Of a stretch of DNA of 64,000 nt, positions 1 through 64,000 are shown piece after piece. Within the stretch, counting starts at the first letter, position 1, and each line of letters opens with the position of its first letter. The notes below the pieces were generated by a model. That model did no database searches and had not been told where the DNA came from. It was given only the letters and a program-made list of their open reading frames with translations. This DNA comes from a virus. Location: IMG/VR virus record IMGVR_UViG_3300007760_001418, positions 1 to 64,000 of that record. The stretch is one strand, 5' to 3'. A program made the position numbers and the translations under genes.

Positions 1-4
1 GTGA

Positions 5-190
5 ATGCAGCCAGGTGATTTAGTGCGTATAAAGGGCAAGGGAAGATTCGCAAAAGAGGCTGTAGCTATAGGGATCCTTGTTGAGTTTGATACTGTTGAG
101 CCTGATGGTGGGTGGGTTGTTATGATAGGCGATAAAATTGAAACGTATGTTACAACCTGGTGGGACTGTGAGGTGGTCGATGAAAGCTGA
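5..190 (+). CDS. Small SH3-like 'GDLV' protein
   Basis: A 61-residue protein starting MQPGDLVRI and ending EVVDES. It is the first visible member of a family of 55-85 residue proteins in this window that share an N-terminal K/QxGDLV strand, a central glycine-hydrophobic strand (GILVEF) and a C-terminal EVV/EVI. The pattern resembles a small SH3 or KOW-type beta barrel, but that fold is inferred. The last codons contain GAGGT followed by an ATG that starts the next gene, so the genes overlap by 11 bases and are probably translationally coupled. Function unknown. The gene lies at the window edge, so a longer upstream chain may exist. Confidence 0.75.
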   Translation: MQPGDLVRIKGKGRFAKEAVAIGILVEFDTVEPDGGWVVMIGDKIETYVTTWWDCEVVDES

Positions 191-374
191 TAACGTTATA
201 AAGAAAGTACTTTGGTGGAGATTAATTTCTATCCTTATAACCGTGGTAGCAATATATGCAGTCACCGGTGACATCAAGTCAGCAACAGGTATTACGATAT
301 ACCTACATATTTTACTAACTGCTAGCCACTATATTTTTGAGAAGACATGGGAAAAACTACGTGAAGATTGGTGA
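180..374 (+). CDS. DUF2061 family small membrane protein
   Basis: A 64-residue protein with two hydrophobic segments (about residues 10-27 and 32-50). The spacing and motifs follow DUF2061: a basic N terminus with an LWWRLIS segment, AVTGDI between the helices, and a C-terminal FEKTWEKL helix comparable to the HERVWxRI end of that family. DUF2061 proteins are short two-helix inner-membrane proteins of unknown function. The start at 180 is chosen because GAGGT lies just upstream inside the preceding gene and the start overlaps that gene's end, as at other junctions in the chain. Its presence inside a GDLV chain is odd, because every other member near it is soluble. Confidence 0.72.
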   Translation: MKADNVIKKVLWWRLISILITVVAIYAVTGDIKSATGITIYLHILLTASHYIFEKTWEKLREDW

Positions 375-570
375 TTTGGTTACGGTAAATCCGGCCAAGG
401 CAGGATTGTATCTGATCATCGATGAAGATCCTGCCAGAGAAAGCATGCATGTTGTCAACGAACTCAATGCAATTGCACTTGGAAAACTGTATATACTTTA
501 TGACCCTGAAGCGGTACAAGCTATAGAGATGCATGAAAAATGGATAGAGGTAATCAGTGAAGGTCGGTGA
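361..570 (+). CDS. Small SH3-like 'GDLV' protein
   Basis: A protein of 69 residues read from the GTG at 361 (VKIGDLVTV), ending EVISEGR. An upstream ATG at 337 is possible, but the GTG aligns exactly with the start of the other family members and overlaps the end of the DUF2061 gene. It shows the family pattern: a GDLV strand, a hydrophobic LYLIIDEDP strand, a variable middle and a terminal EVI. The final codons supply GAGGT and the GTG of the following gene. Function unknown. Confidence 0.72.
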   Translation: MKIGDLVTVNPAKAGLYLIIDEDPARESMHVVNELNAIALGKLYILYDPEAVQAIEMHEKWIEVISEGR

Positions 571-766
571 TTTAGTAAGAATGCTTCCGAAGAATTATAG
601 TAGTCACGGAATACATCTCCCAGATCAGTGGGCCGGATTGATAGCCATAGTAACGAATGATCTCGGCGGAATGTTTAGCGTTTTAATTTATCACCCTGAT
701 GATGCGATGCCATCTGAGATAATGGTTAATAGTAGGGACGTTGAGGTAATCAATGAAGATCGGTGA
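557..766 (+). CDS. Small SH3-like 'GDLV' protein
   Basis: A 69-residue protein starting at GTG 557 (MKVGDLVRM) and ending EVINEDR. The start codon lies 11 bases inside the preceding gene and 5 bases after its GAGGT. The internal AGLIAIV and MFSVLIY strands alternate with turns, consistent with a small all-beta protein. It has no cysteines, signal peptide or membrane segment. It is most similar in layout to the next gene and to the 6.2-6.8 kb group. Function unknown. Confidence 0.75.
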   Translation: MKVGDLVRMLPKNYSSHGIHLPDQWAGLIAIVTNDLGGMFSVLIYHPDDAMPSEIMVNSRDVEVINEDR

Positions 767-1001
767 CCTGGTGGTTCGCGCGTACGCGTATCACGCATTC
801 ATTCCTGGCATTATCGTCGACGAAGAATATAATGAGATCTCAGATGTAGATCATGATTTAGCCTACACAGAACATAATTTTACCGTAGCCTGGTCAGATA
901 ATAATACATCTCGTGAAATGGATGTAGAGTTAGATTATTTAGAAGATGCCCTTGAGGCAATGCAAGAACTCATGGAAGAGGATGAACAGAATGAAAGTTG
1001 A
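753..1001 (+). CDS. GDLV protein with acidic C-terminal tail
   Basis: An 82-residue protein starting MKIGDLVVR at ATG 753, preceded by GAGGT inside the previous gene. The first 65 residues follow the family pattern (GIIVDEE, FTVAWSD strands). It then differs: a strongly acidic helix (LEDALEAMQELMEEDEQNES) replaces the usual EVI ending. Consistent with this, the next start (991) is supplied by a different sequence, and this is the last member of the first chain. Function unknown; an acidic tail could mediate protein contact, but that is inference. Confidence 0.73.
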   Translation: MKIGDLVVRAYAYHAFIPGIIVDEEYNEISDVDHDLAYTEHNFTVAWSDNNTSREMDVELDYLEDALEAMQELMEEDEQNES

Positions 1002-1431
1002 ATTACAGAATGAATTGTTTGAAAAGTATCCAAAGATTTTTCGGCAAAAAGATTTACCTATGCAAGAGACATGCATGTGCTGGGGTATTGAGACTGGTGA
1101 TGGGTGGTATAATATCATTGATATGTTATGTCTTCAAATTGAATGGCATACTGCACATAACCTAAAGAAGGATGAAGATTCAGACCTGGTTCAAGTTGAA
1201 GCTGTACAGGTTAAGGAAAAGTATGGTACCCTGAGGTTCTATTATAATGGAGGAAATGAATTCATCCATGGGCTTGTGTCAATGGCTGAGGGTATGTCTG
1301 GGCGTACGTGCGAGGAGTGCGGTGCACCTGGAACGCAAAATAATACCGGCTGGATCAAGACACAATGTGTACCATGTAGAGATAAACAAGGTCTGCGCTG
1401 GGAAAAGGGTACGCAGGGTGGAGCTGGCTAG
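991..1431 (+). CDS. Conserved phage protein with C-terminal zinc-binding motif
   Basis: A 146-residue protein. The start at ATG 991 overlaps the end of the preceding gene and follows its GAGGATGAAC. The N-terminal half has CMCWGIETGDGWYNIID, and the centre reads QVKEKYGTLRFYYNGG. The C-terminal part has CEECGAPG and then a second CxxC pair (CVPC), a likely treble-clef or zinc-ribbon site. This layout recurs in hypothetical proteins of many phages, where the role is unknown. It ends convergently with the minus-strand gene at 1428. Confidence 0.72.
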   Translation: MKVELQNELFEKYPKIFRQKDLPMQETCMCWGIETGDGWYNIIDMLCLQIEWHTAHNLKKDEDSDLVQVEAVQVKEKYGTLRFYYNGGNEFIHGLVSMAEGMSGRTCEECGAPGTQNNTGWIKTQCVPCRDKQGLRWEKGTQGGAG

Positions 1432-1718
1432 TCGAACGTAAACTTAAGTGCCAACCTAAGCTGGTGCTCTAAAGGATCACTTTCAAACTTAGGTAACTTA
1501 AGTACATAACGTGGCTCTAGAAGAAATACATCACTGACTTTCCATGCTAAGCCGGCATCAAAACTTGTACGAAGTAATTTTTTTTCTGATAGCTTAAACT
1601 CAACGCTGGTGAACAGTTGATCATAGCCCACCCGAATTCTATTAGAAGCCCATGGCCCGTCTTTTGCTATAGCACTAGCGGACAGTAGCAACGATAAGAA
1701 TATGATCAATATTTTCAT
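1428..1718 (-). CDS. Secreted protein, possible small outer-membrane barrel
   Basis: A 96-residue protein with a clear signal peptide: a lysine start, a hydrophobic core (ILIIFLSLLLSASAIA) and a likely AIA-K cleavage near residue 18. The mature part alternates polar and hydrophobic residues in strands (RIRVGYDQ, SVEFKLS, FDAGLAWKV, LRLALKFTF) and ends in phenylalanine plus Asp, reminiscent of outer-membrane beta-barrel ends. This suggests an export-targeted protein in a Gram-negative host. It is on the opposite strand to its neighbours and overlaps the gene at 991 by four bases. Confidence 0.6.
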   Translation of the reverse strand: MKILIIFLSLLLSASAIAKDGPWASNRIRVGYDQLFTSVEFKLSEKKLLRTSFDAGLAWKVSDVFLLEPRYVLKLPKFESDPLEHQLRLALKFTFD

Positions 1719-1827
1719 GTTTATAACTAGTATTATCCTACGATAATCGTGTGACAGGAGTATAACAAAGTTTGCATTATTACTTATACAGGCATGATAT
1801 ACTGGATATACTTAGTTCACGTTAGGA

Positions 1828-2502
1828 AATAAACGTTCTTTGAAATTCTATGCGACCCCGGTTCTCGGGTCCTAAAATCCAGGTGGAATTACTGGCTCCT
1901 GGATATCAACGGAAGTTGATAGTAGAGAAAACCTCGATTGGGAAGGTGCTGTTCTTACGGCATGCCGCCCTACTAAGAGAGGGGATGAGTAAAGGGGAGT
2001 GACATCCCTGAAAATCATCCAGTGATCTAAAGTAAGAGCCCTCTTGTCACAGAGGGAGTGCTGCTGAAGGTATCCGCGGACTTGTAGATTCATCGTGGAA
2101 ACGGGATAAGGGCAACCCAGACTACTCTGAAAGGAGTTGAAAAAGTCTTGGGAAGGGGGGTTAAAATCCTCTAGAATCTGACTGTCGTTGGCAGAAGCCT
2201 CTCTGATGAAACCGGCAACGGTTTTATCGTCCCGAAAGGGGTTATGTGGACTTTCTCCCAAGGATCGGAAGCATGACGCGCAAAAGCGGGGGGAAGTGTA
2301 CAGCTTACCCAACTGAGCGCAGAATGTCAATGACAGTAGAACGTGCTGTTCCGTGGTTTTTACGAGCCAAGAACAGGGAGGAATCTTGTGAACGGTTTTA
2401 CTTGCCGGTGTGTTCACATCTAACCCCAAGAGGGGGACAGGCTCAAAAGGCTTGATGGTCATGAGAACGAGAAGCCCTGGAATGCTGGGCTTCTTTTTTT
2501 TT
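1828..2502 (+). ncRNA. Large structured non-coding RNA candidate (GOLLD/ROOL-like class)
   Basis: About 675 bases without a credible gene that fold into many stems on the plus strand. Stems seen: 1877-1883 with 1898-1904; 1904-1910 with 1915-1921 around a GGAA loop; 1982-1987 with 2003-2008; 2039-2044 with 2051-2056; 2071-2075 with 2104-2108 enclosing a CGT-GGAA-ACG hairpin; 2147-2153 with 2256-2262 at long range; 2209-2214 with 2219-2224 around GCAA; CCC-GAAA-GGG at 2231-2240; 2388-2393 with 2412-2417; 2424-2427 with 2432-2435. CGTTCT at 1834 can pair with AGAACG at 2464, closing the whole RNA just before a strong terminator. Multiple GNRA tetraloops and a closing stem are features of ornate phage RNAs such as GOLLD and ROOL. 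Membership in either class is inference. Confidence 0.7.
2471..2502 (+). terminator. Rho-independent terminator of the structured RNA
   Basis: A perfect seven-base-pair stem, GAAGCCC at 2471-2477 with GGGCTTC at 2487-2493, encloses a nine-base loop and is followed by nine T residues. It sits directly after the 3' strand of the RNA closing stem. Confidence 0.9.
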
Positions 2503-2527
2503 CGAAATAAAAGGAGTGATAACAATC

Positions 2528-2770
2528 ATGCAAACGTCTACTAATACAAAGTATTTTGTTGCTGCATTTGCGGCTGTTGCATTATTCTTTGCCGGCTATA
2601 CCTATTTTGGTTCCGACACTGATGCAACTGACAATACGGCAGCTACGGCAACTATCACTGCGCCAGCCTCAAATTATATTGAGAATGCGCAGCCAGCAGT
2701 ACAGACTGGGCCCACCAATGTCGCACCCGCGAATGGTGAGGTTGAAGCTGATGCCAGCACAACAAAGTAA
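2528..2770 (+). CDS. Small signal-anchored or exported protein
   Basis: An 80-residue protein. ATG 2528 is preferred over GTG 2516 because AAGGAG lies 11 bases upstream of the ATG and directly abuts the GTG. Residues 8-28 form one hydrophobic segment (YFVAAFAAVALFFAGYTYF). The remainder is low-complexity and rich in Thr, Ala, Asp and Asn, typical of a periplasmic or extracellular linker. No known domain is recognised. It follows the structured RNA and its terminator and is followed by a bidirectional terminator, so it is probably monocistronic. Confidence 0.6.
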   Translation: MQTSTNTKYFVAAFAAVALFFAGYTYFGSDTDATDNTAATATITAPASNYIENAQPAVQTGPTNVAPANGEVEADASTTK

Positions 2771-2799
2771 TCTAACGTAGTTACATAGATTTCGATTCG

Positions 2800-2834
2800 A
2801 AAAGGGGAGGGCTTAGGCCTTCCCCTTTTCTTTT
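2800..2834 (+). terminator. Bidirectional terminator between convergent genes
   Basis: AAAAGGGGAGGG pairs with CCTTCCCCTTTT (one G-T pair) around a six-base loop, with a T-run after the stem on the plus strand and an A-run before it that serves the minus strand. It separates convergent genes ending at 2770 and 2833. Confidence 0.85.
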
Positions 2835-3183
2835 ACATGAGCGTGCATTCACAGACTTCATATGCCATTAGTCCATAACCAGCTATTTTCCAACACTCTT
2901 TTTTCTGTGTTACGATAAGCTCTTCTTCGACTATATGATAGATGCCTGGCTCTTCATATGTGAATGGGCCACCCCAATAAATACCCCATTCATTATCAAC
3001 TTCTTCATAGATGAATAGTTCTTCTGCTTCATGGGCCATAAAACATATGTTGTATCCCCATGCATCGATTTCCCACCACTTATTTTCAAATGCTGATCTA
3101 TCAAATAGTGGGTCAGGTTCTGGTGCGCAGGAAATCAGTGCGGCCAGTAACAGGATTCGTCTCAATATTTGTTCCGGGAACAA
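2833..3183 (-). CDS. Putative lipoprotein
   Basis: A 116-residue protein with an N-terminal RRILLLAALISCAPEP segment. LISC is a good lipobox, so the mature protein would begin at Cys19 and be lipid-anchored. The mature part is acidic and aromatic-rich (WWEIDAWGYNICF, EWGIYWGGPFTYEE), with four further cysteines at ICF, KECW, VCECT that could form disulfides. No family is recognised. It is transcribed against most neighbours and shares a terminator with the gene at 2528. Confidence 0.6.
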   Translation of the reverse strand: MFPEQILRRILLLAALISCAPEPDPLFDRSAFENKWWEIDAWGYNICFMAHEAEELFIYEEVDNEWGIYWGGPFTYEEPGIYHIVEEELIVTQKKECWKIAGYGLMAYEVCECTLM

Positions 3184-3250
3184 TGTTACAATTTTAAGTA
3201 TACATGTTGGGCAATATATTTATGTAAAATGATTGAACCAGGAGCTGACC

Positions 3251-3592
3251 ATGGGATTTTGGACTAAAGCGCTTGGAATTGACAAGCGGTTCATGAAAAT
3301 AGAAGACATGCTGGCTGATATACGTAAGCATCAGCAGAAGATAGATATGAAAATGGACATCCTGGCTCATGATGTGGTAGGTCACCTACCCTCGGTACCA
3401 AGTGAAAATAAGATCAATGATACATATGTGAGACTTCAAAAATTAGAAAGCTATGTTCAATCATTAGCAACAACGATGATGGAAGCCGAAGCAACAACGA
3501 AAATTAATTCATATGCATCAGAGTTGAATGAAGCTAAGATGAAAAAGCTTGATCAAAAAATGAAAAAAATAGAAGATCCGCTCAAAGATTAG
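3251..3592 (+). CDS. Coiled-coil protein with N-terminal 'LGIDK' motif
   Basis: A 113-residue protein starting MGFWTKALGIDK. ATG 3251 is preferred to 3233 because AGGAG lies six bases upstream. The rest is almost entirely charged amphipathic helix with heptad spacing (MADIRKHQQKIDMKMDIL, NDTYVRLQKLESYVQSLATTMMEAE). The N terminus resembles those of the gene at 6801 (MKLFKWILGIDKLEKK) and, loosely, the one at 5231 (YEKVTGIKDLKDR), which suggests a shared docking helix. Its place before the collagen-like fibre gene suggests a virion or fibre-assembly part; that is inference. Confidence 0.6.
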   Translation: MGFWTKALGIDKRFMKIEDMLADIRKHQQKIDMKMDILAHDVVGHLPSVPSENKINDTYVRLQKLESYVQSLATTMMEAEATTKINSYASELNEAKMKKLDQKMKKIEDPLKD

Positions 3593-3713
3593 GTGTTGCT
3601 AATAACTTAACTCCATATTTATAAGCGTATGCCCATGCGTGAAAACCTTGGGCAGTTGTTTTGTTTTAGTTAAGATAGTCAGCTGCAAACACTTTACTAA
3701 AAGGAGACAACTC

Positions 3714-4583
3714 ATGGCAAAACATGGAAACTGGTTTACACGAATGATCGGTGCCGTAGGCATTGGTCAATTTGAAGAAGAAACCATCGCAAGTGCAAAA
3801 GATCGCACTGAAATTAAAGAGCTAATTAAGAATCTCTCCCCCGCGGAAGGGGTTGATGTGAAGGAATTAAAAGATGACCTTCAAAACTATTTAGACAAGA
3901 ATCTTAAAATATTAGACCAGTCAATGGCAGATATTTCAAAAAGAATTTCTGAAATGGCAGAAGAAATTGAATCAGCTGTAAAGATGGCTGATGAAGCTCT
4001 TGATTCACTTGAAGAATTAGAAGAAGATGATGCGGCCGGACCCCCTGGGCCACAAGGGCCCCAAGGGCTACAGGGTATTCAGGGTGTTCCCGGACCACAA
4101 GGAAATGACGGCGCTCAAGGACCAGCTGGTGACATTGTTGATCTGATTAACGATAATGGTGATGGGTCAATAACGCTCAGTGCTAGTAACGGTGACCAGA
4201 TCCGAATTGCTAGAATTGGTGGGACTCGCGGCCCGCGGGGTCATCAAGGTATCGACGGACCAGTAGGCCCTGAGGGACCTCAAGGTGAGCCAGGTCTCCA
4301 AGGCCCCCCAGGAAATTCCTGGAACGAACAGCGTGTTAAGATAATTGAAAACCATGTAGCTGCGTTATGGACTGAAGCTGCCGGAATAAAGTCATCAGTG
4401 GATAGTGAAATTAAAGATCTTCAAGATCGCATGGTTGAGTGTTGCCCAGAAGAACCTGAACCAAATCCAGGCTGTTGGAAACATAAGTGTTGCGACACCC
4501 CGGCCGCTGGTCAATATGCAGAATGCGATAGGCACGGCGGCAGTCCGGACGGTCATAAAACATACTGGGACCCGAACTGTTAG
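3714..4583 (+). CDS. Collagen-like fibre protein
   Basis: A 289-residue protein, started at ATG 3714 behind AAGGAG. Domains in order: an N-terminal segment with IGAVGIGQF; a long coiled coil (about residues 30-105); a Gly-X-Y collagen stretch (GPPGPQGPQGLQG onward, about 109-139); a short strand-rich spacer (VDLINDNGDGSITLSASNG); a second Gly-X-Y stretch (about 170-202); another coiled coil; and a Cys-rich tail (VECCPEE, HKCCDTP, CDRHGG). Collagen-like repeats flanked by coiled coils are typical of trimeric phage tail or head fibres. A terminator follows. The cysteine-rich tail could cross-link the trimer or bind a receptor; that part is inference. Confidence 0.85.
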   Translation: MAKHGNWFTRMIGAVGIGQFEEETIASAKDRTEIKELIKNLSPAEGVDVKELKDDLQNYLDKNLKILDQSMADISKRISEMAEEIESAVKMADEALDSLEELEEDDAAGPPGPQGPQGLQGIQGVPGPQGNDGAQGPAGDIVDLINDNGDGSITLSASNGDQIRIARIGGTRGPRGHQGIDGPVGPEGPQGEPGLQGPPGNSWNEQRVKIIENHVAALWTEAAGIKSSVDSEIKDLQDRMVECCPEEPEPNPGCWKHKCCDTPAAGQYAECDRHGGSPDGHKTYWDPNC

Positions 4584-4627
4584 TCGCTAACTTGAAGTTT
4601 AGTCAAATTTAGTCCGCTAATCTAATA

Positions 4628-4670
4628 ACTAACGCTCCTTGCGGCTGAGTCTGCGGGGGGCGTTTTTTAT
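4628..4670 (+). terminator. Rho-independent terminator after the collagen-like gene
   Basis: ACGCTCC pairs with GGGGCGT across a GC-rich loop and is followed by TTTTTT. It lies about 45 bases after the fibre gene stop. The remaining spacer to 4828 has no gene; a short hairpin (CCCCAGT/ACT-GA-GGGG) lies near 4771-4794 and could terminate the minus-strand gene. Confidence 0.8.
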
Positions 4671-4828
4671 TGAGTCGAGCATTGAGCGGATGCTGGCAGG
4701 AATAATATAAGAGGCTGCGTAGAAGATAGCCAGGCTCATAAGCCATATAACCCAACAGGTTACAAACAGAGTCCCCAGTATGGACTGAGGGGGATTATTT
4801 TGATAACACCGTTTGGGTTTCTTTTTTA

Positions 4829-5170
4829 CTAGTCACACACCTTTCGTGCACGTTTCTGCGCAAATTCCCGCCATACCACATAGGTCTTATTGTTAACGGT
4901 AACACACATGTCACATTTTAGATCTGTTTCACACTTGTGTAGTGCACCACAAAACTGTTCACCATTATTGATTAAACCATTCATGCAACCAGGAACATCT
5001 TTTACGCATGCGTTACAGTGATCGACCAACTGATTAGGATCTTCAGCTACTTCCCCCTCACCGATGACGACGACCTCTTCAGTAGTACTTGGGGTACTTG
5101 GACATTGTCCGACGCCCATTAAAAATAGAACGGCAAACCCGGCTGCGATTGCTTTTGGAAAGATATGCAT
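4829..5170 (-). CDS. Exported cysteine-rich protein
   Basis: A 113-residue protein with an N-terminal signal (PKAIAAGFAVLFLMGVGQC). The Q before Cys makes it an atypical lipobox, so either signal peptidase I or II could act. The mature part has an acidic linker, then eight cysteines in CxxC-like groups (HCNACVKDVPGC, FCGALHKC, KCDMCV) that suggest a disulfide-bonded fold. No family is recognised. It is divergent from the gene at 5231 across a short intergenic palindrome. Confidence 0.6.
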   Translation of the reverse strand: MHIFPKAIAAGFAVLFLMGVGQCPSTPSTTEEVVVIGEGEVAEDPNQLVDHCNACVKDVPGCMNGLINNGEQFCGALHKCETDLKCDMCVTVNNKTYVVWREFAQKRARKVCD

Positions 5171-5186
5171 AATAAACTCCTCAATG

Positions 5187-5203
5187 ATAAGTATACCTTA
5201 TCA
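5187..5203. promoter_or_regulatory. Palindrome between divergent genes
   Basis: GATAAG-TATAC-CTTATC is a perfect inverted repeat in the 60-base spacer between the divergent genes at 5170 (minus) and 5231 (plus). It could be an operator or the core of overlapping promoters. Only the symmetry is seen. Confidence 0.4.
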
Positions 5204-5230
5204 TACATAGTAATATAGTTAAGGATAATG

Positions 5231-5425
5231 ATGTTACGACACATACACCGGTGGTACGAGAAGGTGACTGGCATTAAGGATCTAAAAGATAGAGTTGAAA
5301 TGCTTGAACAAGAAGTGATCTACGGACACATAGTATTCGAAGAACAAATTAGGCAAGTCAACAAGCAGACAGCACGAAACAAATTGAAGTGCACAATCTT
5401 GGCGGGTAATACTAAAAAACAGTAA
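5231..5425 (+). CDS. Small coiled-coil protein
   Basis: A 64-residue protein. ATG 5231 is preferred over the adjacent ATG 5228 because AGGA sits five bases before it. An RWYEKVTGIKDLKDRVEMLEQEV segment forms a helix with heptad leucines and resembles the LGIDKLEKKIDQLE start of the gene at 6801. The final codons (AGNTKKQ) fall in a 25-base sequence that recurs, nearly identical and non-coding, at 7001-7025 after the gene at 6801. Function unknown. Confidence 0.5.
   Translation: MLRHIHRWYEKVTGIKDLKDRVEMLEQEVIYGHIVFEEQIRQVNKQTARNKLKCTILAGNTKKQ
5401..5425 (+). repeat. Dispersed direct repeat, copy 1
   Basis: The 25 bases beginning GGCGGGTAATACTA are repeated at 7001-7025 with one mismatch (AAAAAAC against AGAAAAC). 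A shorter GGCGGGTAA copy occurs at about 14200, before the gene at 14220. Copies 1 and 2 lie at the end of small coiled-coil genes, so they may mark a duplicated gene-end segment. Confidence 0.6.
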
Positions 5426-5452
5426 GGAAGCCAGGATAGCGAAAGAGCGAAC

Positions 5453-5695
5453 TTATAAGGTGATACCAAAGTAAGAACGTACAGCATCTTCTACGATACT
5501 GGCACATGCTCTCTTTTGTCTTTTATCCTTATGCATCTTTGCCACATAATCTTCAGGGACTACGTACATGATACCATGAGGTGCTTCCATGATACCGGGT
5601 GCCATGCTACACATACCAACACCCTTCTCACCCTTCTTCAGGACTTCATCTTCAAATACAATTGTTTCTGTGACCAGATAGACGAACCAAGACAA
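5453..5695 (-). CDS. Hypothetical protein
   Basis: An 80-residue soluble protein (MSWFVYLVTETIVFEDEVL) with a basic centre (AKMHKDKRQKRACASI). It has no signal peptide, membrane helix or recognised domain. A GAGGG site precedes the start on the minus strand with suitable spacing. It is transcribed away from the promoter at 5773. Confidence 0.5.
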   Translation of the reverse strand: MSWFVYLVTETIVFEDEVLKKGEKGVGMCSMAPGIMEAPHGIMYVVPEDYVAKMHKDKRQKRACASIVEDAVRSYFGITL

Positions 5696-5772
5696 TGTTC
5701 CCCCTCTAGTTTAAGTATACACCATGGAGCAGTAGATGGTTATAACTTTTATTTCACAATAAAGTTATCATC

Positions 5773-5801
5773 GTGCATTAATGCTTCTTCCATGATATAA
5801 T
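5773..5801 (+). promoter_or_regulatory. Promoter, GTGCAT-17-TATAAT
   Basis: GTGCAT at 5773-5778 and TATAAT at 5796-5801 with a 17-base spacer and an extended -10 TGA. It belongs to the GTGCAA-17-TATAAT set seen at 8332, 9320, 9764, 11340, 13076, 13260 and 14448. The expected start near 5808 places it just before the GDLV chain at 5819-6977. Confidence 0.75.
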
Positions 5802-5818
5802 CTATATGTTGGTGGGGA

Positions 5819-6076
5819 ATGGATCCTCACCACATGGGAAGAAGCACAGTGAAGAAGGGTGACATCGTTTTTTTGGATGACTACTACTACGGTGACGTCA
5901 TAACTGGGATTGTACTTACCACCGGACGAGGCAAGCTCGAAGGGCACTATGAGATCATGACTGCCTGCCGAACGACCGAAATACCATATACTTTCTGGAC
6001 ATACCGGGAAGATCTGATGTCCATGGATGAGTGGGAAGAGTGGGGCAAGGAAGAGTACGGAGAGTTGCTGCGATGA
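5819..6076 (+). CDS. GDLV-family protein, first of the second chain
   Basis: Up to 85 residues. The start is uncertain: ATG 5819 lies only about 11 bases from the predicted transcript start, and ATG 5834 and GTG 5849 (VKKGDIVFL) are in frame; the last aligns best with the family. It shows the GDIV strand, GIVLTTG strand and TFWTYRED segment, then an acidic helix (MDEWEEWGKEEYGELL) in place of EVI. It overlaps the next start at 6073. Function unknown. Confidence 0.65.
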   Translation: MDPHHMGRSTVKKGDIVFLDDYYYGDVITGIVLTTGRGKLEGHYEIMTACRTTEIPYTFWTYREDLMSMDEWEEWGKEEYGELLR

Positions 6077-6246
6077 CTATGAAGATTGGCAACATGGTAA
6101 GACACAAGCTCTCTGAAGGTGGGTTGTTGGGTATTATTATCGGATACCACCAAGCTATCGAGTCTGCAGATCCAACCTACCTTGTTAAGTGGTCAGACGG
6201 CCGACTTAATTGGGTACTGCAACGATTGATGGAGCCAATTCAATGA
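6073..6246 (+). CDS. Small SH3-like 'GDLV' protein
   Basis: A 57-residue protein beginning MTMKIGNMVRH at ATG 6073, which overlaps the previous stop; ATG 6079 is an alternative. GIIIGYHQ and TYLVKWSDGRLNWV are the central strands. Among the members this looks most like a chromo-like or SH3 barrel (VKWSDG). It ends MEPIQ, where GGAG supplies the ribosome site for the gene at 6243. Function unknown. Confidence 0.7.
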   Translation: MTMKIGNMVRHKLSEGGLLGIIIGYHQAIESADPTYLVKWSDGRLNWVLQRLMEPIQ

Positions 6247-6443
6247 AGCCCGGTGATATGGTACAAATGGTAACCGGCCTTCCGGATTACAGGACTAACC
6301 CCCGTAATAATGGGATCGTAATAAACATCCAGCGACCGTCTGCATTTCGCAGGATTGCTATTGTTATGTCGAATACCGGCGAGATCATGAGCTGGCCACT
6401 CGACAGCCACTACGAAGTCAGGGTGATCAATGAAGCCCGGTAA
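6243..6443 (+). CDS. Small SH3-like 'GDLV' protein
   Basis: A 66-residue protein, MKPGDMVQM to RVINEAR. ATG 6243 is chosen because it overlaps the stop of the previous gene and aligns with the MKPGDMV starts of its paralogues. The strands NGIVINIQR and IAIVMSNTG surround a variable loop. The end of the gene carries the AGGGTGATCAATG that starts the following member. Function unknown. Confidence 0.75.
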   Translation: MKPGDMVQMVTGLPDYRTNPRNNGIVINIQRPSAFRRIAIVMSNTGEIMSWPLDSHYEVRVINEAR

Positions 6444-6627
6444 CCATGTCAAAGAAGGTGATCTGATTAGGGCACATGGTTGTATAGCCCTAGTACTGGA
6501 AGTGATTCCGGCTAATACTACAGAGTATCAAAAGACCCCTCGGCTTCGAATCCTAAGTGATGACGGCCGGAGTTGGGTGACTCGACTTAACTACACAAAA
6601 TGGAGTATCATCAATGAAGCCCGGTGA
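6430..6627 (+). CDS. Small SH3-like 'GDLV' protein with duplicated start segment
   Basis: A 65-residue protein, MKPGNHVKEGDLIRA to SIINEAR. It has the family MKPG twice in effect: MKPGNHV followed at once by VKEGDLI. This looks as if the standard start cassette was joined to a second copy of the first strand. IALVLEVIP and RLRILSDDG are the likely core strands. It begins 14 bases before the previous stop. Function unknown. Confidence 0.75.
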   Translation: MKPGNHVKEGDLIRAHGCIALVLEVIPANTTEYQKTPRLRILSDDGRSWVTRLNYTKWSIINEAR

Positions 6628-6814
6628 CATGGTAACATGGAAGCAAAGACCAGACCTGAGAGGTGAGGGCTTTCCCCCATATCGACGACTCGGCCTTATC
6701 CTCCAACGAGATCCCCCATACCAACAACGGGACTTCGAGGTACTCTGGCTAGAGAGTCAAAATACAACGTATCATAATGAAGATGGACTGGAGGTAGTCA
6801 GTGAAGCTCTTTAA
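6614..6814 (+). CDS. Small SH3-like 'GDLV' protein
   Basis: A 66-residue protein, MKPGDMVTW to EVVSEAL. The strands LGLILQRD and DFEVLWLES alternate with turns. The GAGGTAGTCAGTG at its end encodes EVVSE and simultaneously provides the ribosome site and GTG start of the coiled-coil gene at 6801, which shows that the coupling cassette also serves non-family genes. Function unknown. Confidence 0.75.
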   Translation: MKPGDMVTWKQRPDLRGEGFPPYRRLGLILQRDPPYQQRDFEVLWLESQNTTYHNEDGLEVVSEAL

Positions 6815-6977
6815 GTGGATCCTTGGAATCGATAAGTTAGAGAAGAAAATTGATCAACTCGAGGCACAGCTTAAGGTAGTCAGTGATAGAGCGCAAATGA
6901 ATAACCTGCGTACGTTGATGATGCTTGAGTATGGTGAGTTCCCTGATCTAAAGAAGCGCATGCCCAACGACTCCTAA
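6801..6977 (+). CDS. Short coiled-coil protein with 'LGIDK' motif
   Basis: A 58-residue protein read from GTG 6801 (VKLFKWILGIDKLEKK). Residues 10-32 form a heptad helix (LEKKIDQLEAQLKVVSDR). The N terminus parallels MGFWTKALGIDKRF at 3251. It is coupled to the preceding GDLV gene through GAGGT and overlaps it by 14 bases. A direct repeat of the 5401-5425 segment follows its stop. Function unknown. Confidence 0.65.
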   Translation: MKLFKWILGIDKLEKKIDQLEAQLKVVSDRAQMNNLRTLMMLEYGEFPDLKKRMPNDS

Positions 6978-7000
6978 GCTGGTTCGGTATTCAACTCGAG

Positions 7001-7025
7001 GGCGGGTAATACTAGAAAACAGTAA
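7001..7025 (+). repeat. Dispersed direct repeat, copy 2
   Basis: A near-identical copy of the 25-base segment at 5401-5425. Here it is non-coding, between the stop at 6977 and the minus-strand gene ending at 7044. Confidence 0.6.
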
Positions 7026-7043
7026 GAGCGGTAAGGTATGGGT

Positions 7044-7244
7044 CTATAAGTAAGCAGACAGCGTAATAAGACCAGCAAGCCCATACGATCCATAGACTAA
7101 TACCTCAGGTCCATTACCACTATGTACTAGTCCAATAGCTAGTAGACTACACCATGATACGTATCCTACACATGCTATCAGGTCAGCTTGCACATCTGTT
7201 AGGCTGCACACCCAGTCTCTGTATTTGTTTATTATGCTATCCAT
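7044..7244 (-). CDS. Small two-helix membrane protein, holin-like in shape
   Basis: A 66-residue protein from ATG 7244 (minus), preceded by AGGA at good spacing; a longer reading to 7355 lacks support. Two hydrophobic helices (about residues 20-37, ADLIACVGYVSWCSLLAIGL, and 44-64, VLVYGSYGLAGLITLSAYL) are joined by a short polar loop. Size and topology match small holins or antiholins, but no family signature is seen. It is the only gene downstream of the minus-strand promoter at 7665-7693. Confidence 0.55.
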   Translation of the reverse strand: MDSIINKYRDWVCSLTDVQADLIACVGYVSWCSLLAIGLVHSGNGPEVLVYGSYGLAGLITLSAYL

Positions 7245-7269
7245 AATGCACCATCCTATACTAGTATCT

Positions 7270-7350
7270 ATGGCCATTATCCTGGCCATCGGCTGGTTAT
7301 TTTGGTACAAATAATGGCCATTGAGAGATAAGTGGAGATATTTTGTACCA
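7270..7350. repeat. Interleaved inverted repeats upstream of the small membrane gene
   Basis: ATGGCCATTAT at 7270-7280 is the exact inverted repeat of 7311-7321, and TGGTACAAA at 7303-7311 is the exact inverted repeat of 7342-7350. The pairs interleave, so in RNA only a pseudoknot could form both. They lie in the leader of the minus-strand transcript that would start near 7658. Confidence 0.55.
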
Positions 7351-7664
7351 CTCATGTCTCTTCACTCTAGACAAGTGGCTATTTGTCCATATGTCCTGGC
7401 TCGTGGCACAGCCGGCTACCAGCGATCAGACCACACGCTTTTTAGTCTCCTGACCTGGCAGCATGTAATCGGCAGAAAAAAAAGCTGCTCGGAACTTTAC
7501 CATCCCGCGCAGCGGACGTACACACGCGTGCACGAGGCTGCTGCCCAGCCGGCCAGAGCGCACAAGGCTACCTGTCCATCGCGAGGGCTGCTGCTGTTAT
7601 GTGGCCGCTGTTACGGCGATGCGCGTGCTCGTGTCATGCTGTTTCCTTCCTACCTTATAGTACT

Positions 7665-7693
7665 ATTATACCACACACACCCGGGTTTTACAC
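7665..7693 (-). promoter_or_regulatory. Leftward promoter, GTGTAA-17-TATAAT
   Basis: On the minus strand GTGTAA (plus 7688-7693) is followed after exactly 17 bases by TATAAT (plus 7665-7670). This is the only leftward copy found of the window's GTGCAA/GTGTAA promoter set. It would give a leader of about 400 bases before the gene at 7044-7244. Confidence 0.7.
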
Positions 7694-7699
7694 GAGCTT

Positions 7700-7890
7700 G
7701 TACTGGCTGCGCAGCCATCACGGTCCGACCGCTCGAGGTAATGCAGTATACATCCGCGTGTTACTTCACGTCCGTGATGGCTGAGGTGAGCGAGTGTAAC
7801 ACTGTTTCTGTTTCGGTGTTACGGCGCGCTCGAAGTAACGAAAGATGTTCACACGGAGTTAACACGGACCTCGAGCGTTTTTGAACTCTT
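7700..7890. other. Gene-free region of inverted repeats between divergent promoters
   Basis: It holds a GGCTGC-GCAGCC palindrome at about 7705-7716, an 11-base inverted repeat (7713-7723 with 7772-7782), and GTAACAC 7796-7802 with GTGTTAC 7816-7822 inside GAGCG 7788-7792 with CGCTC 7827-7831. A plus-strand reading frame from 7321 to 7884 exists but has random-looking composition and no ribosome site. The arrangement between a leftward and a rightward promoter would suit an operator region or a replication origin; neither is shown. Confidence 0.45.
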
Positions 7891-7893
7891 TTT

Positions 7894-7922
7894 TTGTACA
7901 CGATTTGTGGCGGCGGTATAAT
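7894..7922 (+). promoter_or_regulatory. Rightward promoter, TTGTAC-17-TATAAT
   Basis: TTGTAC at 7894-7899 and TATAAT at 7917-7922 are separated by 17 bases. The -35 is nearer the ordinary sigma-70 type than the GTGCAA set. There is no gene before the terminator at 8309, so the likely product is a non-coding RNA. Confidence 0.6.
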
Positions 7923-7928
7923 ATACTA

Positions 7929-8310
7929 GGCCCTATGAGATCTTTTTATGTACGTCGATGCCATAACTTTTGCGATCACACTTATACAACGTGTACTGGC
8001 TTGGTTACTATAAAAATAAGGGACGCTGCACTGTGTAAGCCCGTCACGGCGCGCAGTGGAAACTCCTGGCGGTCATACGAATCATGGCGGTTTTTAACAA
8101 GGCGAGATGGAGTCTAGAGATGGTCGATACGTGAGATAATAATATTATGAGTACGAAAACCTGCTCATATCGTGGGATGTGGCGATCCCGAGCAGGCAGC
8201 CTTATTAAAGTCAGGTGATAGCATGGGTCACGATATGTCCGGCCAGTAACCTTTTCATTTAATTTTGAATAGACGAATTAGGGGGTCACGAAAGTGGCCC
8301 TCTTTTTTTA
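7929..8310 (+). ncRNA. Non-coding RNA candidate with a pseudoknot
   Basis: The segment from the expected start of the 7894 promoter to a strong terminator has no credible gene. Near its 3' end CCTGCTC 8160-8166 pairs with GAGCAGG 8190-8196, and GGGAT 8174-8178 stacks with ATCCC 8185-8189, leaving a seven-base bulge ATATCGT at 8167-8173. The downstream ACGATAT at 8230-8236 is the exact complement of that bulge; with flanking bases the match is nine (8166-8174 with 8229-8237). This is the layout of a pseudoknot. RNA start and function are inferred. Confidence 0.55.
8280..8309 (+). terminator. Rho-independent terminator
   Basis: GGGTCAC-GAAA-GTGGCCC forms a seven-base-pair stem (one G-T pair) with a GNRA loop, followed by TCTTTTTTT. 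It ends the RNA candidate and insulates the early promoter at 8332. Confidence 0.9.
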
Positions 8311-8331
8311 TGCCGGCCGGCTGACACACCC

Positions 8332-8360
8332 GTGTAAAATCGACGTGCATGGGGTATAAT
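8332..8360 (+). promoter_or_regulatory. Promoter, GTGTAA-17-TATAAT
   Basis: GTGTAA at 8332-8337, a 17-base spacer, TATAAT at 8355-8360. The start near 8367 gives a short leader to the gene at 8388. Confidence 0.85.
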
Positions 8361-8387
8361 GTATATGTAATCAGGAAAAGGAAACAC

Positions 8388-9011
8388 ATGGCCCGCAATA
8401 AGAACAAGAGTCTGCTCCAGAAAGCCAAACGCGCCCGTCAAGAGCGTATCGACGCGTCGCTAGCGGATTTGTCCAACAAAATCAACCAGTTAAGTGAGGC
8501 CGGCCTACACCTGAACGACGACGAAACGTACACACCTGAGTATGCCAAGCTGATTGCTCAGCTTAACCAGGTGCACGAAGAACGTGATGAGTTCGAAGAC
8601 AACCAACGAGAACGCAACATTCAGAAGCTGCGGGCCAAGGACGAGCTACGTCAGGCCAAGCTGGATCACGGACTCAGGGTGGGTAAGGTAAAGAATAACA
8701 TCCAATGGGCACCTGGTGGTATGGACATGGTGCCTGGTCGTAAGGATTGCGACGCCAAGTTCTTCGGAGCACAGGAGGCGGGACTGGCTAAGGTATCTCG
8801 CGATATTGGGCGCTGGGAAACCCTGGACCCATATGCAAATGCAAGAGGAGTGAATAAGGGCGAGATTGTCATGATCATCTCTGAGAAGTACCAGGTCGAG
8901 ACCGGCTATGGACGCAAGATCAAAACAAAGTGGGCAGTCGACGTCATGGTCGGGCCTCACGTAGTCAAGGCGATCCCCGCAGCAGCGCTTCGCCCGTTGG
9001 AAGAAGATTAA
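8388..9011 (+). CDS. Coiled-coil protein with C-terminal SH3-like domain
   Basis: A 207-residue protein. ATG 8388 follows AAAAGGA and the promoter at 8332. The first 100 residues are a basic and charged helix (KSLLQKAKRARQERIDASL, LNQVHEERDEFEDNQRER). The centre has a Gly-Met-rich linker and KFFGAQEAGL. The last 50 residues (GVNKGEIVMIISEKY, KTKWAVDVMVGPHVVKAIP) follow the GDLV-type strand pattern, so this may be the family domain fused to a helical arm. Function unknown; expressed from an early-type promoter. Confidence 0.7.
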   Translation: MARNKNKSLLQKAKRARQERIDASLADLSNKINQLSEAGLHLNDDETYTPEYAKLIAQLNQVHEERDEFEDNQRERNIQKLRAKDELRQAKLDHGLRVGKVKNNIQWAPGGMDMVPGRKDCDAKFFGAQEAGLAKVSRDIGRWETLDPYANARGVNKGEIVMIISEKYQVETGYGRKIKTKWAVDVMVGPHVVKAIPAAALRPLEED

Positions 9012-9012
9012 A

Positions 9013-9300
9013 ATGGTTAACGATATCAAGGACTTAGAGCCCGGCGACCTTGCTTGGTTCGCATTGAATGAAGATGACCTACCACAGATGGTAGAGATCG
9101 AAGACGTCACCGAGGGTCAGGTTGCAATCCGTGTCGACGACGGGCTGCTGGTAGCAGATGCTTCGAAGTTTCACCTCCTCGAAAAGTGGTGGGGACACGG
9201 GCCTCTGGGTGATGGGACAGGCATGGGACCTGATGGTTTCGATCCGGATTGGGCATCCAAAGAGGAAAAGTCCAATGATATTAAGGGGTTAGAGAAATAA
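9013..9300 (+). CDS. GDLV-related protein with acidic/Gly-rich tail
   Basis: A 95-residue protein starting one base after the previous stop, so certainly in the same operon. LEPGDLAWFAL, PQMVEIEDVTEGQVAIRVDDGLLV and FHLLEKWW follow the strand order of the small barrel family. The tail (GHGPLGDGTGMGPDGFDPDW) is glycine- and aspartate-rich and probably disordered. Function unknown. Confidence 0.7.
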   Translation: MVNDIKDLEPGDLAWFALNEDDLPQMVEIEDVTEGQVAIRVDDGLLVADASKFHLLEKWWGHGPLGDGTGMGPDGFDPDWASKEEKSNDIKGLEK

Positions 9301-9319
9301 AAATAATTGTGACACCGGC

Positions 9320-9348
9320 GTGTAAAATCGTTCGATTTGCTGTATAAT
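9320..9348 (+). promoter_or_regulatory. Promoter, GTGTAA-17-TATAAT
   Basis: GTGTAA at 9320-9325 and TATAAT at 9343-9348 with a 17-base spacer. The leader contains a TGGGC-ATC-GCCCA hairpin just before the AAGGAGA of the gene at 9415. Confidence 0.85.
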
Positions 9349-9414
9349 GGTAACATAATCAAACAAAGGCTGGTGAGGACTGGCCAGTGGGCATCGCCCA
9401 GAAGGAGACATAAT

Positions 9415-9726
9415 ATGTCAGAAGAAAACAACAACCTGAAACGTACCCACAAGGCTCCCTACAAGGTAGGCAAATTGTACTTCGGTCGCAGCGCACCCAC
9501 TCGTGGTGCCAAGTGGGTCGTCTCTGCTAGCATGGATCTTAGCAATCCTGTAGCGGAATACGACATTGGCAAGCTGGCGCGCGCCCATTGCGAGGAAGCA
9601 CGTGATGCTGCCCGCATTGCCAAGGCTGAAGCAGCTTCCGCTGAGGTTGCCATCCCTGCAGGTGAGGAGTTTACGGATATCATGTCAGATGATACTGTCG
9701 ATTTTGAGGGAGGAATTGATCTCTAA
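9415..9726 (+). CDS. Hypothetical early protein
   Basis: A 103-residue protein from ATG 9415 behind AAGGAGA. The first half is basic (LKRTHKAPYKVGKLYFGRSAPTR), the middle forms an Ala-rich helix (HCEEARDAARIAKAEAASAE), and the end is acidic (DIMSDDTVDFEGGIDL). No domain is recognised. Its own promoter and hairpin leader suggest early expression as a single gene. Three A/T-rich repeats of AAAGATCTC follow the stop. Confidence 0.65.
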   Translation: MSEENNNLKRTHKAPYKVGKLYFGRSAPTRGAKWVVSASMDLSNPVAEYDIGKLARAHCEEARDAARIAKAEAASAEVAIPAGEEFTDIMSDDTVDFEGGIDL

Positions 9727-9763
9727 AAGATCTCAAAAAGATCTCAAAAAGATCGAACAATTC

Positions 9764-9792
9764 GTGCAAATCCCCTCCCCATATTGTATAAT
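9764..9792 (+). promoter_or_regulatory. Promoter, GTGCAA-17-TATAAT
   Basis: GTGCAA at 9764-9769 and TATAAT at 9787-9792, spacer 17. The leader continues TATACTTGATGGTTGGGGAGG, the same sequence as after the 13260 promoter, and folds as GGAGGG-GATTAG-CCCTCC before the ribosome site. Confidence 0.9.
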
Positions 9793-9853
9793 ATACTTGA
9801 TGGTTGGGGAGGGGATTAGCCCTCCAAGCCTCTAGACCAAGGAGTTAGAAAAC

Positions 9854-10936
9854 ATGGATATCAAAACCTTCAATCTCGTCGCTACCAAGCTTCCCCCGGA
9901 GATCGCGATTCTTCTTCGCGGACCGACAGGGGTCGGTAAGTCTTTCCTGGCTAACCAGGTGGCAAAGAACCTTGAGCTTCCTTTCATCGACGTCCGCGGT
10001 TCTACCATGTCCGAAGGTGATGTTGGTGGTTACCCCGATGTTGAGGGTATGAAGGAAAATGGTATCATGACCTTCTGCATGCCATCCTGGTTCATCCGGG
10101 CATGCCGAGAGCCTGTTGTCCTGATGCTGGACGAGCTTAACCGCTCCCTCCCCGGTGTCCAACAGTCCTTCTTCCAGCTGGTCCTGGACCGAGAGTTGGG
10201 TAACGACGCTAACGGCGTTCCTTACCGCCTCCACCCGCAGACCAAGGTCATCGCGGCTGTCAACCACGGCGCTGAGTACGACGTCAACGAGATGGACCCC
10301 GCATTGCTGCGGCGCTTCTGGACTGTGGACCTTGAGCCCACCTCCGAAGATTGGATCACCTGGGCTACTGCCGAAGGTCTTGACCCGGTGGTCATCGACT
10401 TCATTCGTCAGAATCCTGCCCACCTCCGAGTCGACCCTTCTACGGTTGAGCCTGGTACGGTGGCTCCGAACCCCGCTTCCTGGCACCGCCTGGCAGAGAG
10501 CCTGGTCCACATGGGCTACGCTCCGGCTGACCTCGCTGGTAAGGAAAGGGCTCCTGGCTTCTACGCTGTCGCCCTGGGCTTCGTCGGTACCGAAGCTGCT
10601 ATCTCCTTCACGACCTTCGTTGAGGGTTACGAGATGGTGGTCAGCGCCGAGGACATCCTGGACGACTACAAGGGCAACAAGGAAAAGGTTGCTGCCCTTA
10701 CGAACGATCGCCTTAACGCGGTTATCGAGAAGATCGCTAACCACTGCAAGGAAAATGAATGGAAGCTGAATCAGGCCAAGAACGTCGCGGCCTTCGCTGA
10801 AAGCCTCCCTGGTGAGATGATGGTCTCCCTTTGGAACACCATCTCGGCTACCCAGAAGTTGCCGAACATCCAGAAGATGCACAAGTTGATTGGACAGAAG
10901 ATTGTCAAGGCAGTCCAGTCCAGCCGAAACCTTTAA
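9854..10936 (+). CDS. MoxR-type AAA+ ATPase
   Basis: A 360-residue AAA+ ATPase. Walker A is GPTGVGKS (23-30), Walker B VVLMLDELNR (88-97), sensor 1 AAVNH (135-138) and an arginine pair DPALLRRFW (149-156) supplies the finger. The early position of Walker A and the short insertions fit the MoxR/AAA_5 group, which act with VWA-domain partners to remodel protein complexes. The partner here is the DUF2201-type protein at 11392, two genes downstream. The start follows an AAGGAG site and a promoter of the GTGCAA set. In phages the target of such pairs is unknown. Confidence 0.88.
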   Translation: MDIKTFNLVATKLPPEIAILLRGPTGVGKSFLANQVAKNLELPFIDVRGSTMSEGDVGGYPDVEGMKENGIMTFCMPSWFIRACREPVVLMLDELNRSLPGVQQSFFQLVLDRELGNDANGVPYRLHPQTKVIAAVNHGAEYDVNEMDPALLRRFWTVDLEPTSEDWITWATAEGLDPVVIDFIRQNPAHLRVDPSTVEPGTVAPNPASWHRLAESLVHMGYAPADLAGKERAPGFYAVALGFVGTEAAISFTTFVEGYEMVVSAEDILDDYKGNKEKVAALTNDRLNAVIEKIANHCKENEWKLNQAKNVAAFAESLPGEMMVSLWNTISATQKLPNIQKMHKLIGQKIVKAVQSSRNL

Positions 10937-10944
10937 GATTACCC

Positions 10945-10993
10945 AGGAGGGTGCAACCCTAGTAACAGGTTAAGCTGACTAGGGTTCGCCCCT
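10945..10993 (+). promoter_or_regulatory. Long intercistronic hairpin
   Basis: AACCCTAGT 10955-10963 pairs perfectly with ACTAGGGTT 10978-10986, extended by GAGGG against CCCTC with an internal mismatch. There is no T-run, so it is more likely a processing or mRNA-stability element between the MoxR gene and the gene at 11012 than a terminator. Confidence 0.6.
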
Positions 10994-11011
10994 CGCACTT
11001 AGGAGAAAAGA

Positions 11012-11287
11012 ATGGAACTCTCAAACATCCTTAATGAACTCAATGGCCTCAATGTTGATCAGCTACGTATTTTGAATAATGCTGTCTATGATCGCCTCAA
11101 GGATGCTCGCAATAGGGACTCCGCAATCAAGCGTCGCACCCTACGTGCTGGTGACCAGGTATCTTGGACCGGTCGCAATGGGTACACGGAAGGTGTCATC
11201 GTCCGGGTCAAGCGTAAGAAGGCTATCTGCGATGTGGGTAGTGGGCGTAACTGGGATGTACCCCTCAGCATGCTGACGGCAGTCTAA
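11012..11287 (+). CDS. GDLV-related protein with N-terminal helices
   Basis: A 91-residue protein. Residues 1-40 are helical (ILNELNGLNVDQLRILNNAVYDRLKDAR). Residues 43-91 are a compact barrel-like segment: TLRAGDQVSWTG, EGVIVRVKRKKAICDV and GRNWDVPLSMLTAV. This C-terminal part closely follows the pattern of the small GDLV proteins and of hypothetical KOW-like domains. It lies between the MoxR ATPase and its likely VWA partner. A good AGGAG site precedes ATG 11012. Function unknown. Confidence 0.72.
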   Translation: MELSNILNELNGLNVDQLRILNNAVYDRLKDARNRDSAIKRRTLRAGDQVSWTGRNGYTEGVIVRVKRKKAICDVGSGRNWDVPLSMLTAV

Positions 11288-11339
11288 AAAGATTAATAAT
11301 ATCAATAGGTTACATAATACTATTTATTTTAGCATACCC

Positions 11340-11368
11340 GTGCAAAAAAGCCTGGCATGTTGTATAAT
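11340..11368 (+). promoter_or_regulatory. Promoter, GTGCAA-17-TATAAT
   Basis: GTGCAA at 11340-11345 and TATAAT at 11363-11368 with a 17-base spacer. The leader to the VWA gene is very short. Confidence 0.88.
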
Positions 11369-11391
11369 GTATATGTAATCAAGGAATGGAT

Positions 11392-12783
11392 ATGGCAACA
11401 CCACAAACGACAGCTAACGACCTCCCCATCGCAGGGGACCTCGCGACCGACATCGAAGCCAACAACTTCGAGTTGGACCCACATCTCATCAGCCTCCTCT
11501 GGAGTGAGCCCTTCTTCAGCAAGATCCTTAGGGTCGTAACGAAGGTCCGCACCGACAGCATCCCTACCGCAGGGGTCCTGGCCAAGGACGGCGACATCAA
11601 GATGTGGTGGAACCCAAAGTTCCTCGCTAGCCTCACACCTGATCAGGTGAAGGGGCTTCTAAAGCATGAGTGTTACCACCTGGTGTTCGAACACACCACC
11701 ACCCGGCGACACGATCCCCACATCATTTGGAACTATGCCACTGACCTGGCCATCAACTCTCTTATCCCAGAAGAGGAGCTCCCCGAGGGTGGCCTCATTC
11801 CTGGTAAGGCCTTTAAGGAGCTTTCCGATAAGGACAAGGCGATGATGGGACCGGACGCAGTTGGCCGGTACGAGCGGGTATCCGCAAAGATTGAATCCTT
11901 CCCCAAGGAGATGGCATCCGAGTGGTACTTCGCTGAGCTTCAGGAAGTGGCCGACGATATCCAAAAGGGTAAGGAAGATGGTGAAGGCCAGCCCGGAGAC
12001 GGCGAAGGCGAAGGGGAAGGTCAAGGACCTGGTCAGCCTGGTGGACAACCTGGTAACGGACCCGGTATGCCTGGGCCGATGGACGACCATGATGGTTGGG
12101 ACCAGCTCTCTGATGAAGATCGCGAATTGCTGAAGGGCAAGGTCAAGCAGGCCGTTGAGGATGCTGTCAAGGAATGTGACCGGAATGGTCAATGGGGTTC
12201 GGTTGGCGGAGGTACCCAGAAGGTGCTCCGGGAGCTCATCTCCAAGGAGATCCCCTGGCAGACAGTGCTGAAGAAGTTCTGCGGAATGACCCGCCGGGCC
12301 AATCGCGCTACCAACATCCGACGCCTCAACCGGAAGTACCCGGCTATTCACCCTGGCTTCCAAAAGGGCTACACCTCCTCCATCGCAGTCTACATCGACC
12401 AGAGTGGTTCGGTTAGCGATGCTGAGTTGGAGCTGTTCTTCGGAGAGCTTCGGAGCCTGGCCAAGCGGACTGAGTTCACCATCTACAACTTCGACACCGA
12501 GGTTGATACGGATAGCGAACGAGTCTGGAAGAAGGGTCGTACCCCTTACGCCGGTCGGACCCGTTGCGGAGGTACTTGCTTCACTGCTCCTACGGAGCAT
12601 GCAAATAAGAATAGTGCCAAGTTCGATGGCTACCTCATCCTCACTGATGGTGAGGCTAGCGATCCTGGACCTTCTCGGTTGAAGCGAGGATGGGTCATTT
12701 GCCCCGGACAGAAGCTTTACTTTGAGGCCTCGAAGAGGGACTTCGTTATCAACATGAAGGAACCCAAGAAGGTGGCAGCATGA
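11392..12783 (+). CDS. DUF2201-type metallopeptidase-like / VWA protein
   Basis: A 463-residue protein with two domains. The N-terminal part has HECYH at 92-96, an HExxH zinc-peptidase motif within LLKHECYHLVFEH. An acidic, Gly/Pro-rich linker follows (about 195-235). The C-terminal part is a VWA-like domain with the metal site DQSGS (D336, S338, S340) and GYLILTDGEASD. This is the layout of COG3864/DUF2201 proteins, which are encoded beside MoxR-type ATPases. ATG 11392 has AAGGA at six bases; ATG 11386 abuts it and is less likely. It has its own GTGCAA promoter. Confidence 0.85.
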   Translation: MATPQTTANDLPIAGDLATDIEANNFELDPHLISLLWSEPFFSKILRVVTKVRTDSIPTAGVLAKDGDIKMWWNPKFLASLTPDQVKGLLKHECYHLVFEHTTTRRHDPHIIWNYATDLAINSLIPEEELPEGGLIPGKAFKELSDKDKAMMGPDAVGRYERVSAKIESFPKEMASEWYFAELQEVADDIQKGKEDGEGQPGDGEGEGEGQGPGQPGGQPGNGPGMPGPMDDHDGWDQLSDEDRELLKGKVKQAVEDAVKECDRNGQWGSVGGGTQKVLRELISKEIPWQTVLKKFCGMTRRANRATNIRRLNRKYPAIHPGFQKGYTSSIAVYIDQSGSVSDAELELFFGELRSLAKRTEFTIYNFDTEVDTDSERVWKKGRTPYAGRTRCGGTCFTAPTEHANKNSAKFDGYLILTDGEASDPGPSRLKRGWVICPGQKLYFEASKRDFVINMKEPKKVAA

Positions 12784-13022
12784 AGCTAGGTAAGGATGTC
12801 AAGGCTTATATTGATAAGAAGCTAGGTGACACTAAGGACGAGAACCAAATGCGTGTGTACCAGGTCCTCATTGAGGGGTATTGGGCAGGTGAGTTGGATA
12901 TAAACCCAACCACCAAAGCCGTGATGCTTGTAGAGGATCCTGTGCCCCGCGTGGCAACACCGGTAGATGCGGTGATCACTGGAGCTATTATGCAGGCTAT
13001 GTCCGGGGGTGGGAAAAAGTAA
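12780..13022 (+). CDS. Hypothetical protein coupled to the VWA gene
   Basis: An 80-residue protein whose ATG overlaps the VWA stop (ATGA). A lysine-rich start (MKLGKDVKAYIDKKLGDTKDE) leads to a helix and then a Pro/Val/Ala-rich tail ending GGGKK. No domain is recognised. Coupled translation suggests a small accessory to the MoxR-VWA pair. Confidence 0.65.
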   Translation: MKLGKDVKAYIDKKLGDTKDENQMRVYQVLIEGYWAGELDINPTTKAVMLVEDPVPRVATPVDAVITGAIMQAMSGGGKK

Positions 13023-13075
13023 ATAATATTAGGTAGTTAGAGTGTTAAAAAGAATTGCATTGATCTGTCACATGC

Positions 13076-13104
13076 GTGCAAGATCTGCCTTCCTGTTGTA
13101 TAAT
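13076..13104 (+). promoter_or_regulatory. Promoter, GTGCAA-17-TATAAT
   Basis: GTGCAA at 13076-13081, 17-base spacer, TATAAT at 13099-13104. It drives only the 41-residue gene at 13127 before the next promoter. Confidence 0.85.
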
Positions 13105-13126
13105 AGTATCATAAGGAAGGTTGGTA

Positions 13127-13252
13127 ATGGCAAACATCGCAAACATCACACTCGCTATCCTCCTCGCCGCTCAGATGGCCGGCGCAATGACAGCACGTCA
13201 GGGGACAGCAGCTGTGACTATGGCTGACGCAATTACCTGCAATATTAATTGA
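13127..13252 (+). CDS. 41-residue hydrophobic microprotein
   Basis: ATG 13127 is preceded by AAGGAAGG at good spacing and by a promoter of the GTGCAA set. The peptide has a hydrophobic helix ANITLAILLAAQMAGAM followed by a polar Thr/Ala-rich end with one cysteine. The helix is only about 15 residues, so it may lie at the membrane surface rather than span it. The stop at 13250-13252 is followed within eight bases by the next promoter, so the gene is its own unit. Function unknown. Confidence 0.55.
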   Translation: MANIANITLAILLAAQMAGAMTARQGTAAVTMADAITCNIN

Positions 13253-13259
13253 CAGGCCC

Positions 13260-13288
13260 GTGCAAATAACGCCTGCATAGGGTATAAT
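13260..13288 (+). promoter_or_regulatory. Promoter, GTGCAA-17-TATAAT
   Basis: GTGCAA at 13260-13265 and TATAAT at 13283-13288, spacer 17. The leader shares its first 26 bases with that of the 9764 promoter and forms TTGGG-GAGGAA-CCCAA. Confidence 0.9.
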
Positions 13289-13350
13289 ATACTTGATGGT
13301 TGGGGAGGAACCCAACCGGTAACGGCAACCAAGACCAAGGAGAAAGCCAA

Positions 13351-14100
13351 ATGAAACTCAACGTACGCAAAGACGATATCGCCGTCGGCACCAACATCCT
13401 AGACGTGGAGGTCCCCAAGCGACTCCGCAACAAGCACAAGTCAGGCCTCGAGTATATCGATTGCGCCTTGGGCGGCCAGGGCTTTACGCCGACTGCAGTG
13501 ACCTTCTTCACCGGTACGCCGGGCTCTGGTAAGACTACCATGATGCTGACCTTGGCTGATGCCATCACCCGCTCCGGTGGGGTGGCACTGTTCAACACTG
13601 CTGAGGAATCCCTCTTCCAGGTCAAGCTGGTCGTCGAACGCCTGAAGTTCAAGAAGGGCTTCATCGCTGGCCAGGAAAATCATATTCCTACGCTGCTTAA
13701 GAATTGTGATAAGATTCGCAAGGCCAATCCCGGGAAGCCTTTCTTCCTGATCGTTGACAGCCTCCAGTGCATGGACGACGGTAAGTACACCGACGGCCAC
13801 ACCAACAGCAAGACTGCTGAGCGGTCCTTGGCCCTTATCACCGATTACTGCAAGGAGCATTACTGCAATGCCATCGTCATCGGCCAGGTCAACAAGTCTG
13901 GTCAGATGGCTGGTACCAACAAGCTCAAGCACATGGTCGACGCCATGATGCACCTCTCTGTAGAGGAAAAGGACAAGGACCTCGAAGGTTGCCGCGTCCT
14001 TCAGACGACGAAGAACCGGTTCGGTGGCTGCGGTCACACCTTCTTCCTGGCTCTGAATAAGAATGGATTCAAAGAGGTGGCTCGGGTCTCTGCTGCTTAA
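13351..14100 (+). CDS. RadA-like RecA-fold ATPase, core domain only
   Basis: A 249-residue ATPase. Walker A GTPGSGKT is at 55-62, Walker B FLIVDSLQ follows, then QVNKSGQMAGTNKLKHMVD and TTKNRFG, where KNRFG (221-225) is the RadA/Sms signature. RadA drives branch migration in recombination; the usual N-terminal four-cysteine zinc finger and C-terminal Lon-like domain are both absent here. The start follows AAGGAG and a GTGCAA promoter, and a strong terminator follows. It could act in phage recombination or replication restart; without the zinc finger its DNA preference may differ. Confidence 0.83.
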   Translation: MKLNVRKDDIAVGTNILDVEVPKRLRNKHKSGLEYIDCALGGQGFTPTAVTFFTGTPGSGKTTMMLTLADAITRSGGVALFNTAEESLFQVKLVVERLKFKKGFIAGQENHIPTLLKNCDKIRKANPGKPFFLIVDSLQCMDDGKYTDGHTNSKTAERSLALITDYCKEHYCNAIVIGQVNKSGQMAGTNKLKHMVDAMMHLSVEEKDKDLEGCRVLQTTKNRFGGCGHTFFLALNKNGFKEVARVSAA

Positions 14101-14114
14101 AGTAGCCTAACCCA

Positions 14115-14188
14115 CGTGGGAAGGAGTGGCCACCTCTCGCCGGCATAGACCGGATCCTTGGTCGGACTCCTTCCCACACTTTTTTATC
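14115..14188 (+). terminator. Strong terminator after the RadA-like gene
   Basis: GTGGGAAGGAGT and ACTCCTTCCCAC form a perfect twelve-base-pair outer stem around a second GC-rich hairpin, followed by TTTTTT. Confidence 0.88.
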
Positions 14189-14219
14189 ATCTGCTCGAGG
14201 GCGGGTAAAAGGAGAAAAT

Positions 14220-14435
14220 ATGTTAGAATCAATTAACTGGTCAGATCTGATGGCGATCACCCTATTCAATATGCTGATAGGCGGAGTGATTGCATTTGTG
14301 TATATAGCCTATGACGTCAGACGCAGGAAGCGTGAAGAAGCACGTGACCTAGCTGCGATGCGACGTGTATATGGCGAAGCACAGGCCAAGATCGATCGCG
14401 CCAATGACCAGTACTACAAGCGCTCCGGGAGATAA
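14220..14435 (+). CDS. Small single-pass membrane protein
   Basis: A 71-residue protein from ATG 14220, preceded by AAGGAGAAAAT. Residues 10-31 form a membrane helix (LMAITLFNMLIGGVIAFVYIAY), followed by a very basic segment (DVRRRKREEARDLAAMRR) that would stay in the cytoplasm, and an amphipathic helix. Function unknown. Confidence 0.7.
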   Translation: MLESINWSDLMAITLFNMLIGGVIAFVYIAYDVRRRKREEARDLAAMRRVYGEAQAKIDRANDQYYKRSGR

Positions 14436-14447
14436 GCTGACAGGCCC

Positions 14448-14476
14448 GTGCAATCCAGCCCAGCCTATGGTATAAT
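14448..14476 (+). promoter_or_regulatory. Promoter, GTGCAA-17-TATAAT
   Basis: GTGCAA at 14448-14453 and TATAAT at 14471-14476 with a 17-base spacer. It is the last copy of the set found in this window and precedes the GC-rich segment and the third GDLV group. Confidence 0.88.
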
Positions 14477-14501
14477 GGATATAGATGGAGGGAATGACAG
14501 T

Positions 14502-14747
14502 GTGACAGGCAGCAGCAGGCCCCCACGTGGGCAGCAACCAAGGGGCCCGTATGGCAGCCCCCGAGGGGCCCCTTTTCGAGGCCCCCTACATGCGGCTCTA
14601 GGGCCCCCTCTAGAGGCCCCCTTGCATACTCTGTGGGGCGGCCCCAGGGGCGGCGGGGTTAAGTCTGCGCTCTCGCTTCTCGAATCTGGAGCGAAACGAA
14701 AACCGTATTACTGTAAAAGCTCAGAAAATATCTCGAGCAATTTTTAG
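14502..14747 (+). CDS. Possible Pro/Gly/Arg-rich protein in a GC-rich island
   Basis: An open frame of 81 residues from GTG 14502, with GGAGGGA eight bases upstream and a promoter directly before it. The product would be low-complexity (PPRGQQPRGPYGSPRGAPFRGP) with a lysine- and serine-rich end. The DNA at 14515-14660 is far richer in G and C than its surroundings and contains repeated GAGGCCCC/GGGGCCCC blocks that are nearly self-complementary, so it may instead act as structured RNA or DNA. The coding call is weak. Confidence 0.35.
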   Translation: MTGSSRPPRGQQPRGPYGSPRGAPFRGPLHAALGPPLEAPLHTLWGGPRGGGVKSALSLLESGAKRKPYYCKSSENISSNF

Positions 14748-14766
14748 GATCAAGGAGAAAAAAGAT

Positions 14767-15048
14767 ATGCCAGTGATTGATGGAAAATATAGAAATTGGG
14801 AAAAGGGTGATATGTGTACCTACGCACGGGTGTTAAACCCAGTGCCGGTATTCCTAATCAGCCGAGGTACATATCAAGGTCATGATTGTGATGAGTTTGG
14901 TGAACCAGCGTTTTGGAGTGCTGTCGACATTATCAACCCAGAGACCGGCCAGGAGCGTAAGATGTGTAAGGCTAGTCATCTCAAAGTAATCGAAGAAAAA
15001 GACTACATCCGGAGTGATGCAGCAAAGGAGCTAGGGATCAATGGGTAG
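14767..15048 (+). CDS. GDLV-related protein
   Basis: A 93-residue protein starting behind AAGGAGAAAAAAGAT. WEKGDMCTYARV, VFLISRGTYQGHDC, WSAVDIINPETGQERKM and SHLKVIEEKDY fit the strand order of the GDLV barrels, in a longer version. Three cysteines are scattered. It overlaps the next gene by eight bases. Function unknown. Confidence 0.68.
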   Translation: MPVIDGKYRNWEKGDMCTYARVLNPVPVFLISRGTYQGHDCDEFGEPAFWSAVDIINPETGQERKMCKASHLKVIEEKDYIRSDAAKELGING

Positions 15049-15250
15049 GATTAATTTTTCAGATGGGGAAGTATTCAACACATGTGGGCCTGTCCGCGCA
15101 GAGCAGCGTAAGGATGGGTGGTATGTCATGGGTAAGGGTATGCTGATCCCAGTAGACAATATGGCAGAAGCAATTAAGCTTGTATGCGAGCATAAGGCCA
15201 AGGCCTTGGTTGCTGATAAGAAGAAAGAAGATGATACCTCCGAAGCGTAA
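15041..15250 (+). CDS. Hypothetical small protein
   Basis: A 69-residue protein (MGRINFSDGEVFNTCG) with two short beta segments, a helix (NMAEAIKLVCEHKAKALV) and a lysine/acidic tail. It overlaps both neighbours, so it sits in a coupled operon with the genes at 14767 and 15231. No domain is recognised. Confidence 0.6.
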   Translation: MGRINFSDGEVFNTCGPVRAEQRKDGWYVMGKGMLIPVDNMAEAIKLVCEHKAKALVADKKKEDDTSEA

Positions 15251-15434
15251 ACGAATTTGTCCTAAGAAAGGGCACCTGGTCGAGTACCCCAGCGGGCCCG
15301 CGCCAGCAGCCGGGTTCTCTCCATCACAGGTTGGACTAGTAGTCAATACAGTGGGTATCCACCTGCACATCCTGGCTGGCGATGGTACTATAATCAAAGG
15401 GGTGCGTAGGGATAGTGTTGAGATCGTCGGATGA
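15231..15434 (+). CDS. Small GDLV-related protein with basic N terminus
   Basis: A 67-residue protein from ATG 15231 (MIPPKRKRICPKKGHLVEY) to DSVEIVG. KKGHLVEY takes the place of GDLV, QVGLVVNTVG and HLHILAGDG are the core strands, and VEIVG is the ending. GAGATCGTCGGATG at the end gives the start of the gene at 15431. Function unknown. Confidence 0.65.
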   Translation: MIPPKRKRICPKKGHLVEYPSGPAPAAGFSPSQVGLVVNTVGIHLHILAGDGTIIKGVRRDSVEIVG

Positions 15435-15754
15435 GTATACCAAAGAGTAGAGGGAATGTAGTCGTGAATAAAAAGAGAATCCGCAAGGCAGTAAAGAAAC
15501 ACCAGAAAAGACTTAGTGCAAATGAGAGAGCGTTATTCGCCCAAAGGCGACGCCTCCTTGAAGGTAGCCTAATCACTCAGTCCGATGTCTTCGAGGGCGC
15601 CATGGTAGTCCAACATATCAGAGGCAGTCAATACCTGGTGCGTCTCAGTACCGGTGAAGAGGTATACGCTAGCCACAAGCGCGGGAAGGACGAAGCTCTA
15701 GATGATCGCCATGAAGTGACCTTCAGTCACGGTGGATGGTCCATATGGGAATGA
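15431..15754 (+). CDS. Basic helical protein with C-terminal barrel-like segment
   Basis: A 107-residue protein. The first half is very basic (VVNKKRIRKAVKKHQKRLSANERALFAQRRRLLEG) and could bind nucleic acid. The second half (VFEGAMVVQHIRGSQYLVRLSTGEEVYASHK) follows the small barrel pattern. It overlaps both neighbours by four bases. The pairing of a basic arm with a barrel resembles the genes at 8388 and 11012. Function unknown. Confidence 0.63.
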   Translation: MSIPKSRGNVVVNKKRIRKAVKKHQKRLSANERALFAQRRRLLEGSLITQSDVFEGAMVVQHIRGSQYLVRLSTGEEVYASHKRGKDEALDDRHEVTFSHGGWSIWE

Positions 15755-15948
15755 CGATCGGTGCCCTTGTGCGACCTACCGGACCGGCCACCCGACAACT
15801 ACAGCATGGTGTCCCGTTGGTTGAAGAAGAGTGGATTGGTATCATCATTGGGTTCGACTACGGTGACCCGATAGTCATGTGGAACGAGAAATTTCCAAAT
15901 GAGTTAGAGTATCGAGAACAACTCGAGGTAATCAGTGGACCCGATTAA
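15751..15948 (+). CDS. Small SH3-like 'GDLV' protein
   Basis: A 65-residue protein from ATG 15751 (MTIGALVRPTG), overlapping the previous stop, to LEVISGPD. The strands WIGIIIGFDYG and PIVMWNEKF form the core. GAGGTAATCAGTG at 15925-15937 encodes EVIS and provides the ribosome site and GTG for the next gene. Function unknown. Confidence 0.72.
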   Translation: MTIGALVRPTGPATRQLQHGVPLVEEEWIGIIIGFDYGDPIVMWNEKFPNELEYREQLEVISGPD

Positions 15949-16132
15949 GGTAGGCCAACTCGTTAAGATGGCAACCGGCCACCATTTCAGGGATAGATAT
16001 GGATATGGCATAGTCACAGCTGTCGATGGTTACTACATGTGGGTCTGGTTCGCCGCCATCGCCGGCAATGGAGCTGGTGGGTTCAAGTGGTGTGAATGGA
16101 ATGCAGTGGAGGTAATCAGTGAAGCTAGGTGA
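15935..16132 (+). CDS. Small SH3-like 'GDLV' protein
   Basis: A 65-residue protein from GTG 15935 (MDPIKVGQLVKM) to EVISEAR. GYGIVTAVDG and MWVWFAAIAG are the core strands. Two extra residues precede KVGQLV compared with its paralogues. It is linked to both neighbours by the GAGGTAATCAGTG cassette. Function unknown. Confidence 0.74.
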   Translation: MDPIKVGQLVKMATGHHFRDRYGYGIVTAVDGYYMWVWFAAIAGNGAGGFKWCEWNAVEVISEAR

Positions 16133-16346
16133 CCTGGTGCGACTAATCGACCCGAACGCGTACGCGGGTAACGTCATGCCTCCCGGGTCTGTTGGCCTGG
16201 TAATGAAGGTAGAGAAAACGCGGAACGACTATAAGGATGTTGTCGCGGAGGTCATGTGGCACAAGCACCGATATCATAATGCAGACCCAACAAAATTCCC
16301 GAGGTACCTGGCAGGAGCACTCGAGGTGGTCAATGGAGATGGGTGA
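16119..16346 (+). CDS. Small SH3-like 'GDLV' protein
   Basis: A 75-residue protein from GTG 16119 (MKLGDLVRLI) to EVVNGDG. VGLVMKVEK and VVAEVMWHKHRYH are the core strands. The longer loop after the second strand is His- and Asn-rich. The ending GAGGTGGTCAATG starts the gene at 16333. Function unknown. Confidence 0.74.
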   Translation: MKLGDLVRLIDPNAYAGNVMPPGSVGLVMKVEKTRNDYKDVVAEVMWHKHRYHNADPTKFPRYLAGALEVVNGDG

Positions 16347-16557
16347 CTTATTCATATGCCATACCACCCAGTCGACTTATCTTATGGTACCAGATATCGG
16401 TGACGCAATTATAGACGATTGGGGGGTAATGGCCGGCAAGTACGGAATCATCATAGACCCCGAGCCCGTCAAGTATTGCGACAAGCAAATCATCTTGGTA
16501 TTAATAGATGGAGGTGTGGGGTATATCGGCAAGGCACTAATCAAGGTGCTCCCATGA
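16333..16557 (+). CDS. Small SH3-like 'GDLV' protein
   Basis: A 74-residue protein from ATG 16333 (MEMGDLFICH) to LIKVLP. It has GKYGIIIDPEPV and IILVLIDGG strands, recalling the LYLIIDEDP and LIIEVEPA strands of the genes at 361 and 16904. AAGGTGCTCCCATG at its end encodes KVLP and starts the next gene. Function unknown. Confidence 0.72.
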   Translation: MEMGDLFICHTTQSTYLMVPDIGDAIIDDWGVMAGKYGIIIDPEPVKYCDKQIILVLIDGGVGYIGKALIKVLP

Positions 16558-16799
16558 AGCCCGGTGATCTCGTAGTCTTCGACGCGGACATTGTCAAAAG
16601 GATATTCCCAGTAGGCCTGTTTGATGGGGATATGGGGACAATACTATCCGAGTGTGTACCAGGTGATCTGAGGAATCGTGGTGGCCCGTACCCACATATA
16701 GAGACCCCTTGTTGGTGGGTGCTATGGTGGACTGGTGATTACGCCGGTCAAAAGATATACTGTGAAGAACAATACCTACGGGTACTCGGCATTGCGTGA
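16554..16799 (+). CDS. Small SH3-like 'GDLV' protein
   Basis: An 81-residue protein from ATG 16554 (MKPGDLVVFD) to YLRVLGIA. It is longer than average and tryptophan-rich in the second half (CWWVLWWTGDYAGQKIYC). It is the last of the uninterrupted chain that starts at 15751; a 104-base gap follows. Function unknown. Confidence 0.72.
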   Translation: MKPGDLVVFDADIVKRIFPVGLFDGDMGTILSECVPGDLRNRGGPYPHIETPCWWVLWWTGDYAGQKIYCEEQYLRVLGIA

Positions 16800-16903
16800 C
16801 TCACCTATCCCCATGTATACACCGGCCCTCGGAGCTTTTATTGCATACCGCGGTGTACAAGGCGGCACTCCCTACTTATCTTTAATATACCTGTGGAGAA
16901 AGC

Positions 16904-17374
16904 ATGAACCCTGACGACTACGACTGGAAGAAATACGAGGCATTACTTGAAACTTATAAGGAGCGCAATGGCTGGCCCGACAAGTACAAGCAATTCGAGG
17001 ATGCCTTCTATGATTTTGGCTTCAACAGGGATGGACAGTATGGAAAAAAATACACGTATGATATTGCACGTGAGGTAAAAGACACGTGGGCTGACTTCGA
17101 TATTAACGATATCGAGGAAGCGCCGGCTAGCATAAGGAGTACTCGGCCGCCTTGTCTCACTATCTTCAAGCCTGGAGACCTCGTGCTGTTCTATGCACAC
17201 AATGTGTATGATGATGCTGAACAACTTATCCATGCTGGAGGTAATCGGATCGGACTTATCATCGAAGTCGAACCCGCTAAGGAAGAGCCTGACGTCATGG
17301 CTCTCGTTATCGACGGTACTACACAACAACACCGATGGATCTTGGTCAACGACCTTGAGATAGCGAATGGGTGA
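16904..17374 (+). CDS. Two-part protein with C-terminal GDLV domain
   Basis: A 156-residue protein. Residues 1-80 are acidic and aromatic, mostly helical (YDWKKYEALLETYKERNGW). Residues 85-156 are a full GDLV unit (FKPGDLVLFYAHNV, GLIIEVEPAKEE, WILVNDLEIANG). It appears to be a fusion of the barrel to a new N-terminal domain. GTGGAGAAAGC precedes ATG 16904. The end overlaps the start of the gene at 17367. Function unknown. Confidence 0.7.
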   Translation: MNPDDYDWKKYEALLETYKERNGWPDKYKQFEDAFYDFGFNRDGQYGKKYTYDIAREVKDTWADFDINDIEEAPASIRSTRPPCLTIFKPGDLVLFYAHNVYDDAEQLIHAGGNRIGLIIEVEPAKEEPDVMALVIDGTTQQHRWILVNDLEIANG

Positions 17375-17618
17375 AAAACCCTCGAGCCGCAAACGACATC
17401 GTTGGAGTTTGGAGCCCGGGGACCTGGTCCAAGTAATAAACCCTCGGCCGCCTCTCGAGTCTAGTGCACGCCCGATCGGGATGGTGCTTTCAATATACTC
17501 GGCAAACGTATATGAGGGTTCGTCCGCCGATATACTGGTGGGCCGTCGGAAATTGTGGATTGAGACGAAATATTTGATCAGAATCGATCCAGATTCCGAT
17601 ATCTCTGTTATTTCTTAA
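17367..17618 (+). CDS. GDLV-family protein with basic N-terminal extension
   Basis: An 83-residue protein. A basic extension (GEKPSSRKRHRW) precedes the unit LEPGDLVQVINP, with GMVLSIYS and ADILVGRRKLWI as strands. It is the last member of the third chain and lacks the EVI ending that elsewhere carries a ribosome site, in keeping with there being no gene directly after it. Function unknown. Confidence 0.68.
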   Translation: MGEKPSSRKRHRWSLEPGDLVQVINPRPPLESSARPIGMVLSIYSANVYEGSSADILVGRRKLWIETKYLIRIDPDSDISVIS

Positions 17619-17925
17619 AATTATCCGACCACTGCCGAAAACTGCTCTCTGGGGCATGCCGCCAGACAACTAGTCGGTAGCAGCTAAGGTGTTTCCATAC
17701 CTAGACTGCCTTTATCCCTTAGAGAGTCAGCCAGGGCCTCAGGAGATGATCTGCTAGCAATCTCAGGGATTTGCTATCATAATAGCTATAATCGATGGAT
17801 ATCCGCTGCAATTGCTGCCCTAGATTGGTATACATTTCCTCAGTAAGGCAATATTTATTCGTGACGGTTATAGTTCTGTTTACGTACGGTTGAGTTTTTC
17901 AACAAATGTAACAAGGAGAACAATC
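17619..17925. other. Gene-free spacer with short hairpins
   Basis: No credible gene is seen. Hairpins include TCTGG/CCAGA around GGCATGCC near 17650, GAGAT/ATCTC near 17742-17763 and GCTAT-CATA-ATAGC near 17773-17786, the last ending next to a TATAAT at 17787. That TATAAT has no recognisable -35 at 16-18 bases. The spacer separates the early-type genes from the next group. Confidence 0.4.
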
Positions 17926-18324
17926 ATGGAAAAAGTTGAAACAACAAGTAACATATTTAACCAGCTCGGAGATATACTCATGGGAGTACTCGGGTTTTGT
18001 TGGGTTATATTGAAAGCTGCAGGAGTCTTTTGTCTTGAAGTCGGTGACGCTGGATGGAAACTTATTGACACTATGGCTGGAGGAAATCCAATAGCTGCTG
18101 GAGCAATATGTGTAATGCTTGCTGGTGCTGCTATAGCCCTAGGGCTTAAAACTAGAATGATCCAAGGAGCATATCATATGGTCATGGGTCTTCTTAAGAA
18201 AGTTCCTTTTTTAGAAGCCACGGTCATGCGCACTATGCAGGTCGTTACTAAGTCTAAGGATTGGGTCATGGGCATCTATGAAAAAGCCGAAGGGCTACTT
18301 CACCCGAATAAAGGAAAAAAGTAA
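17926..18324 (+). CDS. Multi-pass small membrane protein
   Basis: A 132-residue protein from ATG 17926 behind AAGGAGAAC. Hydrophobic helices lie at about 15-38 (ILMGVLGFCWVILKAAGVFCL) and 55-75 (PIAAGAICVMLAGAAIALGL), followed by a helical basic C terminus (KKVPFLEATVMRTMQVV to NKGKK). It could be a holin or an inner-membrane anchor; no family motif decides this. Confidence 0.6.
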   Translation: MEKVETTSNIFNQLGDILMGVLGFCWVILKAAGVFCLEVGDAGWKLIDTMAGGNPIAAGAICVMLAGAAIALGLKTRMIQGAYHMVMGLLKKVPFLEATVMRTMQVVTKSKDWVMGIYEKAEGLLHPNKGKK

Positions 18325-18371
18325 AAGTTATCCTATATTTAATAGGGTAAGTTAACGTTAGGTAGGAAATC

Positions 18372-18662
18372 ATGAAAGTTAGAAAGTCACTATTACGGAA
18401 AGTCATTCAAGAAGAATTGGGTACTCTCAATGAGGAATGTCCAACCGGACTTCCATGTCCTATCGCTGCTGCTGCGGAGCTTAAGGATGCTGGGGCTAGC
18501 CCAGAGGAAATGTTAGATTGGATTGCCAAGCTAACTCAAGAGCTCTTATCTCCAGTCGATCGAGGCGATGGTCTCGATCCGACTGGGGCACCAGCACAGA
18601 TCGATGGTGCCCCTGAGCCCCCCGGGCTTGAGTCTTTATTGTCGGCCGGTGAGGAATATTAA
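18372..18662 (+). CDS. Small acidic protein with N-terminal LLRKVIQEEL helix
   Basis: A 96-residue protein starting MKVRKSLLRKVIQEELGTL. This short amphipathic helix recurs at the start of the genes at 18749, 19052 and 22647 and in others. The rest is acidic with a Cys-Pro segment (ECPTGLPCPIAAAAEL), a helix and a disordered Gly/Pro-rich tail. A shared N-terminal helix on otherwise unrelated phage proteins suggests a targeting or assembly tag; that is inference. Confidence 0.65.
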   Translation: MKVRKSLLRKVIQEELGTLNEECPTGLPCPIAAAAELKDAGASPEEMLDWIAKLTQELLSPVDRGDGLDPTGAPAQIDGAPEPPGLESLLSAGEEY

Positions 18663-18748
18663 TGTCGATAAATTTACTCGAGCCGCCCAATAGAACTTCT
18701 TCGGTATTCAATCCGCTAGCTGTATGTATAATAAAAGGGGTGTAATAA

Positions 18749-19036
18749 ATGAGCCAATTTAAGATAACATACGAAGCACTACAGCAAATTATTAGAGAAG
18801 AACTAATACAAGAAGCTGAAGAATCTGAAAAACAAACCGCCGGCGGTTCTGGAACTGCTAGTAAGGGTGATGTTGTTAATAAGCTTAAAGAGCTGATTGG
18901 GCAAGTTGGAGATGTTCCGTCCACCCAGTATGGTGCATTCCTTGCTGTATTGGATGAAGTCTTGGAACTAGCCATGGCAGAAACACTTAAGGCCAAAGCT
19001 AAGACGATTATCACCGGCTTGAATAAATTTGACTAA
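18749..19036 (+). CDS. Small helical protein with LQQIIREEL motif
   Basis: A 95-residue protein: MSQFKITYEALQQIIREELIQEAEE, a Gly/Ser linker, then a helical pair (VVNKLKELIGQVGD, FLAVLDEVLELAMAETLKAKAKTIITGL). No domain is recognised. It lies 86 bases after the previous gene and 16 before the next, which also carries the motif. Confidence 0.65.
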   Translation: MSQFKITYEALQQIIREELIQEAEESEKQTAGGSGTASKGDVVNKLKELIGQVGDVPSTQYGAFLAVLDEVLELAMAETLKAKAKTIITGLNKFD

Positions 19037-19051
19037 TAAGGATCCAGACAA

Positions 19052-19576
19052 ATGAAAAAAATAGATTGCAATGAACTAAGAAGTATTATTCAGGAATCCG
19101 TCGTGGGCCCAGAAGATCTTCTAAAAAAGAATAGGCGTACGCCTAAGCTTACCCGCTCACGCCTGCGTCAACTCATTAAGGAAGAGCTTGAAACTTCCGA
19201 CAGGGGCCCCGGTGGCGCGCAGTTTGGTATTAGCTATAAGCATGTAGAAGCCATGGCAGAGTTTGACCCCAAACATATCGAAAACATTGTTACTGAGTTT
19301 GAGAAAACAATGTTAGACTTTCTAGAAAATTCTCCGGATGCGTTTGAAGACCCTAAAACAGGAGAGTATGGCCCATTTTCTGGTAAAGATAGCAAAGCAA
19401 AGATGGATAGGGTCAGGGCTGTCTGGGAGGCTCAGGTCAAAAAAGCAACAGACGAACTTAGCAATAGACTTGATGAAGCTGCTTCAGAATTTAAGAAAGA
19501 CCTGTCTGATATTATTAATCAGGTTGAAGATGGCCTACATAGTGGAAACTACCACCCCGCGTGGGATATTAAGTAA
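19052..19576 (+). CDS. Helical protein with two copies of the LRxxIxEE motif
   Basis: A 174-residue protein. The motif occurs at the start (CNELRSIIQESVVG) and again at about 31-43 (LTRSRLRQLIKEELETS). The remainder is charged helix (KHIENIVTEFEKTMLDFLE, VKKATDELSNRLDEAASEF). The paired motif could reflect a fused or duplicated tag. Function unknown. Confidence 0.66.
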   Translation: MKKIDCNELRSIIQESVVGPEDLLKKNRRTPKLTRSRLRQLIKEELETSDRGPGGAQFGISYKHVEAMAEFDPKHIENIVTEFEKTMLDFLENSPDAFEDPKTGEYGPFSGKDSKAKMDRVRAVWEAQVKKATDELSNRLDEAASEFKKDLSDIINQVEDGLHSGNYHPAWDIK

Positions 19577-19578
19577 GC

Positions 19579-19806
19579 ATGAGTAATAGTAAGACATATG
19601 GATTAAAGGTGGGTGATCTTGTTATGTGGAATAAGATGGCTCCCGGTCGCAGAGATCTACATGCATGTGGGCTTATTACTGAAAATCGTGGAGATGGAAA
19701 CGTCTCTGTACTAATAGAAAACCAAACGTTTGATGTTTCATGGAACCAGGTCATCCTTGTCATTCCTCCTTCTAATAACATACGTGAGACTGTCTATGAA
19801 GCTTAA
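19579..19806 (+). CDS. GDLV-family protein outside the chains
   Basis: A 75-residue protein starting two bases after the previous stop. YGLKVGDLVMWNK, ACGLITENRGDGNVSVLIE and FDVSWNQVIL give the usual strand order. It ends without the EVI cassette but still overlaps the next gene's start by 11 bases. It shows that the family also spreads into the region of later-looking genes. Function unknown. Confidence 0.72.
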   Translation: MSNSKTYGLKVGDLVMWNKMAPGRRDLHACGLITENRGDGNVSVLIENQTFDVSWNQVILVIPPSNNIRETVYEA

Positions 19807-20272
19807 AGACTCCATACTGCAAGAGATCGTTGCCAAGACAGCTAAACTACTATGTGAGTATGAGCAGTACGTTGACGAAGATGGAAACATATGGGATGAT
19901 GAAGGTAATGTCACCAGGCGAGGAAAAAGCTTTGGTAGACAATATGGTGGGGGAACATACGGAACTAATGCACCATGGAGAGGTCGATCATCAAAGCCTC
20001 GTCGGACGTCGTATGTGGGTGCGTCCGCTAATGCAGATCAGATCAAGGCTGTTGAAGATGCCTTGGCAGCTAAGCCTAATAACTTCCTAACTTCTATTCT
20101 TAATCAGCTCAGAGCCGGCCGGGGATTATCAGGAAAGCAAAAGGGAATTGTTAAGAGGATCATCAAAAAACATGATCCTAGTGCCGCGGCTCTGTTTGAG
20201 GGTAGTGTTGCATCCGATGAGCAACTATTAAGAGCCTTAATACAAATTAAGCTTCGAAAAACTAGCACCTAA
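19796..20272 (+). CDS. Hypothetical protein with N-terminal ILQEIV helix and basic Gly-rich segment
   Basis: A 158-residue protein from ATG 19796 (MKLKDSILQEIVAKTAKLL), a variant of the motif seen in its neighbours. Residues 25-60 are Gly/Arg/Tyr-rich (RRGKSFGRQYGGGTYGTN). The C-terminal half is helical and basic (AVEDALAAKPNNFLTSILNQLRAG, KGIVKRIIKKHD). No domain is recognised. Confidence 0.62.
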   Translation: MKLKDSILQEIVAKTAKLLCEYEQYVDEDGNIWDDEGNVTRRGKSFGRQYGGGTYGTNAPWRGRSSKPRRTSYVGASANADQIKAVEDALAAKPNNFLTSILNQLRAGRGLSGKQKGIVKRIIKKHDPSAAALFEGSVASDEQLLRALIQIKLRKTST

Positions 20273-20385
20273 CTAGCCTACTCCATACTTATACTCGTGG
20301 TCATTGCATCATCGCATGCTTCTACCTACGCGTTCAGTCAGTTCAAGTTTAAGTCTACTAAATGACAAACTTTAAGGTGGGTATA

Positions 20386-20799
20386 ATGAGCGATGATAAT
20401 GGAAATGGTAAGGTTGCAACGGCAAAGTTAGAGATGAGCCTTGAGGCAACTCGATCCTGGATGCAAGGTTTAGATGATAAGCTAACTAAGACACAATCTG
20501 GTATGATTGATCTTTGTACTGATGTTAAGTTGGTATTAGATCGACTTGACACACTGGGGTCAAACGTCAAAAAAAATATAGAAGATGTTGAGCTACTCGA
20601 AAAGAAAGTTCTAGCAATTGAAACGAATCTTCGAATAACAGGTATCTATCCTAATGCACATAAGTGGGTAGAGGCTAGCCATGATATGGTACTAATAAAA
20701 GAACAAGTTGAACGATGGAAAAAGCTGACTTATCTTCTTACTGCATCAACAGTCGGGATGGCACTTAAGTTCTTTTTTGAAATGGTATCCGGTACCTAA
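20386..20799 (+). CDS. Coiled coil with C-terminal membrane helix (XhlA-like shape)
   Basis: A 137-residue protein from ATG 20386 behind AAGGTGGG. Residues 10-90 form a coiled coil (LDDKLTKTQSGMIDLCTDVKLVLDRLD, NIEDVELLEKKVLAIETNL). A hydrophobic helix lies at the end (LTYLLTASTVGMALKFFFEMV). Coiled coil plus C-terminal anchor is the shape of XhlA-type lysis accessories and of some spanin subunits; the sequence alone does not decide. Confidence 0.5.
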   Translation: MSDDNGNGKVATAKLEMSLEATRSWMQGLDDKLTKTQSGMIDLCTDVKLVLDRLDTLGSNVKKNIEDVELLEKKVLAIETNLRITGIYPNAHKWVEASHDMVLIKEQVERWKKLTYLLTASTVGMALKFFFEMVSGT

Positions 20800-20916
20800 A
20801 AAAATATTTCCCTAAGGGATGTACATATAAGATTTTATGCTTATATTAGTCTTGGTAAATTTGTTGGCCATCATGTTGGTGGTTCACATGCTTTGATAAT
20901 ATAGGAGAAAATTAAT

Positions 20917-21363
20917 ATGAGCAGCCTTATTCCTTTTAGTCGCTTTGGTCGTCTTCCTCAATCCGGTGGGTTTGAAGACATGATTGATGCATTTTTTAAC
21001 GAGCCCTTTAGACGGAACCTTTCCGCCTCGCTCACAACCGTTCCACCTGCAAATGTGTGGAGTAATGAAGCCGGATATAGTATCCAACTGGCCGCGCCTG
21101 GATATAGCCGTGATGACTTCAAGCTTTCTGCTGAGAGTGGTACCCTAACTATTACACTCTCAAATGATGCAAATACTACAACACCTACTGACAGCACTGT
21201 TGTACGTACAGAGTATACATATTCTGAGTTTACTCGATCTTGGTCACTCCCACAGGGCGTGAACATTAGTCAGATCAGTGCACGTTATGATGCCGGGATC
21301 CTGACTATCGACGTACCCGTCGAAGGCAAAAGCGCCTCAAGCGTAGTGATTGACGTTCAGTAG
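20917..21363 (+). CDS. Small heat-shock protein, Hsp20/alpha-crystallin family
   Basis: A 148-residue protein. An N-terminal aromatic and Arg arm (FSRFGRLPQSGGFEDMIDAFFNEPF) precedes the alpha-crystallin domain (SIQLAAPGYSRDDFKLSAESGTLTI, EFTRSWSLPQGV, ARYDAGILTIDVPV). AGIL followed by a strand and a C-terminal SVVIDV (I/V-x-I/V) are the family's hallmarks. Hsp20 proteins hold unfolding proteins in a refoldable state and are common in marine phages. A strong ribosome site precedes ATG 20917, and a terminator follows. Confidence 0.93.
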   Translation: MSSLIPFSRFGRLPQSGGFEDMIDAFFNEPFRRNLSASLTTVPPANVWSNEAGYSIQLAAPGYSRDDFKLSAESGTLTITLSNDANTTTPTDSTVVRTEYTYSEFTRSWSLPQGVNISQISARYDAGILTIDVPVEGKSASSVVIDVQ

Positions 21364-21396
21364 CCACACTTTTTTAATAGCTAAGTAACAAATCAC

Positions 21397-21437
21397 GGAG
21401 AGGGTTCGGCATTAATTTGTCGGACCTTCTTTTTTTT
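21397..21437 (+). terminator. Terminator after hsp20
   Basis: AGAGGGTTCG pairs with CGGACCTTCT (with G-T pairs) around a twelve-base loop, followed by a run of T residues. Confidence 0.8.
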
Positions 21438-21526
21438 ATGTTGACAATCCTATTTATAAATTGAGTTGCGTTTTGTTCCGTTAAGTTGTGTGTGCATACT
21501 AAAAACAACAATTTCGGAGAAATAAA

Positions 21527-21919
21527 ATGTGCGAAAAATTTAGAATATGGATTAGTAAACGAAGGCCATGGATGTTTGAAAACCATTGGCTACCCGGGTT
21601 TTTATCTCACTTTGCACCCATTAATATATGGGCCATTAGTGCAGGACCTTTTGTATTTTGCAAGGGTGAAATGTCCGAGTCAACAAAGCAACATGAAACA
21701 ATTCATTACCACCAACAATTAGAGTTATTATTTCTAGGGCAGTGGATCCTATATGGTGCATTCTGGTTACAAGGACTATGGGAATATAGAAAATATGCAA
21801 ACAGAGGTGCAAAAGCATATCGTGAAAACCCATTTGAACGAGAAGCATATGACAAAGAAAAAGAAGAAGATTACCTTAGTCATAGAAGCCTTTATAGCTG
21901 GACAAAATACCAATATTAA
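21527..21919 (+). CDS. HExxH membrane-associated putative metallopeptidase
   Basis: A 130-residue protein. QHETIHYHQQLELLFLGQWILYG contains HETIH, a zinc-peptidase motif at the start of a hydrophobic helix. It is followed by ENPFEREAYDKEKEEDYL. The combination HExxH-QQLELL plus S/PFEREAY is known from a widespread family of short hypothetical proteins in aquatic bacteria. A third metal ligand could be the E of FERE. Substrate unknown. Confidence 0.7.
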   Translation: MCEKFRIWISKRRPWMFENHWLPGFLSHFAPINIWAISAGPFVFCKGEMSESTKQHETIHYHQQLELLFLGQWILYGAFWLQGLWEYRKYANRGAKAYRENPFEREAYDKEKEEDYLSHRSLYSWTKYQY

Positions 21920-22038
21920 TACTCTCTTTCGAAATAAAGGGTAGTTATTTGCTCTGATGTATACTTAAACATGCTACCGATGATTTGTCGGGCGTTCATG
22001 TTAAGTTGAGTTATATTTCAGGCGAGTTAGGTTTAAGA

Positions 22039-22380
22039 ATGGTTACTTTTTTAGTTAGAGTATCGTTATGTGTCGTGCATCTTATGATTATGGGATTAGT
22101 GCTTGTGGGTTGTAGTACACACAATCGTAGCTTAGTGAAGCAACAAAACTTGCCACCAGTCGTGGGCCAAGTGGATATTAAAGATGTCTCAGAGACATCT
22201 GAAGATGTTAATGCTAAACAGTTTGAGCATATACCTTTTATAAAATCAAATGATGCTGAGACCAGCCCTCGTTACGTGCATAAGTTGCTAGTTCGTTTAG
22301 GGGATGGTCAATTTCGTATTATCATATTAGAGGATAACGAAGCTGCTGGTTCATTAACAACTGATTTTTTACAACACTAA
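22039..22380 (+). CDS. Putative lipoprotein
   Basis: A 113-residue protein from ATG 22039. The signal peptide VTFLVRVSLCVVHLMIMGLVLVGC ends in the lipobox LVGC followed by Ser, so the mature protein begins at Cys24 and an STHNRS linker. The rest is soluble, with VRLGDGQFRIIILED near the end. An upstream in-frame start at 21985 would place residues before the signal and is less likely. It could be a superinfection-exclusion or lysis lipoprotein; nothing decides. Confidence 0.6.
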   Translation: MVTFLVRVSLCVVHLMIMGLVLVGCSTHNRSLVKQQNLPPVVGQVDIKDVSETSEDVNAKQFEHIPFIKSNDAETSPRYVHKLLVRLGDGQFRIIILEDNEAAGSLTTDFLQH

Positions 22381-22403
22381 ACATTTATAATAAACAATTC
22401 GCG

Positions 22404-22434
22404 AACTCCCATGATAGTTATCTACATGGGAGTT
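22404..22434 (+). promoter_or_regulatory. Ten-base-pair hairpin covering a ribosome site
   Basis: AACTCCCATG 22404-22413 and CATGGGAGTT 22425-22434 form a perfect stem with an eleven-base loop. The 3' strand contains GGGAG, the only ribosome site for the GTG at 22439. The hairpin may both end the upstream message and hide this site. Confidence 0.7.
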
Positions 22435-22438
22435 TGTT

Positions 22439-22657
22439 GTGTTTGGATGGTTCAAAAAACGTCAGGAAAAAAAACGTATCGACAAAGCCGAGTGGAAGCG
22501 TGCAATCTATCGGCATGCCCAAACACGCTTACTTCAAGTAAAAAGAATCATGGATGCTGAGGGCGATATCGCCGGATCCAGAAAAATACAAGGTGCTTTA
22601 TTGACAACAATTATTGCATGTAATAGAAACGTAAAGGGAGTAAGAGATGAAGACTGA
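22439..22657 (+). CDS. Small basic protein
   Basis: A 72-residue protein from GTG 22439 (MFGWFKKRQEKKRIDKAEWKR). It is strongly basic and helical throughout, with one cysteine near the end. The start depends on the GGGAG inside the upstream hairpin. It overlaps the next gene by 11 bases. Function unknown; nucleic-acid or membrane-surface binding are both possible. Confidence 0.55.
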   Translation: MFGWFKKRQEKKRIDKAEWKRAIYRHAQTRLLQVKRIMDAEGDIAGSRKIQGALLTTIIACNRNVKGVRDED

Positions 22658-22934
22658 AATACTTCTACGTAAACTTATTAGGGAAGAGATAGGTCGGAAC
22701 TACCATACAATTGATACTGATCCTTATTCATATGAAGACTATCCTGGCATCAATATAGAGGTATATCCATCTAATAGGGGCCAATCTTTTGAAGCCCAGG
22801 TTACATGTGACTTTGACGATTCTCTTTCAACACCAAAACGTGCATTTAGTACTCAAGAAGATGCTGAGAATTTTATTCGGCAACACGTTGAAAAAATAAA
22901 CAGGAACAGATTGGGCCGGAACATTGAGGTCTGA
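22647..22934 (+). CDS. Small protein with LLRKLIREEI motif
   Basis: A 95-residue protein starting MKTEILLRKLIREEIGRNY, another copy of the shared N-terminal helix. The body looks alpha/beta (INIEVYPSNRGQSFEAQVTCDFDD, FSTQEDAENFIRQHVEKINR). No family is recognised. Confidence 0.63.
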   Translation: MKTEILLRKLIREEIGRNYHTIDTDPYSYEDYPGINIEVYPSNRGQSFEAQVTCDFDDSLSTPKRAFSTQEDAENFIRQHVEKINRNRLGRNIEV

Positions 22935-22951
22935 CCTGGTATAATTTATTT

Positions 22952-23227
22952 ATGGCCAAGAAGAAGCCTAAAATTACCAGAAAGCCCTTAGGCCCGCAAG
23001 AATACAAAGAATGGAAAGTGGGTCAAAAAGTATATTGTATTCGTCATCCGGATGATAAATTTGGATACGGTCGAATAACGATGATCCACTTAGAAGACAC
23101 TAGCGGAGATCCTTGTTTTACTTTTATGTGTGAAGTATGTGGCCAGTACCGGCTAGCACTATTTGATAAGATTATTGAAAAGCCAACAAAGGCACAGGTT
23201 AACAAGGCAAAAAGGGGTACCGGTTAG
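22952..23227 (+). CDS. Basic GDLV-related protein with CxxC
   Basis: A 91-residue protein. A lysine-rich start (AKKKPKITRKPLG) precedes WKVGQKVYCIRHPDDKFGYGRITMIH, which follows the small barrel pattern with GQKV for GDLV. CEVCGQYRLALFDKII adds a CxxC pair that could bind metal. TATAAT at 22940 lies so close to the ATG that a transcript from it would be nearly leaderless. It ends convergently with the protease gene. Confidence 0.62.
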   Translation: MAKKKPKITRKPLGPQEYKEWKVGQKVYCIRHPDDKFGYGRITMIHLEDTSGDPCFTFMCEVCGQYRLALFDKIIEKPTKAQVNKAKRGTG

Positions 23228-24111
23228 ATAGCACCCACAATCTTTTGAACATCCTCTAGCCTAACACCTATACCCATATGGTTAAATCCCCTATGTGACA
23301 TAACAATGATGCTAATAATCTCACCGTTGTATAGCACTGGGGATCCAGAACTGCCGCCGGCAACCGGGACAGTATAGATACTATAGTTTTGACTATTGTG
23401 ACTATCAACACCAGCATAGGAACCACTAAATCGTAATGTCATTCCTGGTGCCCATATCCCTAGAGGGGCTGCCATATTTTGAACTGTGGTACCGGGTGGT
23501 GGTTCATTTTGTGCAATAGGCACGGCAAGGCCCCATATACCTGATGTCTCTACAATGCATGTATCAGCAATGACATTAAAAGCTGCCACTGTCGAATTAT
23601 GCTCACCACCTGCATAATCATGTATAATAACCTGAGGTGTATATTCTACTGTTAATGTATGGGTGGGAAATTCCATAACAATTTCAGTACTATTACCTGA
23701 TCCCCCCGGGGAATTTGAGTCTAAACAAACATGTGCAGCTGTTAAAATATATGTTGAGCTTTCTTTATGCCTTACAATTGTTCCAGATCCAATGGATTGT
23801 GGCAAAACAAACGGCAGCATTCCCCCCATTGACCGGAGCATATTACATTCTGCTTCACCTATAAGATCCTTATCTTTTGCCACACAATCTAAAAGCTTTA
23901 GATTGCCAGTCTGTTCTACTAATACAAATGATTCAACCGGGATAACTCCAGGACCTGTTTTAGTAAATAATAAAGATGATCCGGCCGGGATATTACCGGT
24001 GATGATGCTGATGTTAAGTAGTGCAATTAGTAGTGCGTTAAGTATTAATACGGCATACAACGATGAGGTTATCGTGTCGACTAGTTTGGCGTATTTAGAC
24101 TTTTTCTCCAT
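23224..24111 (-). CDS. Membrane-anchored trypsin-like serine protease
   Basis: A 295-residue protein. A single N-terminal membrane helix (ITSSLYAVLILNALLIALLNISIITG, about 14-38) is followed by a chymotrypsin-fold domain. His is in TAAHVC (H127), the likely Asp in IADTCIVE (D183), and Ser in GGSSGSPV (S255). The start and orientation place the catalytic domain outside the cytoplasm if the basic N terminus stays in. It is isolated on the minus strand among plus-strand genes. It could process envelope or virion proteins; the target is unknown. Confidence 0.82.
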   Translation of the reverse strand: MEKKSKYAKLVDTITSSLYAVLILNALLIALLNISIITGNIPAGSSLLFTKTGPGVIPVESFVLVEQTGNLKLLDCVAKDKDLIGEAECNMLRSMGGMLPFVLPQSIGSGTIVRHKESSTYILTAAHVCLDSNSPGGSGNSTEIVMEFPTHTLTVEYTPQVIIHDYAGGEHNSTVAAFNVIADTCIVETSGIWGLAVPIAQNEPPPGTTVQNMAAPLGIWAPGMTLRFSGSYAGVDSHNSQNYSIYTVPVAGGSSGSPVLYNGEIISIIVMSHRGFNHMGIGVRLEDVQKIVGAI

Positions 24112-24259
24112 GCACTAGCTCATTTTTCTTAGACCATTTGATTAAACTGTCTATTACTAATTATAGGCTCGCGGGTCGCCCGCAATAAAGATATTAGAAA
24201 TGTACATGTTAAGCCAACACAAGTATTATTCATTTGGAGTTTAGCTATTAAGGATATTC

Positions 24260-25084
24260 ATGACCTCTGAAGCAAAAAAGATCGTTCTTTTTGATATGGA
24301 TGGGACATTGACCCCTCCTAGAAAACCAATGGAGGAAAAAATCATTCCAGTTTTGGCGTCATTGACAAAACATGCGCGCATAGGAATTGTAACAGGTAGT
24401 GGGTTTGACTATATTAATGAACAATGCTCAGAACTATGGAATTCACCACTAATCGATCCTACTATGTTGACCCTTTTGCCATGTAACGGTACACAACGGT
24501 ATGAGTGGAATGCTAAAGATAAAAGCTGGGATCACATGTTCACTATCAGTATGAAAGAAGAGCTCGGCCTTTTGTCTTATAAGAAACTAACCAGGTCAAT
24601 CTTAGAGCTTCAATCAAAGATCGCAAACACAAATCTAGACCTTCCATTGTCAGGTACATTTCTACAATACCGAGGCAGCTTATTGAATTGGTGTATGATG
24701 GGTCGCGACTTTACAGATGACGAAAGAAATATATTCATTGCCATGGATGAGGGTAGCAGACTTAGAAAAGATCTACTACAACGGCTGCGGCGGTCACTGG
24801 GCCGCAAAAAGGTACGAGAGATAACTGCAGTCTTAGGTGGCCAATGCTCGATTGATATTTACCCGACCGGGTGGGACAAAACTTATGCACTTAAGCATTT
24901 TAGTGATTATCAAAAAATCTGGTTTTTGGGTGATAGGTGTCAAGCCGGCGGAAATGATCAGTTAATTTATGAAACGCTAAGGCCACTTGGCACATCCTTT
25001 GAAGTAGGAGGACCTGATGATACTATTCAGGTCATTCAAGAATTTGTTATTCCATCTATTACTGGAGATAAAAATGGACATTGA
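24260..25084 (+). CDS. Eukaryotic-type phosphomannomutase (HAD family)
   Basis: A 274-residue protein with the HAD motif DMDGT (12-16). Its middle and end follow the PMM1/PMM2 family closely: IGIVTGSGFDY, LPCNGTQRYEW, GTFLQYRGSLLNWCMMGRD, GGQCSIDIYPTGWDK and WFLGDRCQAGGNDQ. These enzymes convert mannose-6-phosphate to mannose-1-phosphate for GDP-mannose. Bacteria mostly use an unrelated alpha-D-phosphohexomutase for this step, so the gene type is notable. It may feed the glycosyltransferase cluster at 55.9-64 kb. AAGGA precedes ATG 24260. Confidence 0.85.
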   Translation: MTSEAKKIVLFDMDGTLTPPRKPMEEKIIPVLASLTKHARIGIVTGSGFDYINEQCSELWNSPLIDPTMLTLLPCNGTQRYEWNAKDKSWDHMFTISMKEELGLLSYKKLTRSILELQSKIANTNLDLPLSGTFLQYRGSLLNWCMMGRDFTDDERNIFIAMDEGSRLRKDLLQRLRRSLGRKKVREITAVLGGQCSIDIYPTGWDKTYALKHFSDYQKIWFLGDRCQAGGNDQLIYETLRPLGTSFEVGGPDDTIQVIQEFVIPSITGDKNGH

Positions 25085-25298
25085 GCAAGAGCGTAGGTTA
25101 TTGAGATCTGTTGGTGGAGGTTATGCTAGTAGAAGAAATACCGGTAACCTATTACCAGAAGAAACAACCATTGCCGGACAATTGGTTGCGCAACAACTTC
25201 TTAAGACAACAACATGTAGAGGCAGTGAATGGCTCGAACTAACTAACGATGGCCAAGCAAGACTATATTTCTTAAATGGTCTTGAACTTGGGGTGTAG
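25074..25298 (+). CDS. Hypothetical small protein overlapping the tRNA gene
   Basis: A 74-residue protein from ATG 25074, which overlaps the phosphomannomutase end; GGAGATAAAA provides the ribosome site. A helical start (DIEQERRLLRSVGGGYASRR) precedes a mixed segment. Its last ten bases lie inside the tRNA-Asn gene. No domain is recognised. Confidence 0.55.
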   Translation: MDIEQERRLLRSVGGGYASRRNTGNLLPEETTIAGQLVAQQLLKTTTCRGSEWLELTNDGQARLYFLNGLELGV

Positions 25299-25361
25299 CA
25301 TAATTGGCAGTGCACTCGGCTGTTAACCGAGCGGTTGGTGGTTCGAGTCCACCCGCCCCAG
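25289..25361 (+). tRNA. tRNA-Asn (GTT anticodon)
   Basis: The acceptor stem TGGGGTG pairs with CGCCCCA, and the discriminator is G. The anticodon stem CTCGG/CCGAG carries a seven-base loop with GTT at 25322-25324. The T arm has GGTGG-TTCGAGT-CCACC, and the D arm is short but acceptable. CCA is not encoded. U1-A72 with G73 is normal for bacterial tRNA-Asn. It is a single tRNA, placed between small genes; phage tRNAs usually support codon use that differs from the host's. Confidence 0.93.
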
Positions 25362-25381
25362 GGGCTTATAAAGGAAAAATG

Positions 25382-25957
25382 ATGAATCAATTTGATGGAG
25401 AGTTTGAAATCATGGACACAGTTCCAGATCAAGAAATAAAATATAGTACAATTGTTATCGATCCACCGTGGATGGAACGAGGCGGGGGTAAGATCAAACG
25501 AGGTGCCGATAAGCATTATGAGTTGTTAGATACCCCGGGGATTGTGCGCACAGTCATTCAATCCCCTATTTGGGATAATGTGGATGAACATGCACATATG
25601 TACCTATGGGTCACTAACAGTTTTCTGCCCCATGGGCTCGAGGTAATGAAAGCTCTAGGTTTCCGTTATATCACTAACGTTGCGTGGGTCAAAAACCAGA
25701 TTGGATTGGGTCAATATTTCCGAGGCAAACATGAGTTATGCCTATTTGGTACCCGCGGCAGAGGGGTGTTGCCCCGTACAGATGACCGGTCTATCCCATC
25801 AATAATTGAAGCGAAGAAGACTGGACACAGTCGAAAGCCGGATGCATTTTATAGAATGGTAGAAAAGCGAAGCCACGGCCCCTACGTTGATATGTTTTCA
25901 CGTCAACGAAGAGATGGTTGGGCTGTTTGGGGAAATGATGTCGAGGATGAAGAGTAG
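25382..25957 (+). CDS. MT-A70 family N6-adenine methyltransferase
   Basis: A 191-residue protein. DPPW (27-30), the catalytic motif of MT-A70 enzymes, is followed by MYLWVTNSFLPHGLEVMKALGF, NVAWVKNQIGLGQYFRGKHEL and GTRGRG, all characteristic. The ATG at 25379 is also possible, but 25382 has better spacing from AAGGA. These enzymes methylate adenine in DNA, or in RNA in eukaryotes; in a phage, protection from host restriction is the usual role. It overlaps the next gene by 11 bases. Confidence 0.88.
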   Translation: MNQFDGEFEIMDTVPDQEIKYSTIVIDPPWMERGGGKIKRGADKHYELLDTPGIVRTVIQSPIWDNVDEHAHMYLWVTNSFLPHGLEVMKALGFRYITNVAWVKNQIGLGQYFRGKHELCLFGTRGRGVLPRTDDRSIPSIIEAKKTGHSRKPDAFYRMVEKRSHGPYVDMFSRQRRDGWAVWGNDVEDEE

Positions 25958-26390
25958 AATAGGATTTACATGTGGCGCTTTTGATCTGTTACATGCAGGA
26001 CATGCTCTTATGCTCGAAGAGGCCAAGTCTAGATGCAATTATCTAATTGTGGGGGTACAATCGGATCCAAGCATTGATCGGCCGGCGAAAAATAAACCTA
26101 TTCAAACTTATGAAGAGCGGATCATAATGGTCAAAGCAATAAAGTTTGTTGATGAAGTTGTATCATATGACACAGAAGATGATCTTATTAAGTTATTGCA
26201 AGACTTAAATCCCGATGTTCGAATTCTTGGTGCTGATTGGGAGGGTAAGAACTTTACCGGACATAATCTTCCAATTGAGTGTTACTTCAATTCGAGGAAC
26301 CATAACTGGTCAACATCTGATCTTCGAAAAAGAGTTTATGATGTCGAAAAATATTTTGGTACTGGATACGTTCCTAGCTCGATAACTTGA
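25947..26390 (+). CDS. HxGH nucleotidyltransferase (cytidylyltransferase-like)
   Basis: A 147-residue protein from ATG 25947. GAFDLLHAGHALML carries HAGH (16-19), and the STSDLRKRVYD end is in the place of the family's second signature (usually STS/TTxxI). The closest types are glycerol-3-phosphate and ethanolamine-phosphate cytidylyltransferases, which make CDP-activated alcohols. ILGADWEGKNFTG is the usual substrate region. A similar but longer enzyme is encoded at 28075. Substrate not determined. Confidence 0.78.
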   Translation: MKSRIGFTCGAFDLLHAGHALMLEEAKSRCNYLIVGVQSDPSIDRPAKNKPIQTYEERIIMVKAIKFVDEVVSYDTEDDLIKLLQDLNPDVRILGADWEGKNFTGHNLPIECYFNSRNHNWSTSDLRKRVYDVEKYFGTGYVPSSIT

Positions 26391-26415
26391 AAAACACCAT
26401 ACCCTGGTGTATAAT
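26387..26415 (+). promoter_or_regulatory. Canonical sigma-70 promoter
   Basis: TTGAAA at 26387-26392, a 17-base spacer and TATAAT at 26410-26415, with TG directly before the -10. The -35 is the standard type, unlike the GTGCAA set. It overlaps the preceding stop and drives the helicase gene. Confidence 0.78.
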
Positions 26416-26433
26416 ATATCAAGGATGTGTGAT

Positions 26434-28068
26434 ATGCAATTTGACGTGAAGTCCATCTTTCCATACGGGGAGATTAGAGATGCCCAAAGTGAAGCTATTG
26501 ATTTTGCTTTGGATGCATTTATAAATCAACAAAAGAAATTTGTTATCATCGAGGCCGGTACCGGTGTAGGGAAAAGTGCAATTGGTGTAACTTTATCAAG
26601 GTACATGGATGCATTGCCCACGCAGACGCCGGCTGGTGAGGAAGAACCATATAAACCAGGTGGTTATTTCTTAACAACTCAAAAGATCCTCCAGGAGCAA
26701 TATGTCAAGGACTTTGCTAAACCAGCTGGAAAGATGTGCTCTATTAAATCATCGTCTAACTACACATGTTCCTTTAGTGGAAAGACTAATTGTGGTGAAG
26801 GACAAAGACTTCTAAAGGTTACTGAAAAGGGGACTCCTCAATGGAGGCACTGTGTTTTCAATTGTACATACAAAAATGCCAAAGATGATTTCCTAGCATC
26901 ACCCGAAAGTATTACTAATTTCTCATATTTCTTGGCTGAGACAACATATGCTGGAAAGCTTAAGCCAAGAAACATGCTGGTGGTCGACGAGGCCCATAAT
27001 GTAGAAACAGAACTCAGTAAGTTTATTGAGGTTGCAGTTACCGAACGGTTTGCAAAGTCAATGAAACTACAGATGCCTCATATTTCAACTCAACTACAGG
27101 CCATTGACTGGATTCGAAATGTATACGCACCTAAGATACGTGCGCACGTGAAACACGTCGAGAAAATGCTTGACAAATACACAGGCCTTAGAGAAAAACT
27201 CCAGGAATTTGCCAAGCTGGCAAAGCAGTATGATCTTTTAGATAAGCATGCATGCAAGATCCAGCGATTCTTAGACGTATATGACAGTGATAATTGGGTC
27301 TTTAACATGACCCCGGCCGATGGTAGATCTGGGCGGCGACTTGAATTCAAGCCTATTGACGTTGCACCATTTGCAGATGATATGGTTTTTAAGCAAGGAA
27401 AACATGTTGTCATGATGTCAGCCACCATTTTAGATAGAGACGCATTTTGTACTTTACTTGGGATCCCACGAGAACAAGTTGCATTTATCTCCATTCCGTC
27501 TCCCTTCCCAATAGAGCATCGACCAATTATGACTTTCCCTATTGGTAAGATGAGCGCAAAAGCAATTGATGATACTTTGCCCAAGCTAGCAGAAGCTGTT
27601 AAGACAATTATGGAACAACATAAAGATGAAAAGGGGATCATCCATTGTCACACATATAAGATTGCCAATTATCTTAAGAGGCATGTAAGAAGTAAGAGAT
27701 TGTTAATTCATAATAGCGAAAATAGAGAAGCTATGTTGAATAGGCATATTAAGTCGACAACTCCAACAATATTACTTTCTCCGTCCATGACAGAAGGTAT
27801 TGATCTTTATGATGAGCTTGGCAGGTTTCAGGTAATTTGTAAAGTTCCATATCCTTATCTTGGTGACAAGCTTGTGAAGAAGCGAATGCATAAATGGAGA
27901 TGGTGGTACCCATTACAGACAGCAAAATCAATTGTGCAAGCAGTAGGGCGGAGCGTGAGAAGCATGGATGATCATGCAGTAACATACATTTTGGATAGTG
28001 ATTGGGATTTCTTTTATAATAAGAATAAGATATTCTTTCCAAAAGGATTTTCAGATTGCTTAAAGTAG
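26434..28068 (+). CDS. DinG/XPD-like superfamily 2 helicase
   Basis: A 544-residue helicase from ATG 26434 (AAGGA eight bases upstream). Walker A is EAGTGVGKS (40-48). Cysteines at MCSIKSSSNYTC, TNCGEG and HCVFNC suggest the iron-sulfur cluster of the XPD/DinG group. DEAH is at 185-188, MMSATI and SMTEGIDL follow, and QAVGRSVRS is motif VI. These enzymes unwind 5'-3' and resolve R-loops and branched DNA. It is shorter than E. coli DinG (about 716 residues). It is one of the few genes here with a canonical promoter. Confidence 0.88.
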   Translation: MQFDVKSIFPYGEIRDAQSEAIDFALDAFINQQKKFVIIEAGTGVGKSAIGVTLSRYMDALPTQTPAGEEEPYKPGGYFLTTQKILQEQYVKDFAKPAGKMCSIKSSSNYTCSFSGKTNCGEGQRLLKVTEKGTPQWRHCVFNCTYKNAKDDFLASPESITNFSYFLAETTYAGKLKPRNMLVVDEAHNVETELSKFIEVAVTERFAKSMKLQMPHISTQLQAIDWIRNVYAPKIRAHVKHVEKMLDKYTGLREKLQEFAKLAKQYDLLDKHACKIQRFLDVYDSDNWVFNMTPADGRSGRRLEFKPIDVAPFADDMVFKQGKHVVMMSATILDRDAFCTLLGIPREQVAFISIPSPFPIEHRPIMTFPIGKMSAKAIDDTLPKLAEAVKTIMEQHKDEKGIIHCHTYKIANYLKRHVRSKRLLIHNSENREAMLNRHIKSTTPTILLSPSMTEGIDLYDELGRFQVICKVPYPYLGDKLVKKRMHKWRWWYPLQTAKSIVQAVGRSVRSMDDHAVTYILDSDWDFFYNKNKIFFPKGFSDCLK

Positions 28069-28074
28069 GTAACA

Positions 28075-28602
28075 ATGCCAGGTAAAGTTATAAGTGATGT
28101 CTGGAAGCTCATGGATGACCTACAAGGGACGCATGGCAGAGACATATATGTAACCTCCGGTGGTTTTGACCCAATGCATGTAGGACACCTCAGGTGTATA
28201 CAGGGAACCGTAGGGCTAGCCAATAATCCGGATGAATATCCCTCGAAGCATACGGGGATTGTTGTGGTCATTGTCAATGGAGATGGATTTTTAGAACGAA
28301 AAAAGGGTTATGCCTTCATGCCTCATGAGGAGCGCATGGAAATAATTGCTGGAATTGAGGGTGTTGATTACGTTGTGGGATGGGATGATGGAGGTCAGAC
28401 GGTTACTGGTGCCATCGACATCATTCGCCCCAACTATTTCACCAAGGGAGGAGACAGGGTCAACGCAGACACAGTTCCAGAATTTAGACTTTGTGCCGAT
28501 ATCGGTTGTAAGGTCATATTTAATGTTGGAGGCGGGAAAGTCCAGTCTAGCAGTGAGCTAGTCGATTTTGCTTCTCGACATACTACGGATTATGGTACTT
28601 AA
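28075..28602 (+). CDS. HxGH nucleotidyltransferase, HldE/RfaE C-domain-like
   Basis: A 175-residue protein. SGGFDPMHVGHLRCI carries HVGH, and GGGKVQSSSELV near the end supplies the second signature. VVVIVNGDGFLERKKG, MPHEERMEIIAG and FTKGGDR match the RfaE/HldE-type ADP/CDP-sugar nucleotidyltransferases. It probably activates a sugar or alcohol phosphate; together with the phosphomannomutase and the glycosyltransferases it hints at nucleotide-sugar supply. It overlaps the next gene by 11 bases. Confidence 0.8.
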   Translation: MPGKVISDVWKLMDDLQGTHGRDIYVTSGGFDPMHVGHLRCIQGTVGLANNPDEYPSKHTGIVVVIVNGDGFLERKKGYAFMPHEERMEIIAGIEGVDYVVGWDDGGQTVTGAIDIIRPNYFTKGGDRVNADTVPEFRLCADIGCKVIFNVGGGKVQSSSELVDFASRHTTDYGT

Positions 28603-29158
28603 ATTACATGTATTTGATTTTGATGATACTCTAGTTTCTTCTAACGCAATGGTCAGAGTAATACACGATGACGGCACAATAGAAGAACTGCCCAGCCACG
28701 AGTTTGCAACGTACGTCCCTCTTCCAGGTGATGACTTTGATTTTAATGACTTTGAGATATACCCGCCGGATGGCAAAATTCTATCCAATATGTTCAATAA
28801 AATGCTAGCTGCAATTCAACAATATGGGCAAGAGCATGTGGTAGTCTTATCTGCTCGAGGCAATGATGCTGTGATGCGCGATTTCCTTCAAGATAATGGA
28901 CTAACGTATGATATTGAGATAGTCGGGGTAGGATCATCTGACCCCCAGGCTAAAGGGCGGTTTGTTAGAAACAAAGTAGCAAATGGTGGATACACTGAGG
29001 TTCATGTTTTTGATGATTCCAAAGCTAACGTGCAGGCCATTGGTGCAGCAGTGAAGAAAATGGATGGTGTCGAGTATTTTGGTACATTGGTCGAAACAAA
29101 GCAAGGATCAATGCTAAGAAAAACAATCCGTGGAATCATTAAGGAAATATTTTGTTGA
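28592..29158 (+). CDS. HAD-like phosphatase with C-terminal IRGIIKEIF motif
   Basis: A 188-residue protein from ATG 28592. FDFDDTLVSS is HAD motif I, VVVLSARGND is motif II and VHVFDDSKANVQAI is motif IV. A lysine for motif III may lie in the RNKVANGG segment. The end, MLRKTIRGIIKEIFC, is a C-terminal version of the motif that starts several proteins at 18-23 kb. Substrate unknown; polynucleotide 3'-phosphatase domains have a similar layout. Confidence 0.75.
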   Translation: MVLKLHVFDFDDTLVSSNAMVRVIHDDGTIEELPSHEFATYVPLPGDDFDFNDFEIYPPDGKILSNMFNKMLAAIQQYGQEHVVVLSARGNDAVMRDFLQDNGLTYDIEIVGVGSSDPQAKGRFVRNKVANGGYTEVHVFDDSKANVQAIGAAVKKMDGVEYFGTLVETKQGSMLRKTIRGIIKEIFC

Positions 29159-29191
29159 TCCTGGATATTTACTAATATCAAGGAGAATCTG

Positions 29192-29776
29192 ATGTCACCA
29201 GAGCTTCACATACTTAGAGAATATATCCAAGAAGTTTGTGGTGGTGACGATGCAGATAAGATCTTAGACACAGCCGAGACGGCCCACCGGGGACAAACAA
29301 GGCGATCCGGTGAACCATACATAGATCATCCTGTTGCAGTAGCAAATATCATAAAGCAATATTATCCTGGGGAAAGATTGCTATGTACAGCCGCCCTATT
29401 ACATGATGCGCTGGAAGATGCTATTGATAATGGCAACTATAAAGATGAAGAGGAATTAGTGGGCGCCATCCAGGGATCTTACACAAATTCCAGTGAGGGG
29501 CAAGAAGTGCTTAGCATTGTTTATGCCTTGACACATGGTGAAAGTACACCTTACCTAGAATATGTTTTAGCTTTAGCCAGTAATCCTGGAGCACTTAAGG
29601 TTAAGCTAGCAGATATGCTTCACAACCTCAGCTCAAACCCCTCACCCAAACAAATTACAAAATATGGTGGGGCAATCATGGCATTACAAGATGCATTTGG
29701 ATCCCCCCCTGAGGGAATTAGCCATGATCATTGGGCTGCATTAAAAGAACTAATCAATGAAGATCAAGTTACTTAG
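29192..29776 (+). CDS. Small alarmone hydrolase, SpoT/MESH1-type HD domain
   Basis: A 194-residue protein behind AAGGAG. AHRGQTRRSGEPYIDHPVAV (31-50), AALLHDALED (67-76, with the HD pair at 71-72) and VKLADMLHNL reproduce the RSH hydrolase signatures, and there is no synthetase domain. Such enzymes degrade (p)ppGpp to GDP/GTP. In a phage this would keep transcription and translation active in a starved host. A HILREYIQEV helix at the N terminus resembles the shared tag. It is coupled to the Nudix gene by a 20-base overlap. Confidence 0.87.
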   Translation: MSPELHILREYIQEVCGGDDADKILDTAETAHRGQTRRSGEPYIDHPVAVANIIKQYYPGERLLCTAALLHDALEDAIDNGNYKDEEELVGAIQGSYTNSSEGQEVLSIVYALTHGESTPYLEYVLALASNPGALKVKLADMLHNLSSNPSPKQITKYGGAIMALQDAFGSPPEGISHDHWAALKELINEDQVT

Positions 29777-30209
29777 GGAAATAATTCAAATGATTTTGAC
29801 CGATCAAGGAAACAAGGTGGTACCTGGCGCAGGGATAATCATTGTGCGTAAATTTGATAACGGGTGGAAAGTTCTTGGCTTAAAAAAAGATGGAGTATAT
29901 GATATCCCTAAAGGTGGGATCGATCCTGGGGAATCAACACTACATACAGCACTTCGAGAAACAAAAGAAGAAGCCGGAATTCAAAACCCTAAGTTTACCT
30001 GGGGACTCAAGACAAATGTCAACTCTGAACTAACGACGTATCTTGCAGAGACGAATGAGGATCCTTTTATTTCTCCCAATCCAGAAACAGGAATATTAGA
30101 ACATGATTCCGCACACTGGTTGGAGTGGAATGAGCTATACAATAATACATTAGACTTTGTCCAGCCGGCAGTTAGCTGGGCAAAAGGAATTGTAGAAAGA
30201 ACAAAATAG
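29757..30209 (+). CDS. Nudix hydrolase
   Basis: A 150-residue protein. The Nudix box runs from G53 to I75 (GGIDPGE, RETKEEAGI) with all conserved glutamates. It starts MKIKLLREIIQMIL, again close to the shared helix motif. YDIPKGGIDPGES and LEWNELYN fit the diadenosine-polyphosphate or nucleotide-hydrolase type. It overlaps the alarmone hydrolase gene by 20 bases; the pair may act together on nucleotide signals. Confidence 0.88.
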   Translation: MKIKLLREIIQMILTDQGNKVVPGAGIIIVRKFDNGWKVLGLKKDGVYDIPKGGIDPGESTLHTALRETKEEAGIQNPKFTWGLKTNVNSELTTYLAETNEDPFISPNPETGILEHDSAHWLEWNELYNNTLDFVQPAVSWAKGIVERTK

Positions 30210-30297
30210 TTCACGTTCGACCAATTGCTGGGTACTTTTATATTTAGATAATGATACTGGATTTACAGTACTCTGCTTAATGAGAATAGTTATAAAC

Positions 30298-31482
30298 ATG
30301 TCTGTTTTCAAAGAACATAGAACGTCCGCCGACCGATCAGCTTCTGATCGGGGTCGACATAAGCATAAAATTGAGGAAGCGATTCGTGAGGGGATATATC
30401 ACGTCATTGCTGATGAGTCTATAATTGGGAAAGACGGAACAAAAAAGGTTAGGATACCTGTTCGGGGAATTAAAGAATACCAATTTGTATACGGTGATAA
30501 TGAGCAGAGTAAAAAAGTAGGAAGCGCAACTGGCAAAAATATTAAGCGTGGTCAGCAGGTTGGTCCATCCCCCCAGAAAAAAGATAAAGGTGAGGGTAAC
30601 CAGCCAGGAAACGAAAAGGGTGTTGAATACTATGAGGTAGAGATTACCCTAGAAGAACTAGCATATTATCTATTTGAAAGCCTGGAATTGCCAGAGCTTG
30701 AAAAAAAGCAAATGAAAAAAATCATGTCTGAAAAAATGAAGAGGCATGGTTATCGTGAGTTTGGAATCCGGCCGCGGCTGGACAAAAAGAAAACACTTAA
30801 AAAGAAGCTACGTAGAAAGGCAGCTGCCAAAAGAGCCGGAACGTTTGCAGACGGTGAAGATGATCGGTTCCCTTTTCATACTGATGATCTAAAATATAAG
30901 CATATAAAAAATACAATCCAGGAAACTAGCAATGCCGTTGTATTTTTTGTAATGGACATATCTGGTTCAATGACAACACAGAAGAAATTTCTTGCAAGAA
31001 GCTTCTACTTTCTACTGTACCAATTCTTAAATTACCGATATGAAAATGTTGATCTGGTATTTGTAGCCCATGACACACAGGCATATGAGGTTACAGAAGA
31101 ACAATTTTTCAAGCGTGGCGCTGGCGGGGGCACCTTGGCCTCTTCTTCAATTGAAATGGTTTTGGATATTATTAATGAAAGATACCCAACAGACGTTTGG
31201 AACATATATACATTTCACTGTTCTGATGGGGACAACTGGCCAGAAGATATGGACAACCTTATGTTCTGCTCAGGTAAACTAAAAGAGCTAACCCAGTTAT
31301 ATTGTTATTGTGAGATTGAACCAAATGAAGAGCGCATGCGGTGGCTGATGGATGAAGGTTCAAAAATATCAAATGCATACGTCGGATTGAATGATGATAA
31401 GTTTAAGATTGTTAAAATTCAGGAGCCAGGTGATATTTGGCCGGCTTTCCAAGATCTGTTTGGGGGGAAACTGGGGTTATAA
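30298..31482 (+). CDS. yeaH: YeaH/YhbH family VWA protein (DUF444)
   Basis: A 394-residue protein from ATG 30298; ATG 30280 is an alternative. An Arg/Lys-rich N-terminal half includes ADRSASDRGRHKHKIEEAI, IPVRGIKEYQF and a GQQVGPSP region. The VWA domain has FVMDISGSM (D220, S222, S224), VFVAHDTQAYEV and a GGGTLASSSIEM segment. These are the DUF444 family's marks. In bacteria YeaH is encoded beside PrkA (YeaG) and SpoVR (YcgB) and belongs to a starvation-linked kinase system. All three occur consecutively here. The stop overlaps the next start (TAATG). Confidence 0.9.
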   Translation: MSVFKEHRTSADRSASDRGRHKHKIEEAIREGIYHVIADESIIGKDGTKKVRIPVRGIKEYQFVYGDNEQSKKVGSATGKNIKRGQQVGPSPQKKDKGEGNQPGNEKGVEYYEVEITLEELAYYLFESLELPELEKKQMKKIMSEKMKRHGYREFGIRPRLDKKKTLKKKLRRKAAAKRAGTFADGEDDRFPFHTDDLKYKHIKNTIQETSNAVVFFVMDISGSMTTQKKFLARSFYFLLYQFLNYRYENVDLVFVAHDTQAYEVTEEQFFKRGAGGGTLASSSIEMVLDIINERYPTDVWNIYTFHCSDGDNWPEDMDNLMFCSGKLKELTQLYCYCEIEPNEERMRWLMDEGSKISNAYVGLNDDKFKIVKIQEPGDIWPAFQDLFGGKLGL

Positions 31483-32786
31483 TGTCTGATTGGAACTTTG
31501 ATTTATTAGAAGAGTGGGACAAGAAAATACATGACCTTGCATTGAGCTTTGGCCTAGACTGGTATCCTATTATCTACGAGGTTTGCGACTACTATCAGAT
31601 GATAGGTCATATGTCATATCATGGGTTGCCCAGTCATTATTGCCATTGGTCATTTGGAAAGTCATTTGAAAGAACACACCAGCTTTATCAGGCAGGGATG
31701 GAAGGGTTACCTTATGAGCTAATCATTAACTCTGATCCGTCTATCGCATATCTGATGAAAGAAAATCCGGCATATATGCAAATTCTTATTATGTGCCACT
31801 GTGTTGGGCACTCTGATTTCTTTAAGAATAATAAGACATTTGAACATACTCGTCCAGAGACGACATGTACCAGGTTTCGAAATGCTAGAAAAAGAATTCA
31901 AGGATATATTGAAGATCCAAGTATAGGTGTCGACAAGGTTGAAAGAATCTTAGATGCATCACATGCAATAAAGTACCAGATCGACCGAAACTTGAAAAAA
32001 CGACCATCCCATAAAGATCTAAAAGAAGAATATACTCGCCGGGTTAAAGAGGATGATCGGTATGAAAATTTTGATATTGAAAAAATCCCTTTAGAGCCAG
32101 ACTATAATATACTTGGATTTATTATTGAGCACTCTAAAAGCCTCAAGGACTGGGAGAGGGACATTGTTGAAATCGTGCATAATGAATCTTTGTATTTTCT
32201 GCCACAGATTAAATCAAAGATTATGAATGAGGGATGGGCATCATTCTGGCACTATAGATTAATGCACGAGTTGGACCTTCCACAAGAATACCATATACCA
32301 TTCATTAAAAGTCATAACCAGGTCATCAGGCCTCATATAGGGTCTCTAAACCCATACCATGTGGGGTTCTATATGTTCCAGAAGATTGAAGAGAGGTTTG
32401 GGCTTGATCAATGTTTCCTTGCGAGGGAAATAGGTCATGACGAGTCGTTTCTACGGGAATACTTAACAGAAGAGGATTGCAGAGAGCTTAATTTGTTTTC
32501 ATATTCAAAGAAGAAAAGAGAAATTTCTACAATTGATGAAATATCCGATGGCGAGGGGTGGAAAAAAATCAAGAATGACCTTATCAAAAATGTAGGTGCT
32601 GGTACAATTCCCAAGATATATGTAGAATCTATAGAGGATGGAAACGTGTTAATACTGCAACATGAACATGATGGAAGAGATCTTGAACTAAATTATGCTG
32701 ATGAGGTTGTAAAACACGTTGGCACTTTGTGGGGAGACGTCGTAAAACTTCTTACTGTAGTAGAGGAAGAACCGTGGGAAATTTGA
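31482..32786 (+). CDS. spoVR: SpoVR/YcgB family protein
   Basis: A 434-residue protein from ATG 31482, overlapping the YeaH stop. MSDWNFDLLEEWDKKIHDLA, LDWYPIIYEVCDY, GLPSHYCHWSFGKSFE and MNEGWASFWHYRLMHEL are SpoVR-family signatures. The family is named for a role in Bacillus spore cortex formation; in non-sporulating bacteria it travels with PrkA and YeaH, and its molecular activity is unknown. Length is close to the usual 450-510. Its position between yeaH and prkA keeps the three genes together. Confidence 0.93.
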   Translation: MSDWNFDLLEEWDKKIHDLALSFGLDWYPIIYEVCDYYQMIGHMSYHGLPSHYCHWSFGKSFERTHQLYQAGMEGLPYELIINSDPSIAYLMKENPAYMQILIMCHCVGHSDFFKNNKTFEHTRPETTCTRFRNARKRIQGYIEDPSIGVDKVERILDASHAIKYQIDRNLKKRPSHKDLKEEYTRRVKEDDRYENFDIEKIPLEPDYNILGFIIEHSKSLKDWERDIVEIVHNESLYFLPQIKSKIMNEGWASFWHYRLMHELDLPQEYHIPFIKSHNQVIRPHIGSLNPYHVGFYMFQKIEERFGLDQCFLAREIGHDESFLREYLTEEDCRELNLFSYSKKKREISTIDEISDGEGWKKIKNDLIKNVGAGTIPKIYVESIEDGNVLILQHEHDGRDLELNYADEVVKHVGTLWGDVVKLLTVVEEEPWEI

Positions 32787-32828
32787 TGACAACGATATTT
32801 ATTAGTACCCAATGTAGGGAGATTTGCA

Positions 32829-34757
32829 ATGACAAGTAAGAAAAAATTCTTAGACTTGATCCAAAAGCAGCGTACAAAGCCAAAACCAGAAAAGTTTCAA
32901 GGTACTTTTCTAGAATATCTTGATATTGTTAGTAAGGATCCAGATGTTACTAAGTTAGCACATAAGAGATTATATGATACAATTCTTGATAGTGGCACAG
33001 GCCAAATGTCAGATAGCGAAAGAAATCATAAGTTGTTTGATGGTGAGAAGATCACAGTATATGATTATTTTGATGATGAGTTCTTTGGTGTAGAAAGAAT
33101 AATTGCAAAGATCATGAGGTTTTTGAAATCTGCATCCCTTAGGGGCGAAGAGAGTCGACAGATCCTATTACTAATGGGCCCTGTTGGCGCAGGAAAATCC
33201 GCACTTACAGAACATATTAAAAAGGCCCTGGAGGGTAAAACATATTACTGTCTTGATGGTGACCCTCAGGGGGGTGAACCTCTCCACCTTATTCCTCGTT
33301 CATTAAGAAAAGAATTCGAAAAAATTCTAGGTACAAAAATTGAGGGTGACCTTAGTCCTGTGGCTAGACATAGATTGCTTGAAGAGTATGAGGGAACATA
33401 TGAAAATTTTCCTGTCATTGAGAAAACGTTTTCGCAGCGGGCCCGTCGAGGAGTAGCATCTGTTCCACCAATGGATGCCAATAGCCAGGACGTCTCAGTA
33501 CTAATCGGGTCTGAAGATATTTCTAAATTAGATCTTTATCCGGAAGATGACCCTAGGGTATTATCATTGAATGGTGCATTTAACGTTGGTAACCGCGGTA
33601 TCGTGGAACTAATTGAGGTTTTCAAAAATGAAATTGAATTCCTTCACACAGTTATTACAGCAACACAGGAAAAGCGGATTCCGTCCCCTGGTAAAAATGC
33701 AATGATTTACTTTGATGGTGTTATTATTGCCCACTGTAATGAGGCTGAGTGGAATAGGTTTCGAGCAGAACATACTAACGAGGCAATCCTTGATCGTGTC
33801 GTGAAGATCAATGTTCCTTACGTCCTTGAGCTCAATAAAGAAATGATGATCTATGAAAAGATACTATCTCGGTCAGACTTTGACGCACATATCGCGCCGC
33901 ATACGATAAAGATAGCATCAATGTTTTCAGTCATGTCCCGTCTTAAGGCATCACAAAAATGTGATCTTCTTACAAAGATGAAAATCTATAATGGTGAAGA
34001 TGTAATTGAAAAGGGCCGAGTTAAGAAAATTGATATCCAAGACCTTCGTGAGGAATCAAATAAAGAAGGTATGGAAGGAATATCCACCAGATTTATTATG
34101 AAGTCAATTGATAATGCATTATCTGATGCTGGTGAAAAGAATATGATAACGCCTGTCTCAGTTATGAAAACTCTAACGAAACAAACAAAAGAACAGATTA
34201 TTAAAGAAGATGAACGGGAACAGTATCTGGAAATTATGCAAGGTGTCCGGGAAGAATACCTTAAGATTCTTGAGACAGAAATTGCAAAAGCTTTTGTTAC
34301 TGCTTATGAAGAGCAAGCACAGGCATTATTTGATACATACCTCGACAATGCAGAAGCATTTACAACTAGACAAAAACTAAAAGATCGAATCACCTCTGAA
34401 GAACGTGAGCCTGATGAAGAGTTTATGAGATCTATTGAAGAACAAATTGGCATCATCGGTTCTAGTAGGGATGGATTCCGAAGTGACGTTACTGCTTATA
34501 TGTTTGCTAAGATGCGGCGGAAAGAAACTGTCGACTTTAGAAGTTATGAGCCGCTCAAGGAAGCTATTGAGAGTTACTTGATCTCTAGTGTCAAGGACAT
34601 GGCCAGAATCGTAACAAAATCACAGGTTCGAGATGATGATCAGCAGGAAAAATATTCTGATATGGTTCAGGTCATGATCGATGAGTATGGATATACAGCT
34701 ACCTCTGCAGAAGAAGTACTTCGGTATGCATCCAATAATCTATGGCGTGATGGATAA
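32829..34757 (+). CDS. prkA: PrkA/YeaG-type serine protein kinase with AAA+ domain
   Basis: A 642-residue protein, the normal length of the family (about 640). Walker A GPVGAGKS lies at 117-124, followed by YYCLDGDPQGGEPLHLIP and EEYEGTYENFPVIEK. GVASVPPMDANSQD, SLNGAFNVGNRGIVE, YFDGVIIAHCNEAEW and ILDRVVKINVPYVL are PrkA signatures. The C-terminal part is the helical kinase-like region. Bacterial PrkA is activated under nitrogen or carbon starvation. The Walker A site is intact, so ATP use is expected. It is third in the yeaH-spoVR-prkA operon. Confidence 0.93.
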   Translation: MTSKKKFLDLIQKQRTKPKPEKFQGTFLEYLDIVSKDPDVTKLAHKRLYDTILDSGTGQMSDSERNHKLFDGEKITVYDYFDDEFFGVERIIAKIMRFLKSASLRGEESRQILLLMGPVGAGKSALTEHIKKALEGKTYYCLDGDPQGGEPLHLIPRSLRKEFEKILGTKIEGDLSPVARHRLLEEYEGTYENFPVIEKTFSQRARRGVASVPPMDANSQDVSVLIGSEDISKLDLYPEDDPRVLSLNGAFNVGNRGIVELIEVFKNEIEFLHTVITATQEKRIPSPGKNAMIYFDGVIIAHCNEAEWNRFRAEHTNEAILDRVVKINVPYVLELNKEMMIYEKILSRSDFDAHIAPHTIKIASMFSVMSRLKASQKCDLLTKMKIYNGEDVIEKGRVKKIDIQDLREESNKEGMEGISTRFIMKSIDNALSDAGEKNMITPVSVMKTLTKQTKEQIIKEDEREQYLEIMQGVREEYLKILETEIAKAFVTAYEEQAQALFDTYLDNAEAFTTRQKLKDRITSEEREPDEEFMRSIEEQIGIIGSSRDGFRSDVTAYMFAKMRRKETVDFRSYEPLKEAIESYLISSVKDMARIVTKSQVRDDDQQEKYSDMVQVMIDEYGYTATSAEEVLRYASNNLWRDG

Positions 34758-34819
34758 TTCATAAACTATACTTTTCTTTGTACAGCGTTATTATAGTTGT
34801 ATAAAGGATGAGGTATATT

Positions 34820-35113
34820 ATGAAAACCCCAGGAACAAGTGATTGGTTAATCATTGGCTCAATTGTCATGTGGTGTGTAGGTGTGGTGTGGTATATACCC
34901 ACCGTCTATGCATGCTGTGGACTAATTGGTAAGACAATGGAAAAAGCATTAGAGATGCAGCGACATAAGGATACTGTCGAAGCAATGGAAAAGTTTGCAG
35001 AAAAATTTACTAGTCGGCCGAGTGGAGGTGCAGATATGAGTGATGCACTAAAGAGCGTGCAGAATCTAGTTAATTTGTTCGACACCGGCAAAGATCCTAG
35101 AACACCAAACTAA
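34820..35113 (+). CDS. Single-pass membrane protein with cytoplasmic helix
   Basis: A 97-residue protein from ATG 34820 behind GAGG. A hydrophobic helix (WLIIGSIVMWCVGVVWYIPTVYACC, about 9-33) is followed by a charged helix (KTMEKALEMQRHKDTVEAMEKFAEKF) and a polar tail. An inverted repeat AACTATA/TATAGTT lies in the spacer before it. It sits directly between prkA and the chaperonin-like gene. Function unknown. Confidence 0.63.
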   Translation: MKTPGTSDWLIIGSIVMWCVGVVWYIPTVYACCGLIGKTMEKALEMQRHKDTVEAMEKFAEKFTSRPSGGADMSDALKSVQNLVNLFDTGKDPRTPN

Positions 35114-35116
35114 TCT

Positions 35117-36475
35117 ATGCTAGCCAGTAATGCAAAACCTGCATACATAACGCTAATAGAAAATTCTGATGCTGGCGTTTCTGTCAATGCATTTCTAAAA
35201 AAGCTAGATGCATGCGTCGATAATATGCTATCTAGAAAGCTAGGCATGGGCTCAGCCGGTGGGTATCATCATGCATGTGAAGCCGACCTGGCCACGATTA
35301 TATCAGAAATTGATATTGACAACCAGATTGAACTAACTGTAAGAAATATTTTATTGAATGCAGTTATCAATGCAGAGAAACTGGCAGCTGGTTCTGGAAT
35401 TATTGCTGTCATAGCATTTTTGGAACTTCGCAAAAGGCCAGAAAGCCAGACAGATCCAAATGCTCTGGTTGGACATACTCATGTTACCGATTTGAAAACT
35501 ACAAAAGATATTCTAAAAAGAATATTTGGGGTTGACAATAAGCTATATCATATGATCCTTAAGGCATGTGATATAGCTGGTCATAATGGTAGTATATACA
35601 TTAATAATATTCCCAAAGATACATCATATATTGAGCTAACATCCGGTTACCGATTTTCTTGTCACATGGATAAAAGCTTCGAGGCAGCTGCCAAAATAAC
35701 TAAGTGGAATAGATCACATGTTCGAGCATTTATAATTGATGGTATTATAGAGACGGTGGGGGAAATAAATCATATCTTAGAATATATGTCTGAGTCCAAG
35801 GAAGCCGGAATTATATTTGCAAGAGGGTATTCAGAAGAAGTTATAGCCACATTAGCAGTTAATGCTAAAAGAAAGACCCTTGATATAGTACCAGTAATTG
35901 TCCCCTTTGATCTACAGGGGATGAATATGTTAAAAGATATTGCAGTTGTGTGTGGATCCGATGTAGTTTCATCTCTTAAAGGTGAGCTAATTTCTTCTAT
36001 AGAAATTGATACAATCCCTGTTATAGATTTTGTATTAGCTGATATGGCTCATATTATTATTGAGCACCCGCCAACCCAACGCTCGGCCAGGGTACACTTA
36101 AAAAATCTTAAAACACGTATAGAAAAAGAGAATAGTGAAGATAAGATTAAGCTGTTAAATGATAGGGTCAAAGCGTTGGCTTCAAATTGTGTAGAAGTAT
36201 CTTTTGGAACAGAATATTCTAAGAATATACAGCTGGCCGTCAGTCGCTTTGAGGCGGGAATTCGAATGACGGCAGAAATAGCTAGGTCTGGTATCATTGA
36301 ACTACAGGGCAAAAAGCTAGATCAACAACATGTTGCATCACATGTATTTCAAAAACTAATTGACTCGAATTATTCCTACGTTTCCGCCATGGCTATGCTT
36401 CATGGGATCCAGGCTGGATGTAATGCAAAACAGTTTATTGATACAATAGGCGCATTCATTCTACAGGATCACTAG
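35117..36475 (+). CDS. Divergent, truncated chaperonin (GroEL/Cpn60-like)
   Basis: A 452-residue protein. Its central part follows the GroEL apical and intermediate domains: EEVIATLAVNAKRKTLDIVPVIVP, NMLKDIAVVCGSDVVSS, then ARVHLKNLKTRIEKENSEDK, IKLLNDRVKALASNCVEVSFG and FEAGIRMTAEIARSGIIELQG. GroEL is about 545 residues; here the C-terminal equatorial half is largely missing, and the nucleotide-binding GDGTTT motif is replaced by a KLAAGSGIIAV stretch. An ATP-driven folding cycle is therefore doubtful. It could be a substrate-binding adaptor or a regulator of the host ring; both are inference. Confidence 0.78.
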   Translation: MLASNAKPAYITLIENSDAGVSVNAFLKKLDACVDNMLSRKLGMGSAGGYHHACEADLATIISEIDIDNQIELTVRNILLNAVINAEKLAAGSGIIAVIAFLELRKRPESQTDPNALVGHTHVTDLKTTKDILKRIFGVDNKLYHMILKACDIAGHNGSIYINNIPKDTSYIELTSGYRFSCHMDKSFEAAAKITKWNRSHVRAFIIDGIIETVGEINHILEYMSESKEAGIIFARGYSEEVIATLAVNAKRKTLDIVPVIVPFDLQGMNMLKDIAVVCGSDVVSSLKGELISSIEIDTIPVIDFVLADMAHIIIEHPPTQRSARVHLKNLKTRIEKENSEDKIKLLNDRVKALASNCVEVSFGTEYSKNIQLAVSRFEAGIRMTAEIARSGIIELQGKKLDQQHVASHVFQKLIDSNYSYVSAMAMLHGIQAGCNAKQFIDTIGAFILQDH

Positions 36476-36536
36476 AACGTTTTTTGTTTACTAGTACCCC
36501 TTCCATGATATGGTTTGATAACCGTGGAGGTATATT

Positions 36537-36740
36537 ATGGATACAAAAACTGAAGCAGCTGTAATGCAATGTTTCTTCGCAATCAAAGATATGGTAACGT
36601 CTTCAGTCGGAGAGACACTAGTCGGATCAAATAATTTAAGTGATGAAGATGTGAGATACATACTTCAGACATTATCACAATCTTTAGATACTGCTATTGA
36701 TAGAACATCTGGTACAGTTCATAGTCTTCTTAACAAATAG
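36537..36740 (+). CDS. Small helical hypothetical protein
   Basis: A 67-residue protein behind GGAGG (MDTKTEAAVMQCFFAIKDM). It appears wholly helical with alternating polar faces (SDEDVRYILQTLSQSLDTAID). No family is recognised. It begins a run of four small genes that leads to the tmRNA. Confidence 0.6.
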   Translation: MDTKTEAAVMQCFFAIKDMVTSSVGETLVGSNNLSDEDVRYILQTLSQSLDTAIDRTSGTVHSLLNK

Positions 36741-36748
36741 AGGGTCAA

Positions 36749-37219
36749 ATGATAGGCACAAAACATATTGTTGAGTGTCACTGTGTATTGCCACAATACC
36801 GGTCACGCAAGGAACCGGTATATCATAAGTTTATGGTATTTTCAATTATTGATGATAGCGACACAGTAATACCGAAATATGCACAATGTAATAATTGTGG
36901 TGTTGTACATAAGATATATGATATTTGCAAGTCAGAAATTCTTGCAGGAAAAGATGAAATTCGTACTCTTTGTACGATTGATGATATATCGTTAACAATA
37001 CCAGAGGATATTAGGGGTGTCCTAGAATCATATCAGGTAGACTTACCAATATGGGAACAGGTGCAATTTATTTTAAGAAATAAGAAATGGGGAGAACAGA
37101 TTTTGCTAAGTAAAGAAGATCTTAATGATGAAATACAGGGAAAGATGTTAGTCATTGATGGTCTTGAACAGGGGCAGATTCGGATTGAACCATTTATTCA
37201 AAAAGCATGGATAGGTTAG
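36749..37219 (+). CDS. Conserved phage-type protein with CxC and CxxC
   Basis: A 156-residue protein. HIVECHCVLPQYRSR near the start and AQCNNCGVVHKIYDIC in the middle offer cysteine pairs that could hold zinc. WEQVQFILRNKKWGEQILLSKED follows. The layout resembles conserved hypothetical proteins of marine myoviruses. Function unknown. GAGGG precedes ATG 36749. Confidence 0.62.
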   Translation: MIGTKHIVECHCVLPQYRSRKEPVYHKFMVFSIIDDSDTVIPKYAQCNNCGVVHKIYDICKSEILAGKDEIRTLCTIDDISLTIPEDIRGVLESYQVDLPIWEQVQFILRNKKWGEQILLSKEDLNDEIQGKMLVIDGLEQGQIRIEPFIQKAWIG

Positions 37220-37220
37220 T

Positions 37221-37490
37221 ATGGATAAAGCAACAAAGTATGGAAAACTAGAGAAGGAGACGGCTGTTGAAGACCGAATAAAGGCCAGGGATATCGTACA
37301 AGAGGTCCTTAATTTTGGTGTGTCACAGCAACAAATCCTTTATATTGCATACTTATTAGCACTTGAACTAGAGGATAGAGATGCTATGTTAACAATTTCA
37401 AGTTCTATCAAGCAATTGTTGGAACGTGTTGGCGACGACGAAGAAGAAGAGACTAAGGATACTACCCCTTCGGGGATTTTAACAACATGA
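37221..37490 (+). CDS. Small helical acidic protein
   Basis: An 89-residue protein that begins one base after the previous stop (MDKATKYGKLEKETAVEDR). Helices EDRIKARDIVQEVLNFG and QQILYIAYLLALELED precede an acidic tail (RVGDDEEEETKDTTPSG). No family is recognised; the helical core with an acidic end resembles phage accessory or DNA-mimic-like proteins only superficially. Confidence 0.6.
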   Translation: MDKATKYGKLEKETAVEDRIKARDIVQEVLNFGVSQQQILYIAYLLALELEDRDAMLTISSSIKQLLERVGDDEEEETKDTTPSGILTT

Positions 37491-37499
37491 GAGGTAAAA

Positions 37500-37694
37500 A
37501 TGAGTAACTCAGTATTAGATAAGTGGAATGAAATCAAGGTACTTGTAGAAAGTATAGAGCTTGATGTTCATAAAAACGCCGGTGGCAATGCGTCTGCTGG
37601 TGTTCGAGCTCGGCGAGGCCTTCGTCTTTTAAAGACAGAAGTTGCCGGGCTAATTAAACAAACGATTCAGGTAGAAAAAGCAAAGAAGGGTTGA
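37500..37694 (+). CDS. Histone H1-like (Hc1-type) protein
   Basis: A 64-residue protein behind GAGAGG. LDKWNEIKVLVESIELDVHKNAGGNASAGVRARRGLRL, written in parts, follows Hc1-type proteins: a short acidic helix (KVLVESIELDVHK), the AGGNASAGVRARRGLRLLK hinge, and a second helix with a lysine end (VEKAKKG). Such proteins bind and compact DNA in chlamydiae and many Bacteroidota. Its basic lysine tail is short. A role in phage DNA compaction or transcription control is possible but not shown. Confidence 0.62.
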   Translation: MSNSVLDKWNEIKVLVESIELDVHKNAGGNASAGVRARRGLRLLKTEVAGLIKQTIQVEKAKKG

Positions 37695-37721
37695 TATTAT
37701 ATTCTAAGTGTGTAATTCCAT

Positions 37722-38086
37722 GGGGGCGAAACGGTCTCGACGGGGTGGCAAAGGGTGAAAGTGCAAGTAACCAACGGTAACACATGGTTTGATAGTGTTG
37801 CAAACTATAATTGCTAACGATAACGTTGCATACGAATACGCACTAGCTGCGTAAACGCGGGGTTGCTGATAGACCTTGTTACCCAACATCAGATAAGCGG
37901 CTTGGCTCCGCCGAAATAAACTAGGTCAAAAATGGTTACCCTATTTGTAATAGGTGGGTTCTGATGCTTAATAGGAATGGTGGTTTTTTGAGATACTTTG
38001 TCAGTTTAGAGAAACTGTCTAAACTTGTGAACGACTTAAATTTGGACCTATTTCGGACGCGGGTTCGACTCCCGCCGCCTCCACCA
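37722..38086 (+). ncRNA. ssrA: Transfer-messenger RNA (tmRNA)
   Basis: A complete one-piece tmRNA of 365 bases. The 5' GGGGGCG pairs with CGCCTCC before the encoded ACCA end, the T arm is GCGGG-TTCGACT-CCCGC, and the 5' tRNA-like part reads GAAACGGTCTCGACGGGG. The tag frame starts at GCT 37813 and ends at TAA 37852-37854, giving ANDNVAYEYALAA, with the ALAA end recognised by ClpXP-type proteases. tmRNA rescues stalled ribosomes with SmpB, which is not seen in this window. It lies 27 bases after the Hc1-like gene and 13 before the FtsZ-like gene. Confidence 0.97.
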
Positions 38087-38099
38087 TTGGTTGGGTAAT

Positions 38100-39353
38100 A
38101 TGGGTAGCAGCATAAAGGGAATGCTTCCTAAAATAAAAAGGGCAGCATCTTCCCACCATGAACCAAGAAAAGGAAATACAGGGCAAAAAAATATAGTTGA
38201 ACCTACATATATAGAGGAATCCGTTAATCCGGATCATGAAACGATAGAGGAAAAAATTATGAGTACTATTGATAATAAAGATAATGAGCCTGCAGATGAT
38301 ACATACATCAACCCTGCAGAAGATAGTTGGGACTTTATCGGAGGAATGGACGATGATGTTGCAGCCGATGAGCGTCTTTTACCGGACAACAAAGCACCAT
38401 CTGCATTAAATTGTGGGTTCATAGGTGTTGGTGGAGGCGGAGGAAAGTTAGCTAAAGCTTTTCTTGATCTTGGGTTCACTAAAACTGTTGTTGTTAATAC
38501 CACGGAGAAAGATCTTCCTGGTGGGATTGATAAGGAACATGTCGTTATTATCCCCGGAGCAGATGGCGTTGGTAAGGATGTAAGTCTTGGAAAAAAGCTG
38601 CTTAAAGAAAACAGTACGCTTGTCGAAGATGCATGCCGATCCAGGCTGGGATCTGTTGAGTGGCTATTTGTACTAGCCGGCGGAGGTGGTGGTACCGGAT
38701 CTGCATGTGCTGCACTAAATGATTCTCTATCCAGATACCTTAAGTCTGTAGAGTCAAAGGGCAGGGTTGTGTATATCATTACAAAACCTACAGCACAGGA
38801 ATTACTTAATCCTACAATTGCAACAAATTATGCAGAAATATCAAAAGACTTAAAGGATACACCTCATATTGTAATTGATAATGAACGCCAATTACAATTG
38901 TTACGAGGCAAGGTTGGTATGTTGAACATGTTCCCAGCTGCAAACTCAACATTTGCAAAACTCTTCCACCAGGTACTACGCCTCGCAAGTGAAAGTTCTT
39001 CTATCTCAGCATTTGATTCGAATGATTTAGAGAGATGTTTGAGTACAGCTGGAAGGATATTCCTTGGCAGTACTGTTATAAGGGACACAGGAGGACGAGA
39101 TTTAGGCGCACAGGTCCTTCAAGGTTGTGTTAAGGGGTCACCATGTGCTGGACCAAAAGGGTCTCCAGAGACCGGTGTGTTACTATTGTTGGTAACGTCT
39201 CTCATGGCATCGGATCCGGATATCAGTAAGCGTCTAGAGTCAGCAACGGCATATGTCGGAGGGCGTGCAAATACGCTTTTTTCGGGTGTGTACGTTAAAG
39301 ATTCAATTCCTGGACTCATTGCACTTACCATGTTCGGTGGTATGAAAGACTAA
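38100..39353 (+). CDS. Tubulin/FtsZ-like GTPase
   Basis: A 417-residue protein (start ATG 38100; an upstream TTG is in frame). The first 100 residues are polar and look disordered. Then come IGVGGGGGKLAKAF (nucleotide loop, about 108-120), VVVNTTEKDL, and AGGGGGTGSA (193-202), the tubulin signature. SAFDSNDLERCLSTAGRIFLGS, from about residue 303, aligns with the catalytic loop region of FtsZ (NVDFADV...MGS); the aspartates are partly kept. Phage tubulins such as PhuZ and TubZ position DNA or capsids by polymerising. The long N-terminal extension and placement after tmRNA are unusual. Confidence 0.8.
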   Translation: MGSSIKGMLPKIKRAASSHHEPRKGNTGQKNIVEPTYIEESVNPDHETIEEKIMSTIDNKDNEPADDTYINPAEDSWDFIGGMDDDVAADERLLPDNKAPSALNCGFIGVGGGGGKLAKAFLDLGFTKTVVVNTTEKDLPGGIDKEHVVIIPGADGVGKDVSLGKKLLKENSTLVEDACRSRLGSVEWLFVLAGGGGGTGSACAALNDSLSRYLKSVESKGRVVYIITKPTAQELLNPTIATNYAEISKDLKDTPHIVIDNERQLQLLRGKVGMLNMFPAANSTFAKLFHQVLRLASESSSISAFDSNDLERCLSTAGRIFLGSTVIRDTGGRDLGAQVLQGCVKGSPCAGPKGSPETGVLLLLVTSLMASDPDISKRLESATAYVGGRANTLFSGVYVKDSIPGLIALTMFGGMKD

Positions 39354-39628
39354 TCTTTTACTTCTGTTAATTCTTGTTTATTCAATAGTTTCTTAAAGAT
39401 AAGTTTCTCTATCTGGCATATCCTCATACGTGTTACGCCGAAGAGATCCCCTATTTCCTGAAGGGTATGTTCCCCCTCACTTGCTGCAATCATAATACAG
39501 TTTTTACAGTCTGGAGCATCATGCCAGTACTTGCATGATCTTTTTTCGCACTGTACTTCATATTTTTTATGTTCCGCATGACAGGTCGTGTCCTGTATTA
39601 TACTGTCTTTTTCCTTGTTTTTATTCAT
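39350..39628 (-). CDS. Sigma region 4-like helix-turn-helix protein
   Basis: A 92-residue protein. Residues 54-82 (HTLQEIGDLFGVTRMRICQIEK) match the region 4.2 helix-turn-helix that reads the -35 box in sigma-70 factors (compare xxEVGEIFGVTRERIRQIE). There is no region 2, so it cannot melt a promoter alone. The N-terminal part has five cysteines (C16, C27, C32, C41, C44) that may bind zinc. GAGGTG precedes its start. It is the only regulator-like protein seen and might steer host RNA polymerase to the non-standard GTGCAA -35 boxes; that link is a hypothesis. Confidence 0.78.
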   Translation of the reverse strand: MNKNKEKDSIIQDTTCHAEHKKYEVQCEKRSCKYWHDAPDCKNCIMIAASEGEHTLQEIGDLFGVTRMRICQIEKLIFKKLLNKQELTEVKD

Positions 39629-39754
39629 ACTTTCACCTCATAACGTGCCCTCAATTTGAGCGTACTTCAAAGCTCAGACATATTTAACACAAGACAATAA
39701 TAACGATAATGATTGAATTGGATATGTGCTCTGAACGTAACGGTCTAAAAATTG

Positions 39755-41077
39755 ATGAGTAATCGAAAGATTTTAGTAGTTGATACATCCGTACTATTGT
39801 ACGATATGACAGCCATTCATTCTTTTCCTGGTAATGATGTGGTTCTTCCACTGACTGTACTTGATGAATTGGATAGGTTTAAAGATAAGCCCGGCTTACT
39901 CGGCGAGTCTGCAAGATACATTAATAGGTTTCTAGATGATCTTCGAAAAGATGGAAGGTTAGACAAAGCTGTAGCTGTTCCTAACTCTGACCAGACAGTT
40001 CGTGTAGAAATTGAAGCAGACTTAGATGCAAAGGTACCGTCCGGACTAAATGCAAGGTATGCTGATAACAAGATCCTTGCGACAGCCATGTTCCTGGCCC
40101 ACCAGCATGCCGATAAGGAAGTTAAGGTAATTACTAAGGATATTAACCTCCGGGTTAAGTGCGATGCCTTAGGCCTGGTTGCAGAGGACTATTATAGGGA
40201 TCATATTGATGTTGATAGTAGCAATATCTACACTGGGCAAACAGAGCTGATTTTACCAACAGACATCGTCGATCGATTTTTTGAAGAAAAATATTTGAAT
40301 ATTGGTACCCTTCAAGAAAAAGGTATTATCGATTGCCAACTTTATCCTAACGAGTTTATTGTTGGAAAGAGTCCAGAAAATGGTTCATTCTTAGGCATAG
40401 TTATAGATGATGAAATTCGGCCCTTGATTAAGTCTGAGATAAATCAACACATTGGGGTCGAGCCAAAAAATAAAGAACAAAAATTTGCATTGAACATGCT
40501 TAATAATAAAGACATCCCCCTCGTCTCTATTACTGGATTAGCTGGATCTGGAAAAACCTTTATTACGTTGATGGCAGCAATGGGAAATCTGGGAATGGAA
40601 AACTATAAAAGAATCATTTTCACCAGATCAATCCAGCCGGTGGGTCGCGACCTTGGGTACTTACCAGGAAGTATGGATGAAAAGATGTCTCCATGGCTAG
40701 CCCCAATAATGGATAACTTTAAGCATGCGTTTGGTGATATGTCATACTTTGATATTATGAAAGACAAGGGGCAGATTGACATCGCACCTCTATCATATAT
40801 CAGGGGCCGGACATTCAATGATGCATTTATCATTGTTGATGAAGCACAGAATACAACCATCCATGAGTTAAAAACAATTATTACCCGAGTAGGTAAGGGC
40901 TCAAAGGTTGTATTGCTTGGTGACACAGAACAGGTAGACACTCCTTATATAGATACTCGGTCAAATGGCCTCACAATTGCTGTAGAAAAATTCAAGGGCT
41001 CGGAACTATCTGGTCATATTATATTAACTAAAGGCCAAAGATCTGATATCGCAACTCTGGCATCAAAGATTCTGTAG
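39755..41077 (+). CDS. phoH: PhoH2-type protein: PIN domain plus PhoH ATPase
   Basis: A 440-residue protein from ATG 39755. The N-terminal 130 residues are a PIN nuclease domain (ILVVDTSVLLYD, LTVLDELDRFKD, YADNKILATAM, VITKDINLRVKCDALGL) with the usual acidic residues. The C-terminal half is the PhoH ATPase: GLAGSGKT (261-268), RSIQPVGRDLGYLPG, AFIIVDEAQNTT and LLGDTEQVD. PhoH2 proteins are RNA helicase-nucleases; phoH genes are frequent in marine phages. The ribosome site is weak. Confidence 0.93.
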   Translation: MSNRKILVVDTSVLLYDMTAIHSFPGNDVVLPLTVLDELDRFKDKPGLLGESARYINRFLDDLRKDGRLDKAVAVPNSDQTVRVEIEADLDAKVPSGLNARYADNKILATAMFLAHQHADKEVKVITKDINLRVKCDALGLVAEDYYRDHIDVDSSNIYTGQTELILPTDIVDRFFEEKYLNIGTLQEKGIIDCQLYPNEFIVGKSPENGSFLGIVIDDEIRPLIKSEINQHIGVEPKNKEQKFALNMLNNKDIPLVSITGLAGSGKTFITLMAAMGNLGMENYKRIIFTRSIQPVGRDLGYLPGSMDEKMSPWLAPIMDNFKHAFGDMSYFDIMKDKGQIDIAPLSYIRGRTFNDAFIIVDEAQNTTIHELKTIITRVGKGSKVVLLGDTEQVDTPYIDTRSNGLTIAVEKFKGSELSGHIILTKGQRSDIATLASKIL

Positions 41078-41100
41078 TCTTATCGTTGACTTTATCTTTG

Positions 41101-41129
41101 CTCCTCAATACTTACTAAGGTATTGGGAG
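41101..41129 (+). promoter_or_regulatory. Hairpin covering the ribosome site of the first structural gene
   Basis: CTCC-T-CAATAC pairs with GTATTG-GGAG around a TTACTAAG loop. The 3' strand contains the GGGAG that serves the GTG at 41137. The ATACTTACTAA in its loop region also matches a motif seen before several other late-looking genes. Confidence 0.6.
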
Positions 41130-41136
41130 AAATGCT

Positions 41137-41538
41137 GTGGGCTCAACTAGCTTCAAAAAGAGAGACCTAAACAGGTGGAAAAAAACTTATCCGTTTGTTA
41201 AGCGTACACCGAGGTGGGCGTATTTTAGTGATATGGGCTTCCAGATGGAAGTTGGGGTTGTCAATTTTACATTTGATGATGACCCACCAAATAAGACATT
41301 TGTGTTCGCATGTCCATACCCTGAGCCACCTGCTTTTCCGCCGGTTGTTACTGCTGTAGCTGTTAATGCAACATATGATGAAACAACTGGCCTGTGGACA
41401 CAGACGGCTCCTCAACCTAATGTTAACGTTTCAGTCTTTAATACCTGTCATACTCAGACCGAACTACATCTTTCGAATACATTCCACGGCAGTGTAATGT
41501 TACATGTAATTTGGATTGAATCACACTGCGGAAGCTAG
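41137..41538 (+). CDS. Structural protein, probable tail or fibre accessory
   Basis: A 133-residue protein from GTG 41137. A basic start (SFKKRDLNRWKKTYPFVKRTP) is followed by beta-rich sequence (MEVGVVNFTFDDDPPNKTFVF, VTAVAVNATYDETTGLW, NVNVSVFNTC, GSVMLHVIWIES). The second half resembles the next gene in layout. It opens the block of five fibre-type genes. A virion role is inferred from place and composition. Confidence 0.6.
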   Translation: MGSTSFKKRDLNRWKKTYPFVKRTPRWAYFSDMGFQMEVGVVNFTFDDDPPNKTFVFACPYPEPPAFPPVVTAVAVNATYDETTGLWTQTAPQPNVNVSVFNTCHTQTELHLSNTFHGSVMLHVIWIESHCGS

Positions 41539-41547
41539 GAGACTATA

Positions 41548-42000
41548 GTGCCTTGTGTAGTAAAAACCGGACCAAATAATCTTGGAACAGATATTCCATT
41601 ATGGACTATTGAAGCCAGATCTTTGCCGGCTAGTAACAAACTATATTTGAAGCACGACTTTACTATAGCATTTCCCAGTGTTCCATTTATCACAGCATCT
41701 GGACGAGGCGGGTTAGGTCTTGTCGACATCAGTATAATTAAAGTTACAAAATTTTATGTAGAGATAGCTATTAGTGGACCATCACCAGGATTGACAGTAG
41801 AAATGCATGCCATGGCATTAGACCCATCATTTAATTGTCCTTGTCCTACTTGGATAACCGGAATCCCAAGCCCTTGTGATGGAGGGCCAGAACTTGACCC
41901 TTGTTGTGAAGAAGGAATTGTTGGTAGCACAGGAGGAACGGCATGGGGTTGGGATACAAATAATTTCCCAGATGGTGCAACGGGGATGTTATGTGCATAA
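41548..42000 (+). CDS. Structural protein, beta-rich with cysteine groups
   Basis: A 150-residue protein (MPCVVKTGPNNLGTDIPLW). SIIKVTKFYVEIAISGPSPGLTVEMHAMALD parallels the strand pair at the end of the previous protein. The last third has CPCPTW, PCDGG and DPCCEEG cysteine groups and a Gly/Thr-rich end. It probably belongs to the fibre assembly; no named family is recognised. Confidence 0.58.
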   Translation: MPCVVKTGPNNLGTDIPLWTIEARSLPASNKLYLKHDFTIAFPSVPFITASGRGGLGLVDISIIKVTKFYVEIAISGPSPGLTVEMHAMALDPSFNCPCPTWITGIPSPCDGGPELDPCCEEGIVGSTGGTAWGWDTNNFPDGATGMLCA

Positions 42001-42018
42001 TGCAGGAGTTAAAGAATA

Positions 42019-45000
42019 ATGGGTAGCCCAAAAGATTTTCTAGCAAAACAGATTAGAACTACTCAAGTCATGGCCTCTGGCTCATTTGGCAATGAGTACC
42101 CAGATCTTCTAATTTATAGAACCTGGCCTCATTATGATGGTGCACTTCCTCCACATATTGAAGCTGGTATTACAGGTACCGCTGGAGAACTAAGTATCGG
42201 TAAAGATGTTTGGTTTTATGTTGATGCAGCATCAGGGCCTAATCATCCTATTGGGCAAACCGGTGACAGCGGAACAGTAAGAGAAAATAATTCAGTTGTT
42301 CTATTTGCTGGTGATGTGGTGGTGTCTGGTACCCTGTGGGCTGAAAGACAAGTTCTAGAGGTTACCACCATCGCTTCTGATAAGTTTGAGGGCGACATGA
42401 TCCTGTCTGGCAATTTATTTGCCAAGGATCAGTATTCAGGTTCAGGTGCAACTTTTATAGCACCTGGAGCAAATCAGTGGGTTGACTTTCAAAGTCTAGG
42501 TGGAACAAGCTTATTTGTCATTGACTCTGTTAATGAACGAGTAGGTATCCATACCCCTGACCCATTGTTTGACCTTCACATCGTAGATGATAGAGAGGGG
42601 AATGCAAGGTTTGCAATCACCCAATATGCTGATGATAGTCCAGGAGACGGGCCTGACATAATGCTTCAAAGATCTAGGGGTGATCTTTCTGCTGGTGCAT
42701 CTGGTGTCGTCGATGGTGATAGGTTGGGCTCAATATACTTCCAAGGTGCAGCTGGGCCCGCAGGGATATTGGGGAATGATCAGATTGCGGCAGCAGTCTC
42801 GGCTGTGGTTCAAGGTAACCCAACAATAGATGATGGTGGTGTACCAGCTGCTATAGGTTGGCGAACTGGTGATGGAACGGAAACAACACTTAAATGGCGC
42901 CTGGCAAGTTCTGCCGATGGCCGGATTGGCATCGGCGGCCATAATGCAACGAAAGATGGTGATGCACAACTCCATATTATATGGTCATCAGCCACCGGTG
43001 CGGGTGTTACCAGTGCCTTTGACCCGGGCGCGACCAGCATGTTGGTCGGTGATGGGCCGCTAAAGATAGAAGGCCTTGAGCTTGACACCACAGCTACCAA
43101 GAACCTTGTTATAAGCGATGATGGTGTGGTCAAATATGGTTATGCAACTATTGGCCCTCCATGTGAGACAACATTATGTGATGGCGATCCTGATAACACT
43201 TATGCTGATGGGCTATTCATGGACTGGACGGAGCTAACCCCTCTTGGTTGTGCCATCGATCGAATGAATGAAGTATTAGGGTCTATGGCACCCCAGCCTG
43301 CACCATTATGTAATTCACTTGATGAAGTTACAACAACAGTCGGTAATCTAGTTAGTTCTGATTTTAGGCCGGCTACGTTATCTGAGTTAACTCATCCGGA
43401 ATGGTTAGGGGGTGGGCAAACTGCACATGGTACTGTAAATGCTATTTCTGAATTTGTAGGACCAGTAGGAATGTTTCCTGGACCCATTATACAGAATGGC
43501 TATTATTCTGCTAATGCCGCGTCAGCTACGTATCCAGATCCAGAAGATCCTCGAGGTGCTACGTCACCTACTGAGCATGAAAGAGATCATCGGTTGGGTG
43601 TATTTTATGGACATGCGACAAACCTGGATGAACGGCCAACATTTAAGTGCATAATGAATTGGAATGATGATCAAGATCCTGCTAGCGGGGCTGCTATCGG
43701 TGCCAATTATCCAACAGGCGCTTTCGGGAGGGGTGACCAGGGTACCTTATCACTATGGGTTAATGGCACGATACAAGCGGAGTTGGTACTAGACGGTGCA
43801 ACGGAGGGCGCAACGTCATCATTAGGGGCAAATGGTGACCTTATATCTGTTGGCACTTTAGAGCCGGCACATTTTGATAATGGCGAAGAGCTTTGTACAT
43901 ATTTTCATAGAGAATCAGGTGAGGTACATATAGGTGGTACGTCAATGAGGCTCGGGTGGAACTGGGCCAGAATACAACATCATGGAACCGATATGGTCGA
44001 TGAAGGAAATGGTATTTTCACAAACTTCATTACATGGATCCTAGATGATCATGCTAATGAACCACAAATTAATCCCCAATCTACCCCGGCCGTAACAGAG
44101 AGTTCATACACATGGTTGTCTGGGGTGAAATACATAAAGACTGGAAATGTTGCGTATTCATACACTATCGATGGTGCATATGAAAACTTTTACTGGCCTA
44201 CCAATGCTTTGGCAGGAAGTTATGCGGTTCAGTGGCATGATGAATCGCCAAATGGTGCAGCATTAACTCTACCGACACCAAAAGATTTGCCTGCAGCCGG
44301 CAGTTACACTGATACTGTTCTAAGTACCGCTATTCAAGATAATGCTGGTACCGCAAACTTATTGGTACCAACATGTAATCTTGTTAATGGCCGTTGGGGA
44401 GATGAAATAGACTTGAGAATTACAGTTCAACACCCATTTGATAATGCAGATATCGGGCCCGATGCTGCTTGGGCCACAACTGCTAGTTGGAATAAGTGTT
44501 TCAAAGAAGAAATTGACAGTGGGTGGAATGATACATTCCTCATATATGATAGTGAATGGGATCATGGTACAGGGTATGCTGCCGAACCTACATGCGAAAG
44601 CACTACTGTAGAACTATTCCGGACTGAATATTGGAGACTCCAGGATAATGATAGTAATGGCTCTGGGACACATATGAATGATTATGATACCCAGAACGAC
44701 GTAACTTCAGCTGTGGGTACTGGTATTCCTGCCAATGCATGGAATTCTCAGATAGCTTTAAGTCCGGTTACCACCGGTCATAAAGGACTTCTTTGTTGCA
44801 AAGGTAGGCTTTCATCTCCGTCAAATACAGATCACGTAGCTGTGACCGATGGAAGGTTTGGCGATGTTAACCACCCAGCTGGAAATATAGATTATGATGG
44901 GGAAAATCACACTAATCATGTAAGATGGTTTTATCGAGCATTTCAAAATCCCCCTAGTGGCGGGTTTGAAGCTAGTTTCTTAATAAATATAGAGACCAAT

Positions 45001-45393
45001 GATGGTGATTCTACAGATATAGTTCCTCGTAATGATGAAGGTAGCAACTACCCTGCTGTCAATGCTGTAACAACAGGTGCCGATGTAGATAAAATGCTGG
45101 TCGAAATAAAACTACCTGATGGTGGGAATGATACAACAGGGTGGATGGACTGTGCTACACAATTTCAACCCGGGCAATTTAATGATGGTGATGGATGCTT
45201 AGGGCCGGCGTATACCTCTCCTGCTAGTTGTACAGATTCACATCGTATATGTAATACTTCACCCGGTGAGATTAGAATTTTTCTTGACACTAGAAAAGTA
45301 GCTCCAGGGGAATGGATAGTCGTTCGGTTGTGTACCAGCGAAGGTTGGGTAGGGTCTATCAATAAATTAGAAGTTGACTGGGGTGGGTACTAA
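42019..45393 (+). CDS. Large tail-fibre-like protein (1124 residues)
   Basis: The N-terminal 330 residues look like a fibre shaft: VVLFAGDVVVSGTLWAERQ, DMILSGNLFAKDQYSG, FVIDSVNERVGIHTPDP and DRLGSIYFQGAAG, a phrase typical of phage fibre head or trunk modules. The rest is beta-rich, with many aromatic and Asp/Asn turns (WGDEIDLRITVQHPFDNADIG) that suggest carbohydrate-binding or jelly-roll domains. There is no signal peptide or membrane helix. The neighbour at 45415 shares the F-x-GD-xxxSG-xLxA segment. Receptor binding is the likely role. Confidence 0.75.
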   Translation: MGSPKDFLAKQIRTTQVMASGSFGNEYPDLLIYRTWPHYDGALPPHIEAGITGTAGELSIGKDVWFYVDAASGPNHPIGQTGDSGTVRENNSVVLFAGDVVVSGTLWAERQVLEVTTIASDKFEGDMILSGNLFAKDQYSGSGATFIAPGANQWVDFQSLGGTSLFVIDSVNERVGIHTPDPLFDLHIVDDREGNARFAITQYADDSPGDGPDIMLQRSRGDLSAGASGVVDGDRLGSIYFQGAAGPAGILGNDQIAAAVSAVVQGNPTIDDGGVPAAIGWRTGDGTETTLKWRLASSADGRIGIGGHNATKDGDAQLHIIWSSATGAGVTSAFDPGATSMLVGDGPLKIEGLELDTTATKNLVISDDGVVKYGYATIGPPCETTLCDGDPDNTYADGLFMDWTELTPLGCAIDRMNEVLGSMAPQPAPLCNSLDEVTTTVGNLVSSDFRPATLSELTHPEWLGGGQTAHGTVNAISEFVGPVGMFPGPIIQNGYYSANAASATYPDPEDPRGATSPTEHERDHRLGVFYGHATNLDERPTFKCIMNWNDDQDPASGAAIGANYPTGAFGRGDQGTLSLWVNGTIQAELVLDGATEGATSSLGANGDLISVGTLEPAHFDNGEELCTYFHRESGEVHIGGTSMRLGWNWARIQHHGTDMVDEGNGIFTNFITWILDDHANEPQINPQSTPAVTESSYTWLSGVKYIKTGNVAYSYTIDGAYENFYWPTNALAGSYAVQWHDESPNGAALTLPTPKDLPAAGSYTDTVLSTAIQDNAGTANLLVPTCNLVNGRWGDEIDLRITVQHPFDNADIGPDAAWATTASWNKCFKEEIDSGWNDTFLIYDSEWDHGTGYAAEPTCESTTVELFRTEYWRLQDNDSNGSGTHMNDYDTQNDVTSAVGTGIPANAWNSQIALSPVTTGHKGLLCCKGRLSSPSNTDHVAVTDGRFGDVNHPAGNIDYDGENHTNHVRWFYRAFQNPPSGGFEASFLINIETNDGDSTDIVPRNDEGSNYPAVNAVTTGADVDKMLVEIKLPDGGNDTTGWMDCATQFQPGQFNDGDGCLGPAYTSPASCTDSHRICNTSPGEIRIFLDTRKVAPGEWIVVRLCTSEGWVGSINKLEVDWGGY

Positions 45394-45414
45394 TATGCAT
45401 GTGGAGACTAAATA

Positions 45415-48400
45415 ATGGCTAATATGCTAAATGAAACAAGGCTTCAAATTGTATTGAAAAAGCTTGTAGGACGAGCTACAACTGTAGCTAAGTCTGATGA
45501 GGGTTACCTTAATGAAAAGTACCCTACAAACATTACAACATCCGCAACAACTAGTTTTGCAGAGGCACTTCCAAACGTTCCACTTCGGCCCGGGCCGACG
45601 AATGGTACCGCTGGTATTCAAGGAACCCCTGGTACTATTACTAATAGTGCTGGTGCAGAATGTAATGATGGCGGTCCCGGAATTATGTATACAGATGGAG
45701 TTGTAGAATGTGTACAGCTTGATTTTATCCCAATTGATACCAGTGTATACCCAGGCCCGGATGGCTCTAATTTACAGTATCATGCATATAAAGCCAGGTT
45801 ACCAAGTGATTACGATACCGATAGTAATAATCCAAGAGCTGGTACAACAGGGTGGAATGGTGAAGACTATCTTTATGAAACACAGGGCCGGGTTCAGTGT
45901 ATACCACCTATATTTGGATATGATGATCCGACCGGCGGAGTTTATGCACCTGGCGACGGCACAGACAAAAGAATATACCAAATAAACGTTGAGCATGCGA
46001 GCGGGCCTATAGAAAATGCCGACCTTCGTAACTGGTATTTTGATTATTATAATGGTATCTTTTTTCAAGAACGATCTTATGAAGATGACGCCGGTAATGT
46101 ATTACCTGAGCCTACAACCGGTGAGGTGTTACTTTACATCGGCGACTTTGTAGATGAAGCACTCCAGGTTGCCATGGAAATGCCGGCAGCTGACTCAGAC
46201 TGGTGGGAAGCCGGCACGTCAGGACCATTCGATACTCATCTAATTACAACATCATCAGTAGCTATCGGCACAGGTCACACAGGCATTACTGCATACGATA
46301 CTGGTAAGGATACATTCTTCTTTGTCGGTGGCACAGCTGGTAGTCGAGCAGAATGGCTAGCTGGTACGGGCGGTGCTCCTGGTGTTGCCCACTTCGGCGG
46401 GGACCTGGCACTCAGTGGAAACCTTGCAGCAGGAAGTACTGCCACAGTCTCACCTAATGTATTGGTTGCACCCTTCGCGGAAGATGAGCCACAGTTTGCA
46501 CACATAATGACTGGGTCATACATCGATATCGGAAACTTTATCGAGGGTGGTGTTAGTGGTGGGTATGCATGCCCTGCTGATCCCACATTCGGTGGAGTAA
46601 TAGCCTCGACGGAACTCTGCTATTATATTTTTGATAATGTTGAAGTTCCAGATGAAATTAATGGTGGGTATAGATCATTACAGACTGGAGACGGAATCGG
46701 TGCATGGTTAATTGATTCAACCGGCGCGCAGCTATATTGCGGATATCACGACGGAACAAGCACACCTTTTGGAAGCCTGCCGACAGAGACAATTGTCGTT
46801 CACGGCTATGATTCCAATACTCCGGGGACTAATGAATATTTTGTGTCTGGAGAAGTTCCTCAGTTTACGATTTATGACAACGTCGGTGGGAAGTGTTGGC
46901 CGGCTGAAGTTTGTGGAGCTCCTTGTGGTTTAACAGCTGCCGGTGGGTTCGCCGCCAATACGAGTAATTCACATACTACCTTACGCGGCACCGGTGTGGG
47001 CTATGATGAAGCGGGCTTTGTAGCCATCCGGCAAATCTGTCAACTAGAAAACCAACTCAGGTTCTCAGATAATAGTGTTGGTATTTTTACTGGTGGAGAA
47101 GAACCAGGCCTGTTGAACGGTGCCTTTGTCAGAGTCATTGAAGCTAGGGATGGTTCTGCAGGTGATATAGAGCTGTTAGCTGGAAAAAATAAGATCAATA
47201 CGCCCCCTGACCACCTCGGAGGTACTAGCACAAATAGGGCTGGTAATATCAACATGCTTTCTGGTGATGGAGTCTGGGAGGGTGGTGATATCAATATCAT
47301 TGCCGGCGGTTCAGGCGGGACATGGACACTAGAGGGATCAGAAACTCCGGCTAGAGAGGGTGGCCCTTTCGGTGGCGATATCAGTATATTTGCAGGAGTA
47401 GGTGCATATGCTGGTAATATTGCCATTGCTGGTGGGAAGTGTAATGGTTACTCATCAAGCAATCCAAATTATTTTGGTGGAGAAGTTACACAAAAGAGAT
47501 CTGGTGATGTATACATCGATGGTGGGAATACTGAAAGTGGTGAAAGCAAATTCCGAGCCAGTGTATTAATCAATACAGTCAAGGATCCGGGGGAAGGACC
47601 TAACTTTGGCCCGAACGGCGAGGGATGGTGCAATAGTAGGTTTGCAGAGTGGACAACAAATCAAATAGATGTTGCTGGAAATGATGTAACATTCGTCTGT
47701 AACCAAAAAGCAACTAGGCTGGCAGCGATGATGGCACCGAGTACCTCTCTTAATAAAATCTTAACAGCATGTGATTATCAAAATAATGTAGCACCTGGGG
47801 GTAGTTGGTCAGATGAAGCATTAGAGGGCCCATTTCGAATAAGGTACTCATATGCCGGGGCTGGTTCACAATACCCAACACCAACCGGATGGTCTTTACC
47901 TCCTGCCAACGATTTATGTTGGCTTATTGAATGGGGAATGATTACAGTTACTACAACGGTACCAGCCGGAGAGCAATGGGAACTAAGAATAACGAAATTT
48001 GATCAAGGGTATGGTGGTGTTACTGGAGACACAACAATCAAAGGGTTGGCAGATGCACTCTTTGATATAGCACAACTAAATAACCCAGGCCTACCGAATC
48101 CCAAATGGAGAATATCTGTCTATGGGTCGCCGACGACCCAGTATGTACCGCCCCCTCTAGTAATTCCAATTTCTTTAACTTTCGATCCCAGCATAGGGAG
48201 TAACAACACAGCAGGTACATCATTAGATTCTGGGGAGAATGGGTTTAGAGTAAGTAGTTTTCCAGATCCTGCTGATGAACTATATACGGATTCTAGGCGA
48301 GGCCTGGGTGTAGGACAACCTAACCCAGCCGCTACAATCCATATAACTGAAAATGGTAAATGGAAAGACCACCGGCCACAGTGCCCTACTGAATTCAGTT

Positions 48401-49167
48401 CCCCTATTGCAGTTGATGGTCTACAGGAACTGGACTATGGTGCACTAATGGTCACCCTCCCAGATATTTGGGGAGAATTCGGGCTTAATCAGGAAATGAC
48501 TGATCTCGTTTATAAGCTTGATCTAGCTACTAGTATTGCAATTATTGGGCTGGCTGGACAATTACAGGCTAGGCTTGGTAACGACGACGGCGATGATGTA
48601 CCACCTAAAAAGTCACCGATACCAGTATATACAGACATAGTAAAAATTGATGGTACCCTGGTTAATTCTGGATTTATTACTAATGCAAGATATGAATTGG
48701 ATACACAATTTAGGCCTGAAGAGCCACCAGTATGGCCGCCGCTTTGTCCTGATGGCAGCCAGCCACCATGTGATGAACCACATATAGAGTTTGACCCTTC
48801 CATACCAGGAATATTTGGGCAAGAAGAATTTGATAATACAGTTATGGTTGATACAACTGACATTCTTATTAAGGCCCAAGCCGATGCAAATGGCAAGGTG
48901 CTAGAATTGATACTGCCTTCTGGTATTAATTCCGTAGATGCTACAGGGGCACTGGTAAAAGAAATGTCTTATCCTGGTCTGGGAAGAGTAATACAGATAA
49001 AGGATTTCGGTGGTGAGGCTGGAACCAAGGATGGATTTGATATAAAGATTATCCCACAAGACGGTGAGTTAATCGATGGCCTTGTAGAAACAGTGCTAAA
49101 CCAACCCTACTCAAGCATAACGCTAATAGGAAATGGCCGAGATGGTTGGTCAGTGGGGGGCAGATAA
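45415..49167 (+). CDS. Large tail-fibre-like protein with beta-helix region (1250 residues)
   Basis: A FFFVGGTAGSRAEWLAG and AHFGGDLALSGNLAAGS segment echoes the previous protein. Around residues 575-690 a repeated pattern DIELLAGKN, GNINMLSGDG, GGDINIIAGGSGG, GGDISIFAGVG, GNIAIAGGKC marks a right-handed beta-helix or trimeric shaft. Before it lie disulfide-like pairs (ICQLENQL, CWPAEVCGAPCG). The last 100 residues (ITLIGNGRDGWSVGGR end) may trimerise. There is no catalytic motif. It is probably part of the same fibre as its neighbours. Confidence 0.74.
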   Translation: MANMLNETRLQIVLKKLVGRATTVAKSDEGYLNEKYPTNITTSATTSFAEALPNVPLRPGPTNGTAGIQGTPGTITNSAGAECNDGGPGIMYTDGVVECVQLDFIPIDTSVYPGPDGSNLQYHAYKARLPSDYDTDSNNPRAGTTGWNGEDYLYETQGRVQCIPPIFGYDDPTGGVYAPGDGTDKRIYQINVEHASGPIENADLRNWYFDYYNGIFFQERSYEDDAGNVLPEPTTGEVLLYIGDFVDEALQVAMEMPAADSDWWEAGTSGPFDTHLITTSSVAIGTGHTGITAYDTGKDTFFFVGGTAGSRAEWLAGTGGAPGVAHFGGDLALSGNLAAGSTATVSPNVLVAPFAEDEPQFAHIMTGSYIDIGNFIEGGVSGGYACPADPTFGGVIASTELCYYIFDNVEVPDEINGGYRSLQTGDGIGAWLIDSTGAQLYCGYHDGTSTPFGSLPTETIVVHGYDSNTPGTNEYFVSGEVPQFTIYDNVGGKCWPAEVCGAPCGLTAAGGFAANTSNSHTTLRGTGVGYDEAGFVAIRQICQLENQLRFSDNSVGIFTGGEEPGLLNGAFVRVIEARDGSAGDIELLAGKNKINTPPDHLGGTSTNRAGNINMLSGDGVWEGGDINIIAGGSGGTWTLEGSETPAREGGPFGGDISIFAGVGAYAGNIAIAGGKCNGYSSSNPNYFGGEVTQKRSGDVYIDGGNTESGESKFRASVLINTVKDPGEGPNFGPNGEGWCNSRFAEWTTNQIDVAGNDVTFVCNQKATRLAAMMAPSTSLNKILTACDYQNNVAPGGSWSDEALEGPFRIRYSYAGAGSQYPTPTGWSLPPANDLCWLIEWGMITVTTTVPAGEQWELRITKFDQGYGGVTGDTTIKGLADALFDIAQLNNPGLPNPKWRISVYGSPTTQYVPPPLVIPISLTFDPSIGSNNTAGTSLDSGENGFRVSSFPDPADELYTDSRRGLGVGQPNPAATIHITENGKWKDHRPQCPTEFSSPIAVDGLQELDYGALMVTLPDIWGEFGLNQEMTDLVYKLDLATSIAIIGLAGQLQARLGNDDGDDVPPKKSPIPVYTDIVKIDGTLVNSGFITNARYELDTQFRPEEPPVWPPLCPDGSQPPCDEPHIEFDPSIPGIFGQEEFDNTVMVDTTDILIKAQADANGKVLELILPSGINSVDATGALVKEMSYPGLGRVIQIKDFGGEAGTKDGFDIKIIPQDGELIDGLVETVLNQPYSSITLIGNGRDGWSVGGR

Positions 49168-49200
49168 TGACAACAATTATTTCTTATCGGAGATTAACTA

Positions 49201-52200
49201 ATGGCGTCTTATAGATGGTATGACGGGCAACGTATATACGATACGTTAGATGACTTGAAAGAAATAAAGACCCAGGAGGCTCCTCCATTTAAGGGTACTA
49301 TTGCTATTGTTACAAGTCCTGGATATAATTGTCCCGTTTCGAGTAACTGGGAATTATTTGATCGTGGATTTCAAAGCAAAAGAATAGAGGAAGCCCAGGG
49401 TGGTGGAGCCAGCGTTGAAGCTAATCTATGTGATCAAATTAAAGCATGGGATTATGAAAAAATCCTACAAGAAATTTTTAGACAAGAGGAAACTAGCTCT
49501 CTAGGGTTTGGGGGATATGAGGAATCAGATCCGGGCGCCGGCGGAAAAACCAGGTCCATGGCCATGGAAAATTGGGCTGCCCAACCATCTGAGAAACAAA
49601 TAAGGGCTGTATATTCAAAGCACTTGGAATATATGGATGGCGACAGAACATGGTCACCTACACTATTCGATATAAAATATATTATTGCACCTATGATGAT
49701 GCGGTCACTTGGCAAGGAAGATGAAGATCTAGATTTAAGCGATCTCTATAAAAAGCTAATTGAGAGCCTGCTAAAGTCGACATACTCAGAGGTAGGTGAA
49801 AGATATGATTGCCTAAATGCCGCTCTAGACAGTGGCAGGTTCACAGCAATGCAAAGCTTTAGGGATGGTTTTATTACGAAGTCCGTTGAAGTTCAGGCCG
49901 GGGGATGGGTTGATTATGCCATGTACACCCAAGGTGCACAACAAACTTCAGAGAATGGATATTATGGTAATGCTGAGTCACAAGCTTTCCAGGCTGAAGC
50001 AACATATGGCCAGGTGGCCTCACAAACTTCCGAGGATGATTGGAAAAACCAGGCCCAGCAAGCACAACAGGATTCTGCACCTCAAACTAAAATTGAAGAG
50101 CAACAGCTAGGTCCAATCATAAGTTGCCTATCGGCTGGTGGTGAAGTTTTACTGCCTTGGGTTATGGATACGGAGGGGAAGGGTCAACCTATCGGATGGG
50201 TTGTTAATCCAGAAATTCCTGGTGCTATGGGAATTGATAGACCATTGGGGGAAGGCACTGTCCACCCCATGGGTCGGGAAACCACCTACATTTTTACTAG
50301 CCGTATTAATGTTGATCCGATGTTATTTCCAATCCCGGATGAGCTTAACCGATACCTAAAGACAGAAGAAAAGGTACAAGGACCGGTTGCAATAAGCTAT
50401 GCATATATCCAAGGGCAATGGGCACTGTATTCTGACCGTGATCCTAAAAGTAAGGGATTAGTACTAGATAAGCCAGAAGAAAACCAACAAGATGATCTAA
50501 CATTAGAGTATTCTGTTGATGGCAATGACTGGATCGAAGTTATTAATCATCCCGCTGATGATAATGAGCAGCCCGCGGTTCGCATGCGGAGAGGTGAAAA
50601 TCCCTGGCGTGTACATGGGGTGGTCATTGACTCAGACGAAGAATTCTATATAAGGTTTGTACAAAAAAGCTTTAATAGAGGAAGCCACCGGGTATCTGAT
50701 GAGTGGTCAATTGATGATGTTATTGTATGCGGCCTCGGCGGTGATGGTGAGTCCGCGGAAGTAAAGCAGGGTGAACCAAGATCAGGTGAAGGAACAAAGG
50801 AAGATTGTCTAGAGTATTGTGGACCAGGTACCGGTATTGGTGTCTATGTTTGGATTCCAACCATGCGACTCGAGGATGCCTGGATAGAGTTGCAGGGTGG
50901 CTCATGTCATGATGTATCATTTAGTGAAGAACAAGAAGATGCAATCGGAATTGGTAGATTTGTCGTTCGACCGAATGATAGACAGGGTGGCACTACAAAT
51001 AATCCTGAGAGTAATGGCGGGCCGGGAGACACCGGCCGGTGGGTAAGTGTAATCCCATCAGCATTATGGAAAAGACTATTAGGTCCAGAGCGACTCGAAA
51101 CACATGTAATGTCACACCAAGATTGTCTTGCTGTATGTGATGGACCCCCTATTTCCAATAGTGCGGGTGGTGAGTATTATGGTGAGAAAGCGTTTGATAC
51201 ATTTGATGGATTTGATACACTTTTACTTAAGCCTACCCCTCTCCGTCATGATGGATATGGGATATATGGTGGTGTCTGGTTACCAAAATTAGGAAATGAG
51301 GGCGATGAAGTAGAGATTCATGTGACCGCAGCAATAAATGCTTGGGGGGCAGGGGTTTATGAATTTGAAACCGACACAACACCGGCTGTTGTTATTATGG
51401 TTCTTGACAGTTATGATTCCAACGGTGATGGGATCCCAGACGGTGATGGGTGGAATGGAACCGTATTACGGTTAAAGAATGTTGAGACAAATGAATTAGT
51501 AGATGGTGAGATTACTCTGCTGGATGGTGCCACCGGCGAAATTATGTTTACGTCTTTACAACCGGAGACTAAGTATCGGCTTTGGTGCCAAGAAGAAGGG
51601 AACTGGTCCTATGAAATAGGGATGGAAATTAAGGATCAAGATTCTGGAAGTGTATTACTCAATATTCCATTTGGTAGTATTACTGAAGCTGATCTGGCAC
51701 CCGGTCATGATGTTAATAATTCTGGTGGTAATGGTGGTGGCAATGACGGGCCACCTGAAATAACTGGGGAAGGACTCACTTTAAGAGTTTATTGTGGCAC
51801 TGGTATTGAAGCCTATAGTAACACAGAGGTAATGATCCAGAACTCAGAATTACTGGGTGAAGTTGAAGCCGATATGACAGGGATTGTAATCCCTGCAGGG
51901 CAGACTAAAGAACTGGGATTGAATCTTAAACTTAAAGCAATTCCTTGGGATTACCCAGAAGGCATGCCACCTGAAGCTATTGAGCAGTGTGACAGTCTTT
52001 GGAAGCAAATAGAAGATGCAAAGGCACAATGTCAGGCGACCGAGGCTTTATTAGCGGAGTTATACGTTACATATCATGAAAACGACTGTAATGGTGAGGG
52101 TGACCCAGAACTTTGTGCACAAATACAAGGACAGATTACAGAAGCCCAAGCTGAGCTAGAGGGTCTAAATGAGCATATATCACAATTAACATATGGGTAT

Positions 52201-55200
52201 AGCAATAGTTGCCAACAGGATGGTGGATGGACAGCAAGAGAATCAACAATTACAGGTTCAAGAGCACTAAGGGGTATAATACCGGTTAGCCCTTACCCTA
52301 CGAGGCTAGGGCCGGCAAATGATAAGTGGCATTGTTTTAGAAATAGCCAGCACTTAAGTAATTGGTTTTCTTCAGCACATGTGACGAATCCAGGCGGGGA
52401 TGGTTGGGCTTGTGATAAGTCAATCTTTGTGACATGGCAATGGGGCACCAGCGGGGACAATATGGGCTGGCAACCCAATCCAGATGCAGGGTATAATATT
52501 GCCTTGACCCAATTTAACATGAATGTCCAGGTACCGGTATGTAGTGAACAATTACTGGATAGTGGTAAAGAATGCAATCCAATGGGTTGTACAGATCAAG
52601 ATGCATGTAACTATAATGAGAATGCAACAATAGATGATGGCAGTTGCATGTTTGAAGATTGTTTCGGGGAATGCGGTGGAGATGCTGTTGACTTAGGTTG
52701 CGGTTGCGGAGAGCCTGCTCCCACGTATGTCTGCGATAATTCATCTGAGCTAGTTTGTGAAGAATGTGATTGTCCACCGCCCACAGCTTTTAATCATTCT
52801 GCCGGTATGAATGAAGATGAATCATACACGGCTACAATTACAGGTAGCGGGCATAATGCAGGCTGGACGGTCAGCAGTTACCCTACAAGTGGAAGCGTTA
52901 CACTCGATTCGGATACTGGCGAGTTCACCTACGTACCTAACGAGGAGTTCTCTGGAAATGATAGCTTCGTCGCTAAGATTACAGACAGTTGTGGAAGAAC
53001 TGCATATGCAGATGTTAACATTATTGTTACCCCAGTAAATGATCCGCCTATTGCAATTATCGGACATGACATGGAAGATGGTGATGGTGGTGGTGGCAGC
53101 AATAATATCACTATAACAAATATAGAGGCAGTGAACTTAGAACTGAATGCGTCGGCCTCATATGATGTCGATAATTCTCCAGGAGATCTAACATATCGTT
53201 GGACGTCAGCAATAGCACCTGGTAGTTCATGTACTAGTGATGATACTTGCCAAGAAGGGTATTATTGTGATATGGGGACATGTCAACCCATAGTACTTTC
53301 GGAAGGAATTACATTTAAGCCATGGAGCTCCGTCGACGCGTCCCAAATTGGACCGGGATCCTATACATACTTCTTAGTTGCTTCTGACCCCCAGACAGAT
53401 TCTGCAGCAGATAGCATTACAATTATCGTACTACCAAATTTGGGTTGTACAGAGACGTCGGCATGCAACTATAATGAGAATGCCAATGTTGATGACGGCA
53501 CCTGCGAGTTCGCTGGTGAATGCTATGATTGCTTTGGGAATTGCATATGCGAAGAAGATTGCTTTGGAGAATGTGGCGGGGCCGCTGTAGAAGATGATTG
53601 CGGCGAGTGCAACGGAGATAATAGCACATGTTCCGGCTGTACAGACGATACAGCATGTAATTATGACCCTAGTGCAACCATTGATGATGGCAGTTGCCAA
53701 TATGCAGATTGGGAATGCTGGGACGGAAGCTTCGTTTGTGAAGAAACATTATGTCCACCCGCGGTATTTTGTTTAGGCGCAGAGTGGGATGCAGAACAAG
53801 GGCAAGAAGGTGCACTTGGCCTAACATTCAAATGGCCAGAAGAGCCTGAAATCGTCGGATTCCAGATCGGACTTGACGCCGGCGCCGGCTTTAACTTAAG
53901 AAATGTATTTGGTGGAGCAGCAGGAGAAGCTGGTTTCAATATATCTCACTCTGGTGGCGGAACTATAGTTGCATTTTCAAATGCAGGGTCATCAATCCGT
54001 GGAAGTGATTGTAACGGCACACCTCTAATCTATCTTGATTTTATAGGGGAACTAGGGCCAAACTTTGTTAATAATGTATATGTACAATTCCTTGTAAGTG
54101 ACCCACTGTTTATTGTCAATTACCAGGATAATACAAACGGTGGTGTTGTACAACTCGACCTTGGGTGTTGTGAGAATGATCGGGCAACGAATGACCCACG
54201 AAAATCTGGTTGTGATAATGTTAAAGGATCTGGAACAACATACGATGACTGCGGCATATGCCGAGACCTTAAAGATCCGGATTGGAATTCCACGTGCCTC
54301 GACTGTAATGACGTCCCGGGTGGTACCGCAGAAATAGATGATTGCGGCGACTGTTGGGAAAATGGGCGCGAGAATGCTAATTGGAATAGTAAAGATGAAG
54401 GCTGTGGTTGTGGCAACGGTGCGAAGATAGCTAGCGGTAAGAATAAAGGTTGTTGTCCGGATGAAGCTGTCAACAATGTTGGTTGTGGTTGCGATGAGTC
54501 CGGTAATGCAATCAGTAAGAAGCAAAACGGTTGTTGCCCAGGTGTGGCCAAGGGAGATTGTGATTGTGATGAATCTGGCCAGAGGGTCGACGTCGATGCA
54601 GACAATTGTTGCCCAGATGGAAAAGGACCGGATGGTGAAGAAAAAGACTGCGCCGATGAATGTGGTGGCCCAAAGAAATCAGATGAATGTAATGACTGCG
54701 AAGATCCCGCTAGCAATGATTGGGTATCGGTATCCACAAACTTTAGCTTAGGTGCACCATGTGATTGTGATCCGGTAGTAAATTGGGATGAATGTGAAAA
54801 CTGCCCAAGCGATGACAACTATCAAGCACCAAAGGCTTATCCTGCAATTAACCCAACTGATGGGCCTTGTTGCCCGGGTGATCCAGGATATGGAAATCTT
54901 AAGCCTCAAAAACAAGAAAACATTGGTAAACCATGTAACTGTGCCGGCGACGTATGGGACTGCAGGGGCATATGTGGCGGTGGTGCTATCGATGAAGGGT
55001 GTGGATGTGGCAATGGTCCGGTAAATGCTGAAACAGGATGTTGTGACAAGGGTCCAAGGAAGAATAAAGGGCCGAATGGCGAAGCCCCCGATTGTGCAGG
55101 TAAATGTGGCGGCTCAGCTACTGAAGATGATTGCAGTAATTGTAGTGACATCAGTGAAGGTGACGATGGTTGGAATGATTGTTGGGACTGTGAAGGTACA

Positions 55201-55689
55201 GCACATGGCACCGCTACTGACGAAGGTTGTGGTTGCGGCAACGGGCCGGTAAATGCTGAAACAGGCTGTTGCGATAAAGGACCGAATAAGGGCAAAGGCC
55301 CGAACGGTGAGAAGGCAGACTGTACAGGCAAATGTGGCGGCACCACAGAGCCGGATTGCAATGATGATTGTGGTGGATCAGCCTTTATCGACGATTGTGA
55401 CGAATGTGTTGGCGGGAAAACGGGCAAATTAGCAAATTGGAAACATGGTGACTGTGGTACATGTGACGGTGCCAACGTCGATCAAGATGGCTGCTGCCCG
55501 AATGGCAAGACACCGGAAGGCGACCCATGTCCAGATCCAGACCTAGTCACTAGTGACCCATGTGATAACGTCGTTTGTATGCATCCAAAATATTGTGTTG
55601 ACGGTCAATGTGTACAAGATGGCGGTGATGATGGCCATGGCCTCCCCGGGGATACCGATGGGTGGAGTGGCGTTGAAAGCTTGCCCTAG
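49201..55689 (+). CDS. Giant multidomain adhesin-like fibre protein (2162 residues)
   Basis: The N-terminal third is unrecognised and beta-rich, with possible galactose-binding-like parts (WSIDDVIVCGLGG, VHGVVIDSDEEFYIRF). Around residue 1195-1285 is a cadherin-like domain (GSVTLDSDTGEFTYVPN, VTPVNDPPIA). GCTD-xx-ACNY-x8-DDGSC/TC repeats lie near residues 1128, 1414 and 1478; this motif is typical of Bacteroidota surface proteins. From about 1650 to 2130 is a cysteine-rich region with near-identical blocks (CGCGNGPVNAETGCCDKGP twice). A role as host-binding spike is likely; the cysteine region would need oxidation outside the cell. Confidence 0.75.
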   Translation: MASYRWYDGQRIYDTLDDLKEIKTQEAPPFKGTIAIVTSPGYNCPVSSNWELFDRGFQSKRIEEAQGGGASVEANLCDQIKAWDYEKILQEIFRQEETSSLGFGGYEESDPGAGGKTRSMAMENWAAQPSEKQIRAVYSKHLEYMDGDRTWSPTLFDIKYIIAPMMMRSLGKEDEDLDLSDLYKKLIESLLKSTYSEVGERYDCLNAALDSGRFTAMQSFRDGFITKSVEVQAGGWVDYAMYTQGAQQTSENGYYGNAESQAFQAEATYGQVASQTSEDDWKNQAQQAQQDSAPQTKIEEQQLGPIISCLSAGGEVLLPWVMDTEGKGQPIGWVVNPEIPGAMGIDRPLGEGTVHPMGRETTYIFTSRINVDPMLFPIPDELNRYLKTEEKVQGPVAISYAYIQGQWALYSDRDPKSKGLVLDKPEENQQDDLTLEYSVDGNDWIEVINHPADDNEQPAVRMRRGENPWRVHGVVIDSDEEFYIRFVQKSFNRGSHRVSDEWSIDDVIVCGLGGDGESAEVKQGEPRSGEGTKEDCLEYCGPGTGIGVYVWIPTMRLEDAWIELQGGSCHDVSFSEEQEDAIGIGRFVVRPNDRQGGTTNNPESNGGPGDTGRWVSVIPSALWKRLLGPERLETHVMSHQDCLAVCDGPPISNSAGGEYYGEKAFDTFDGFDTLLLKPTPLRHDGYGIYGGVWLPKLGNEGDEVEIHVTAAINAWGAGVYEFETDTTPAVVIMVLDSYDSNGDGIPDGDGWNGTVLRLKNVETNELVDGEITLLDGATGEIMFTSLQPETKYRLWCQEEGNWSYEIGMEIKDQDSGSVLLNIPFGSITEADLAPGHDVNNSGGNGGGNDGPPEITGEGLTLRVYCGTGIEAYSNTEVMIQNSELLGEVEADMTGIVIPAGQTKELGLNLKLKAIPWDYPEGMPPEAIEQCDSLWKQIEDAKAQCQATEALLAELYVTYHENDCNGEGDPELCAQIQGQITEAQAELEGLNEHISQLTYGYSNSCQQDGGWTARESTITGSRALRGIIPVSPYPTRLGPANDKWHCFRNSQHLSNWFSSAHVTNPGGDGWACDKSIFVTWQWGTSGDNMGWQPNPDAGYNIALTQFNMNVQVPVCSEQLLDSGKECNPMGCTDQDACNYNENATIDDGSCMFEDCFGECGGDAVDLGCGCGEPAPTYVCDNSSELVCEECDCPPPTAFNHSAGMNEDESYTATITGSGHNAGWTVSSYPTSGSVTLDSDTGEFTYVPNEEFSGNDSFVAKITDSCGRTAYADVNIIVTPVNDPPIAIIGHDMEDGDGGGGSNNITITNIEAVNLELNASASYDVDNSPGDLTYRWTSAIAPGSSCTSDDTCQEGYYCDMGTCQPIVLSEGITFKPWSSVDASQIGPGSYTYFLVASDPQTDSAADSITIIVLPNLGCTETSACNYNENANVDDGTCEFAGECYDCFGNCICEEDCFGECGGAAVEDDCGECNGDNSTCSGCTDDTACNYDPSATIDDGSCQYADWECWDGSFVCEETLCPPAVFCLGAEWDAEQGQEGALGLTFKWPEEPEIVGFQIGLDAGAGFNLRNVFGGAAGEAGFNISHSGGGTIVAFSNAGSSIRGSDCNGTPLIYLDFIGELGPNFVNNVYVQFLVSDPLFIVNYQDNTNGGVVQLDLGCCENDRATNDPRKSGCDNVKGSGTTYDDCGICRDLKDPDWNSTCLDCNDVPGGTAEIDDCGDCWENGRENANWNSKDEGCGCGNGAKIASGKNKGCCPDEAVNNVGCGCDESGNAISKKQNGCCPGVAKGDCDCDESGQRVDVDADNCCPDGKGPDGEEKDCADECGGPKKSDECNDCEDPASNDWVSVSTNFSLGAPCDCDPVVNWDECENCPSDDNYQAPKAYPAINPTDGPCCPGDPGYGNLKPQKQENIGKPCNCAGDVWDCRGICGGGAIDEGCGCGNGPVNAETGCCDKGPRKNKGPNGEAPDCAGKCGGSATEDDCSNCSDISEGDDGWNDCWDCEGTAHGTATDEGCGCGNGPVNAETGCCDKGPNKGKGPNGEKADCTGKCGGTTEPDCNDDCGGSAFIDDCDECVGGKTGKLANWKHGDCGTCDGANVDQDGCCPNGKTPEGDPCPDPDLVTSDPCDNVVCMHPKYCVDGQCVQDGGDDGHGLPGDTDGWSGVESLP
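54998..55340 (+). repeat. Internal duplication in the giant fibre gene
   Basis: Two roughly 115-base units starting near 54998 and 55229 encode the same block (CGCGNGPVNAETGCC, KGP, GEK/APDC, GKCGG) and differ mainly at third codon positions. This indicates an older duplication kept by selection on the protein. Confidence 0.7.
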
Positions 55690-55908
55690 ACTTCGGCTAA
55701 TTAGTATACTGGTTCAACACTGTATTAGAAATAAAGAAAAATAAGAATAAAGAATAACTGATTACTGATTAGCTGTATTCTGTATCTGATATATAGATCT
55801 ACTATGGCTCATGAGAATGTATAATCAACTATACAAACTTTTTTTCCTGGGTACCTTATCATAGAATGAATAAGTTGTGCCAAAGGGTACTACCCAGGAG
55901 AAATAATT
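55690..55908. other. AT-rich spacer with a hairpin over the next ribosome site
   Basis: No gene is seen. A-rich sequence follows the giant fibre gene. TATAAT at 55820 lacks a good -35. CCTGGGTA 55846-55853 pairs with TACCCAGG 55891-55898, and the AGG of that arm is the first half of the AGGAG for the GTG at 55909, so the fold could restrain translation of the glycosyltransferase. Confidence 0.5.
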
Positions 55909-57837
55909 GTGCTGAAGAGTCCATTCGACCCACCCGTATCTAATAATATCAGCATCCCAGATGATGCCGAAGTAGTTTTTGTTTCAGATTTCTTTGTTGA
56001 GGATCTAGTCGGAGGTGCTGAACTAACCTCAGAAGCTTTGATTGAAGCTAGTCCTTTTAAGGTTTTCAAATTACATAGTAAAGATGTATCCCTTCAGGTC
56101 CTGGAACAGGGCATTGGTCTCCATTGGGTATTCGGAAACTATTCTGGAGTTAATCCTGAGATGATCCCTTCTATTGTAGGCAACATGGAATATTCAGTGC
56201 TGGAGTACGATTACAAGTATTGTAAATACCGGTCACCAGAGAAACACAAGAGCATTGAGATGAAAGAATGCGACTGCCATGAAGGTATCCAAGGCAAAAT
56301 GATATCGGCCTTCATGTATGGTGCAAAGAGCCTCTGGTGGATGTCAGAAAGACAACAGCAAAACTATTTTGATAAGTTTCCTTTTCTTTCAGAACGTCCT
56401 AACGTAGTACTCAGCTCAGTCTTTAATGATGACTTTTTTGCTATGCTCAAAGTTATGAAGGAACAAAATCAAGACGTTGAGCGCAGCGGCTGGCTAGTCT
56501 TAGGTAGCACATCCTGGATAAAGGGAACAGACGCAGCAGTACGGTACTGTGAGGATAACAATCTAGATCATAAGGTATTATTGCAGCTGCCATATGCGGA
56601 GGTGCTTGATGAAATGTCAAGGGCAGAAGGATTTGTATATCTTCCTCAGGGCGGAGACACCTGTCCCCGTATGGTTATTGAAGCTAAACTGTTAGGTTGT
56701 AAGCTACATATCAATGATAATGTTGAACATGCAAATGAGTTGTGGTTTGATACTGATGATACCTTTGACACCATGGCATATCTTTATGCTGCAAGGAAAA
56801 GATTCTGGGATGGTATCACTCATGCAATGGAGTTTGTCCCAACTCTAAGCGGCTATACAACAACATTAGATTGTAATAAGAACGGGTACCCATGGAAGGC
56901 TTCTATTAAATCTATGCTTGGATTCTGTAATGAGGTTGTTGTCGTCGACGGCGGCTCTACAGACGGTACATGGAAAGAATTGCAGGCATGGGCCCACGAA
57001 GAAGACAGACTAAACGTATATCAAGTTGAAAGGGATTGGGGCCATCCGAGGTTTGCTGTTTTTGATGGTCAACAAAAAGCAGAGGCAAGATCCAGATGCA
57101 CTGGTGAGTTCTGTTGGCAACAGGATGCAGATGAAGTAGTCCATGAGAATGACTATGAAAAAATCCCTCGCCTTCTTAAGACGTTTCCAGTTGATGCAGA
57201 TGTCGTCTCTTTACCTGTCGTTGAATACTGGGGCAGTGCTAAGAAAGCACGGGTTGATGTAAATCCATGGAAGTGGCGAATATCAAGAAATGCCCCGCAT
57301 ATTACCCATGGTATTCCAGCACCATTTCGTATGACTGATGACGATGGTAACCTATATGCTTCTCCAGGTACAGACGGTTGTGATTACATCCATAATGAGA
57401 CATACCAAGTGCTTCCTCATGCTAGCTTTTATACATCAGACGTACATAATGTTAGGCTACATGCCGCGGCCGGCTCTCCTGGTGCACTAGAGCATTATAC
57501 TGAGTGGTATAAGCGGGTTGTTGAAATGCTTCCTGGTGTATATCATTATTCCTGGTTTGATCTAGAGAGAAAGATTAAGACATATAGGGATTACTGGTCA
57601 CAGCATTGGCAGAGTTTATACAACATTGAACAAGAAGATACGGCTGAGAATAATATGTTCTTTGAACGTCCCTGGTCAGAGGTTACTGACAATGATATTA
57701 CTGAACTAGCAACAAAATTAGAAGATAAAATGGGGGGCTGGGTATTTCATGTTCCGATTAATTTTGACAATCCGACTCCACACATTACATTAGAAACGTC
57801 ACAACCGGCGGTTATGGTGGAAGATGACTCAGAATGA
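55909..57837 (+). CDS. Two-domain glycosyltransferase (GT4-like plus GT2)
   Basis: A 642-residue protein from GTG 55909. The N-terminal half (VVFVSDFFVEDLVGGAELTSEALI, VLGSTSWIKGTDAAVRYC, PQGGDTCPRMVIEAKLLGCK) is GT-B-like, the last segment matching the donor site of GT4 enzymes. The C-terminal half begins near residue 315 with YTTTLDCNKNGYPWKASIKSML, VVVVDGGSTDGTW and WQQDADEVV, a GT2 fold with its acidic motif. The two likely add successive sugars. It opens the glycan cluster and overlaps the next gene by 14 bases. Confidence 0.85.
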   Translation: MLKSPFDPPVSNNISIPDDAEVVFVSDFFVEDLVGGAELTSEALIEASPFKVFKLHSKDVSLQVLEQGIGLHWVFGNYSGVNPEMIPSIVGNMEYSVLEYDYKYCKYRSPEKHKSIEMKECDCHEGIQGKMISAFMYGAKSLWWMSERQQQNYFDKFPFLSERPNVVLSSVFNDDFFAMLKVMKEQNQDVERSGWLVLGSTSWIKGTDAAVRYCEDNNLDHKVLLQLPYAEVLDEMSRAEGFVYLPQGGDTCPRMVIEAKLLGCKLHINDNVEHANELWFDTDDTFDTMAYLYAARKRFWDGITHAMEFVPTLSGYTTTLDCNKNGYPWKASIKSMLGFCNEVVVVDGGSTDGTWKELQAWAHEEDRLNVYQVERDWGHPRFAVFDGQQKAEARSRCTGEFCWQQDADEVVHENDYEKIPRLLKTFPVDADVVSLPVVEYWGSAKKARVDVNPWKWRISRNAPHITHGIPAPFRMTDDDGNLYASPGTDGCDYIHNETYQVLPHASFYTSDVHNVRLHAAAGSPGALEHYTEWYKRVVEMLPGVYHYSWFDLERKIKTYRDYWSQHWQSLYNIEQEDTAENNMFFERPWSEVTDNDITELATKLEDKMGGWVFHVPINFDNPTPHITLETSQPAVMVEDDSE

Positions 57838-58573
57838 GAATGAAGTAAATCCTAATGATATAGTAATAGGTGTTGTAGTACCCTGTTACAATCATGGAGA
57901 GTATCTAAAAGAAAGTGTTGAGTCGATTTTTAATCAGACCCACCAGAATATTCGCGTTATTATTGTTAATGATGGCTCAACCGATAATACGGCAGAAGTT
58001 GCCCGAGAGCTTGTAGCCTCTGATGATAGGGCAGGTTATATAGAACTAGCCGAAAATCGTGGGAAGTGGTGTGCTATGAATCAGGCAATCGCGCGCATGG
58101 ACTGTGTGTTTGTAACGACACAGGATGCGGATGATGTTTCTACACCAGATCGCCTCGAGCGCCAACTACAATGCCTGCTGCAGACAAATACATCACATAA
58201 TCTATGTGGATTTTATAATTGTGAAAATGAAGATGACATCAATGTCCATCGCCTCAAGCGTAAAGAGGGTGAACTTCCGATTATGCCACTTGATGAAGTG
58301 CTTAAGCATGTATTAACAGGGATGCATTCACCAGGCATTAATCATTATTACACAGGCGAATTCGAAACTGCCGGTGCCAGCGCAATGTTTCATAAAAATA
58401 TATGGAACTTTGGTACCAGGTTCAACCCACCAGGTATTGGCCTAAGGGTACTGAATAGCGAAGACTCTGACTTCAATTTTCGTGTGACCTTTAACACAAC
58501 AAGAACATCAGTCCTTCTAGAGAAGCTTTACTGCTATAGAAGAAATACTTCCACGAATAACGAGGAGATATAA
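57824..58573 (+). CDS. GT2 family glycosyltransferase
   Basis: A 249-residue enzyme. VVVPCYNHGEYLKESVESIF, VIIVNDGSTDNTAEVA and FVTTQDADDVSTPDRLERQ are the GT2 nucleotide-sugar site with the metal-binding acidic motif. SEDSDFNFRVTF near the end is the probable catalytic ED region. The start overlaps the end of the preceding gene. The sugar cannot be read from sequence. Confidence 0.9.
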   Translation: MTQNENEVNPNDIVIGVVVPCYNHGEYLKESVESIFNQTHQNIRVIIVNDGSTDNTAEVARELVASDDRAGYIELAENRGKWCAMNQAIARMDCVFVTTQDADDVSTPDRLERQLQCLLQTNTSHNLCGFYNCENEDDINVHRLKRKEGELPIMPLDEVLKHVLTGMHSPGINHYYTGEFETAGASAMFHKNIWNFGTRFNPPGIGLRVLNSEDSDFNFRVTFNTTRTSVLLEKLYCYRRNTSTNNEEI

Positions 58574-58574
58574 T

Positions 58575-59372
58575 ATGAGACTAAAGACAGGGGAGCCGAA
58601 GCTATTAGTAAAGTTTCCAACTCGAGGCAGGCCTCAAAAGTTCTTTTACGTATTGACATTGTATTATCAGTACCTCAAGGGTAAGCACTTTGAGTTTGTA
58701 ATATCATGTGACGAAGATGATGAGACGATGAATAATGAAACCGTCCGCAATCATTTCAAGCAATTTCCTAATCTTACAGCTTATTATTCTAAGAATGCTA
58801 ATAAGGTAGAAGCGATCAACGCCAATATGGAAGGTAAGGATTTTGATATCCTACTACTGGCCAGTGATGATATGATTCCTGAAATTCCTGGATATGATGC
58901 TATTATTAAAAATACAATGATGACAACATATCCGGATTATGATGGAGTATTGTGGTTTTTTGATGGATTTCGAAAAGATCTAAACACACTTTGTATCCTT
59001 GGTAAAAAGTACTATGATAGATTCGGGTACATTTACAATCCCCAGTATAAGACATGGTTCTGTGATAATGAGTTTACCATAGTTGCAGATATGCTAAAGA
59101 AGCAGACCCCAGTGAATCAAGTGATTATACGTCACTGTCATCCAGATATTGTTGGTTATGGCCACGACGGTACATACCAAAGAAATAATGATGATGATGA
59201 AAAGCAGGCCGATCAGCAGATACTATTAGCTAGAAAAGAAATCGATTTTGATGTACCACAATTGCTATTAGCAGACAGGGAACGTCAACAGGCCCAGCCC
59301 AAGCCGGTACCTCCGAAGAATAAGTCTAAAAAGTCGACTCGAAAAAATAGAAAGAAGAGAAAGAAGAGATAG
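58575..59372 (+). CDS. GT-A-like glycosyltransferase with basic C-terminal tail
   Basis: A 265-residue protein. LLVKFPTRGRPQKFFYVLTLYYQYL, FVISCDEDDETMNN and ILLLASDDMIPEIPGYD fit a GT-A fold with DD metal motif. CDNEFTIVADML may hold the acceptor site. The tail from about residue 238 (PKPVPPKNKSKKSTRKNRKKRKKR end) is extremely basic, unusual for a glycosyltransferase, and could bind DNA, RNA or acidic membranes. It begins one base after the previous stop. Confidence 0.75.
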   Translation: MRLKTGEPKLLVKFPTRGRPQKFFYVLTLYYQYLKGKHFEFVISCDEDDETMNNETVRNHFKQFPNLTAYYSKNANKVEAINANMEGKDFDILLLASDDMIPEIPGYDAIIKNTMMTTYPDYDGVLWFFDGFRKDLNTLCILGKKYYDRFGYIYNPQYKTWFCDNEFTIVADMLKKQTPVNQVIIRHCHPDIVGYGHDGTYQRNNDDDEKQADQQILLARKEIDFDVPQLLLADRERQQAQPKPVPPKNKSKKSTRKNRKKRKKR

Positions 59373-59378
59373 AAATAC

Positions 59379-60212
59379 ATGATTCTAAACGTCGACTATC
59401 CTATCGGTGCTAGCTGTAAGGTTCCAACAGAGGATACAATTTGTGGAAATTTAATTGAAGAAAACTCAATTCCCGAGGATTATACCCTTGTAAATTGTAA
59501 TTGGACAAAATGTATTAATGGGTGGGGGCTACAAAGAACGCAGCAAAAACTAAATGATACGAAGGTACAACTAGTTGCCGCCGGTCGTGATGTCCAAAAG
59601 TCAATCTTTATATGCCAACACATATCAGCTGATAAATTGGTATGGCCATCAGGATTAGTTTTTTCACCACATGCCACAAAAGGAAATCATCATATTGCTA
59701 TTCCTCATATTGCATGTAGCTATCCAACATTTAGAAGTGAGAGAAAGCTCACGGCCAGCTTTATGGGAAGCTTTGAAACACATTGGACTCGGCCTTTATT
59801 GGAAAACCATAAATCTTCGAATGTGACTATAATCAATAGTGGCGTATGGTACCATTATAATCCGGACGAATTTCGAAAGAGCACGTACGAAAACTTGCTG
59901 GCCATTAGTAAGTTTACATTTTGTCCACGTGGAACAGGTCCAAGCACAATAAGAATATGGGAAGCACTTGCAGCCGGCAGTATACCAGTAATATTCTCAG
60001 ATTCTTTAGCTTTACCCAATATTGATTATGACTGGAATGATGTGGTAATTTTTATTCCTGAGCAAAATATAATGAACGCAATGAACATATTGAGCAGATA
60101 TTCAGACAATGATATTGTTACGATGTCTAATGCTGGGATGAAAGTATTTCAGGAATATTGTAGCCAAGAGAATATTCACAAGTTTATTATTAATGAGATT
60201 CAAGCATGTTAA
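59379..60212 (+). CDS. Exostosin-like (GT47) glycosyltransferase
   Basis: A 277-residue protein. KLTASFMGSFETHWTRPLL, AISKFTFCPRGTGPSTIRIWEALAAGSIPVIFSD (in parts) and YCSQENIHKFI follow the exostosin family's C-terminal domain, with CPRG and the E of IWEAL in the donor site. It is shorter than eukaryotic exostosins. It overlaps the next gene by seven bases within the glycan operon. Confidence 0.82.
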   Translation: MILNVDYPIGASCKVPTEDTICGNLIEENSIPEDYTLVNCNWTKCINGWGLQRTQQKLNDTKVQLVAAGRDVQKSIFICQHISADKLVWPSGLVFSPHATKGNHHIAIPHIACSYPTFRSERKLTASFMGSFETHWTRPLLENHKSSNVTIINSGVWYHYNPDEFRKSTYENLLAISKFTFCPRGTGPSTIRIWEALAAGSIPVIFSDSLALPNIDYDWNDVVIFIPEQNIMNAMNILSRYSDNDIVTMSNAGMKVFQEYCSQENIHKFIINEIQAC

Positions 60213-60970
60213 TTGTCACAATCTTTAATTACCCAGACAACGAAAATTATAATACTATGTGTAAGTGCTGGATACAACAGACCGCTCTTCATTGTGGTGG
60301 TTCAAGAATACTCATTTTAACAGAACAAGATTCTTTACCACCAGATGTTAGTGAGTTTGCTAGTAGATATCCATCAGTAACAATAGAGAAGAAAGAACGT
60401 TCAGGCCACATTGACCTATCTACTGCAGGTCAAAAAGCCAATCATAACGTTTTATTTAAGCTTTACAATCTATGCAGTATAACAGAGCCATTTATCTTTG
60501 TCGACGCTGATGCATTTTTTCTGTCTAGTTACGAGAACTTACTAACGGCTTCATATGATAAGCCATTTATAGCTGTAAATCATCAAAAGATTCCGGATCA
60601 TACTTCTCATTTACCATATGATTTTTTCAACTCCGGAATGATGATAGTTTCAGATCCAGCCATTTTGGACTGGCATGCATTAGTAATGAGGCTAATGCAA
60701 GATTCAAGATTTGTATATCCTGGGACTGATCAATCTATGTTAAATTCGTACTTTAAGAATATGAACTATGACTATACACACCCGTTAGTCGGTCATGGAT
60801 GGAATAGTTGTGCAAAATATACCGTCTATAATCCTGATCAAACTGCACGCTGTATTGGTCTTGGTGAGGAGTATGATGTACACCTCAATCATTTTTGGTG
60901 GGAGTTTAAGCCATGGAAGCTTGGCTGCCCAATATTCAATAAGGTAAAAAACAACAATGAAGAAAGATAA
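60206..60970 (+). CDS. GT8/GT-A type glycosyltransferase
   Basis: A 254-residue enzyme. FIFVDADAFFLSSYENLL gives the DxD metal site. DFFNSGMMIVSD, GTDQSMLNSYFKN and HLNHFWWEFKPWKL follow the GT8 (glycogenin-like) order of acceptor and metal-ligand motifs. It is coupled to the exostosin-like gene. A 55-base gap follows before the next gene. Confidence 0.78.
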   Translation: MLIVTIFNYPDNENYNTMCKCWIQQTALHCGGSRILILTEQDSLPPDVSEFASRYPSVTIEKKERSGHIDLSTAGQKANHNVLFKLYNLCSITEPFIFVDADAFFLSSYENLLTASYDKPFIAVNHQKIPDHTSHLPYDFFNSGMMIVSDPAILDWHALVMRLMQDSRFVYPGTDQSMLNSYFKNMNYDYTHPLVGHGWNSCAKYTVYNPDQTARCIGLGEEYDVHLNHFWWEFKPWKLGCPIFNKVKNNNEER

Positions 60971-61025
60971 TGAAAAAAGTACCAAAATTCGTAGATCATT
61001 AAGGAAATAACTAAGGGAACTAATA

Positions 61026-61787
61026 GTGAATGAGCTTATAAAAGATGAGATAACTGTTATTTTAACTGTCTGGAAGCGTCCACATCTTCAGAAACAACTA
61101 AATCATGTTTTAAGTCAAACAAAAAAGCCGAGTCAAGTTTGGATATATCAAAATGAGTCGCACTTCAATATTGACATTCCTGAAGAGGCAAAGGAGAAAC
61201 ATAATATTTCAGTTATTCAATCAAAGGATATAAATTTTAAGTTTCACGGGAGATTTGTTTTGCCTCTCTTATGTGATACAGAATATATCGCGATTTTTGA
61301 TGATGATACAATACCTGGTCCACTGTGGTTAGAAAACTGCCTTGACACTTCGAAGAGAAATAACTGTATTGTCGGCGCCAACGGCAGAACCATACGAAGT
61401 ATTACTAATACATCAAATTCTGCATGCATCGGCACCGGTGATGGTGCCCCTGTGGAGAAAGAGACGGAGGTAGATTTTGTTGGGCATTGTTGGTTTTTTA
61501 AGACTGAGTGGTGTAAAAACTTATGGAAAGACCGGCCGGCGAGTTGGGATAATGGAGAAGATATTCACCTTGCTGCAGCTTGTCAAATCTATGAGGGAAT
61601 AAAGTGCTTTGTACCGAGGATGCCACGAGGCAATATACAGCTATGGGGAGACACCGAGGTCCATCTTGGGTCGGATAATGTTGCAACATGGAAGACTAGC
61701 AATCATAGTGATTTGAGAGATAACGTTATAAAATATTGGATCGATAGAGGGTGGAATCCCTTGGCAGCAAGAGGAACCGATGATTAG
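61026..61787 (+). CDS. GT2-like glycosyltransferase
   Basis: A 253-residue protein from ATG (GTG just upstream is out of frame). ITVILTVWKRPHLQKQLNHVLSQ, YIAIFDDDTIPGPLWLENC and VDFVGHCWFFKTEWCKNLW follow a GT2-type fold with a DDD metal site and a WDNGEDIHLAAAC acceptor helix holding the ED pair. It overlaps the GDPD gene by eight bases. Confidence 0.83.
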   Translation: MNELIKDEITVILTVWKRPHLQKQLNHVLSQTKKPSQVWIYQNESHFNIDIPEEAKEKHNISVIQSKDINFKFHGRFVLPLLCDTEYIAIFDDDTIPGPLWLENCLDTSKRNNCIVGANGRTIRSITNTSNSACIGTGDGAPVEKETEVDFVGHCWFFKTEWCKNLWKDRPASWDNGEDIHLAAACQIYEGIKCFVPRMPRGNIQLWGDTEVHLGSDNVATWKTSNHSDLRDNVIKYWIDRGWNPLAARGTDD

Positions 61788-62463
61788 TAATACACGCATT
61801 CTCGGCCACAGGGGAGATTTAGAAAACTACAGCTCAAACACAAAAGAAAGTGTGCTATCGGCATTTGCTCTGAGCGATGGTGTTGAGATAGACATTAATA
61901 TTTCAAAAGATAATATTTTCTTCTTTTATCATGAAGAAGACTGGCCTACTGGTGGCAAAATTCTAGCAAGGAATATGGATATTTCTGAAATTAGAGATAT
62001 CTGCCCCAACGGCGAAACGGTACTCACCCTTCAAGAGGCCCTATCTTTAGCACATGAACACCAAAAAATATTGTGTATTCATATGGAACTCGGCGGCGGC
62101 GGCCGCCGGTGGACCAGCCCGCTCACTGGAGATGAGATTAAACAGCTGCTTAAAATAATTGACGAAAGCAGGATCTCTAAAGAACTAATCATGCTTCATA
62201 CCACATCCCCTCGACTTGCAAGATCATATTATAATGAAGGATATACAGTCTTTTTACGGGGTTCTTGTATTGAGAGAAGGGGTATGTATCGATTTAATGA
62301 GTACAGAAATATAGTAAAAAATAAAGTTGATCTTAGCAAAAGCATGGCCTACACATTAAATAGTCGGCATGAAATTGGTGCTACTATAAGCAAGGGATTT
62401 GGGTATATACTGACAGATAACTTATCACTAACAAAACCTGGTCTATGGGGAACTAATAAATGA
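61780..62463 (+). CDS. Glycerophosphodiester phosphodiesterase family protein
   Basis: A 227-residue protein. LGHRGDLENYSSNTKESVLSAFAL and GVEIDINISKDNIFFFYHEED reproduce the GDPD start (HRG, E-x-D, H). CIHMELGGGG and GYILTDNLSL continue the barrel. GDPDs release glycerol-3-phosphate from glycerophosphodiesters. In this glycan cluster it may trim or transfer a glycerophosphate decoration; that is inference. It overlaps both neighbours (ATGA at its end). Confidence 0.82.
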   Translation: MISNTRILGHRGDLENYSSNTKESVLSAFALSDGVEIDINISKDNIFFFYHEEDWPTGGKILARNMDISEIRDICPNGETVLTLQEALSLAHEHQKILCIHMELGGGGRRWTSPLTGDEIKQLLKIIDESRISKELIMLHTTSPRLARSYYNEGYTVFLRGSCIERRGMYRFNEYRNIVKNKVDLSKSMAYTLNSRHEIGATISKGFGYILTDNLSLTKPGLWGTNK

Positions 62464-63422
62464 AAACCACAGATGATAGAACATATTACTCTAGGACTGG
62501 CAACAAAAAAAAGAAATTTGTTAGGGATTTTGTTTCGAAATATCCTGAAGCTAAAAAAATATTTGATGTTGGCTGTAACAATGGAGACATGTCTTATCCA
62601 CTTCAGAAAGAATTGAATAAAGACGTCTATGGTATAGATTTATCCAAAGAACTCAAAACCCCACATGATTATCAGATGGATATAGTTGATATCATGAAGT
62701 GGGACTTACTATACCCGAATGACATTACTCTTTTCTTTAGTCTTTATCACCACCTTTTAGCAAAACATGGTATCGACGAGGTTGATGATCTATTTTATAA
62801 ACTTCTTCTTCATACAAAACATTTGTTATTTGATGTAGGAAATTTAAGTGAAAAGCTTAGGCAGTCTCAGTACTGGTACCCTATACAGAAAAAATACTTC
62901 AAAAATGAAAAAGATCTATTTGATCATTTTGGAATTGATTATAATGTATTGGGTAAGTGGGACACCGGGGGAGGCACAAGGACTGTAGTTTCTTTTTCAT
63001 CCTCTAGTTTTGACGGCGCTATAGAGGTAGTAGAAGAATACAGGAGACTAATTGGCAGTTCCAATTCGGCGAAGGGACTTTTAGAGAAGAACTCTAAAGA
63101 TCCAGAAATTTATACCGGTGCCGAGTATAAGAAACTAAAGCTAGGTAACAAACTGTTTTTTTCTAAAAAACATAAAGATGAAGACCGCCAGAAAAGAGAA
63201 CTGAAGAATATAGAGAAAATTTATAATTCATCTGACAGTAGTCTCAAAAATAAGCTTATCCGATATTACGGCCACTCAACAACCTACGGATTCATTTATG
63301 AATGGATTGATGATTTTATTTATAGTGGAAAAACTAGCATTAAGGTACCTGGCCTGACCTTGACGGATGTCGACATTATTAAGGTTGGCAAAAATAAAAA
63401 ATATATAGACTTTGAACGATAA
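62460..63422 (+). CDS. SAM-dependent methyltransferase-like protein
   Basis: A 320-residue protein. KIFDVGCNNGDMSYPLQKEL and DVYGIDLSKEL form the SAM-binding motifs I and II, and DITLFFSLYHHLLAKHGIDEVDDL is motif IV-V, where many sugar methyltransferases have a similar layout. The C-terminal third (LKLGNKLFFSKKHKDE, LTDVDIIKVGKNK) is a separate lysine-rich part, perhaps the acceptor domain. It probably methylates a glycan end. It overlaps the GDPD gene by four bases. Confidence 0.78.
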   Translation: MKTTDDRTYYSRTGNKKKKFVRDFVSKYPEAKKIFDVGCNNGDMSYPLQKELNKDVYGIDLSKELKTPHDYQMDIVDIMKWDLLYPNDITLFFSLYHHLLAKHGIDEVDDLFYKLLLHTKHLLFDVGNLSEKLRQSQYWYPIQKKYFKNEKDLFDHFGIDYNVLGKWDTGGGTRTVVSFSSSSFDGAIEVVEEYRRLIGSSNSAKGLLEKNSKDPEIYTGAEYKKLKLGNKLFFSKKHKDEDRQKRELKNIEKIYNSSDSSLKNKLIRYYGHSTTYGFIYEWIDDFIYSGKTSIKVPGLTLTDVDIIKVGKNKKYIDFER

Positions 63423-63423
63423 A

Positions 63424-64000
63424 ATGCTACTTATTTGTTACGGCACTCGCCCAGAATACTTAAAAATAAAGCCACTTCTAAAAAAGATGGAAGGTCAATT
63501 GGAGTTTCGTACGCTGTTCACAGGGCAACACACTGATCTAATAGAAGGCAATACAGCCCCAGACTATGTTGTCTCTATATGCTCTGGAAAAAATCGTCTA
63601 AATTCAATAATTGCTTCTACCATAGACTGTATGGATTTTGAAAAAGAGGGAATAACATCCGTCCTTGTGCAAGGGGACACAACATCCGCAATGTCACTAG
63701 CCATTAGCGCATTTAATCAACAAATACCGGTAATACATCTTGAAGCAGGTTTACGAACATATAATCTTCACCAACCATACCCAGAAGAGGCAAATCGTCA
63801 AATCATAGGGAGAATAGCATCTTTAAGCTTATGCCCGACGACGCTATCAGCACAAAGGCTTAATGATGAAAAATCATATGGTGTTACTGAGGTTGTAGGC
63901 AATACTGTTTTGGACAACCTAACTGGTCTTAGCACTACCACTAAAAATAATGTCCTCGTAACCCTGCACCGCCGCGAAAATCATACTATGATAGCGGAGT
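63424..64000 (+). CDS. wecB: UDP-N-acetylglucosamine 2-epimerase, WecB-like (cut by window end)
   Basis: The first 192 residues of a WecB/MnaA-type epimerase. CYGTRPEYLKIKPLLKKM is the N-terminal UDP site, VLVQGDTTSAMS carries the conserved QGDT, and IHLEAGLRTYN and PEEANRQIIGRIASL the catalytic region. VLVTLHRREN near the window end is the next motif. The enzyme makes UDP-ManNAc for surface glycans. The full length would be about 350-370 residues. It is the last gene of the glycan cluster in view. Confidence 0.92.
   Translation, partial: MLLICYGTRPEYLKIKPLLKKMEGQLEFRTLFTGQHTDLIEGNTAPDYVVSICSGKNRLNSIIASTIDCMDFEKEGITSVLVQGDTTSAMSLAISAFNQQIPVIHLEAGLRTYNLHQPYPEEANRQIIGRIASLSLCPTTLSAQRLNDEKSYGVTEVVGNTVLDNLTGLSTTTKNNVLVTLHRRENHTMIAE

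What the first reader, a model, noticed from the sequence alone, without database searches (positions are those of the whole stretch)
5..17618. Large family of tiny 'GDLV' SH3-like proteins, about twenty paralogues
Members lie at 5, 361, 557, 753, 5819, 6073, 6243, 6430, 6614, 15751, 15935, 16119, 16333, 16554, 16904 (C-terminal) and 17367. Related units occur at 8388 (C-terminal), 9013, 11012 (C-terminal), 14767, 15231, 15431 (C-terminal), 19579 and 22952. Most are 55-85 residues with a KxGDLV start, a central GxIxxI strand and an EVI/EVV end, yet their middles share almost nothing. Some are fused to helical or basic arms. So many diverged copies of one small barrel suggests a rapidly evolving set of binders, such as anti-host-defence or host-takeover factors. 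The fold is inferred.
Basis: partly seen in the sequence, partly recalled or inferred. Interest (0 to 1): 0.85.

Follow-up and report, generated by a model that had tools for sequence, protein, structure and literature searches.

The report
Shuffled arrays of tiny barrel genes
A large environmental phage carries three strings of tiny one-domain barrel proteins whose genes overlap by a fixed 14 letters, and comparison with over a hundred other viral contigs shows that whole genes are swapped in and out exactly at these overlaps, so the phage appears to collect and exchange ready-made small proteins of still unknown target.

Summary
Thirteen of the sixteen main units, plus 19579, match one family profile; 17367, 5819 and 16333 are weaker members and 15231 is possible. 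Units 8388, 9013, 11012, 14767, 15431 and 22952 are not supported. Similarity extends beyond the GDLV start, and the predicted fold is an SH3-like barrel (KOW/PsaE/Tudor type).

New findings: (1) The EVI/EVV end and ESR tail are partly not protein signals. GAGGTRATC is the Shine-Dalgarno of the next gene, and the tail overlaps its start (ATGAARNNNGGTGA, 14 nt); the GD motif supplies the upstream stop codon. (2) The same arrays occur on at least 109 contigs (1,311 members, up to 37 per contig). (3) Whole cassettes appear or vanish exactly at this junction, also between this phage and a relative. Gene order decays far faster than sequence. (4) Orthologues evolve under purifying selection (median dN/dS 0.22, none above 1), so the repertoire, not the residues, changes fast. 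(5) Unrelated ORFs, including membrane proteins, carry the same junction.

Most likely this is an exchangeable operon of small early effectors, shuffled by homologous recombination at a ribosome-binding junction. The binding target is unknown; host takeover or counter-defence is plausible but untested.

The parts
5..190 (+). GDLV barrel protein, 61 aa; its first 14 nt (ATGCAGCCAGGTGA) also end a frame cut off by the contig start (..VNAAR*)
   Evidence: profile E 1.7e-10; sequence
180..374 (+). small membrane-protein cassette inside array 1 (not a barrel); L050 holds a relative that opens with the junction start VKVGD
361..570 (+). GDLV barrel protein
   Evidence: E 1.2e-6; second AF2 model, same strand order, pLDDT 67
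557..766 (+). GDLV barrel protein
   Evidence: E 1.5e-9
753..1001 (+). GDLV barrel protein with acidic C-terminal extension
   Evidence: E 2.5e-6; middle test 0/195
5819..6076 (+). probable GDLV barrel protein, first gene of array 2
   Evidence: E 0.2; middle test 2/200
6073..6246 (+). GDLV barrel protein; 98% identical orthologue in G001
   Evidence: E 3e-8
6243..6443 (+). GDLV barrel cassette, precisely absent in relative G001 between two TCAATGAAGCCCGGT repeats
   Evidence: E 1.9e-9; alignment
6430..6627 (+). GDLV barrel protein; 88% identical orthologue in G001
   Evidence: E 2.2e-5
6614..6814 (+). GDLV barrel protein (modelled); replaced by a different barrel cassette in G001
   Evidence: E 2.8e-13; AF2 pLDDT 84.9, pTM 0.70
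15231..15434 (+). possible divergent barrel unit
   Evidence: middle test 0/194; whole-profile E 4.8
15751..15948 (+). GDLV barrel protein
   Evidence: E 7.6e-7
15935..16132 (+). GDLV barrel protein
   Evidence: E 2e-10
16119..16346 (+). GDLV barrel protein
   Evidence: E 2e-9
16333..16557 (+). probable divergent barrel protein
   Evidence: E 1.5; middle test 1/200
16554..16799 (+). GDLV barrel protein
   Evidence: E 1.6e-5
16904..17374 (+). protein with a C-terminal GDLV barrel
   Evidence: E 2.2e-5, residues 89-154
17367..17618 (+). GDLV barrel protein with basic N-terminal arm
   Evidence: E 0.001; middle test 0/197
19579..19806 (+). isolated GDLV barrel protein
   Evidence: E 2.4e-5
361..374 (+). 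14-nt overlap junction GTGAAGATTGGTGA (membrane protein / 361)
547..570 (+). junction: SD GAGGT in codons EVI, then 14-nt overlap 557-570
743..766 (+). junction: SD GAGGT, 14-nt overlap 753-766
6430..6443 (+). 14-nt overlap junction ATGAAGCCCGGTAA
6614..6627 (+). 14-nt overlap junction ATGAAGCCCGGTGA
6791..6814 (+). junction (SD GAGGT, 14-nt overlap) leading into an unrelated coiled-coil-like ORF at 6801
15925..15948 (+). junction: SD GAGGT, 14-nt overlap
16109..16132 (+). junction: SD GAGGT, 14-nt overlap
16323..16346 (+). junction: SD GAGGT, 14-nt overlap
5772..5801 (+). copy of a repeated promoter-like element (CGTGCA..TATAAT) directly upstream of array 2

Best explanation
The window holds three operon-like arrays of single-domain SH3-like barrel proteins. 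Each array is a string of gene cassettes joined head to tail by one conserved junction, TGGAGGTRATCA-RTGAAAGTCGGTGAYTTGGT. In one frame the junction encodes the C-terminus of the upstream protein (L-E-V-I-S/N-E-S-R-stop). It also carries the next gene's Shine-Dalgarno, which is complementary to the 16S rRNA tail, and in a second frame its start (M-K-V-G-D-L-V). So cassettes are translationally coupled, and the GGTGA of the GD motif is the upstream stop codon (shown from sequence; coupling itself inferred). Because every cassette begins and ends with the same 20-45 nt, homologous recombination between junctions (strand annealing or a phage recombinase; enzyme inferred) removes, inserts or replaces one or several whole cassettes, and the reading frame and ribosome-binding site survive. 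The arrays are therefore an exchangeable repertoire fed by a large pool shared among environmental phages. Each barrel is kept by purifying selection and, with no shared catalytic residue and widely varying charge, most likely binds its own partner. Made early as small non-essential effectors, they would tune host proteins or block defences. That last step is inference (about 0.35).
For: Junction: of 1,246 neighbouring pairs 630 overlap by exactly 14 nt. In the stretches not chosen by pattern, 30 of 69 members do, and there are nine such junctions in the window. RBS role: the E codon of C-terminal EV[VI] is GAG 374: GAA 8 when a start follows by 14-nt overlap, 88:19 otherwise, 1280:1459 in gene interiors; the motif occurs in 69% versus 30%. 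The unbiased subset shows the same direction but is small (GAG 14:1 coupled, 8:2 uncoupled; motif 15/30 versus 12/38). Exchange: every indel that contains barrel genes (1, 2 or 8 genes) has both breakpoints within -19 to +33 nt of a barrel start codon, with 19-47 nt repeats; indels without barrel genes do not. In the window, cassette 6243 is absent from G001 between 15-nt repeats and 6614 is replaced. Downstream neighbours are conserved in 86% of pairs at 95% identity or more, 27% at 80-95, 11% at 60-80, 1% at 40-60, versus 100% (15 pairs at 80% or more), 72% and 35% for other genes. Few in-contig duplicates (13 pairs at 60% or more). Unrelated ORFs carry the same junction. Fold. Selection. 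Charge spread.
Against: Most comparison loci were chosen by a junction pattern, which inflates junction statistics; the unbiased subset (69 members) is small and its motif difference is weak. Metagenome assemblies can mis-join at short repeats, although the window versus G001 case (flanks about 80-90% identical) is hard to explain that way. No expression, coupling or binding was measured, and no recombinase was tied to the junction. About 10 indel comparisons carry the breakpoint argument and some share contigs.
Confidence: 0.68

Rival explanations
1. Tandem duplication followed by divergence in place: the arrays grew by unequal crossing-over, the fixed overlap is inherited from one ancestral unit, and there is no exchange between phages.
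For: All arrays share the same 14-nt overlap, as start-to-start duplication would give; a few in-contig duplicates at 70-90% identity exist.
Against: Only 13 in-contig pairs at 60% identity or more among 1,311 members, while 1,072 have a relative on another contig; order is lost between phages that share 80-95% identical cassettes; unrelated ORFs sit at the same junctions.
Confidence: 0.15
2. The junction is conserved only as a translation signal (SD plus coupled start), and recombination at it is an incidental by-product of having many similar short sequences.
For: The conserved nucleotides are largely those expected of an SD and start; GAG is favoured most where a start follows. Cluster K mycobacteriophages carry start-associated repeats with a proposed translation role (PMC3203893).
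Against: Codon 3 of the start is GTC in 347 of 428 overlapped and 144 of 236 non-overlapped starts versus 21% in interiors, a nucleotide preference that SD pairing does not explain. Not exclusive of the best explanation: it differs only in whether exchange is selected.
Confidence: 0.3
3. The barrels share one job as KOW/NusG-like nucleic-acid or ribosome/RNA-polymerase binding modules, as proposed for the KOW domain of early T4 MotB.
For: Best profile matches in the PDB are Spt5 KOW (E 2e-5) and NusG KOW (0.02); VIA-align Z 7.7 to Spt5; MotB is an early T4 protein predicted to carry a KOW domain (PMC7827196).
Against: Net charge centres on 0 with a wide spread (5-95%: -8 to +6); no conserved surface residue stands out beyond core positions; equal structural matches to PsaE, R67 DHFR, PWWP and Tudor; no match to MotB itself.
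Confidence: 0.2
4. One reading: fast-evolving binders under an arms race, diversified by residue change.
For: Very low pairwise identity between neighbours; 825 of 971 clusters at 60% identity are singletons.
Against: dN/dS median 0.22, none of 212 above 1, close to control genes.
Confidence: 0.1
5. Assembly artefact: short-read assemblers mis-join at repeated junctions and create apparent indels and shuffling.
For: The sources are metagenome contigs and the repeats are 19-47 nt.
Against: Breakpoints keep coding and RBS intact; shuffling is seen at all divergence levels; the G001 indel lies in diverged sequence.
Confidence: 0.06

Closest known systems
PeSLs of T4-like phages (mobile promoter / stem-loop regulatory cassettes; Arbiol 2010, Comeau 2014, as cited in PMC4503421)
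   Same: Short conserved regulatory sequences between small early genes serve as homology for module shuffling.
   Different: Here the shared sequence is a ribosome-binding/start/stop overlap inside coding sequence, not a promoter plus terminator, and it lies at single-gene pitch (mean about 184 nt).
Start-Associated Sequences (SAS) of Cluster K mycobacteriophages (PMC3203893)
   Same: Repeated short sequence at the RBS of many small non-structural genes of different families, with pairing to the 16S tail.
   Different: SAS is 13 bp with 11-19 copies per genome and lies upstream of starts; no cassette indels at it were seen in the passages read. Here the repeat spans the start codon, fixes a 14-nt overlap and marks indel breakpoints.
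KOW / NusG-Spt5 SH3-like domains and PsaE
   Same: Fold and weak profile similarity.
   Different: No gathering-level family match; KOW motif membership not met; context and size differ.
DUF4314 (PF14192), a small phage SH3-like family
   Same: Similar fold (a BFVD match is an annotated DUF4314 protein of Proteus phage phiP4-3).
   Different: The PF14192 profile finds nothing in this phage or five array-bearing records.
Early T4 protein MotB (KOW plus OB fold; PMC7827196)
   Same: Small early phage protein with a predicted SH3-like KOW domain acting on the host.
   Different: hhalign probability 2%; T4 holds no detectable member of the family.
Integron gene-cassette arrays
   Same: Works like a cassette array: string of exchangeable small genes (recalled from general knowledge).
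   Different: No attC-type structure or integrase was specifically searched for; the border here is the translation junction itself.

Membership tests
SH3-like barrel fold (superfamily level) | five-stranded barrel, variable b1-b2 (RT) loop, short helix before b5 | tested here: met
   AF2 of 6614: strands 6-9, 27-32, 40-45, 50-55, 59-63, pLDDT 84.9; leading PDB profile hits and structural matches are SH3-like barrels; model of 361 has the same order at pLDDT 67
SH3-like barrel fold (superfamily level) | sequence profile relation to solved SH3-like barrels | tested here: met
   A2 profile: Spt5 KOW E 2.2e-5, PsaE 0.02, NusG 0.02, HERC2 0.1
Pfam KOW (PF00467) | match above the curated cut-off | tested here: not met
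   1 of 95 members at E 0.009, too weak to be a family-level match
DUF4314 (PF14192) | match to the family profile | tested here: not met
   no match at E 10 in six records
Known PHROG family | consistent match to one PHROG | tested here: not met
   95 members: ten different PHROGs, at most 2 members each, best E 3.7e-4, no function given
Known defence or anti-defence family | match in PADLOC-DB (defence proteins only) | tested here: inconclusive
   one member at E 0.02 to a methylase model; PADLOC does not cover anti-defence proteins
T4 MotB | homology of the KOW domain | tested here: inconclusive
   hhalign prob 2%, 14 columns, single MotB sequence as template
PeSL-type shuffling | conserved repeats between genes coincide with indel breakpoints | tested here: met
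PeSL-type shuffling | repeat is an early promoter plus stem-loop terminator | tested here: not met
   junction lies inside coding sequence and holds SD, start and stop; the promoter-like repeats are separate elements
Integron | attC sites and integrase | not tested
   no dedicated attC or integrase search was made

The most novel reading that the evidence does not exclude
A coupled ribosome-binding junction (SD, start and stop in about 30 nt) acts as a general recombination border, giving environmental phages integron-like arrays without a dedicated site-specific recombinase, which collect and trade small effector genes, mostly SH3-like barrels aimed at many different host targets.
Probability: 0.35. 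Interest if true: 0.82.

Novelty: new variant of a known kind. Interest (0 to 1): 0.64.

Why it matters
Large phages are full of tiny unannotated genes. Here more than a thousand of them, on at least 109 contigs, reduce to one fold and one border sequence. That explains how such regions turn over without breaking expression, and gives a simple handle (the junction) for collecting a large library of likely host-interaction proteins. It also warns that conserved protein ends (GDLV start, EVI-ESR end) can be nucleic-acid signals rather than protein function.

Tried and rejected
Pfam, PHROGs, NCBIfam and PADLOC scans of single members and of 95 members: no consistent family. tblastn of single members or the consensus in phage and plasmid collections: no convincing match. 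Junction DNA in isolate phages: only chance-level hits. DUF4314 membership: no. MotB homology: not shown. Literature on tandem SH3-like arrays, DUF4314 and hypervariable cassettes: nothing relevant; the two PeSL papers are not held. Generic sigma-70 scan no better than shuffles. Host: G001 equals contig PBIO01000025.1 (same length) binned in a Halobacteriovorax MAG; within that MAG members lie only on contigs C16 and C25, so this is a weak host lead.
Full report
What the window is. It is the first 64 kb of an 87,820-bp IMG/VR virus record. PhoH relatives lie in phage contigs of up to 242-293 kb, and the record carries a tubulin/FtsZ-like gene (weak match), PhoH, a tmRNA and a tRNA, and large tail- and fibre-like genes (inferred from size and sequence). 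It is best read as a fragment of a jumbo phage.

Observation. The ORFs exist. A profile built from 15 window members was refined over 142 loci (10,439 ORFs) and gave about 1,360 members at E<1e-3. After duplicate stretches were removed there are 1,311 members on 109 contigs, median 11 per contig, maximum 37. Consensus: MKVGDLVRLKDGHKEDGGVGIVVEVDEDDSGGGRVKVLWLDGGEIRWEDESDLEVISESR. With ends removed and a profile trained on other phages, 16 of 17 accepted or probable members beat about 98% of shuffles or more.

Fold. AlphaFold2 with 95 family sequences gives a five-stranded barrel with a helical turn before the last strand (pLDDT 84.9, pTM 0.70). A second, divergent member gives the same strand order at lower confidence (67). 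Both models used family alignments, so they are not fully independent of the one-family assumption. A profile search of the PDB returns SH3-like barrels at the top: Spt5 KOW, PsaE, NusG KOW, HERC2, uL24. Foldseek and VIA-align list PWWP, PsaE, Spt5 KOW, R67 DHFR, Tudor and NdhS, with Z below 8 and no E<0.001. Conservation sits in the start, G20, the b2 core, V37, W39 and the last strand; insertions concentrate in the b1-b2 and b2-b3 loops.

The junction. In the window, nine neighbouring gene pairs overlap by exactly 14 nt. Across loci 630 of 1,246 neighbouring pairs do, and 101 overlap by 4 nt. The stop codon of the upstream gene is the TGA inside GGT-GAY of the next gene's Gly-Asp. The codons for Glu-Val-Ile (GAG GTR ATC) match the complement of the 16S tail (GAUCACCUC, established knowledge) and sit where a Shine-Dalgarno should be. 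If they were only protein signal, codon choice should look like the interior. It does not: GAG:GAA is 374:8 before an overlapping start, 88:19 otherwise, 1280:1459 inside genes. Caveat: most loci were found with a pattern that includes GAGGT. In loci not chosen that way the direction is the same but numbers are small (14:1, 8:2, interior 83:119). Codon 3 prefers GTC (81% of Val in overlapped starts, 61% in others, 21% inside), which SD pairing does not explain.

Exchange. Among closely related loci, indels containing barrel genes (one, two or eight genes) always break near a member start with 19-47 nt direct repeats; indels without members break elsewhere with 1-16 nt. Between the window and G001, cassette 6243-6443 is missing exactly between two TCAATGAAGCCCGGT copies, and the position after 6430 holds a different barrel. 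At 80-95% protein identity the downstream neighbour is conserved in 27% of pairs (11% at 60-80, 1% at 40-60), against 3 of 3, 72% and 35% for other genes (the control is small at high identity). In-contig duplicates are rare. Of 417 distinct ORFs that open with RTGAAAG.CGGTGA, 366 have a barrel-like middle, but a few are membrane, helical or other proteins, so the border travels with unrelated genes. One example is a relative of the membrane protein at 180-374.

Selection and function. Orthologous middles have median dN/dS 0.22, none of 212 above 1; large genes in the same loci 0.17. The proteins are therefore used, and are not racing at residue level. Charge varies widely around zero and no catalytic residue is conserved, which argues for different partners on one scaffold rather than one shared nucleic-acid function. 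Array 2 is directly preceded by one copy of a repeated promoter-like element (CGTGCA..TATAAT; 8 copies on the + strand between 5772 and 14447, one on the - strand). Small, co-directional, promoter-fed, non-structural genes of variable content fit early host-interaction effectors, as is known for T4-type early regions (established knowledge). The partner is unknown.

Comparison with the known. Short regulatory repeats that mediate module shuffling are known (PeSLs, cited in PMC4503421), as are start-associated repeats (PMC3203893), and KOW-containing early proteins exist (MotB, PMC7827196). What I did not find described is a coding-sequence junction that is at once SD, start, stop and exchange border, nor this family; its members match no database family consistently. 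Only open-licence literature could be searched.

Verdict. Real, wider than reported, and reinterpreted: modular cassette arrays with a functional border, not a set of fast-mutating proteins. Function of the barrels remains open.

Noticed in passing
window 1819-2543 (+): A probably non-coding stretch 84% identical to G001 (L019), ending in a strong terminator and folding far better than shuffles (z -4.3), with no Rfam match beyond chance: a candidate large structured RNA of about 650 nt.
   Followed up: partly
window 30280-34757 (+): The phage carries the bacterial stress trio DUF444 (YeaH-like), SpoVR and PrkA kinase side by side, in that order.
   Followed up: partly
window 38091-39353 (+): Weak tubulin/FtsZ GTPase match (E 1e-6, below Pfam cut-off), possibly a phage cytoskeletal protein, just after a phage-encoded tmRNA (37722-38086).
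   Followed up: no
window 5772, 8331, 9319, 9763, 11339, 13075, 13259, 14447 (+); 7694 (-): Nine copies of a promoter-like element CRTGYA-N-TATAAT with a non-canonical upstream box, probably the phage's own early or middle promoters.
   Followed up: partly
window 9854-14100: Neighbouring AAA_5 ATPase and DUF2201 metallopeptidase/VWA-like protein, followed at 13300 by a KaiC/DnaB/UvsX-like ATPase.
   Followed up: no
L146 / L142 (PBIO01000025.1, PBIO01000016.1): The closest relative found (G001, 101,404 bp) is binned in a Halobacteriovorax MAG, a weak hint that predatory bacteria could be hosts.
   Followed up: partly
BFVD accessions A0A516M732 to A0A516M7R5: Many serially numbered small viral proteins match the barrel model, suggesting another deposited phage with a similar array.
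   Followed up: no
all loci, codon 3 of barrel genes: Strong GTC preference for Val3 of MKVGD even where no upstream barrel gene overlaps; not explained by the Shine-Dalgarno or by the reading frames.
   Followed up: partly

Follow-up and report, generated by a model that had tools for sequence, protein, structure and literature searches.

To our knowledge, few natural RNAs longer than 500 nt with elaborate conserved folds have been found outside ribosomes, introns, and RNase P. The closest described systems carried by phages are ROOL, whose env-120 representative is 659 nt long, and GOLLD, whose expression rises during lysis; the cages formed by these RNAs have been solved, and their functions are unknown (PMC12286853). 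Another large non-coding phage RNA is the orf-less ~800-nt transcript of phage ICP1, which is the most abundant ICP1 transcript and belongs to no Rfam family (PMC7567579).

The window analyzed in this study, a stretch of 64,000 nucleotides from an 87,820-base IMG/VR virus record, encodes on its plus strand a large structured non-coding RNA of ~665 bases (1834-2499). It exceeds 500 nt, has a conserved complex pseudoknotted structure, and codes for no protein, as expected of a large ornate phage RNA. It resembles ROOL in its size of about 600-660 nt, its location in phages or prophages, often near tRNA islands, its pseudoknots, and the absence of a known protein partner (PMC12286853), but differs in having no match to the ROOL model, in the boxA element at the 5' end of every copy, and in its occurrence in environmental phages that have not been cultivated, including several of jumbo size. 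GOLLD is likewise a giant phage-encoded RNA found near tRNAs and conserved in its 3' region (PMC12286853), whereas the present RNA is shorter, does not match the GOLLD model, and has a fold conserved across the 5', central, and 3' domains. With OLE it shares a length of about 600 nt, an elaborate fold, and many highly conserved bases, again without an Rfam match. The ICP1 transcript differs from the family in that neither of the models of the 3' domain (R1) and the central domain (R2) matches it, no boxA is seen by eye at its start, and the phage has no tRNAs; by both models, it was rejected as a family member. The orf-less region itself (NC_015157 80097-81107, minus strand; 98-1108 of our locus L055) matches no Rfam family above the cut-off and may be another unclassified large phage RNA.

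When the whole window was searched with the 4227 models of the Rfam library, including ROOL, GOLLD, OLE, and RNase P, a tRNA and a tmRNA were the sole matches to reach gathering scores. In positions 1700-2650, searched permissively with E up to 10, there were two meaningless matches, one falling on the terminator hairpin, and six homologous loci searched with E up to 5 gave only sub-threshold matches at or past the terminal hairpin. The weak matches to rimP, suhB, and SorY all fall at this hairpin or beyond it, far below the cut-offs. No self-splicing intron, RNase P, or tmRNA model of Rfam matches over the RNA, the tmRNA of the window lying elsewhere (37722-38086), and the group II intron model RF01998 found nothing over its cut-off in 18 related contigs. 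Even with E allowed up to 10, the models to which the initial annotation had pointed (GOLLD, ROOL, OLE, and RNase P) produced no meaningful match. A collection of 5.39 million open-access papers, searched with general terms and lacking most subscription papers and preprints, contained no description of this RNA family.

On sequence evidence, the best reading is that the RNA would represent a new class, analogous but unrelated to ROOL and GOLLD, within the loose kind of large ornate phage RNAs and set apart by its non-homology and its universal boxA. More fully, we propose, with a probability of roughly 0.6, that tailed phages encode it as a large structured RNA that stands on its own and acts in trans, belonging to a new RNA class and expressed via host boxA antitermination.

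Covariation and fold of the RNA

The initial annotation had placed a structured RNA of ~675 bases at 1828-2502. This RNA is real, as judged by its folding energy and covariation, and its limits were refined to 1834-2494, with a U-run continuing to about 2502. The fold energy of the segment is -244.3 kcal/mol, compared to -212.0 (sd 4.8) in dinucleotide shuffles (z -6.7), whereas z-scores lie between -2.4 and +1.6 for 14 other 666-base stretches of the window. In the family, whose sizes range from 653 to 685 nt, the 13 aligned members have z-scores from -1.4 to -5.8. On one side of the segment lies a small gene on the minus strand (1428-1718), and on the other a small gene for a membrane protein (2528-2770). 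The promoter candidate listed in Table 1 is weak, since the consensus scan found 7 promoter-like sites against 3.8 expected in shuffles.

The structure was derived from an alignment (A2) of 13 distinct full sequences, the window and 12 homologues, aligned by sequence rather than structure; only one of the near-identical L043 and L047 was included. RNAalifold predicted 162 pairs, 73 of them with a compensatory double change, and when every pair of columns was independently screened for stacks of covarying pairs, the same helices were recovered together with non-nested ones. The combined structure contains 169 pairs in 33 helices, well over the minimum of ten stems initially suggested, and 28 helices have at least one two-sided change. 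In total, 98.1% of cells are paired and 81 pairs have changes on both sides. There are 265 double-changed cells, compared to 91 in shuffles; the covariation score was reached by none of 500 shuffles, and when one strand was shifted by one to three columns, pairing fell to 36-46%. Significance of individual pairs was assessed by an approximate, home-made null in which substitutions are simulated on the tree with branch counts and column rates kept. Under this tree-preserving null, 23 pairs of the structure are significant (E<0.05). Of the 20 strongest pairs of the whole alignment, 12 lie inside the structure, and no significant pair lies outside it. Three RNAalifold pairings were dropped: columns 291-296/338-343 conflict with the CCAAG/CUUGG hairpin of the family, columns 4-8/580-584 have no covariation, and columns 374-376/541-543 compete with a better-supported pseudoknot. 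Homologues were thus found, with numerous compensatory changes in their stems, the outcome on which the initial annotation had made its proposal depend. We regard it as confirmed that this segment encodes a large non-coding RNA.

Table 1. Features of the RNA and its upstream region (window coordinates)
Feature	Position	Strand	Evidence or remark
Whole large structured non-coding RNA	1834-2499	+	Folding, covariation, coding check
Weak sigma-70-like promoter, TATACA-16-TATACT	1785-1812	+	Consensus scan only; start would be ~1819
boxA element GTTCTTTGAAA	1835-1845	+	GNTCTTTRAMA in all copies; upstream flanks diverge
Hairpin GACCC/GGGTC, conserved loop GUUCUC	1854-1871	+	Helix 1; 95.4% of cells paired
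Hairpin TCCAGGTGG/CTCCTGGA	1878-1903	+	Helix 2; two-sided changes in 8 of 8 pairs, five with E<0.05
Nested-helix domain, 1932-1935/1979-1982, 1938-1942/1968-1972, 1948-1952/1957-1961	1932-1982	+	Helices 4-7
Hairpin 1983-1988/2015-2020 with 1994-1998/2005-2009	1983-2020	+	Helices 8-10; loop 1999-2004 kisses
Hairpin 2025-2028/2068-2071, 2032-2034/2062-2064, 2039-2044/2051-2056	2025-2071	+	Helices 10-13; four pairs with E<0.05
Helix 2073-2079/2093-2099, loop segment 2085-2091 in pseudoknot	2073-2099	+	Helices 14-15; 100% of cells paired
Hairpin CCCAGAC/GUCUUGGG, 2116-2122/2145-2152	2116-2152	+	Folds and alignments
Hairpin 2155-2159/2168-2172	2155-2172	+	Helix 16
Seven-pair pseudoknot, 3' arm (partner 2085-2091)	2174-2180	+	Helix 15
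Central domain, closed by 2181-2187/2331-2337 and 2189-2193/2325-2329	2181-2337	+	Helices 17-26; model R2
Hairpin CTGTTC..GAACAG, 2346-2358/2365-2376	2346-2376	+	Helix 27; one pair significant
3' domain, closed by 2385-2391/2459-2465	2385-2465	+	Helices 28, 29, 31-33; model R1
Segment GUGUUC, pairing with terminal hairpin loop 2480-2485	2410-2415	+	Helix 30
Terminal hairpin AGAAGCCC/GGGCUUCU, 2470-2477/2487-2494, then U-run	2470-2502	+	Loop GAAUGC docks on 2410-2415

In the 5' half, helices 6, 8, and 9 each contain one significant pair under the tree-preserving null. The loops 1999-2004 and 2045-2050 kiss as GUGACA/UGUCAC, replaced in homologues by GUGGAA/UUCCGC and GUGGUA/UACCAC. A further loop pairing, 1953-1956/1975-1978, is possible; being invariant, it has no support from covariation. 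All seven pairs of the pseudoknot 2085-2091/2174-2180 are formed in 100% of cells, and three of them show double changes. Together with the outer closing helix of the central domain (2181-2187/2331-2337), it makes two real long-range helices of seven base pairs, where one had been reported initially. The GAAA-capped hairpin 2124-2137 is an optional insert in the hairpin 2116-2152, absent from five of the 13 aligned sequences (L044, L045, L046, L048, and L049).

The central domain comprises two conserved GNRA hairpins (loops 2215-2218 and 2234-2237), the hairpin 2241-2277, and the branch 2278-2320; its helices 18, 19, 21, and 25 hold significant pairs. The GNRA loops of the segment have fared unevenly. 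The loops at 2215-2218 (GCAA or GAAA) and 2234-2237 (GAAA) are kept in 13 of 13 sequences, whereas GAAA at 2129-2132 only caps the optional hairpin. GGAA at 1911-1914 is present in the window, but homologues have GAAA, UUCG, or something else at this place, and the second GGAA loop noted initially (near 2096) exists in the window's own fold but falls inside the conserved helix 2073-2079/2093-2099.

Inside the 3' domain are the helices 2393-2397/2403-2407, 2417-2419/2455-2457, 2424-2426/2433-2435, and 2438-2443/2449-2454, and significant pairs are found in helices 28 and 31. Helix 30, by which the terminal hairpin loop docks on an internal segment, was missed by the initial annotation; it is paired in 100% of cells, with two-sided changes in three pairs, and two pairs have E<0.05. 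The docking pair is GUGUUC/GAAUGC in one group of sequences and GUGCUU/AAGUGC or GUGCUU/AGGUGC in another. The terminal hairpin, correctly recognized as a strong terminator, is also part of the fold. In the window's group it is followed by a U-run and thus forms a terminator, whereas more distant homologues lack the U-run but retain the hairpin, with another stem sequence, and its loop; the hairpin is therefore more than a terminator. The predicted fold is therefore one that holds a kissing loop, a seven-pair pseudoknot, and a 3' hairpin loop docked on an internal segment.

Conservation at the level of single bases brings in the reading that the RNA is a large trans-acting ribozyme, the invariant unpaired stretches forming its active site. 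The homologues are 73-85% identical to the window overall, and despite this the stretches UAGAGAAAAC, GAAGUGUACAGCU, and AAGAACAGGGAG are invariant or nearly so. However, structural RNAs keep such stretches too, no substrate is in sight, and the Rfam searches matched neither RNase P nor group I or group II introns nor another family of ribozymes. We consider an RNA enzyme rather unlikely.

The boxA element and expression of the RNA

The boxA element of bacterial transcripts binds NusB-S10 and nucleates an antitermination complex. An element of this type, overlooked in the initial annotation, lies at the 5' end of the RNA: the pattern GNTCTTTRAMA is present in 15 of 15 copies, about 8-15 bases ahead of the first helix, and farther upstream the sequences have diverged. 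In six copies it is exactly GTTCTTTAACA, fitting the γ-proteobacterial consensus GYTCTTTAANA (PMC5725501), the hosts being only weakly assigned. In Flavobacteriales, the other main form, GTTCTTTGAAA, is found 80-140 bp ahead of the 16S rRNA, as the same GTTCTTTGAA element, and once more after 16S. Near the 5' end, the RNA thus carries either the consensus or a host rRNA-leader variant of it. The 5' arm of the closing stem initially proposed (1834-1843/2459-2470) is this same boxA. The stem does pair in the window, but it is unpaired in most homologues (L029, L030, L037, L045, and others), so it was not accepted as a conserved helix. Weak pairing of the boxA stretch with the 3' end can also occur in some members, which speaks against the expression model proposed below.

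The same boxA starts other long untranslated RNAs, namely those of rRNA operons and CRISPR arrays (PMC5725501, PMC7862264), and precursor RNA rose about tenfold when it was placed in front of a long CRISPR array (PMC7862264). Here, in contrast, it heads an ornate phage RNA, for which no earlier report was found in the open-access literature; nor did the literature examined contain a report of boxA for ROOL or GOLLD. By inference from sequence and position, host RNA polymerase would probably start at the RNA's own promoter or read in from an upstream tRNA gene, and the boxA of the new transcript would probably recruit NusB-S10 with the host antitermination complex and suppress termination. A long untranslated RNA could thus be made in quantity without Rho termination, like rRNA. 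RNases probably trim the tRNA side of the transcript, and the RNA would then fold into a compact, nuclease-resistant particle, stable and acting in trans. The universal boxA is a concrete, testable clue to the expression of large ornate RNAs.

The element could also be taken as a decoy, titrating host NusB-S10 (or ribosomal proteins) and so weakening host rRNA synthesis. An rRNA-type boxA is indeed present in all copies, and an abundant RNA could compete for its ligands. But one short boxA leaves 640 further conserved, pseudoknotted bases unexplained, and its place at the 5' end is where an antitermination site must be. A decoy is improbable, and we retain boxA-driven expression of a trans-acting RNA as the preferred reading.

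Relation to ROOL and GOLLD

The likeness to ROOL and GOLLD proposed in the initial annotation extends to size range, phage context, tRNA neighborhood, and pseudoknotted ornament (PMC12286853), but not to homology. These shared traits would also be expected of a very divergent ROOL or GOLLD RNA, invisible to the Rfam models. Neither the ROOL model (RF03087) nor the GOLLD model (RF02032) matched the segment (E up to 10) or any of the six homologous loci (E up to 5), the comparison being made by models. In 18 related contigs, searched without a positive control, there was no match to ROOL at E up to 1 and none to GOLLD, and the segment and six-locus searches therefore carry the weight. A hidden member of either family is accordingly an improbable explanation, about as much so as the decoy or slightly more.

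Under the preferred reading of a new class, the role of the folded RNA can be suggested by analogy with ROOL and GOLLD: speculatively, it might be a homo-oligomeric particle or a ribosome-linked scaffold. Like ROOL and GOLLD, it might be abundant in the infected cell as a structural scaffold or a complex that assembles by itself, and it is perhaps tied to the translation apparatus, to which these phages also contribute tRNAs and tmRNA. More specifically, we tentatively suggest a further unrelated class of large ornate phage RNA whose molecules would assemble by themselves into a symmetric particle and would reach rRNA-like amounts via a boxA borrowed from the host; we hold this to be possible but doubtful. 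If it is true, such RNA particles arose repeatedly in large phages. A further, unrelated family provides an independent case to compare with ROOL and GOLLD, and with its optional module, its docking 3' hairpin, and its defined kissing loop, it lends itself to study by cryo-EM and to RNA structure prediction.

Distribution and genomic neighborhood

At least 14 other homologous loci were identified in uncultivated viral contigs, 13 of them full-length (L031, L029, L030, L054, L037, L042, L043, L047, L044, L048, L049, L045, and L046) and one, L032, ending at the contig end. The first came from a search of related viral contigs, where a contig of 101 kb carries a copy with 84% identity; further homologues were found by using short conserved stretches as patterns against IMG/VR and GTDB genomes. 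The pattern GGGATAAGGGCAACCCAGAC gave no match because it spans a variable hairpin, and the pattern matches L050, L051, and L053 were rejected as chance, the region being dissimilar and without a covariance-model match. The RNA is encoded in phages, as indicated by the IMG/VR origin of the contigs and by large-terminase profile matches (E<1e-49) in five of them. RNA-bearing contigs reach 204 kb (L049), 236 kb (L032), and 293 kb (L044), so that some of the carriers are jumbo phages. Host labels are weak: L031 (PBIO01000025) is binned with a Halobacteriovorax MAG and L054 with a Flavobacteriales MAG.

In every contig with the full RNA, the central-domain covariance model R2 finds exactly one significant copy; in 12 relatives sharing the phage helicase, it finds none. 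Among the relatives connected to the window via this helicase (26407-28068), which were examined in part, only L012 has the RNA and 13 others do not. No relative was found by blastn of four members against 50,697 phage isolate records or of one member against 72,556 plasmids; Pseudomonas phage PSA11, with a single 32-base match (E 0.8), was discarded.

The family often lies near tRNA genes, whereas the window's own tRNA is 22.8 kb away. In eight of the 14 full-length loci a tRNA gene occurs within 1.2 kb of the RNA, and in five a same-strand tRNA gene ends 5-70 bases upstream: tRNA-Lys in L049, tRNA-Ser in L045, L046, and L048, and tRNA-Asn in L037. The nearby stretches scanned in the window, L031, and the L042/L043/L047 group contain no tRNA gene. 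The tRNA-Lys of L049 (2952-3034) has an encoded CCA end five bases ahead of the RNA, which suggests that tRNA 3'-end trimming may also create the RNA 5' end in this phage. Genes for phage-borne tmRNAs (tags ANDNVAYEYALAA and ANNNYYFEESRLAA) were observed in two RNA-carrying contigs, at 37722-38086 of the window and at 346-766 of L049.

No neighboring gene family is common to more than five of the 14 loci. Thus the RNA moves as its own unit and most probably acts in trans. Regulation of the next gene in cis, by a leader or attenuator, would be suggested by the window's small membrane-protein gene, which begins 17-29 bases past the hairpin and has a similar counterpart in L031; however, the downstream gene is different in nearly all loci, a strong terminator stands in between, and 660 bases are far above the usual leader size, making this explanation very improbable. 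A protein-coding segment or a chance fold is already refuted, for the only long open frame in a six-frame check (217 codons, minus strand, 1872-2525) has no Pfam match and is interrupted in all 12 aligned homologues, by 2-6 stop codons as well as gaps, in agreement with the initial view that no plausible protein is encoded, and the covariation is overwhelming.

Several other genes of the window were noted. Two runs of small overlapping same-strand ORFs (5-1001 and 6031-6814) have M(K/Q)xGDxV-like starts, for instance, MKVGDLVRML, MKIGDLVVRA, and MKPGDMVTWK, and resemble tandem paralogs, perhaps of an SH3-like small protein. A collagen-like protein with a cysteine-rich C-terminus is encoded at 3639-4583. 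At 9854-12783, an ATPase gene adjoins one for a DUF2201 VWA/metallopeptidase-like protein, the latter labeled "HNH endonuclease" in PHROGs (phrog_1314), a label unsupported by Pfam. Finally, adjoining genes for DUF444 (YeaH-like), SpoVR, and PrkA kinase proteins at 30280-34757 constitute a bacterial stress operon trio on a phage contig.
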